From NCBI RefSeq assembly GCF_000760515.2, contig NW_013546245.1, positions 1 through 31,284 on the forward strand: a DNA stretch of 31,284 nucleotides, read 5' to 3'. This document shows positions 1 to 31,284 of the stretch, one piece after another. Source of the stretch: Mitosporidium daphniae (lineage: Eukaryota > Microsporidia). Made by a program: the position numbers and the translations under genes. Within the stretch, counting starts at the first letter, position 1. The number at the start of each line of letters is the position of its first letter. The notes beneath the pieces are model-generated. The model did not search any database. It had not been told where the DNA came from and saw only the letters and a program-made list of their open reading frames with translations.

Positions 1-1506
1 GCACAACTTTAAATATAGAGTGGATTTTTTGGTGTTTTTGCGAATTGGCAATATTTTCTCTAGCTGGGTTTGAGTTATGAGGGCAACACTTTTTACAATG
101 TTGAATGAGAATCCGATGGCCACTTTCTATGGATTCAGTGGAAGCCGAAGAGGGAAGAGTAGGTTTTGATGCATTTTTTGTGAATACGGAATATATTTGA
201 AAAAACCGGTTGCCATGTTGATTGTTGGATGCCATTCCTTCCCAACTGCTTCTTCGAAATCTGATTACTGGTTCCATACACATGGTGGTACCATTCGGTG
301 TAGTCCGAGTCGATGAGCAGGAAATGGTGGGCAATGGCTCCCTCCATACATCAGGTTCCAAAGCATCAAGCGGCCTTGCGGACACCTTAATTGAAGCTGA
401 CTGTGCTTTCTTGTCATCAAAATCGCAAATATTCTCAACTTGAGCTGGAAAGCTTATTGGGGACGTTGGAAATTCAAACTCAGATGGTGGTGTAACAATT
501 GGATTTTTGGCTTCCTCCGTATTTTTCGTCTCATTGACAGCATGGTGGCTATCAAAGTAAGGCAGATTTGCTTTATCAAGTTTTGGGTTCGAATAAATAG
601 GAATAGTTGTACAGTCTTTAGAAAAATCTTGAAGGAAGACTTTAGGTTTGGGATATAGGTTATTGAAGGAGGAGCGGGATGGCGAAGGTGACGAAGGAAG
701 TGAGATGGATTGAGACTTTTTCGGGGCATGCAGTTGAGAGCCCTGCCGTGGCTTTGTCGGGTTTTTTGTTCGTTTCTTGCAGGTATTGCCATTAAGTATC
801 GGGGAAATCAACATGGGAGAGGCTGAAGGGAGACAGGCCGGAGGCTTTGCCATATATATATTGCGATGATGGTCCTTCTTATCAGGCTTTTTATAGGAAG
901 AATTTTGAATGTAAATAGTGGGTTTGAAATTATCAAAGTTAAATTTAGATTGACAGCTAGAAACAAACCTGAAAGAAGAAGCTTCACAGAACGTTGGCCA
1001 TCTTTTAAAAACGAAACTCCGACATTGCAATACAAGATTAATTAGATGTTTGCATATTATTTTGAGGCAAGAAACCAAATGGCAGAAAACATAAATAAGC
1101 TTTACATACACTAGCTCGAGGGGCAAAATTCGCCAAATGATCGTCTTGACTGGCCTGGAAATGCCAGCAAAATAATTTAAATTCGGGTTAATTTTGGAGA
1201 AAGCCTAAAATAAACCGATGGCAAACTTACATAATCCGAAATGATAATAAATAGTATAGAAATTCCGATAAATATAGCAGGAGCTATGAACACAGATATC
1301 ACTGCATCGTTGAGTATCACCTCTGAGAACAACGGATTGATGGCAAGCAACTCAAAGAAAAGCACAAATGTACAGAAAAGTGTAAAAAAAACAGGGGTGC
1401 TGGCGCTTTGGTTAGAATGGTGTCTGCTGCTGTGAGAGTAGCCTTTGTTGGAAAGTGGAATCGTCGAGTGCGTTGGTACGATTGGCGGCATATTAAATCT
1501 CAACAT
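1..1506 (-). CDS. Orphan membrane-anchored protein with long disordered tail (3' end off window)
   Basis: Not recognised. The start is ATG at 1506 (a second in-frame ATG lies five codons on). Exon 1 (1506-1231, 92 codons) encodes a Ser/His-rich N-terminus followed by two hydrophobic stretches, at about residues 40-60 and 68-90, likely two membrane segments. It would stop at 1177-1179, but removing a 26-nt intron at 1230-1205 (GTAAGT donor, TTTTAG acceptor, phase 0) opens a frame that runs without a stop from 1204 to the window edge, about 400 codons. I checked that frame codon by codon. The tail starts with a short basic, partly hydrophobic stretch, then becomes rich in Ser, Pro, Lys and Asn with low predicted order. 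A frame of this length without stops in A+T-rich DNA is unlikely by chance, so the gene is probably real. Function is unknown. The alternative 3' site at 1155 gives an early stop and was discarded. Confidence 0.6.
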
Positions 1507-1646
1507 AAATAATTAGCCAAACGGTAATCTAAATAAATGAATAATTAAAATCACAAAGTTTATTTGCATTTGATTTTTACCCTGAAACGCAATCGTGTAC
1601 TTTAAACGCAATTTATTTCAGACAACAAGGAAATTGAAACGGCAAT

Positions 1647-2508
1647 TTATTGAAAAATATTCCTCAAATCTGCTTCTGAATAATAAATATCGGTAACGGG
1701 ACATTTCGCTTCCCGCCTCAAATATTGTAAGATGCATATATGGCAAAATACATATCCAGATGGAAGGGCCGTTGGGTTTGTACAGGGAGATTGTTTACAA
1801 AGCGCACATGTTCCTCTTAATGGAATTTCTACACCACGGTGTGGGGAAACAATGCATGGGGGCTCCTTTTCATCCAGGATAAAGTCAAACTGGCAGTTCT
1901 CTTCTAACATAACTTTGGCTTTTGCATGTCCATTTTCTCCCCACCACTGCCCAATTCTTATTAAAAATAATGCCACAGGAAATATAGACACCAAGCTTTC
2001 AAGTGAAAGTATTTTCATCGGCGATTGATCTGTAATTTCTCTTCTCCTCAAAGTGACATCATGCACATAGAGCCAAGGATAGTAAAACGCAGTCAATTTT
2101 ACCAAATAGGCCAAGGAAAAAGATACCTTTATGGCATCGAAAAAAGCAAGACCCAACATAAGGCCCTTTTGCCTTGTGTTGATGATTTTGGATCGCACAT
2201 AACTATAGGTAGGTCCCCACAGAACGCTTAGGACAATGGCCCTTTTATTTCCAGCTCTATGTATCTGGTAAAAATACTCTGAAAACGAAGCTTTATAATG
2301 CCTTGCAAAGTAAAGCTCGGTGAGGGAAGATAGAATCCACCAAATTCCTTTCGAATGGTGAGGAAATATGCCAAGTTTCTAAGGATAATCAATTTAGAGC
2401 TACTTCAAAGTACTGGCAGAATACGGGACCCATCAGCTCGGTCATTTTATCGCAAGCCAGGACTTCCAAGAAAGAAGGCGAACATTGCAGCAAATCATTC
2501 GAAGCCAT
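1647..2508 (-). CDS. PEX12: Peroxisome biogenesis factor 12 (peroxin-12, RING-type)
   Basis: PEX12 is a peroxisomal membrane RING protein that acts with PEX2 and PEX10 to ubiquitinate the import receptor PEX5. Two exons (2508-2404 and 2378-1647) are separated by a 25-nt phase-0 intron (2403-2379), giving 278 aa; animal and yeast forms are about 360-400. Exon 1 carries the start of the PEX2/10/12 N-terminal domain (PSFLEVL). After the join come ELYFARHY and SFSEYFY, matching the family's LDL-x-LQQHYL / SFSENFY region, then membrane segments. The C-terminus (residues 226-261) is the degenerate ring CALC...SGYVFCHIC...CPVT; GYVFC and the terminal CP-T are typical of PEX12, which keeps only part of the zinc ligand set. 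The start lies 20 nt from that of COX10 on the other strand. The weak point is exon 1, which rests on the splice join. Confidence 0.88.
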
Positions 2509-2528
2509 TTGGTAAAATTTTACTTTCA
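2509..2528. promoter_or_regulatory. 20-bp divergent intergenic spacer PEX12/COX10
   Basis: Only 20 bases separate the preferred ATG codons of PEX12 (2508, minus) and COX10 (2529, plus). Each transcript must therefore start inside the other gene's leader or coding sequence, or the true starts differ. The COX10 frame stays open upstream to an ATG at 2355, which would overlap PEX12 exon 1 in antisense. Confidence 0.4.
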
Positions 2529-3629
2529 ATGAATGTCCTTCAAATTAATAAATTGATCTTTGCCACTCATTCTCACCTCCCTTGTAATATTATTAAGTTC
2601 AATACGCCGCGTAAAGTCTTTTTTTCTCTAAATCCGCTTTCGAAGTATACATTGCAATCCTATTCAACAGAATCCAAATTGGCCAGTGGCAACCAGTCCA
2701 ATCCCGACTGTCTTTCTAGTTTGTCCCCCCTTACTGAACAGAGTCCATTAGCAAAGATAATTCCACAACTATTCAAAATCAAGCTCTCTGCTATGGTTTT
2801 ATGTACCACACTGACAGGCTTTGTCATTGTTCCTGGAATTGATCTCTACTGTTGGACTACGATAAAATTACTGGGCAACACTCTTCTTGGTACATCTTTA
2901 TGCTCATTTTCCGCAAACGCGTTCAACCAATGGATCGAAGCTTCATTTGACGCGCAGATGAAAAGAACAGAATTTAGACCTCTGCCTTTGCGGAGGATTT
3001 CTCTTCCAAATGCCTTCATCGCGAGTAGCATGATGGGATTGAGTGGCGTTGCCTACTTGTATTATTTTGTTTCCGGAGTGTCATCTATAATTGCAGCCTC
3101 GACTATTATCCTTTATGCTGGAGTATATACTCCTCTGAAAAGAATGTCCATTATGAATACCTGGGTTGGCTCCATTGTTGGGGCATTTCCGCCACTGATC
3201 GGTTGGTCAGCTGGCTTACAGTCCCTCTCTTTTGTAGCTCCAACGCCTTTATTTGGATGGATCCCCATTTTTTTTCTGTTATATTGTTGGCAGTTTCCTC
3301 ATTTTTTTTCACTCTCTTGGGGTTTGAGAAGAGAATATGCCCGTGCAGGATATCGTATGTGCTCTCTTCTTAATCCACGGTTAGCCACCGCTTCTTCCAT
3401 GAGGCATACGTTGGTCTTATTTCCACTAACCTTTCTTTTTTACTATACAGGCCTTGCTAACATGTATTTTATATTTATTGGCTCTCTCATCAATTGTATC
3501 TTATTACTCCCCGCAATAGACTTCAAAACTAAACAAGATAGCTTTAGTGCTAGGCGCCTGTTTTTTGCGTCTCTAATTCATCTGCCGTTGTTTATGGCCG
3601 CTTTATTTGTACTAAAACCAGCGCCCTAA
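2529..3629 (+). CDS. COX10: Protoheme IX farnesyltransferase, mitochondrial
   Basis: COX10 transfers a farnesyl group to heme b to make heme O, the first step to the heme A of cytochrome c oxidase, in the mitochondrial inner membrane. It is a single exon. From the ATG at 2529 it encodes 366 aa with a basic, hydroxylated N-terminus ending in a SYSTESK-like stretch, a good mitochondrial targeting signal. The UbiA-family prenyl-diphosphate motif N-x7-D-x4-RT-x2-RPL is intact (about residues 133-152). Further conserved blocks are YTPLKR, GAFPPLIGW and WQFPHFFSLSWGLRREYARAGY, with about eight hydrophobic segments overall. An upstream in-frame ATG at 2355 would give 424 aa, but its extra 58 residues overlap PEX12 exon 1 on the other strand, so I prefer 2529. 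It converges on COA8, another complex IV assembly factor, with a 52-nt gap. Confidence 0.95.
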   Translation: MNVLQINKLIFATHSHLPCNIIKFNTPRKVFFSLNPLSKYTLQSYSTESKLASGNQSNPDCLSSLSPLTEQSPLAKIIPQLFKIKLSAMVLCTTLTGFVIVPGIDLYCWTTIKLLGNTLLGTSLCSFSANAFNQWIEASFDAQMKRTEFRPLPLRRISLPNAFIASSMMGLSGVAYLYYFVSGVSSIIAASTIILYAGVYTPLKRMSIMNTWVGSIVGAFPPLIGWSAGLQSLSFVAPTPLFGWIPIFFLLYCWQFPHFFSLSWGLRREYARAGYRMCSLLNPRLATASSMRHTLVLFPLTFLFYYTGLANMYFIFIGSLINCILLLPAIDFKTKQDSFSARRLFFASLIHLPLFMAALFVLKPAP

Positions 3630-3681
3630 TAAACACAAATATTTAACACAAGCACCACCAACATATGCGTTGAGAAGACCT

Positions 3682-4057
3682 TCAGGGCCTCGTAAACCAA
3701 TATTTAGGGTTAAGATGGCAAATGAGTAAATTAATACTTCTAGCTCGCCATTCCTGATTGAAGGAATCAAATTCTTTTTGGTATATTGTGATGTAATTGG
3801 TGTAAAATTTGGACAACAAAGCTAAACGTAAGGCCGAAACAGTACCTGGATTTCCAATGCTAGCAATGTCTCTTTCTAGCGAATCAAATCGATCGTTGTT
3901 TTTTTTCCAAAACGAAGCCTGCCAGCTCCAAAGGTCGGACTCTTTTTCGGTAATAGTGCTATAGAGAGATTTTGACCTCGCCGCACTATGTATTTTCTGC
4001 AATCATAAAATATTAATTTACCCGACCACATGGCAATACTTTTCCAAGTAAAACCAT
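3682..4057 (-). CDS. COA8: Cytochrome c oxidase assembly factor 8 (APOPT1 family)
   Basis: COA8 is a matrix-side mitochondrial protein that supports complex IV assembly. Two exons (4057-4022, 3996-3682) flank a 25-nt phase-0 intron (4021-3997, TTGCAG acceptor), giving 116 aa against about 200 in mammals. The short basic N-terminus with Arg, Ser and hydrophobic residues suits a presequence. The core shows the family pattern: an FW-x-K-x-N block, then a Leu-rich helix, KFYTNYI, and FNQEWRARS, matching the family's FYKEFL...YNRDWYKRN pattern. The match comes from memory of the family and is moderately strong for so short a protein. The gene is tail to tail with COX10 and 77 nt from the divergent importin alpha start. 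Without the splice the frame has no ATG, which supports the intron. Confidence 0.72.
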
Positions 4058-4134
4058 CGGATGCTAAATAGAATTTTCGCACTTCACGCTTTAAATTGAA
4101 TTTAATTTGTTGTCAATTGCCAAAATTTAGTTAC
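4058..4134. promoter_or_regulatory. 77-bp divergent promoter region COA8 / importin alpha
   Basis: Short A+T-rich spacer between divergent starts at 4057 (minus) and 4135 (plus). It holds a TTTAATTTG element at 4101-4109, a variant of the TTTAATTTT element seen just before other starts in this window. Confidence 0.35.
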
Positions 4135-5865
4135 ATGAACAGAGACAAATTGGAGCAAAGGCGCCAAAGTTTTAAGGGAGCCGGCTTCACCAAGGAGGAG
4201 CATCGACGCCGACGAGAAGAGGCTTCTGTAGAAATCCGCAGAGTTAAACGGGAGGATACCCTTAGCAAAAGAAGAGGCCTTCAGCCTGCCGGGACCTGCG
4301 AGGCTGGTTCATCATCATCTGCTATTTTTGCTTCTTATTCTGATGAGGATGAGGACAAATCCCTTTTTTCTGCCAATTCACCAAAATCTTTAAAGGTAAA
4401 TTGATGGTATTATTTTTAGTATGAAGCTCCAACATCAAATTTGTTTTCGGATGACCCTGTTCTTCAGCACGCTGGCGCTGTTGAATTTAGGCGCATCCTC
4501 TCAAAGGAAAGGAATCCCCCGATTGATGATGTCATATCTTGTAACATCGTTCCCCGTTTGGTTCAGCTGTTAACAGCGCCACAGGGAAAATATCCCAACG
4601 AAACTAGCCCCGAGGAGGTATTTTTTGTTATTTATGACGTTGAAATAGGCAAAGGGCCTATTTCAGAGCATTCAATTTGAGTCCGCCTGGGCGATCACAA
4701 ATATTGCTTCAGGTAAATTCTTTTGTGGTTAATTTCACCTCTTTCTTTGCTAGGCACTTCATCACAAACTTGGACCTGTGTGCAGCACAATGCCATTCCC
4801 GTCTTTATCCAGCTCTTACAGACAACAGATTCCAAAGATGTTTTGGAGCAGTCTGTCTGGGCTTTGGGAAATATTGCAGGAGATACAACGGAAACAAGGA
4901 ATATGGCCTTGAATTCCGGGATAATGGGCCCTCTGTTGAGTGTCATTCAAAATGCCTTGAATTCCCCTTCTTTGCTAAGAAACGCCGTTTGGACGCTTTC
5001 CAACTTGTGCAGAGGAAAGCCTGCGCCGCCCTGGGGCTCCGTAGTCGACTGCATTCCCGTTTTGGCTGGACTTTTGAGAAGCATCCAAAGCGACAATGAG
5101 GTTATCGCCGACTCCCTATGGTCCCTTTCTTACCTTTCCGATGGTCCTAACAACCACATTGATGTCGTTCTGCAATCAGGCATAATTCCACGTGTTGTAG
5201 AGCTGCTAGCATCGCCGAACTCTACTCCTGCAATTCAGACCCCTGCCCTCCGTACTCTGGGAAATATAGTCACTGGAAATGATATTCAGACGCAAGCCGT
5301 TCTGCAAGCTAATATCCTGCCAGCGCTTGTTTCATTGCTACGCTCCAATCCAAAGGCATCCCTTATAAAAGAGACTTGCTGGACTATCTCCAACATTACT
5401 GCAGGCAACCCAGACCAAATCCAGGCTGTTATATATTCTGGAATCGTCCCTCTTGTCATTGATATTCTTGAAAATGGGGAATTTAAAGCCCGAAAAGAAG
5501 CTTGCTGGGCAATTTCAAATGCTACCTCTTCAAAGTCTACGCGCCCAGATCAAGTTCGATATCTGGTCACTGAAAATTGCATTCCTCCTCTTTGCGATAT
5601 CCTTTCATGCCAAGACAGCAAGATCCTTCAGGTGGCCCTCGAGGCTCTTGATGCTATTCTTGAAGTGGGGGAGCGAGACTTTCTTGCCTCTGGCGGGTCG
5701 ATTGGAGATTGCCAGCCTTATGCTCTTCAAGTGGAAGAGTCTGGAGGCCTTGATCGTATATACGAACTACAGGGACATGAAAATGTCCATATTTACGAAA
5801 AGGCAAAATCGATACTGGAAAAGTATTTTTCTGAGGGGGAGGATACTCTCCTTGGAGGAAGCTAG
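4135..5865 (+). CDS. SRP1: Importin subunit alpha (karyopherin alpha)
   Basis: Importin alpha binds classical nuclear localisation signals in the cytosol and links them to importin beta. Four exons: 4135-4395, 4420-4617, 4667-4712 and 4754-5865, total 538 aa, the usual length. The N-terminus is an importin-beta-binding domain, with RRQSFK, then RRRREE and an acidic Ser-rich linker (residues 1 to about 80). About ten armadillo repeats follow; the NLS-groove Trp/Asn pairs are visible as W-x3-N in WAITN, WALGN, WTLSN, WTISN and WAISN. Introns are 24, 49 and 41 nt. The second could instead end at 4648 (31 nt), adding six residues before SIQFESAW; the shorter protein aligns better with the family as I remember it. 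MOG1, another nuclear transport factor, lies 1.7 kb away. Confidence 0.95.
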
Positions 5866-6052
5866 TTATTTCGCATACGTAATCCAATTATAAAGAATAT
5901 TAACGGGTACATCCGTGGACTACTGAAAATTAAAATTGTGGATATGTTTGAACGGGCTGGGTCGGAGGTAAAGAAAACAGGCTGACCGGATCCCGTTGTG
6001 TGGTTCGATGTATCTGAATACTGTTTATTGACAGACCAAATAATATATAAAT

Positions 6053-6604
<552 letters not shown>

Positions 6605-6669
6605 TATACGGACAAGTAAAATTAAATCTTTAAAAATTCGAACTTTACACGATATTTTTAATATTCAAA

Positions 6670-7510
6670 TTAGATCATCGAAATTGGATACGATTGATCA
6701 AATAGATACCAAATTCCCAATTGCAAAAGCCAGCGACATGCATGTGCAAAGGCGATTGATATGCATACTTTAAGTCTTGCCTGTCTAATTCTGGAATGGT
6801 AGGTTGCATGGCCACTGCTTGTCATTGCATATATGGCTTCAATGTTTGAAAAGATGACAAACACATTGACTAGCTTTATCACACCCATTGAATAGTAGTT
6901 CCATATGACCATGAGAATGACGATTATTTTACCAAAACTGCTAATGATCAGCGCTTCTCTGATTTTGTCGCTCGAAATTCGGGAGCCTTCTTTTGAAAAA
7001 ATCGTCAAAAGCAGCGTGATAACGATGGAATATACCAAAAACTCGAAAAATGCGCACAAAAAAAGAAATGGGACGTTTTTTACAAATAGATAAGTGTACG
7101 AAAAACTTGAAGATAAGGGTGGCCGTGGCAACGGATGGTTTGTCTCCTGTTGGTACCATTTAATATCTACACACATGAGGCAATAAAAGATACAAATTTC
7201 AATCAAAAACATCAAGGTGGCAAGCCGCAGTAAAATGTTTTTCGTGTAAAATGCCTTGTTTGCAGTGACGTGACATTGGCTTTTATTTAGAAGCAAATGT
7301 CTATACACTTGGTGCTTGTGCAAAAGCATATCTAGAAAAAGAATGATCGGCTCATATTCGATATATTTATCCGAAACCGATCCGCAAAATGTCTACGGGT
7401 AAAATAAAGCAGCATTGGGATACACATTGGCACAGGGAAATATTTCCGTGCGAATATTCTAAAAATAAGCTTTGGACTTGGGAGCCACATTCGACACATG
7501 AAAATGGCAT
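6670..7510 (-). CDS. ARV1: ARV1 family lipid homeostasis / GPI-intermediate protein
   Basis: ARV1 is an ER membrane protein involved in sterol and ceramide distribution and in early GPI-anchor synthesis. Exon 1 (7510-7424) and exon 2 (7392-6670) join over a 31-nt phase-0 intron (7423-7393), giving 269 aa. The ARV1 homology domain is complete: CVECG at residues 5-9, an EYSHGNI block, C29-x2-C32G from the join of the two exons, then DKYIEYE, ILFLDMLLHK and VYRHLLLN, all diagnostic. Several hydrophobic segments follow, including two near residues 52-73 and 104-130 and one near 150-165. The zinc-binding second CxxC pair is split by the intron, so the intact motif itself supports the join. The start is 35 nt from the preferred start of the divergent MOG1 gene. 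Confidence 0.92.
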
Positions 7511-7545
7511 GGGCCAATTTATCAGGAAATTTAAAATTTATTCTC

Positions 7546-8148
7546 ATGGACGAGCCCAAATTGATGCCGAAAAAGCTATTTGGCGGAGCTCTCCAAGTTG
7601 CTCTTCCCTCTGGCTTTATCGATGCAAGCCAGTTTAGACAGATACCCGACCACCAGGAGGTATATCTTTCACAGGATTCCGAAACGTCGATTATTGTTGA
7701 ATTATTGGATCCGCTTGTCGAGCAAAAGAATGCCATGCATGTGCTTGACAGCCACTTCCAGATACTTGCAGAGGATAATTCATGCTCTTTTTCATTGATT
7801 CTCCAAAAAGACCTTGAATTGAACATTTTGCTTGGGGTCCAGGCTGTCCCAAAGTTTGGAAAAAAGACCGATTTCATCCTGGTGCTTCTTTCGGTTCGGT
7901 CGCTTGAGGCCCCATATAACACTGACATCGTTACTTCGATGAATGTAAATATTTTATCGGATCCCCTTTTTTCAACAACATTACCCTCGTCAATTGGCGC
8001 ATTGGCAGAATTAAATTCAAACTCAGCTTTGCAAAGCTTGACAGCACAAACACCTTTTAAGCGGATTTCAGAGAATGCCTTCAGCACCTTTTCACGCATT
8101 TGCCAATCTATAGAGGTGCTTGATTATTCATTGTTTCAAACACAATAA
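7546..8148 (+). CDS. MOG1: Ran guanine nucleotide release factor MOG1
   Basis: MOG1 is a small nuclear protein that binds RanGTP and stimulates nucleotide release, supporting nuclear protein import. The product is 200 aa from ATG 7546, near the usual 190-220 aa, in a single exon. The N-terminal signature is clear: LFGGALQVALPSGFID, ASQFRQIPDHQEVYL and IIVELLD, matching the family pattern LFGGA...LP-G-IDVSDLR-VPDNQEVF...IVELLE. Other in-frame ATGs lie at 7498, 7504 and 7564. The first two would overlap the ARV1 coding start (7510-7508, minus), so 7546 is preferred, with moderate certainty. The rest is less conserved, as is normal for the family. The stop is 147 nt before the SEC1 start on the same strand. 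Confidence 0.88.
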   Translation: MDEPKLMPKKLFGGALQVALPSGFIDASQFRQIPDHQEVYLSQDSETSIIVELLDPLVEQKNAMHVLDSHFQILAEDNSCSFSLILQKDLELNILLGVQAVPKFGKKTDFILVLLSVRSLEAPYNTDIVTSMNVNILSDPLFSTTLPSSIGALAELNSNSALQSLTAQTPFKRISENAFSTFSRICQSIEVLDYSLFQTQ

Positions 8149-8295
8149 CCCTAACGCAAAATAAAGTTCGGACTCCCGTCCCAAATAAAATACCAAGAAT
8201 TTTGTTTCAGCCAATCTTGACGCGTGTCACTTTTCAATTTATTTTGAGCCTTCGATACCATCCTCAAATTGAATCTCTTGTGCCTTTTTTAGGGA

Positions 8296-10412
8296 ATGTC
8301 CCTAAAAGCCTTCTATTTGGAGCGTAAACTTGTTTTATTCTACAATATTTAGATATTGAAAAGACTTTGTTTCCATCGCCCACCGATGGTTGCAATTCAT
8401 GGAGGATTTTGGTGGCAGATAAGTTGGCCACGAATTTCCTAAACTCAATGTTCCGCCTGTCCAATCTGGTCGAAAAAAGGATATCTTGTACGAAAAATAA
8501 ATTCCCATAAGTTTGTTAGTGATAGAGAAGCTTGAGTTGAAACGAAGGTCCTTCCCCCAAATGGCGGCAATCTACTTGCTTTCTAATTTATCCAGCTCGA
8601 TCGAAAAGCTCTGCTCAGATATCAGCGATGGCCAATATGGGACATATTACATATACATACTATCCAAACTTGAAGACAAAGAGGTGCAGAAATTGGCAGC
8701 CGCTGTAAAGACGAACGGTTCCTCCATTAAGGTATTTATGGAAAATCTTTGTAGTATAAAATTCATGGGGACCAATGGCTTCTACTTACAGGACTTTGAC
8801 AAGGAGATTTTGGGCAAGATATATGCTCAACTCTATCCCGATAAGCTTTTAGAGCACGTGGGAGAGCAGCTCGCCGCTGTCGTAAAGGAATTCTTTCCGT
8901 AAGCACCTCTGCTTACTGCTAGGAAATTGTCCAAAAAAAACCGTCCCCAAATTCGATATAAAACCTCGCCCTATAGGAGGGCCGAAATTGTCGCAAGGTC
9001 ATGCTTTGCATCTTTGAACAAAGAAAAATTGGCACCAGAGTCGCCTACAAGCTCCTCATGTAGCCTGAAATACATCTTGATTGTCGATCGGTCATTCGAC
9101 CTTATCTCGCCGCTGCTGCATGAATTTACTTATGAAGCAATGTTACGGGAGATTGAATCTTCTTGTGATTCCGAATATTGTAGTGAAATCAAGAAAGAGC
9201 TACACTTGCTTGATAATACAAATCTCAAGGAGGAGCAATTGGGATTTTGGTCTCTGCTCCGGGATGTCCACCTTGCAGATTGTGTATCAACGCTTCTAAA
9301 ATATTCCGAATCATTTGTCGCTTCGAATTCTGCAGCAGGATTTTCCAAGGAAACAACTAAAGATCCATCAAAGCTGGTATCAATTAGCCAAATGAAGGCA
9401 ACAATAGCTTCAATTCCCGAATTGCAAGAATTTAAAAAATACGTAAGGTTCTCGATACAAATTGACGCCTGTAGTTTTCGATCCATCTTCAGCTGCTGCA
9501 ATACTGCATTGATACCTTCAATCGGAAAAACCTTGATGCCGTGGCAACGGCAGAACAAAACCTTGCTTGTGAGTATTTTACGAGCGAATCTAAGCCTGCT
9601 GAGGATCCTTTGAATGCAATTAGTTCTTTGCTGGCCGACAAGGATATTTCGGCAGAGAACAAGGCCAGATTGCTGATACTGTATCTTGCAATTGTTCCAG
9701 AAATGTCCCAGCTCTCAAAGTCAGAGTTGATGACTCTTTGTAAATATTCGGATATTTCCGACGTTTGCTCAATTAATGGGTTTTATTCGGCCTTTAATGT
9801 TCGAACGTCTCAGGGACCTGAAAGATTGTCAATGGTACTTCCAAACATCAAAAAAAAGCATAAAATCAAGCTCGGATCTTTGTTCAAGGGCACATTTTTT
9901 TCCAAGGGCGGTGGTAGCACAGAAAAGTTTGATACCGAAAATAAGGCTACTTATGAGCTATCCAGATTTGTGCACCCAATTGAGGCATTGTGCAAGGTAT
10001 GGGTCCATGTTTTCAGCATCATTTCTAGTCGACTTTAAGAGGCATTTTTGATAAGGCACGAGATGTTCTCGTTGAATCTGCTCTGATGGAAGAGACCAGT
10101 CAAAGTCTCGTCACCACGCCCGGTGCTGCAAACATGGCATCCGGAAAAAATGTATATGCGACATCTAACTCTGTTCGGCACAGACAAGAGTGGAAAAACG
10201 CTGCCATAGCTGTTGATTCATCAATAGAAGCGGGACAGGCTGCATTTGAGCCAAAGGCCTTAATATTTATTGTTGGCGGGATGACCAGCTCCGAGGTCAG
10301 GGTTTCTTTTGAAAGAAGCAAAGGCCATATTTTACTTGGATCCGATTTCTTTATCACGCCAACAGACTTTTTGGCATCTTTGGCAGAAAGTGGCAAGCTA
10401 TGCAAGGGATAA
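8296..10412 (+). CDS. SEC1: Sec1/Munc18-family SNARE regulator
   Basis: SM proteins clasp syntaxin/SNARE bundles and promote vesicle fusion. Six exons: 8296-8323, 8353-8487, 8520-8898, 8923-9442, 9475-9996 and 10029-10412, giving 655 aa. Introns are 29, 32, 24, 32 and 32 nt; every join restores family sequence. Landmarks in order: N-terminal WRILVADK, MAAIYLLS, the central KYILIVDRSFDLISPLLHEFTYEAM (domain 2 signature), ELQEFKKY joined to FSIHLQLLQYC, and near the end ALIFIVGGMTSSEVR...ILLGSDFFITP. The C-terminal pattern resembles exocytic Sec1/STXBP more than Sly1, Vps45 or Vps33, but paralogue assignment by eye is uncertain. The stop codon sits in the first unit of a 10-bp tandem repeat. 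The gene faces SLA2 tail to tail. Confidence 0.87.
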
Positions 10413-10447
10413 GCAAAGATAAGCAAAGATAAGCAAAGATAAGCAAA
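10408..10447. repeat. Tandem repeat, four 10-bp units GATAAGCAAA
   Basis: Four perfect head-to-tail copies of GATAAGCAAA at 10408, 10418, 10428 and 10438. The SEC1 TAA stop (10410-10412) lies within the first copy; the other copies fall in its 3' untranslated region, between the convergent SEC1 and SLA2 genes. Unit count is likely variable between strains. Confidence 0.95.
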
Positions 10448-19683: not shown

Positions 19684-22620
19684 ATGAAAACGGACGCCAA
19701 AAGGGCTCGGCTCTTGGCCCAGTATACACACAAGAAGCTTCTGAAGGAGGAGAAACAAACTCTTCTAGAGGGTCTGGCAAATGAACACAAAAAAAGAAAG
19801 GAACTTTTGGCAAAGTACGAGCTGCAAAAGAAAAACATTTCTTCCAGCTCTGTTTCTTCAAAACGTGCAGTTAGAGAGGCTCTTTACACTAAAGCCATCG
19901 AGGAGACACATATTGAAGACAATAGGCAAAATTGTTTCAAACAAGAATTAATATCTCACTCTTCTTTGGAGGTAGAGCGTGTTTCATCCTCTGGCGAAGA
20001 TGATTGGGACGGATTTCTTGATCCTCCAAAAGAGATAGTAGAAAAAAACATCCACGATCCGCAAGATTTTACCGCGGGTAGCGCTCCTCTGACAGGGGCA
20101 TCCCTTTTTAGGATCTTTAATCGTTTGCCTAAGGTTGAGGAGGACCGTTCAAGTTTGCCAATTTTGTCAGAAGAACAGTCGATTGTGGAGATGATTAGAT
20201 ACAATGACATCTCTTTTATTTGCGGAGAGACCGGCTCAGGAAAAACAACTCAGCTTCCACAGTTTTTATTGGAGTCCGGATTTGCTGACCCATCTTCTTC
20301 TCTTTTTCCTGGAAAGATCATTGTGACACAGCCACGTAGGGTGGCTGCAATGTCAATGGCAGCTAGAGTAGCTCATGAGCTTAATGAAGAAGGTATCGTG
20401 GGCTATCAAGTCCGCTACGACAGCACTCAAAACACAGAGGCAACACGGGTGATTTTCATGACTGATGGCATTCTGCTTCGTATCATCGCAAACGATTTCC
20501 TACTCTCTGCTTATTCGGTGATTATCCTTGATGAGGCGCATGAAAGGAGCGTAAATACAGATCTATTGCTTGGTCTGCTGACAAGGATCGTCGCCCTGAG
20601 AAGAAAAAAATTTGACCAAGTACAGGGCTCCCAGGGTACTCCTTTGAAGCTTGTCATCATGAGTGCAACGCTTCAGATGGAAGAGCCGGAGCTTGAGAAC
20701 GAAAAAAAAGTAGCAGACTTGGTTCAACAGACTCCTTCGATGTCTTTATCTCCTCAATCTACTCTTTTCCGTGGATTAGCTCGACCACCGCCGTTTATTG
20801 ATATTCCCTCACGCCAGTTTCCCATCCATATCCATTATTCGAAAAAAACACCGACGGATATGCTATCCGAAGCATATAGGAAAGTTCTTCAAATCCATAA
20901 GAAGCTGCCTGCAGGCGGTATTCTTGTCTTCGTTACAGGCCAGGATGAGGTATGGTCGCTCATAGACCGATTGCGTGGTAACAAAACTCGGAAAGGTGAT
21001 CGCCCCACTGTTCTTCCAGAAACTATCAATGACCCTCTTTCTATGGATGACCGGGATGATCGTTCCGCAGAGCCCGAATACCACTCCATTGTTGATGCGA
21101 ATAATACAGAGAACAATGACCGTCATGGCAACGAGTCTGAGGATATTAGTGAAGACGAGGAGCTTCATCCAAGGATGTTACCACCAATGCGTGTGCTACC
21201 ATTCTATTCCTTGCTACCGTATGCAGAGCAGGAAAAAGTGCTTACCGCCTCTTGCTCCCTGAATGATTCTGAGCGCCTTGTAATTGTCGCTACCAATCTT
21301 GCGGAGACATCTCTCACCATTCCTGGAGTTTCTTATGTTGTTGACACAGGGCGAGTCAAGCGGCGCACATTTGATGGAAATGGCGTAGAAAGCTATTCGA
21401 CGTCTTGGATTTCCAAGGCGAGCGCAAGACAACGAGCTGGTCGGGCTGGAAGAACCGGTCCAGGACACGTTTACCGACTCTATTCTAGCTCTCTTTTCGA
21501 GGACCTTTTTGATGACTTTGACACTCCAGAGATCCTTCGTATGCCAGCAGAGAGTACTTTAGTTTTCTAACGCATCGTAGATATGGTGTTGCAAATGAAA
21601 GCTATGAACATTGATAATGTGGCCCACTTTCCCTTCCCCACTGCGCCAGATCCTGTCAAATTGGAGCAAGGGGAGCGACTTTTGCTGCTGCTTGGTGCGC
21701 TCTCGACGCCTACAGCGGTGGTTACTGAGATTGGTCGAGGGATGGCACTCTTTCCGGTGCCTGTACGTCTATCAAGAATGTAAGTAATCTTGGCTCATTT
21801 CTGTAGGATTGTCGGTGCCGTTCAGCTGGGAAACTCTTTGCTGCTAAGAAGCGTCTTAGACTTGGCCTCGATTCTTTCCGTGGAAAGTCCTTTTATTGCT
21901 GGAAAATCCCGCGAGGTCCTGGCCTCATGTGAAGACGTACTAGCTATGGCCAGACCATTTTCGGACTTGTTTTTGTATTTACATCTTTTTCAAGGCTTTT
22001 CAAAGCTATCATCCCGAAACGAGCAGCGTTCATTTGTCACCCGGTGCCACCTCAATGAAAAGGTTTGTCTTCTTGACTTTTTCTAGTGTCTCAAAGAGGC
22101 TCTCAGGTTAAGATCTCAGCTGGGAACAATAATTTCTCGCTCTTTTGTCAAGGCAGATGCCCTTGAGCCGACAAGCGAACCAATTTGCCCCAAAGATGTC
22201 AACTCCATTTGGTCCCAGCTGATTTCTTTGTTTCTCTTGGCACATCCGGACTGCATTGCAAAGCGGGTCTCTTCCCCGGGCAAAATGCCCGTTTTTTTGC
22301 CTGTAGGCCTGGCAACATGCTCTACAATTAGACTGACCTCTCCCATTTCTACATGGATCTCATTTATCACAATGCCAAACGAAAAAAACGAAGCTCAAAT
22401 TTGCAAGGCCAAGCCAGATACATCGTCGATATTTTCTACAGCTTCTTTTCGGAATAAGAAGCTCGGTGGGTGGTTCGTTTATGGACGGATCAGGCAGCAT
22501 CTTGATACAGATAGGATGGGCGTAGGGAAGATCTCCTTATCCATACTTTCTGAAATACCGGATCCGACCTTACTTCCCGAGCATCTGCTGAAGCTATTTT
22601 CGTCAAATAAATTAACTTAA
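19684..22620 (+). CDS. ECM16: DEAH-box RNA helicase DHX37/Dhr1 (18S rRNA processing)
   Basis: Dhr1/DHX37 releases U3 snoRNA from pre-18S rRNA during small-subunit processome maturation. Four exons: 19684-21553, 21581-21779, 21807-22062 and 22087-22620, giving 952 aa. The introns are 27, 27 and 24 nt, and the first carries a TCTAAC branch-site match. Helicase motifs: GETGSGKT (181-188), TQPRRVAA, DEAH (283-286), SAT, TNLAETSLTIPG, TGRVKRR and QRAGRAGRTGPG. After the first join come VLQMKAMNID, FPFPT and the winged-helix/ratchet region, then an OB-fold tail ending near SILSEIPDP. The basic N-terminus (KRARLLAQYTHKK) and the acidic insertion before the second RecA domain are typical of Dhr1 among DEAH helicases, separating it from Prp2/16/22/43. 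An upstream open stretch to 19648 lacks an ATG. Confidence 0.92.
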
Positions 22621-22674
22621 TTGCCTGCTATCTTTTGAATCTAAATCTGCGGCAAATATGTGCTGTCCGGATAG

Positions 22675-22899
22675 CTAATATTCCCTGTGTGTTGTGGTCT
22701 CATTTGCAATCGCAGCGGCAATGTTAACGTACAAAATAGAGTCAAACGAAACACATATCGATGGACATTTTAATATAATTTGCATGCTCATGGGGCTAAG
22801 GCGATTTCCGATTATTGTAGGCCATATTTCCGGCCGTTGCAAACGAATATACGCTGTCAGGATATCCGGAAAAGGTGTTTTTGGACATGCCTTGCTCAT
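22675..22899 (-). CDS. Possible small unidentified protein (74 aa)
   Basis: Not recognised. An ATG-started frame of 74 codons fills the gap between DHX37 (stop 22620) and the V-ATPase f gene (stop 22942), leaving 54 and 42 nt at its sides, in keeping with local gene spacing. The N-terminal half is Pro-rich with aromatic residues; the C-terminal half is moderately hydrophobic. Opposite-strand frames of similar length overlap it (22694-22924 without an ATG at its beginning, and 22780-23028), so the strand is not settled. Confidence 0.22.
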   Translation of the reverse strand: MSKACPKTPFPDILTAYIRLQRPEIWPTIIGNRLSPMSMQIILKCPSICVSFDSILYVNIAAAIANETTTHREY

Positions 22900-22941
22900 T
22901 TGGGGACATCAAAAGAGATCCTGAGATGGAGCCCGGCTTTT

Positions 22942-23232
22942 CTAGGGGTTAGCTGTGCGATTCAAACTTTTTTTTGCAGATTGAGAGATGGGCGTTATTC
23001 TGGCATTCAAATAGTATTGCCAATATGAGAATGAAAACAAAACCAAGAAAATTAGCGCGCTGAGAAAGCAGTTGAGAGCGGCCGTGTCGGCTTCGCTGAG
23101 CGGCCTTGAGTGGAAAAACTGGGGATCTCGTGACTGATAGCACAGACCAAGAGCGGTGAGAAAGACTACACCAAAGGCCGAATATATACACACAATTACG
23201 GATAATACTCTGGAAATAAAGGGCCTTACCAT
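22942..23232 (-). CDS. V-ATPase subunit f (RNASEK / YPR170W-B family)
   Basis: This is a small two-helix membrane subunit of the V-ATPase Vo sector (RNASEK in animals), part of the proton pump that acidifies vacuoles and endosomes. The ATG at 23232 gives 96 aa; the yeast subunit is about 85. The pattern fits closely: MVRPF at the start, then SAFGVVFLTALGL in the first helix, a short polar lumenal loop, and a second helix with ALIFLVLFSFSYWQYYLNAR ahead of a basic tail. Yeast has RPVVS...SAFGVVILSV...ALVYLVFFVFCGFQVYLARR. A GT...CCAG pair just after the start could be read as a 20-nt intron, but splicing it gives a stop codon, so I treat the gene as intronless. Confidence 0.72.
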   Translation of the reverse strand: MVRPFISRVLSVIVCIYSAFGVVFLTALGLCYQSRDPQFFHSRPLSEADTAALNCFLSALIFLVLFSFSYWQYYLNARITPISQSAKKSLNRTANP

Positions 23233-23328
23233 AAACAAGGGGCCTATCTTGACAAAAAATTTATATTTTAGTTTAATTCGGTTCCCATTGGCTGGCCCGT
23301 AACTTGATAAAAGTGGGCAATAAATAAA

Positions 23329-24117
23329 TTAAAAGAGCCCCCTGATAAATAGTCTAAATCGGTCATATAGTCCCGCCAACGTTGGCTCTGGCCTTACATC
23401 CAGATAAATGGAAGGCACGCGTATCTCTTTTCCCTCGACAAGAGATAGCTTTTTTTGGCCCTCGTAAAAGTCAATGATGTATCTGATGGGCTTTTCAGAG
23501 CATCCGCATCTGTCAACGAACCAGTCGTGTCGATCAAATGGAGGTGCGTAGCCTAGTAATTTCCAAAGCCGTGCCTTGATTGTCAGCTCTTCTGGCTTGC
23601 CGCAAAAACTGGAAAGTGAGGGTTCTTTGCAATCGTGAAGCCTTTCGTATTTTAAAACATGCTGCCAGGCCTGTTCGTTGACAATGTTGTGCATGTGTAC
23701 AATGGCAAAAAGTGTCGATTTGTCCAACGAATTAACATCTTCAACCTTCAACTGACTTGAAATGCCATCTGTTTCTTTTTTTGCCATTGTTTTTCTTAAC
23801 ATTGCCGCTTTGAACATTTCTATCGATGGGTACAGCCAAGTTCCATCTGTTCCGGTGCGTTTTATAGAAGAAGATATTCGCATAGAGGTAGGTGAATTTC
23901 CAGAGTTTTCCTCCGATGTTCCGAGACACAGGGAGTGTGAAGAACATCCACTGGTGGCGGGACAGCTGCCAACCTCACCAATATAAGGGCAGGACAATCC
24001 GGGTTGTTCGCCAGATGTTGGCTTTACGGGACATTCTGAAGAATCCATATAATTTGAACTTGGATTCCCGAACTTTGTGCAATTGTGGGAACACTCTGAA
24101 GCTTGAGCTACACTCAT
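23329..24117 (-). CDS. CYC3: Holocytochrome c-type synthase (cytochrome c heme lyase)
   Basis: HCCS attaches heme covalently to the CXXCH motif of apocytochrome c (and, in some fungi, c1) in the mitochondrial intermembrane space. Single exon; ATG 24117 gives 262 aa, near the family's 260-290. The N-terminal part has three Cys-Pro dipeptides (CPV, CPY, CPA) typical of heme lyases. The core shows WLYPSIEMFKAAMLRK, the conserved heme-binding His in MHNIVNEQAW, then FCGKP, ARLWKLLGY, PFDRHDWFVDRCG, RYIIDFYEG and LDVRPEPT, all diagnostic. The frame is open upstream to 24192, without an earlier ATG, and would run to within 20 nt of the CBS stop; 24117 leaves 56 nt. Whether it also serves cytochrome c1 cannot be told from sequence. 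With COX10 and COA8 it shows the respiratory chain is kept. Confidence 0.95.
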   Translation of the reverse strand: MSVAQASECSHNCTKFGNPSSNYMDSSECPVKPTSGEQPGLSCPYIGEVGSCPATSGCSSHSLCLGTSEENSGNSPTSMRISSSIKRTGTDGTWLYPSIEMFKAAMLRKTMAKKETDGISSQLKVEDVNSLDKSTLFAIVHMHNIVNEQAWQHVLKYERLHDCKEPSLSSFCGKPEELTIKARLWKLLGYAPPFDRHDWFVDRCGCSEKPIRYIIDFYEGQKKLSLVEGKEIRVPSIYLDVRPEPTLAGLYDRFRLFIRGLF

Positions 24118-24173
24118 CGTGAAAAAGAAAAACCAACAAGGACCAGGTGTGGGGTTTTGAATTTTATTTAAGG

Positions 24174-25844
24174 TTACAGGTTTAAATAACACTTCATTAA
24201 AGTTTTTTGCGCGAGGGTTCCTACCAGCGTATTCTCATCCCTGGATGAGGTCACAATTAAAAACGGTGCGTTACTCTTGATCAGCATTTGGATTGCCATT
24301 TGGATGGAAGTTTTTCCAGAAACCAAAAGGTCTTGGCTTATTGGCTTGAGCGGAGCCTCTAGCCCCTGGGCCAAGCATTGAAACGCGTCCTGGAATGAAA
24401 TGAGCCCTAAAACGCTGTTTTTCACAACCATGTTTGTGAAGAGGGGAATTTCTTTTACTACTAGCAGTACTTGTGGCGCATTTTCATGTTTGAAAAATTG
24501 GCGAAAACATGTGTTAATTGATGTCTACGGTAAATAACATTTGCAGCTCGTACCAGACTATCTTTCTCAACATACGAAAATGGCTCAGGAATATTGGATT
24601 CTTCCAAAGAGCTGTTCATGCTTACTTGGATGGGATTTATAAATTGATGGTATGCCATCCAGTCATCCTTTATGAACTTTGACATATAGTTTCTGACCGA
24701 ATCTGGGAGAATGATTAGAATGGTCTGCTTCGATGAAAGGTTCTTTCCAACCACCATGGCAACATGTGCAGCAGAGCCACTGCTCCCTCCACATAATAAC
24801 CCTTCCTCTCTTATCAGCCTTCTTGCCATGGTAAATGAGTCTTTATCATCGACACTAACCCATTCATCGATCGAGGAATAATCCAAAGTATTTGGGATGA
24901 AATCGTATCCAATGCCTTCAATTGATGCATGTTAAGATAATACCTTCTACGAGATACATGCTTTTAGAAACTTTGGTGTGGCCTTTTTTCTTGAGTGCCA
25001 AAGAAGACCCGAAAGGATCAACAGCAATGATCTAAAAAGGAGGTTACCATAGCTCGAGCAACTACCTTGACATGAGGGGCCGCCTTTTTGATTGCCCTAC
25101 CTACCCCGGATACTGTACCGCCCGTTCCTGCTCCAATGATCACGACATCGATATCTGCTCCGTTGTTTGTTGCCTGTAAGATTTCGGTTGCTGTAGTTAT
25201 TTCGTGAGTTAAAGGGTTATTTATATTGCTGTACTGGTCAAGTATTACTGAATCTGGTACTTCTTTCTGCAGTTTTTTTGCCAGGCCTAATGGATAAGTC
25301 AATGTGTGTCTTAACTGATGTGACTACTAGGATGATCAAATGGAACATTGGTGGGGGTTCTTCTCACGTCAGCTCCCATTGCTTTTAAAATGTTGATCTA
25401 GGAAAAGTCATATTGGCGGCACGAATGCATACCTTTTCCATACTCATCTTTTCAGGAATGGTAATGATCACCTTATAGCCCCTTACCGCTCCAATCAAAG
25501 CTAACCCAATTCCTATGATGTTCAGAAAAATACAATATTTTAACCTGTGTTTCCTGACGTGGGCTCAATAATGGTGGACTTTCCAGGTATCAGGATCCCT
25601 CTTTTCTCTGCATCTTCAACCATTGCATAAGCTATCCTATCCTTAACAGACCCCCCTGGATTGAAGAACTCGCATTTTGCGACTATAGCGATCAGATATT
25701 TGAGTATTTACCGATGCGACAGGCCAGTCCCTCTTTTTTGGGAATATTATTTAGCTGAACAATCGGAGTATTTCCAATTGTCTTGAGGATATCAGGGTAA
25801 ACGCCCCTATTTGCTAGAAAGCTTTTTTGTTGCGTTATGGTCAT
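24174..25844 (-). CDS. CYS4: Cystathionine beta-synthase
   Basis: CBS condenses serine and homocysteine to cystathionine in a PLP-dependent reaction, entering transsulfuration. Eight exons: 25844-25712, 25682-25545, 25512-25433, 25397-25316, 25286-25066, 25031-24944, 24915-24554 and 24524-24174, giving 484 aa (yeast 507). Introns are 29, 32, 35, 29, 34, 28 and 29 nt. Visible: TIGNTP, the PLP lysine in GGSVKDR (K58), PTSGNTG (84-91), SSHISLAKKL (made by the fourth join), VILDQY, GAGTGG (196-201), EGIGYDFIP (sixth join), [11 protein letters not shown] and [10 protein letters not shown]. As in yeast there is no N-terminal heme-binding extension. The C-terminal roughly 115 residues form a divergent Bateman (CBS-domain) pair. 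Introns 2 and 4 have GTTAA donors. The seventh join was chosen because it gives an open, sensible CBS-domain frame; it is the least certain. Confidence 0.93.
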
Positions 25845-26094
25845 TAAAAATGGAATCAGTTGCGATTAATTTATTTCCTCGTTTAAGCTTTCCTTGAATG
25901 GCGACTGCACGAACGAATAAAAATTTATTAAACCTGATTGGGCCCGCTAGCTTACACATTGCGTCCCTAATTGAAAATTCTATTTAGGGTTAGGGGCCCT
26001 ACGCCACGCTTTAATCTATGCTTCAGCCAATGAGTTGTTGGCCAAAAGGCATCCCAATAAAACCCATCTCCAACCGCAATTAAACAACACAGAT
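25845..26094. other. Region upstream of CBS with TTAGGG-like pair
   Basis: This stretch carries the CBS promoter (minus strand) and, if real, the promoter of the small plus-strand frame at 26095. TTAGGGTTAGGGG at 25984-25996 is two telomere-type units. A minus-strand frame of about 63 codons (26158-25967) overlaps it without a motif or an ATG start. Nothing else is identified. Confidence 0.4.
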
Positions 26095-26289
26095 ATGATG
26101 GCAAGACAAAACACATGCTATACATTTGGATTTTCCCGCATGATCGACGTACACGCAATCGAAATCACATTGCCAGAAATACAAACCGAGCGCGATAAAA
26201 GAGATGTCGATTTTTTCTTGGTCTCTGAGGACGGTATTTTGCAAATTGAATTTGATCTCTTTAGCTCCTTGACCTTATTGATACTGTAA
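26095..26289 (+). CDS. Possible small unidentified protein (64 aa)
   Basis: Not recognised. The ATG at 26095 starts 64 codons; the same frame is open upstream to about 25978 without an ATG. The C-terminal part is acidic and hydrophobic (residues about 17-58, with alternating Ile, Glu, Asp and Leu) and looks protein-like. The end lies 24 nt from the convergent ADA1 stop, in keeping with local spacing. A competing minus-strand reading over the same bases is also open for about 60 codons, so this stays a weak call. Confidence 0.22.
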   Translation: MMARQNTCYTFGFSRMIDVHAIEITLPEIQTERDKRDVDFFLVSEDGILQIEFDLFSSLTLLIL

Positions 26290-26313
26290 CCTGACGGTAA
26301 ACGTTGGTTTTCA

Positions 26314-27014
26314 TTACAAGGCGAATGCCCAATAATTTGAATGGCCTTGAGGATACATTTTGATGAGAACGACTAGCATTATCAAAGTGCACACGAATAC
26401 CTCAATTGCTCCTTTGACATCTGCAAGAACTTGGTCTGATATCAAGGATGGGTCTAGTCCATGTAATGGAGCGACCTCTGTAAAATAATCAAAAATATCC
26501 ACAAGTGAGGGAAGGTATCCCGTTGAGGTCCGGCCATGTGTGACAGGTGCGTGAAGCATCTTCTCAGGATACAATGGATCCAACAAGGAAAGGGAGTAAC
26601 TCGGCTCAAGAGCCTCTAAAAGGTAATTTTGAGAAATGTCAATATTAAAACAGGGATTAGTCGGTATTGAGCAAGATGACAGAATCAGAGGAATTGACCA
26701 AGTTGCTTTGGATGCAATAAAGCTAGCATTTCCATGGTCATCCGAAAGAGCGTCTTCGTCTTCTTGTTGCGATTGGTACCTTCTAAATAGAAGAGTGGTA
26801 ATCAATTTGTTATGTTCGCCAACTAAATAATAAATAGCACATAAATACTATTTTCAAGGCCCAGACACTCTTTGACGATTTCAAAAAGCTCCGCTTGGGA
26901 AAGCAGTCCTTCGAGATACTGTAAAATCGAGATCCAGTATTTTTGCGGACGCAATGACCGCTCGGCGATGATGAAGTCAATACGGGTCTTTTGCAATTCC
27001 AAGGCCGAGCTCAT
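26314..27014 (-). CDS. HFI1: SAGA complex subunit ADA1/HFI1 (TADA1-like)
   Basis: ADA1/HFI1 is a histone-fold-containing structural subunit of the SAGA coactivator. Two exons (27014-26849, 26822-26314) join over a 26-nt phase-1 intron (26848-26823), giving 224 aa. The N-terminal block fits the family: a helix, then KYWISILQYLEGLLSQAELFEIVKECL, and after the join ENIGEHNKLITTLLFRR, compared with the family's QYW...L..WF..KISKEEFD...HN.FLLAIL. The middle is low complexity. The C-terminal part (about residues 165-215) holds helices ending in a hydrophobic stretch, a plausible but divergent remainder of the histone-fold region. It is shorter than yeast HFI1 (488 aa) and human TADA1 (335 aa). The call depends on the N-terminal block. 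It is divergent from NST1 with an 82-nt spacer. Confidence 0.6.
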
Positions 27015-27096
27015 CAATGTATGTTTAAAATACTCTTTAATTAAAATCACGATTAAAATTAAAATTTAATGCTTTTAGTTTAATTTTTAAATAGAC
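27015..27096. promoter_or_regulatory. 82-bp A+T-rich divergent promoter ADA1/NST1
   Basis: The spacer is almost wholly A/T, with repeated TTTAATTTT-type elements on both strands: 27079-27088 on the plus strand, nine bases before the NST1 ATG, and TTTTAATTTTAAT in the minus orientation near 27050-27066. A shared core promoter is the natural reading. Confidence 0.4.
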
Positions 27097-29463
27097 ATGG
27101 CCAAAAGTCACAATGCATCAAACGGTGGAGTCGTGGTACATAACAAAACTAAAAAAGAATCTCCATCATCGGCATCAAAATCGGCCACAAGTTTTATGCG
27201 TGCCTTTTGTAGAGAAACCTCCTTACCACAAGGGACTAGAAACGGCGCACATTCGCCGATAAATCACACGACTCACCAAACACAGTGGGATCATCCAGTA
27301 TTGATGACAAAAGCATCTTCTCTTGTTCCGTCTTTTTGGACATTTTTATCGCCGGTAGAGCAAAATTGCGTTAAAAATTACTGGCTAGATTTGAAGCCAC
27401 ACGAGCGTTCCTGGTTGGTATCCGCCGAAAAAGCACATGTTTTAACGCTTTTCTCACGGCACAAAACGCTTTCTTGTGGATGTACATTTTGCCATCGTCG
27501 ACGAGCAATTGTTGAAGAGGAAATAATAGCGCTTTATGATGCATATGCATTAGAGCTGGAAAGTTTCAGCACAAGCGTTGCACTCAGTAGAGGCCCCAAT
27601 CGCGAATCTCAACCGACGCTCTCGGAGCTTTTTATGACTTATGAGGATGTTCTTGATGATGAATATTTAGTTTGTGAACAGGAGAGCGAAGAAAATGGCG
27701 ATGTATATCCACTAGATGATGAGGATGATCAGTTCATTGAGGAATTGGATGTGGAAGATGAAAGTGATACCTTTATTACCGAAGCGAGGTCCGCCTCATC
27801 TTACAGGAACAGCCATTTTTTCCCTACAGACGGACCGTCACGAGAAATTGCTTTTCGGTCTGCACTTATGTCAATAGCAGGAGATTTGCTTCAAAATGAT
27901 GGCCGTAGATTTGTTGGGCTATTTGAAAAGCTTGCTGAACGGCGGATCCGTTTCGAGAAGGGGCCAGAGAATCCGCATCGAGCCACTCAAAATAATACCA
28001 TTTTTACACCCATTGATCTTCCATACCATCCACAAGATAGCGATGACATTAAGACCAAGGAGCCCTTTATATGTTCTCCTGAAATTGACAGTAATGCTAC
28101 TGCGGCAGCGGTAGCAAATGCAGCGGCCTCTTCTTTCCTATGTCACCGTCACCTTCAAAATCCTCCCAAAGCACAACGGCCCGCTGTTAATGAATACGCA
28201 AGCCTTAATGGTGACGGTGATGATGATGATTCGGAATATGACACAGAGTCAGAAGAGGAAGCTGGATATTTAAATCGGTACACTCAGCGTCAACCCCATT
28301 TACGTGAAGGACCGTTTCAGGGTTCTTTTGAGGAAAACCAAATTGAAGAAGGCCGGCGGATATTTCAAGTAATCGCTGCCAAAGCCTTTGAACAGAAAGC
28401 TGTTGTTGCTTTTAAAGAAATGTCTGCAATGGCTCGCCTACGTGCACTTGCTTTAGAGGAACAAACCGAGGCTTCTGAGCGTGAAGCAAAGGCCCAGGCT
28501 CAGAGGCTAGCAAGGCAGAAGAAAAGGCAGGCTAAGAAGAAAAAAAAGAAAGGCGGAAATATCTTACCGACAAATCCTTCTGAAACAGAGACCTTTGATG
28601 ACCAAAGCATGATTGAGTCTTTAGTTGAAGCTCCAATTGAAAATGTACCTGCTGATGAAAAACAAGAATTGACTAATTTTCAAACAGATACTGATTCTCG
28701 GCATAGAGATGATTCATATGGCGAATACAGAGAATCGCCTCCTCTTGAAAGGGAGAGCAAAGATTCAATACCTACAAGTGGTAGTAGCTCTTTTACGGCC
28801 AACACCGAAAAGGCAACGGCAAAGAAAACACAACTAGCATACTCGGAGCAAATTATTGGACCGGATTCTGAATGGAAAAAAAAACTCCCAAAAAAGCCTT
28901 CCTCTGGTGAAATAGATTCTAAATCATCTCTAAAGGCAAAAAAGAACCGTGACCCAAACAATGCGTCTTCCAGTAAAAATGTTACCTCCACTAAAGACAC
29001 AGCCCCCAATGTACGGAACAACAGGAACACCAAAAAGGCAGAAAAAGCGCCCGACTCAGCAAACAATAGCAAACCCATCCCCAAGTCGCTCTCTTGTCCC
29101 GCAGATTTAATCTCATTTGCGAACAAAAGCCGGCCCGAAGCTATAATTAACGTCGAAGAAACACACACAAAAGATCAGAATGGATCTATATGTGGCAGAA
29201 GTTCTTTACTTTATGACGATGCCTCGATCCCTTCAGGGCATCTTGACATTGATGATATACTTGGGTGGACACCTCCTCCAATTTCCAATCCACTATTTAA
29301 CAATTCGGGGCATTCACAGGTATCAATGCTGCCTTCCACAGCATCAATATCGTTTTCCAGTGCAAAATTTTTTCCACCTCCGCCAGGATTTTCTCCACTT
29401 TCATTGCCCAACGTTGGTTTAAAGAAAAACGAACCGGTTATTTTTCCTCCCTCCCATCTATAG
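27097..29463 (+). CDS. NST1: NST1 family stress-response protein
   Basis: NST1 is a fungal protein linked to salt tolerance and mRNA-related functions; its molecular role is poorly defined. Single exon, 788 aa (the family is usually about 1,000-1,300). The conserved N-terminal module is plain: FLSPVEQNCVKNYWLDLKPHERSWLV, a Lys/Val/Leu helix, then the Cys cluster CGCTFCHRRR followed by AIVEEEIIALYDAYALELE. An acidic Asp/Glu stretch follows (about 195-235). The second conserved segment, EEGRRIFQVIAAKAFEQKAV, leads into a long charged helix with a run of lysines near residues 470-485, as in the family. The C-terminal third is Ser/Lys/Asn-rich and disordered, ending in Pro-rich FPPPPGF. TTTAATTTTT lies just before the ATG. 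Confidence 0.88.
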   Translation: MAKSHNASNGGVVVHNKTKKESPSSASKSATSFMRAFCRETSLPQGTRNGAHSPINHTTHQTQWDHPVLMTKASSLVPSFWTFLSPVEQNCVKNYWLDLKPHERSWLVSAEKAHVLTLFSRHKTLSCGCTFCHRRRAIVEEEIIALYDAYALELESFSTSVALSRGPNRESQPTLSELFMTYEDVLDDEYLVCEQESEENGDVYPLDDEDDQFIEELDVEDESDTFITEARSASSYRNSHFFPTDGPSREIAFRSALMSIAGDLLQNDGRRFVGLFEKLAERRIRFEKGPENPHRATQNNTIFTPIDLPYHPQDSDDIKTKEPFICSPEIDSNATAAAVANAAASSFLCHRHLQNPPKAQRPAVNEYASLNGDGDDDDSEYDTESEEEAGYLNRYTQRQPHLREGPFQGSFEENQIEEGRRIFQVIAAKAFEQKAVVAFKEMSAMARLRALALEEQTEASEREAKAQAQRLARQKKRQAKKKKKKGGNILPTNPSETETFDDQSMIESLVEAPIENVPADEKQELTNFQTDTDSRHRDDSYGEYRESPPLERESKDSIPTSGSSSFTANTEKATAKKTQLAYSEQIIGPDSEWKKKLPKKPSSGEIDSKSSLKAKKNRDPNNASSSKNVTSTKDTAPNVRNNRNTKKAEKAPDSANNSKPIPKSLSCPADLISFANKSRPEAIINVEETHTKDQNGSICGRSSLLYDDASIPSGHLDIDDILGWTPPPISNPLFNNSGHSQVSMLPSTASISFSSAKFFPPPPGFSPLSLPNVGLKKNEPVIFPPSHL

Positions 29464-30253
29464 TTTTTATTAATAAATTTATTTATTAAATCACCTCGGT
29501 GTAACATCATGATCATCCCTATTTGCTTATCTGCGATCGAATTGTTAAAAGAAAGGAAGACACAACTGAAGGGCATTGATCAGTGTTCCCCTTTTCACAG
29601 ACAGCTTGGTATCACTTATGTATATGGATAAACTAGAAAGAAAACGCAACATGGAAGCCATAATACCCTTATTACCGAGTGAGATCGGAACCACGACGGA
29701 TACAAGTGTTGCTATTGCAAATGATACAGAACGGCCAACTTTATGCAGACTCCATGAGAGTTTTTGTTCTTCCAAGCTTCAACCGCCAGTGCCAATGGAT
29801 ATGCAGATCCGCTCGGGTATGAATATTTGCTTTTATCTTTGGGCTCACTTTAATAAGCACAGTGCCAACCAAGCATATTTGAACTTTTCGTCAACATGAA
29901 AATTGCAGTTCTAAAAAATAACGTCCCGAACATGTAAACCCATTCCATCATCTACATAAATATGATGATCAGAACACCCAATCACATACGGGGTACTTGA
30001 ACTGTTGGCTATTTCTTTCATTTTGTGTTTTGTTTGAACTAAATTAACACACAAACAAATGGGGTAAAGCATTCACTGCTATTTTTGGAGACACGTTAAT
30101 TGGAATTAAATCACACCAATCAGGATCAACTCCAACGTTGATTGGTGAATTTTCTGCTTAGCCAAACAGCCTATACGTGCAGGAGCCATCTTGTCACAAT
30201 AATGTTATAATATTGGCAGTAAATTCCGATTCCCCATAATCTGCCTTGTATTT
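29464..30253. other. Unresolved 0.8-kb region, possibly a split minus-strand membrane gene
   Basis: The minus strand has an ATG at 29933 opening 27 codons, then further open stretches to about 29760 in the same frame once one stop is bypassed. A different frame at 29775-29545 includes a clear hydrophobic segment of about 22 residues. GT/AG pairs of the local type are present, including a strong TTTCTAG acceptor near 29623, but I found no unique splice solution. A plus-strand frame (29576-29899) overlaps and shows no motif. The last 300 bases before 30254 look like promoter. Confidence 0.3.
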
Positions 30254-30778
30254 ATGATGAATCCCAAGGCATCCATTGTATCGATATTTTTTTTTACCCT
30301 CCTTCTCGCAACTTTTTATCATGCCGATGCCACAACCACACTTACAGTTGATAACAACCAAATTGACGTTGTAAAGTCATTAAAAACGACGGCCCTATTC
30401 ATTGAGGCCCTATTACTTGCATATATTCTTTACAAGGCCACAAGCTTTTCTGTTGCGAAAAAATCGACAGGATTCGTTTTTATTACTGTGGCCTTTTCGG
30501 GCACGCTCTTCATGTTTTTCTCTGGCAATGCCTTATTCTTAGAATGCGCCATCTATCAAGTTCCAGTTCTTGGTTATTTACTTCTAATATATCATTGCTA
30601 TGAGAGAGTACTTCTAGGCTCGTCAAGCACCTCAGTTACAATCAGGCATAATAGTGGCCCCATAATTGCCATTCAACCCGTACCATTATCTGGCAGTGCT
30701 ATGGGCTTTAATTTCCCACAAACCAAAATGGGAATTGTGATATCAACCATGCTAGCTGTGGTTATTGCGGCAATTTAA
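30254..30778 (+). CDS. Orphan secreted/membrane protein, possibly GPI-anchored
   Basis: Not recognised. The ATG at 30254 (a second ATG follows directly) encodes 174 aa. Residues 8-25 form a signal peptide with an Ala-rich end (HADA). Hydrophobic segments follow at about 45-62, 73-90 and 100-118. The C-terminus, residues 159-174, is a short hydrophobic tail preceded by small residues (SGSAM), a pattern seen in GPI-anchor signals, though a plain fourth membrane helix is equally possible. Single exon, moderately A+T-rich. The signal peptide and even spacing of segments argue that it is real. It converges on the gene at 30838-31227 with a 59-nt gap. Confidence 0.55.
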   Translation: MMNPKASIVSIFFFTLLLATFYHADATTTLTVDNNQIDVVKSLKTTALFIEALLLAYILYKATSFSVAKKSTGFVFITVAFSGTLFMFFSGNALFLECAIYQVPVLGYLLLIYHCYERVLLGSSSTSVTIRHNSGPIIAIQPVPLSGSAMGFNFPQTKMGIVISTMLAVVIAAI

Positions 30779-30837
30779 CATTCAATAAAGCTTTTCGTTT
30801 ATTTATATCAACGGTTTCTTTTACGTATTAACCTTTT

Positions 30838-31227
30838 TCAAAAAAAAAAGAATCTTTTCTTTGAATCAGTGGGAGCACTTTTAACCCAAACGTAAATTGC
30901 AACGATAGGTGAAAATGGAATAAACGGAATCAAAATCGAAAGCCCATAAGATGCAAGCATGTGAGATGTAGTGAAGACCCAGAATTGGTTTAACAATACC
31001 ATCAATATTAAGTTGCAGATCGAAATGATTTTGGACACGTACAGGGTTTGTGGGTAATTTGATTTTGAATCTGTGAATGCATCTGGAGCCGCTTTCGGAA
31101 GCATATATATTTTATACACCATCACATAAGACAAATATCGAATAGATGTTTCAAAAATAAACATTATTAAGAGCCCAAAAATTCTTAATAGAACCTTGAA
31201 GGGCAAAAGAAAAAACACAGCAAGCAT
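30838..31227 (-). CDS. Orphan multi-span membrane protein (N-terminus uncertain)
   Basis: Not firmly recognised. From ATG 31227 the frame gives 129 aa with about four hydrophobic segments (roughly 5-38, 65-80, 88-100 and 100-112). It ends in a basic, Phe-rich tail, KKRFFFF, encoded by an A-run on the plus strand. A stop codon lies just upstream of the ATG in GATTAG, which could instead be a 3' splice site, so more N-terminal exons may lie beyond the window edge. The segment ending LNQFWVFTTSHM is reminiscent of the last helices of TLC (TRAM/LAG1/CLN8) proteins, but this is too weak to name. Confidence 0.45.
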   Translation of the reverse strand: MLAVFFLLPFKVLLRIFGLLIMFIFETSIRYLSYVMVYKIYMLPKAAPDAFTDSKSNYPQTLYVSKIISICNLILMVLLNQFWVFTTSHMLASYGLSILIPFIPFSPIVAIYVWVKSAPTDSKKRFFFF

Positions 31228-31284
31228 TCGGGGGTTCTAATCCACACGCACGTCTTTATTATCACCAAACGTGCATTGGCGAGA

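Follow-up and report, generated by a model that had tools for sequence, protein, structure and literature searches.

The window, i.e. the whole stretch of 31,284 nucleotides analysed, carries eleven genes that were rebuilt with 34 GT-AG introns (Table 1), in a hand-curated list built on gene-finder runs. The first-pass annotation had proposed 33 ultra-short introns between 1205 and 26848, 28 of them of 24–32 nt; its span, median (29 nt) and extremes (24 and 67 nt) agree with our set, in which 30 of 34 introns measure 24–32 nt. Lengths of 24 nt (four introns), 25 (three), 26 (four), 27 (three), 28 (two), 29 (five), 31 (four) and 32 nt (five) were followed by single introns of 34, 35, 41 and 67 nt. 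Because 27 lengths are not multiples of three and six of the remaining seven introns contain an in-frame stop, 33 of the 34 could not be read through, the exception being Sla2/Hip1R intron 2. Phases 0, 1 and 2 occur 18, 13 and 3 times, and 32 introns end in TAG. GT and AG were presupposed in the search, with decoy dinucleotide pairs as the control. With a 200-nt limit the gene finder recovered 12–24 of the 34 introns, depending on the penalty; as runs with wide limits also produced long false introns, the window list was curated by hand. ORF-A is open at the contig end, and a finder-proposed 19-nt intron (261–279) was excluded from the count.

Table 1. Introns of the window in order of position. 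Support: family, the junction rejoins family sequence; weak, weak homology; none, frame and splice signals only. A slash within residues marks the junction.
Intron	Length (nt)	Position	Strand	Support	Evidence at the junction
ORF-A (unknown protein)	26	1205..1230	-	none	first exon without Pfam match
PEX12-like	25	2379..2403	-	none	Pex2_Pex12 match below cut-off, short of junction
COA8-like	25	3997..4021	-	none	COA8 33.8 bits; match excludes junction
Importin-alpha 1	24	4396..4419	+	weak	in-frame stop; within Pfam IBB match, weakly conserved there
Importin-alpha 2	31	4618..4648	+	family	EE/AKGLFQSIQFESAW gap-free in 2 of 6 aligned relatives (P0003, P0004)
Importin-alpha 3	41	4713..4753	+	family	NIAS/GTSSQT gap-free, 6 of 6 aligned relatives
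uS11 2	29	6121..6149	-	family	GRI/EDVTP gap-free vs solved uS11; splicing lifts Pfam from 127 to 159 bits
uS11 1	67 (longest)	6529..6595	-	none	frame shift; junction upstream of aligned part
ARV1	31	7393..7423	-	family	CQC/TFCG joined; Arv1 Pfam 149 bits over junction
Sec1/Munc18-family 1	29	8324..8352	+	none	stop
Sec1/Munc18-family 2	32	8488..8519	+	family	EKRIS/LIEKL gap-free vs Munc18
Sec1/Munc18-family 3	24	8899..8922	+	weak	internal in-frame stop; gap near junction in Munc18 alignment
Sec1/Munc18-family 4	32	9443..9474	+	family	KKY/FSIHL gap-free vs Munc18
Sec1/Munc18-family 5	32	9997..10028	+	family	within single Sec1 Pfam match of spliced protein, 235 bits
Sla2/Hip1R 8	32	11796..11827	-	weak	frame shift, stop
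Sla2/Hip1R 7	31	12008..12038	-	weak	frame shift, stop
Sla2/Hip1R 6	31	12221..12251	-	weak	frame shift
Sla2/Hip1R 5	27	12304..12330	-	family	in-frame stop; relatives match YQQQ/QIESLE
Sla2/Hip1R 4	26	12520..12545	-	family	within ANTH, which scores 142 bits after splicing against 49 and 43 for separate exon pieces
Sla2/Hip1R 3	25 (28 with other tandem acceptor)	12686..12710	-	family	within ANTH
Sla2/Hip1R 2	24	12896..12919	-	family	NH/SYGVI gap-free, 6 of 6 aligned relatives
Sla2/Hip1R 1	26	13059..13084	-	family	in-frame stop; /GYLSLIQPY in ANTH; gap few residues upstream
DHX37/Dhr1 1	27	21554..21580	+	family	EILRMPAE/NMVLQMK gap-free vs solved Dhr1
DHX37/Dhr1 2	27	21780..21806	+	family	RLSR/MIVG gap-free vs Dhr1
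DHX37/Dhr1 3	24	22063..22086	+	weak	in-frame stop; spanned by 3-bit Dhr1 match only
CBS 7	29	24525..24553	-	weak	frame shift
CBS 6	28	24916..24943	-	family	YLVE/GIGYDF gap-free vs 5ohx, 4pcu
CBS 5	34	25032..25065	-	family	HVK/IIAVDP gap-free
CBS 4	29	25287..25315	-	family	SSHI/SLAKKL gap-free
CBS 3	35	25398..25432	-	family	MSMEK/INILKA gap-free
CBS 2	32	25513..25544	-	family	SGNT/GIGLAL gap-free
CBS 1	29	25683..25711	-	family	gap-free
ORF-B (Ada1/SAGA-Tad1-like) 2	28	26373..26400	-	none	frame shift
ORF-B (Ada1/SAGA-Tad1-like) 1	26	26823..26848	-	family	within SAGA-Tad1 match, 29.7 bits (cut-off 31)

Family sequence, said in the first-pass annotation to be recovered at every join, is restored at 21 of the 34 junctions; homology is weak at seven and absent at six. 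Ungapped junctions account for 6/7 in CBS, 2/3 in Dhr1, 2/5 in the Munc18-type gene, 1/2 in uS11 and 2/3 in importin-alpha; the ANTH-region junctions of Sla2 are also supported by the alignment of relatives, and splicing raises the Pfam scores of uS11 and of the Sla2 ANTH domain. Six relatives were used for each of these two alignments, drawn from listings of 120 importin and 77 Sla2 matches. The stretch at importin-alpha intron 2 is absent from four of the six, and its gap-free alignment in P0003 and P0004 favours the 31-nt form over a 49-nt alternative. Sla2/Hip1R intron 3 ends in a tandem acceptor (25 or 28 nt), and the six aligned relatives, each a residue shorter here, favour the version with one residue fewer. 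The listed importin protein of a 94%-identical relative (361 aa) starts ~10 residues past the intron 3 position, as expected if this intron is also present there. A Sly1-like assignment of the SM protein was dropped, its alignment being nearer Munc18.

The length class extends beyond the window. It was tabulated over 277 kb (36 sequences, 6% of the assembly) using a gene finder with a flat 15–100 nt prior and excluding genes scoring below 12; overlapping or duplicate sequences (L002–L005, L007, L033, L037, L041, L042) and the later L045–L051 were left out. In this sample 150 of 205 introns measured 24–35 nt, in a sharp peak with a lower edge at ~23–24 nt. Core splice signals alone left the peak unchanged (181/307 introns at 24–35 nt), and the bin was nearly stable as the length limit rose from 100 to 200 and 300 nt (150, 148 and 139). 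A dinucleotide-only scan with the same prior placed 66 of 144 GT/AG introns at 24–35 nt, against 12–31 out of 106–144 for each of seven decoy pairs. Lengths divisible by three were found in 42 of 174 introns, 3 of these 42 being stopless, a kind of intron to which the finder is nearly blind. Outside the window, four small-GTPase genes were rebuilt with nine introns, all of 24–35 nt, each gene giving one near-full-length Ras match (131–216 bits); they come from eight loci, of which L002 is an intronless GTPase gene, L006 lacked a gene model on the strand of its match, and L007 and L008 were left out for their faulty-looking models. The U2AF35 gene itself holds a 27-nt intron whose junction is gap-free against S. 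pombe U2AF23. These introns form a narrow genome-wide length class below ~35 nt, of the Paramecium type. The assembly is a compact draft of 4.66 Mb with some duplicated segments. A search for relatives' DNA found none in a viral contig collection and, in a genome contig collection, six pattern matches, none from a relative.

Splice signals were analysed in the 174 of 205 introns measuring 22–45 nt, of which 155 end in TAG. The CTAAC/CTAAT branch sites proposed in the first-pass annotation occur at chance frequency, both in this set (8/174, shuffled mean 7.9) and in the curated window introns (2/34, shuffled mean 1.5). The enriched element is instead a loose YTNAY, present in 121/174 introns against 84.2 ± 5.6 in shuffles and in 107/150 against 72.9 ± 5.4 outside the window, with weak enrichment in the 34 curated introns (23 against 17.9 ± 2.8); the reversed control YANTY is mildly raised as well (88/150 against 72.8 ± 5.8). 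In about two thirds of sites the A of YTNAY lies 5–11 nt from the intron 3′ end; YTNAY would mark the branch site. Expectation-maximization motif searches in the wider set returned T-T/G-A-T/C at width 5 and an unrelated pattern at width 6; on the 34 window introns, width 5 did no better than shuffles, and widths 6 and 7 barely exceeded the best of eight shuffles.

The assembly encodes a U1 snRNA (RF00003, 83.6 bits; carrying ACUUACCUG) with a canonical 5′ end and a U2 snRNA (RF00004, 137.2 bits; carrying GUGUAGUAUCUGUUC) with a canonical branch-site region, together with SF3B1, U2AF35, Slu7 and Prp18. U2AF35 shares 62% identity with S. pombe U2AF23 over 1–205 (274 bits). Judged by sequence, both snRNAs, the HEAT part of SF3B1, U2AF35, Slu7 and Prp18 appear ordinary. 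GT-AG boundaries that restore conserved proteins, combined with canonical U1 and U2, would place the introns in the major (U2-type) class, in agreement with their first-pass description as spliceosomal. Among the best 120 SF3B1 orthologues listed, RW[DE] motifs number three to seven in 117, and only one remains here and in the two nearest relatives; in the SF3B1 tree this sequence and the two relatives share a very long branch and deviate in composition, and the tree does not give their placement. One relative's SF3B1 stands at 76%. Introns of S. cerevisiae are ordinary in size. A single ULM has also been published for its SF3B1, so introns need not be short where ULMs have been lost. RBM39-, PUF60- and KHDC4-like proteins were met in passing, the roles of those like RBM39 and KHDC4 being putative, and the PUF60-like gene model lacks a recognisable UHM. 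A G-patch search for SPF45 gave six places, and neither of the two read was SPF45; we take them to be an FHA and G-patch protein and an RBM5-like protein.

Of the SF1–U2AF65–U2AF35 module, U2AF35 is present, while SF1 and U2AF65 were not detected in the draft assembly. For SF1/BBP, searched in this genome alone without a eukaryotic control, PF16275 gave no match, PF22675 only a KHDC4-like gene plus a single sub-threshold match, and yeast Msl5 was matched only in its zinc-knuckle part (19.6 bits); the KH gene first taken as SF1 proved KHDC4-like. For U2AF65, again in this draft genome alone, TIGR01642 gave 30 matches, none above cut-off. Thirteen lie in genes that were read, the other 17 being not read or not resolved; the 13 include the RBM39-like and PUF60-like proteins and a two-RRM protein, the others presumably being CSTF2-, nucleolin-, PABP- and eIF3g-like by resemblance. 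The gene first taken as U2AF65 is RBM39-like (TIGR01622, 285 bits, above cut-off). An adapted spliceosome, as the first-pass annotation supposed, is indirectly suggested by the undetected SF1 and U2AF65, the motif-poor SF3B1 and the PUF60-like protein without UHM, whereas the remaining components look ordinary.

Ultra-short introns are known from ciliates, from mikrocytids (rhizarian parasites) and from nucleomorphs. Available excerpts describe a mode of ~25 bp in Paramecium and Nyctotherus (PMC5014332), introns of 15–16 nt in Stentor coeruleus (PMC9505925) and introns of 16–17 nt in mikrocytids (PMC10245619). With Paramecium the present introns share a narrow unimodal class of nearly equal size and, in six of seven window introns divisible by three, an in-frame stop, a pattern subject here to detection bias and small numbers; unlike that ciliate, the host is fungus-related. 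Stentor is similar, as far as the excerpts go, in lacking a strong branch consensus, in a branch A near the 3′ end and in a conserved U2 recognition site, but its introns are half as long and of nearly fixed length, and U2AF2 and U2AF1 matches are given in PMC9505925, whereas only U2AF35 was detected here. Mikrocytids also have many introns, all ultra-short, with 17–19 spliceosomal proteins identified in the excerpted text of PMC10245619; their introns are near-fixed in length and conserved in sequence, whereas here both vary, and cytochrome-oxidase assembly genes are retained here. Given the published 15–17 nt introns, 24–35 nt is not the floor, and the first-pass phrase ‘near the lower limit’ is partly right: among fungi, Cryptococcus neoformans, likewise intron-rich with short introns, averages 56 nt (PMC11913375) or 63 bp (PMC8476143) in the text available, about twice the present median, and has the top share of introns under 60 nt among the fungi studied in PMC11913375. 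In SPF45-dependent human short introns, according to excerpts of PMC8363638, U2AF65 binds poorly and a UHM protein on SF3B1 replaces it; here no SPF45 was recognised in the two of six G-patch places read, and the UHM candidate is RBM39-like.

Taken together, the GT-AG ends, the length peak, the TAG and YTNAY elements, the two snRNAs and the four splicing proteins, all read from the DNA, make it very probable that these are genuine U2-type introns, shrunk genome-wide to ~24–35 nt in a fungus-related eukaryote. They would be recognised as follows. Donors of GTA type would pair with U1, the 3′ UAG would be read by U2AF35 and the weak branch A would be engaged directly by U2/SF3B1, so that U1, U2 and U2AF35 would between them define each intron nearly as a single unit. 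Such introns would leave scant space for an SF1 footprint or an 8–9-pyrimidine U2AF65 site, and the last RWD (ULM-like) motif of SF3B1 may be served by a UHM protein, for example the RBM39-like factor. Tentatively, we suggest that SF1 and U2AF65 may both have been lost and U2AF35 kept in an intron-rich fungal lineage where a UAG-reading U2AF35 and U2/SF3B1 suffice at the 3′ splice sites of 24–35 nt introns; the collapsed ULM array and the missing PUF60 UHM would then reflect a UHM–ULM hand-over that is unneeded or served by RBM39.

It is a serious possibility, though short of an even chance, that ultra-short introns are handled by ordinary machinery, with SF1 and U2AF65 divergent or hidden in assembly gaps, as in fission yeast introns without a pyrimidine tract; the intron part is common to this reading and the best explanation, and the mechanism differs. 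Conserved U1, U2, U2AF35, Slu7, Prp18 and SF3B1 HEAT repeats, a possibly incomplete assembly and the more than 30% of S. pombe introns without a recognisable tract, in the excerpt of a review, speak for it, against which stand three SF1 queries and one U2AF65 family without an orthologue, the recovery of four other splicing proteins with similarly targeted queries and of three more in passing, and the single RW[DE] motif. It is very unlikely that the true introns are longer, of ordinary fungal size, and the short ones a product of fitting: at the 300-nt limit 70 of 254 gene-finder introns did exceed 100 nt, but several long window calls are fused pairs of short introns or fused neighbouring genes, many short boundaries are fixed by homology, and the 24–35 nt bin barely moves with the limit. 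Frame-shifting errors of sequencing or assembly, and likewise pseudogenes, might be expected of a partly duplicated draft, yet they are highly improbable and largely excluded by the regularity of the boundaries, given the 9-nt size range holding 30 of 34 gaps, their TAG ends, decoys without such a peak and the same class in core genes of several contigs. Ribosomes could in principle skip short gaps, but no support for bypassing or frameshifting was found, and GT...TAG ends, snRNAs, splicing proteins and the use of all three phases make it scarcely credible.

Genuine, genome-wide shortened U2-type introns would offer a natural test of the minimal requirements for intron removal. As a fungus-related, intron-rich case whose signals are loose and whose spliceosome is mostly of the familiar kind, this one lies nearer to tractable yeasts than earlier systems, so that it could be tested in fission yeast how close together 5′ splice site, branch point and AG may lie and whether SF1 and U2AF65 are required. 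Gene callers typically require introns to be at least several tens of bases long. Such a threshold would fragment many gene models in this lineage, and in public protein sets the relative's 361-aa importin looks like an exon-bounded fragment.

The curated window set comprises 34 GT-AG introns in 11 genes, with a median length of 29 nt, a range of 24–67 nt and 30 of the 34 within 24–32 nt, closely matching the hand count of the first-pass annotation, which had described 33 ultra-short introns. Initial models came from a dynamic-programming gene finder, and boundaries were then set by hand using frame and homology; a 19-nt finder intron in the uncertain remainder of ORF-A, a protein of unassigned family at the contig end, was left out of the count. 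Lengths that are not multiples of three characterize 27 of the 34 introns, and six of the remaining seven carry an in-frame stop. Read-through is possible for a single intron, in the Sla2/Hip1R gene (Sla2), where the extra residues are absent in all six aligned relatives.

Ungapped alignment spans six of seven in CBS (against solved CBS), two of three in DHX37 (against Dhr1, including EILRMPAE|NMVLQMK) and one of two in uS11 (GRI|EDVTP), while two of five are clearly ungapped in the Munc18-type gene, with one more inside the Pfam match. Splicing restores the CxxC of ARV1, whose Pfam match of 149 bits spans the junction, and raises the uS11 match from 127 to 159 bits and the ANTH match to 142 bits from separate pieces of 49 and 43. 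Two Sla2 ANTH junctions are offset by one residue relative to homologues, one of them because of a tandem acceptor. Importin-alpha has two of three junctions supported, and at its intron with alternative lengths of 31 and 49 nt the homologues P0003 and P0004 favour the shorter form; the stretch is missing in the other four relatives. By our tally, 21 of the 34 junctions are supported, seven weakly and six not. P0003, a 61% identical importin-alpha of 578 aa as listed, continues through the positions of introns 2 and 3; if its prediction ignored splicing, these introns may have been gained or lost between near relatives.

Features of the window and rebuilt GTPase genes outside it; GTPase types are presumed.
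Feature	Window position	Introns (nt)	Observation
Importin-alpha intron	4618–4648	31	
Short tandem repeat	10405–10450		10-base unit (GATAAGCAAA type), located at the Sec1/Munc18-family stop codon
Sla2 intron	12686–12713	25 or 28	Tandem acceptor TTAG/CAG
Sla2 intron	12896–12919		Read-through possible
Gene-poor stretch	13500–18200		4.7 kb; contains an N base
Long ORF	15363–16781		About 472 aa, inside the gene-poor stretch; no Pfam match
Rab-type GTPase gene		27, 24, 35, 34	Ras match 216 bits
Rheb-type GTPase gene		24, 27	Ras match 131 bits
Cdc42-type GTPase gene		31, 24	Ras match 163 bits
Rho-type GTPase gene		29	Ras match 151 bits

Profile and homology matches show a eukaryotic gene content in the window: COX10-like (UbiA), PEX12-like (match below cut-off), COA8-like, importin-alpha, uS11, ARV1, Mog1, a Sec1/Munc18-family protein, Sla2/Hip1R, EME1/MUS81 (weak match), DHX37/Dhr1, a V-ATPase f-like subunit, cytochrome c heme lyase, CBS, an Ada1-like protein (just below cut-off) and an NST1-like protein. 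With manually assigned start codons, the first ten genes lie roughly 20–190 bases apart.

The same length class extends beyond the window, which is one entire contig of an assembly of 4.66 Mb in 147 contigs. A non-random sample covering 6% of the assembly (36 sequences without overlap, 276,963 bases) combined the window with the opening 10 kb of each of contigs 1–10, segments of four contigs that carry Ras matches, and gene-search loci. Under a flat prior of 15–100 nt, the gene finder called 205 introns in 118 genes (174 kb coding) with a median of 29 nt, of which 150 measured 24–35 nt, eight fell below 24 nt, 18 lay at 36–50 nt and 29 exceeded 50 nt. Within the window, calls absent from the curated list were mostly long. 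Raising the limit to 200 or 300 nt left 148 or 139 introns in the 24–35-nt bin and placed 45 or 70 calls above 100 nt; with core signals only, 181 of 307 introns lay within 24–35 nt and 78 exceeded 50 nt. When the splice-site matrix was removed, GT/AG gave 66 introns of 24–35 nt, against 12, 18, 21, 23, 25, 28 and 31 for seven decoy dinucleotide pairs. Each of the four rebuilt GTPase genes forms a single near-full-length Ras match, and the U2AF35 gene itself carries a 27-nt intron, whose junction KDK|VNC aligns without gaps to S. pombe U2AF23.

Among the 174 sampled introns of 22–45 nt, the donor carries A at +3 in 76% and G at +5 in 47%, and the acceptor is TAG in 155. The CTAAC/CTAAT-like branch sites suggested in the first-pass annotation did not hold, occurring in eight introns against 7.9 in shuffled sequence. 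The looser YTNAY occurs in 121 of 174, against 84.2 ± 5.6 (maximum 102 in 200 shuffles), with its A 5–11 nt from the intron end at 100 of 155 sites. Because the acceptor matrix extends back 8 bases, the count was repeated using just the core signals (140 of 214 against 98.6 ± 7.4). Outside the window, YTNAY was found in 107 of 150 introns (shuffled 72.9 ± 5.4), and in the curated 34 alone the signal is weak (23 against 17.9 ± 2.8). Two results count against this reading: the reversed motif YANTY is also mildly raised (88 of 150 against 72.8 ± 5.8), and motif EM at width 6 prefers a different pattern. Near and further sites number 61 and 54 for YANTY and 90 and 49 for YTNAY. The introns are short GT...YTNAY...TAG units.

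Support for the adapted spliceosome anticipated from these introns is indirect. U2 snRNA (137 bits) keeps its GUAGUA branch-recognition region, U1 snRNA (84 bits) keeps ACUUACCUG, and targeted searches found SF3B1, Slu7, Prp18 and U2AF35. Searches of the assembly with PF16275, PF22675 or yeast Msl5 did not find SF1, and TIGR01642 did not find U2AF65, returning 30 matches, 13 of them in genes read and none over cut-off. The control genomes were prokaryotes, so the only positive controls were other splicing proteins of the same genome; true loss of both factors is a tentative reading, to which we give somewhat less than an even chance. The UHM, which forms the end of the U2AF65 model, aligns with the C-terminal part of an RBM39-like protein. 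The best NCBIfam match of a PUF60-like protein is half-pint (153 bits, below the 444 cut-off), and its gene model stops before a UHM. A KHDC4-like protein turned up incidentally, as did these two. The Prp18 locus occurs in three near-identical copies (L040, L041 and L042 on contigs C56, C80 and C118; 0–1 mismatches in 3339 bases), and contigs C53 and C99 each carry a 511-aa frame whose G-patch match has the same score; these copies are either recent duplications or redundant contigs.

Upstream of the KNGTPPMR motif, RW[DE] occurs once in the organism's SF3B1 and its two nearest relatives among the best 120 listed proteins, and three (n=1), four (n=55), five (n=50), six (n=10) or seven (n=1) times in the other 117. 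Among the motifs counted is a conserved RWE helix, which we take to be probably not a ULM. A single ULM has precedent, since S. cerevisiae Hsh155 has one, with two in Dictyostelium and at least five in human, according to the available text of PMC6633205. The RWE(RK)E(IL)D stretch and the IRTPARK motif are altered in all three SF3B1 proteins of this lineage, the organism's own and those of its two nearest relatives. The SF3B1 locus (L038) also encodes an insertion of ~20 residues between HEAT repeats, just upstream of the conserved KVRT stretch, partly common to the 76% identical relative and absent in four other aligned proteins.

For importin-alpha, SF3B1 and Sla2, most named homologues come from fungi, including chytrids and mucoromycetes. 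Non-fungal exceptions near the top are a sandfly record for importin and a tree-shrew record for SF3B1 (P0125), with oomycetes lower; the former (P0005, labelled Lutzomyia longipalpis) outranks named fungi and is possibly a contaminant. The closest relatives share 94, 88 and 61% identity for importin and 76 and 52% for SF3B1; in the SF3B1 tree, a long branch prevents placement of the organism. Genome sizes of 5.64 Mb for Mitosporidium and 7.28 Mb for Paramicrosporidium, fairly close to the assembly size here, are given in the available text of PMC5701793, and the word 'intron' is absent from its main text. Placement in Rozellomycota is a tentative lead.

Shorter introns than the median here are known from available excerpts on Stentor (15–16 nt; PMC9505925), mikrocytids (16–17 nt; PMC10245619), Bigelowiella (18 nt) and Trichomonas (shortest 23 nt). 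Judged by title and abstract opening, the papers listed from the openly accessible literature on introns, ultra-short and tiny ones included, in fungi, Rozellomycota, Paramicrosporidium, Mitosporidium and microsporidia include none that reports a fungal median close to 29 nt; an earlier published case among the closest kin of microsporidia is possible.

According to the available text of PMC8363638, U2AF65 recognizes eight or nine pyrimidines and binds short human introns poorly, its place being taken there by the UHM protein SPF45 on SF3B1. As raw counts without a shuffled comparison, eight-pyrimidine runs occur in 19 of the 174 introns and six of the curated 34. We propose that U1 and U2AF35 would define the two termini of an intron whose length barely exceeds their footprints, and that U2 with SF3B1 would directly engage a weak branch A. 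By analogy with SPF45 on human short introns, the UHM would be carried here, at our best guess, by the RBM39-like protein.
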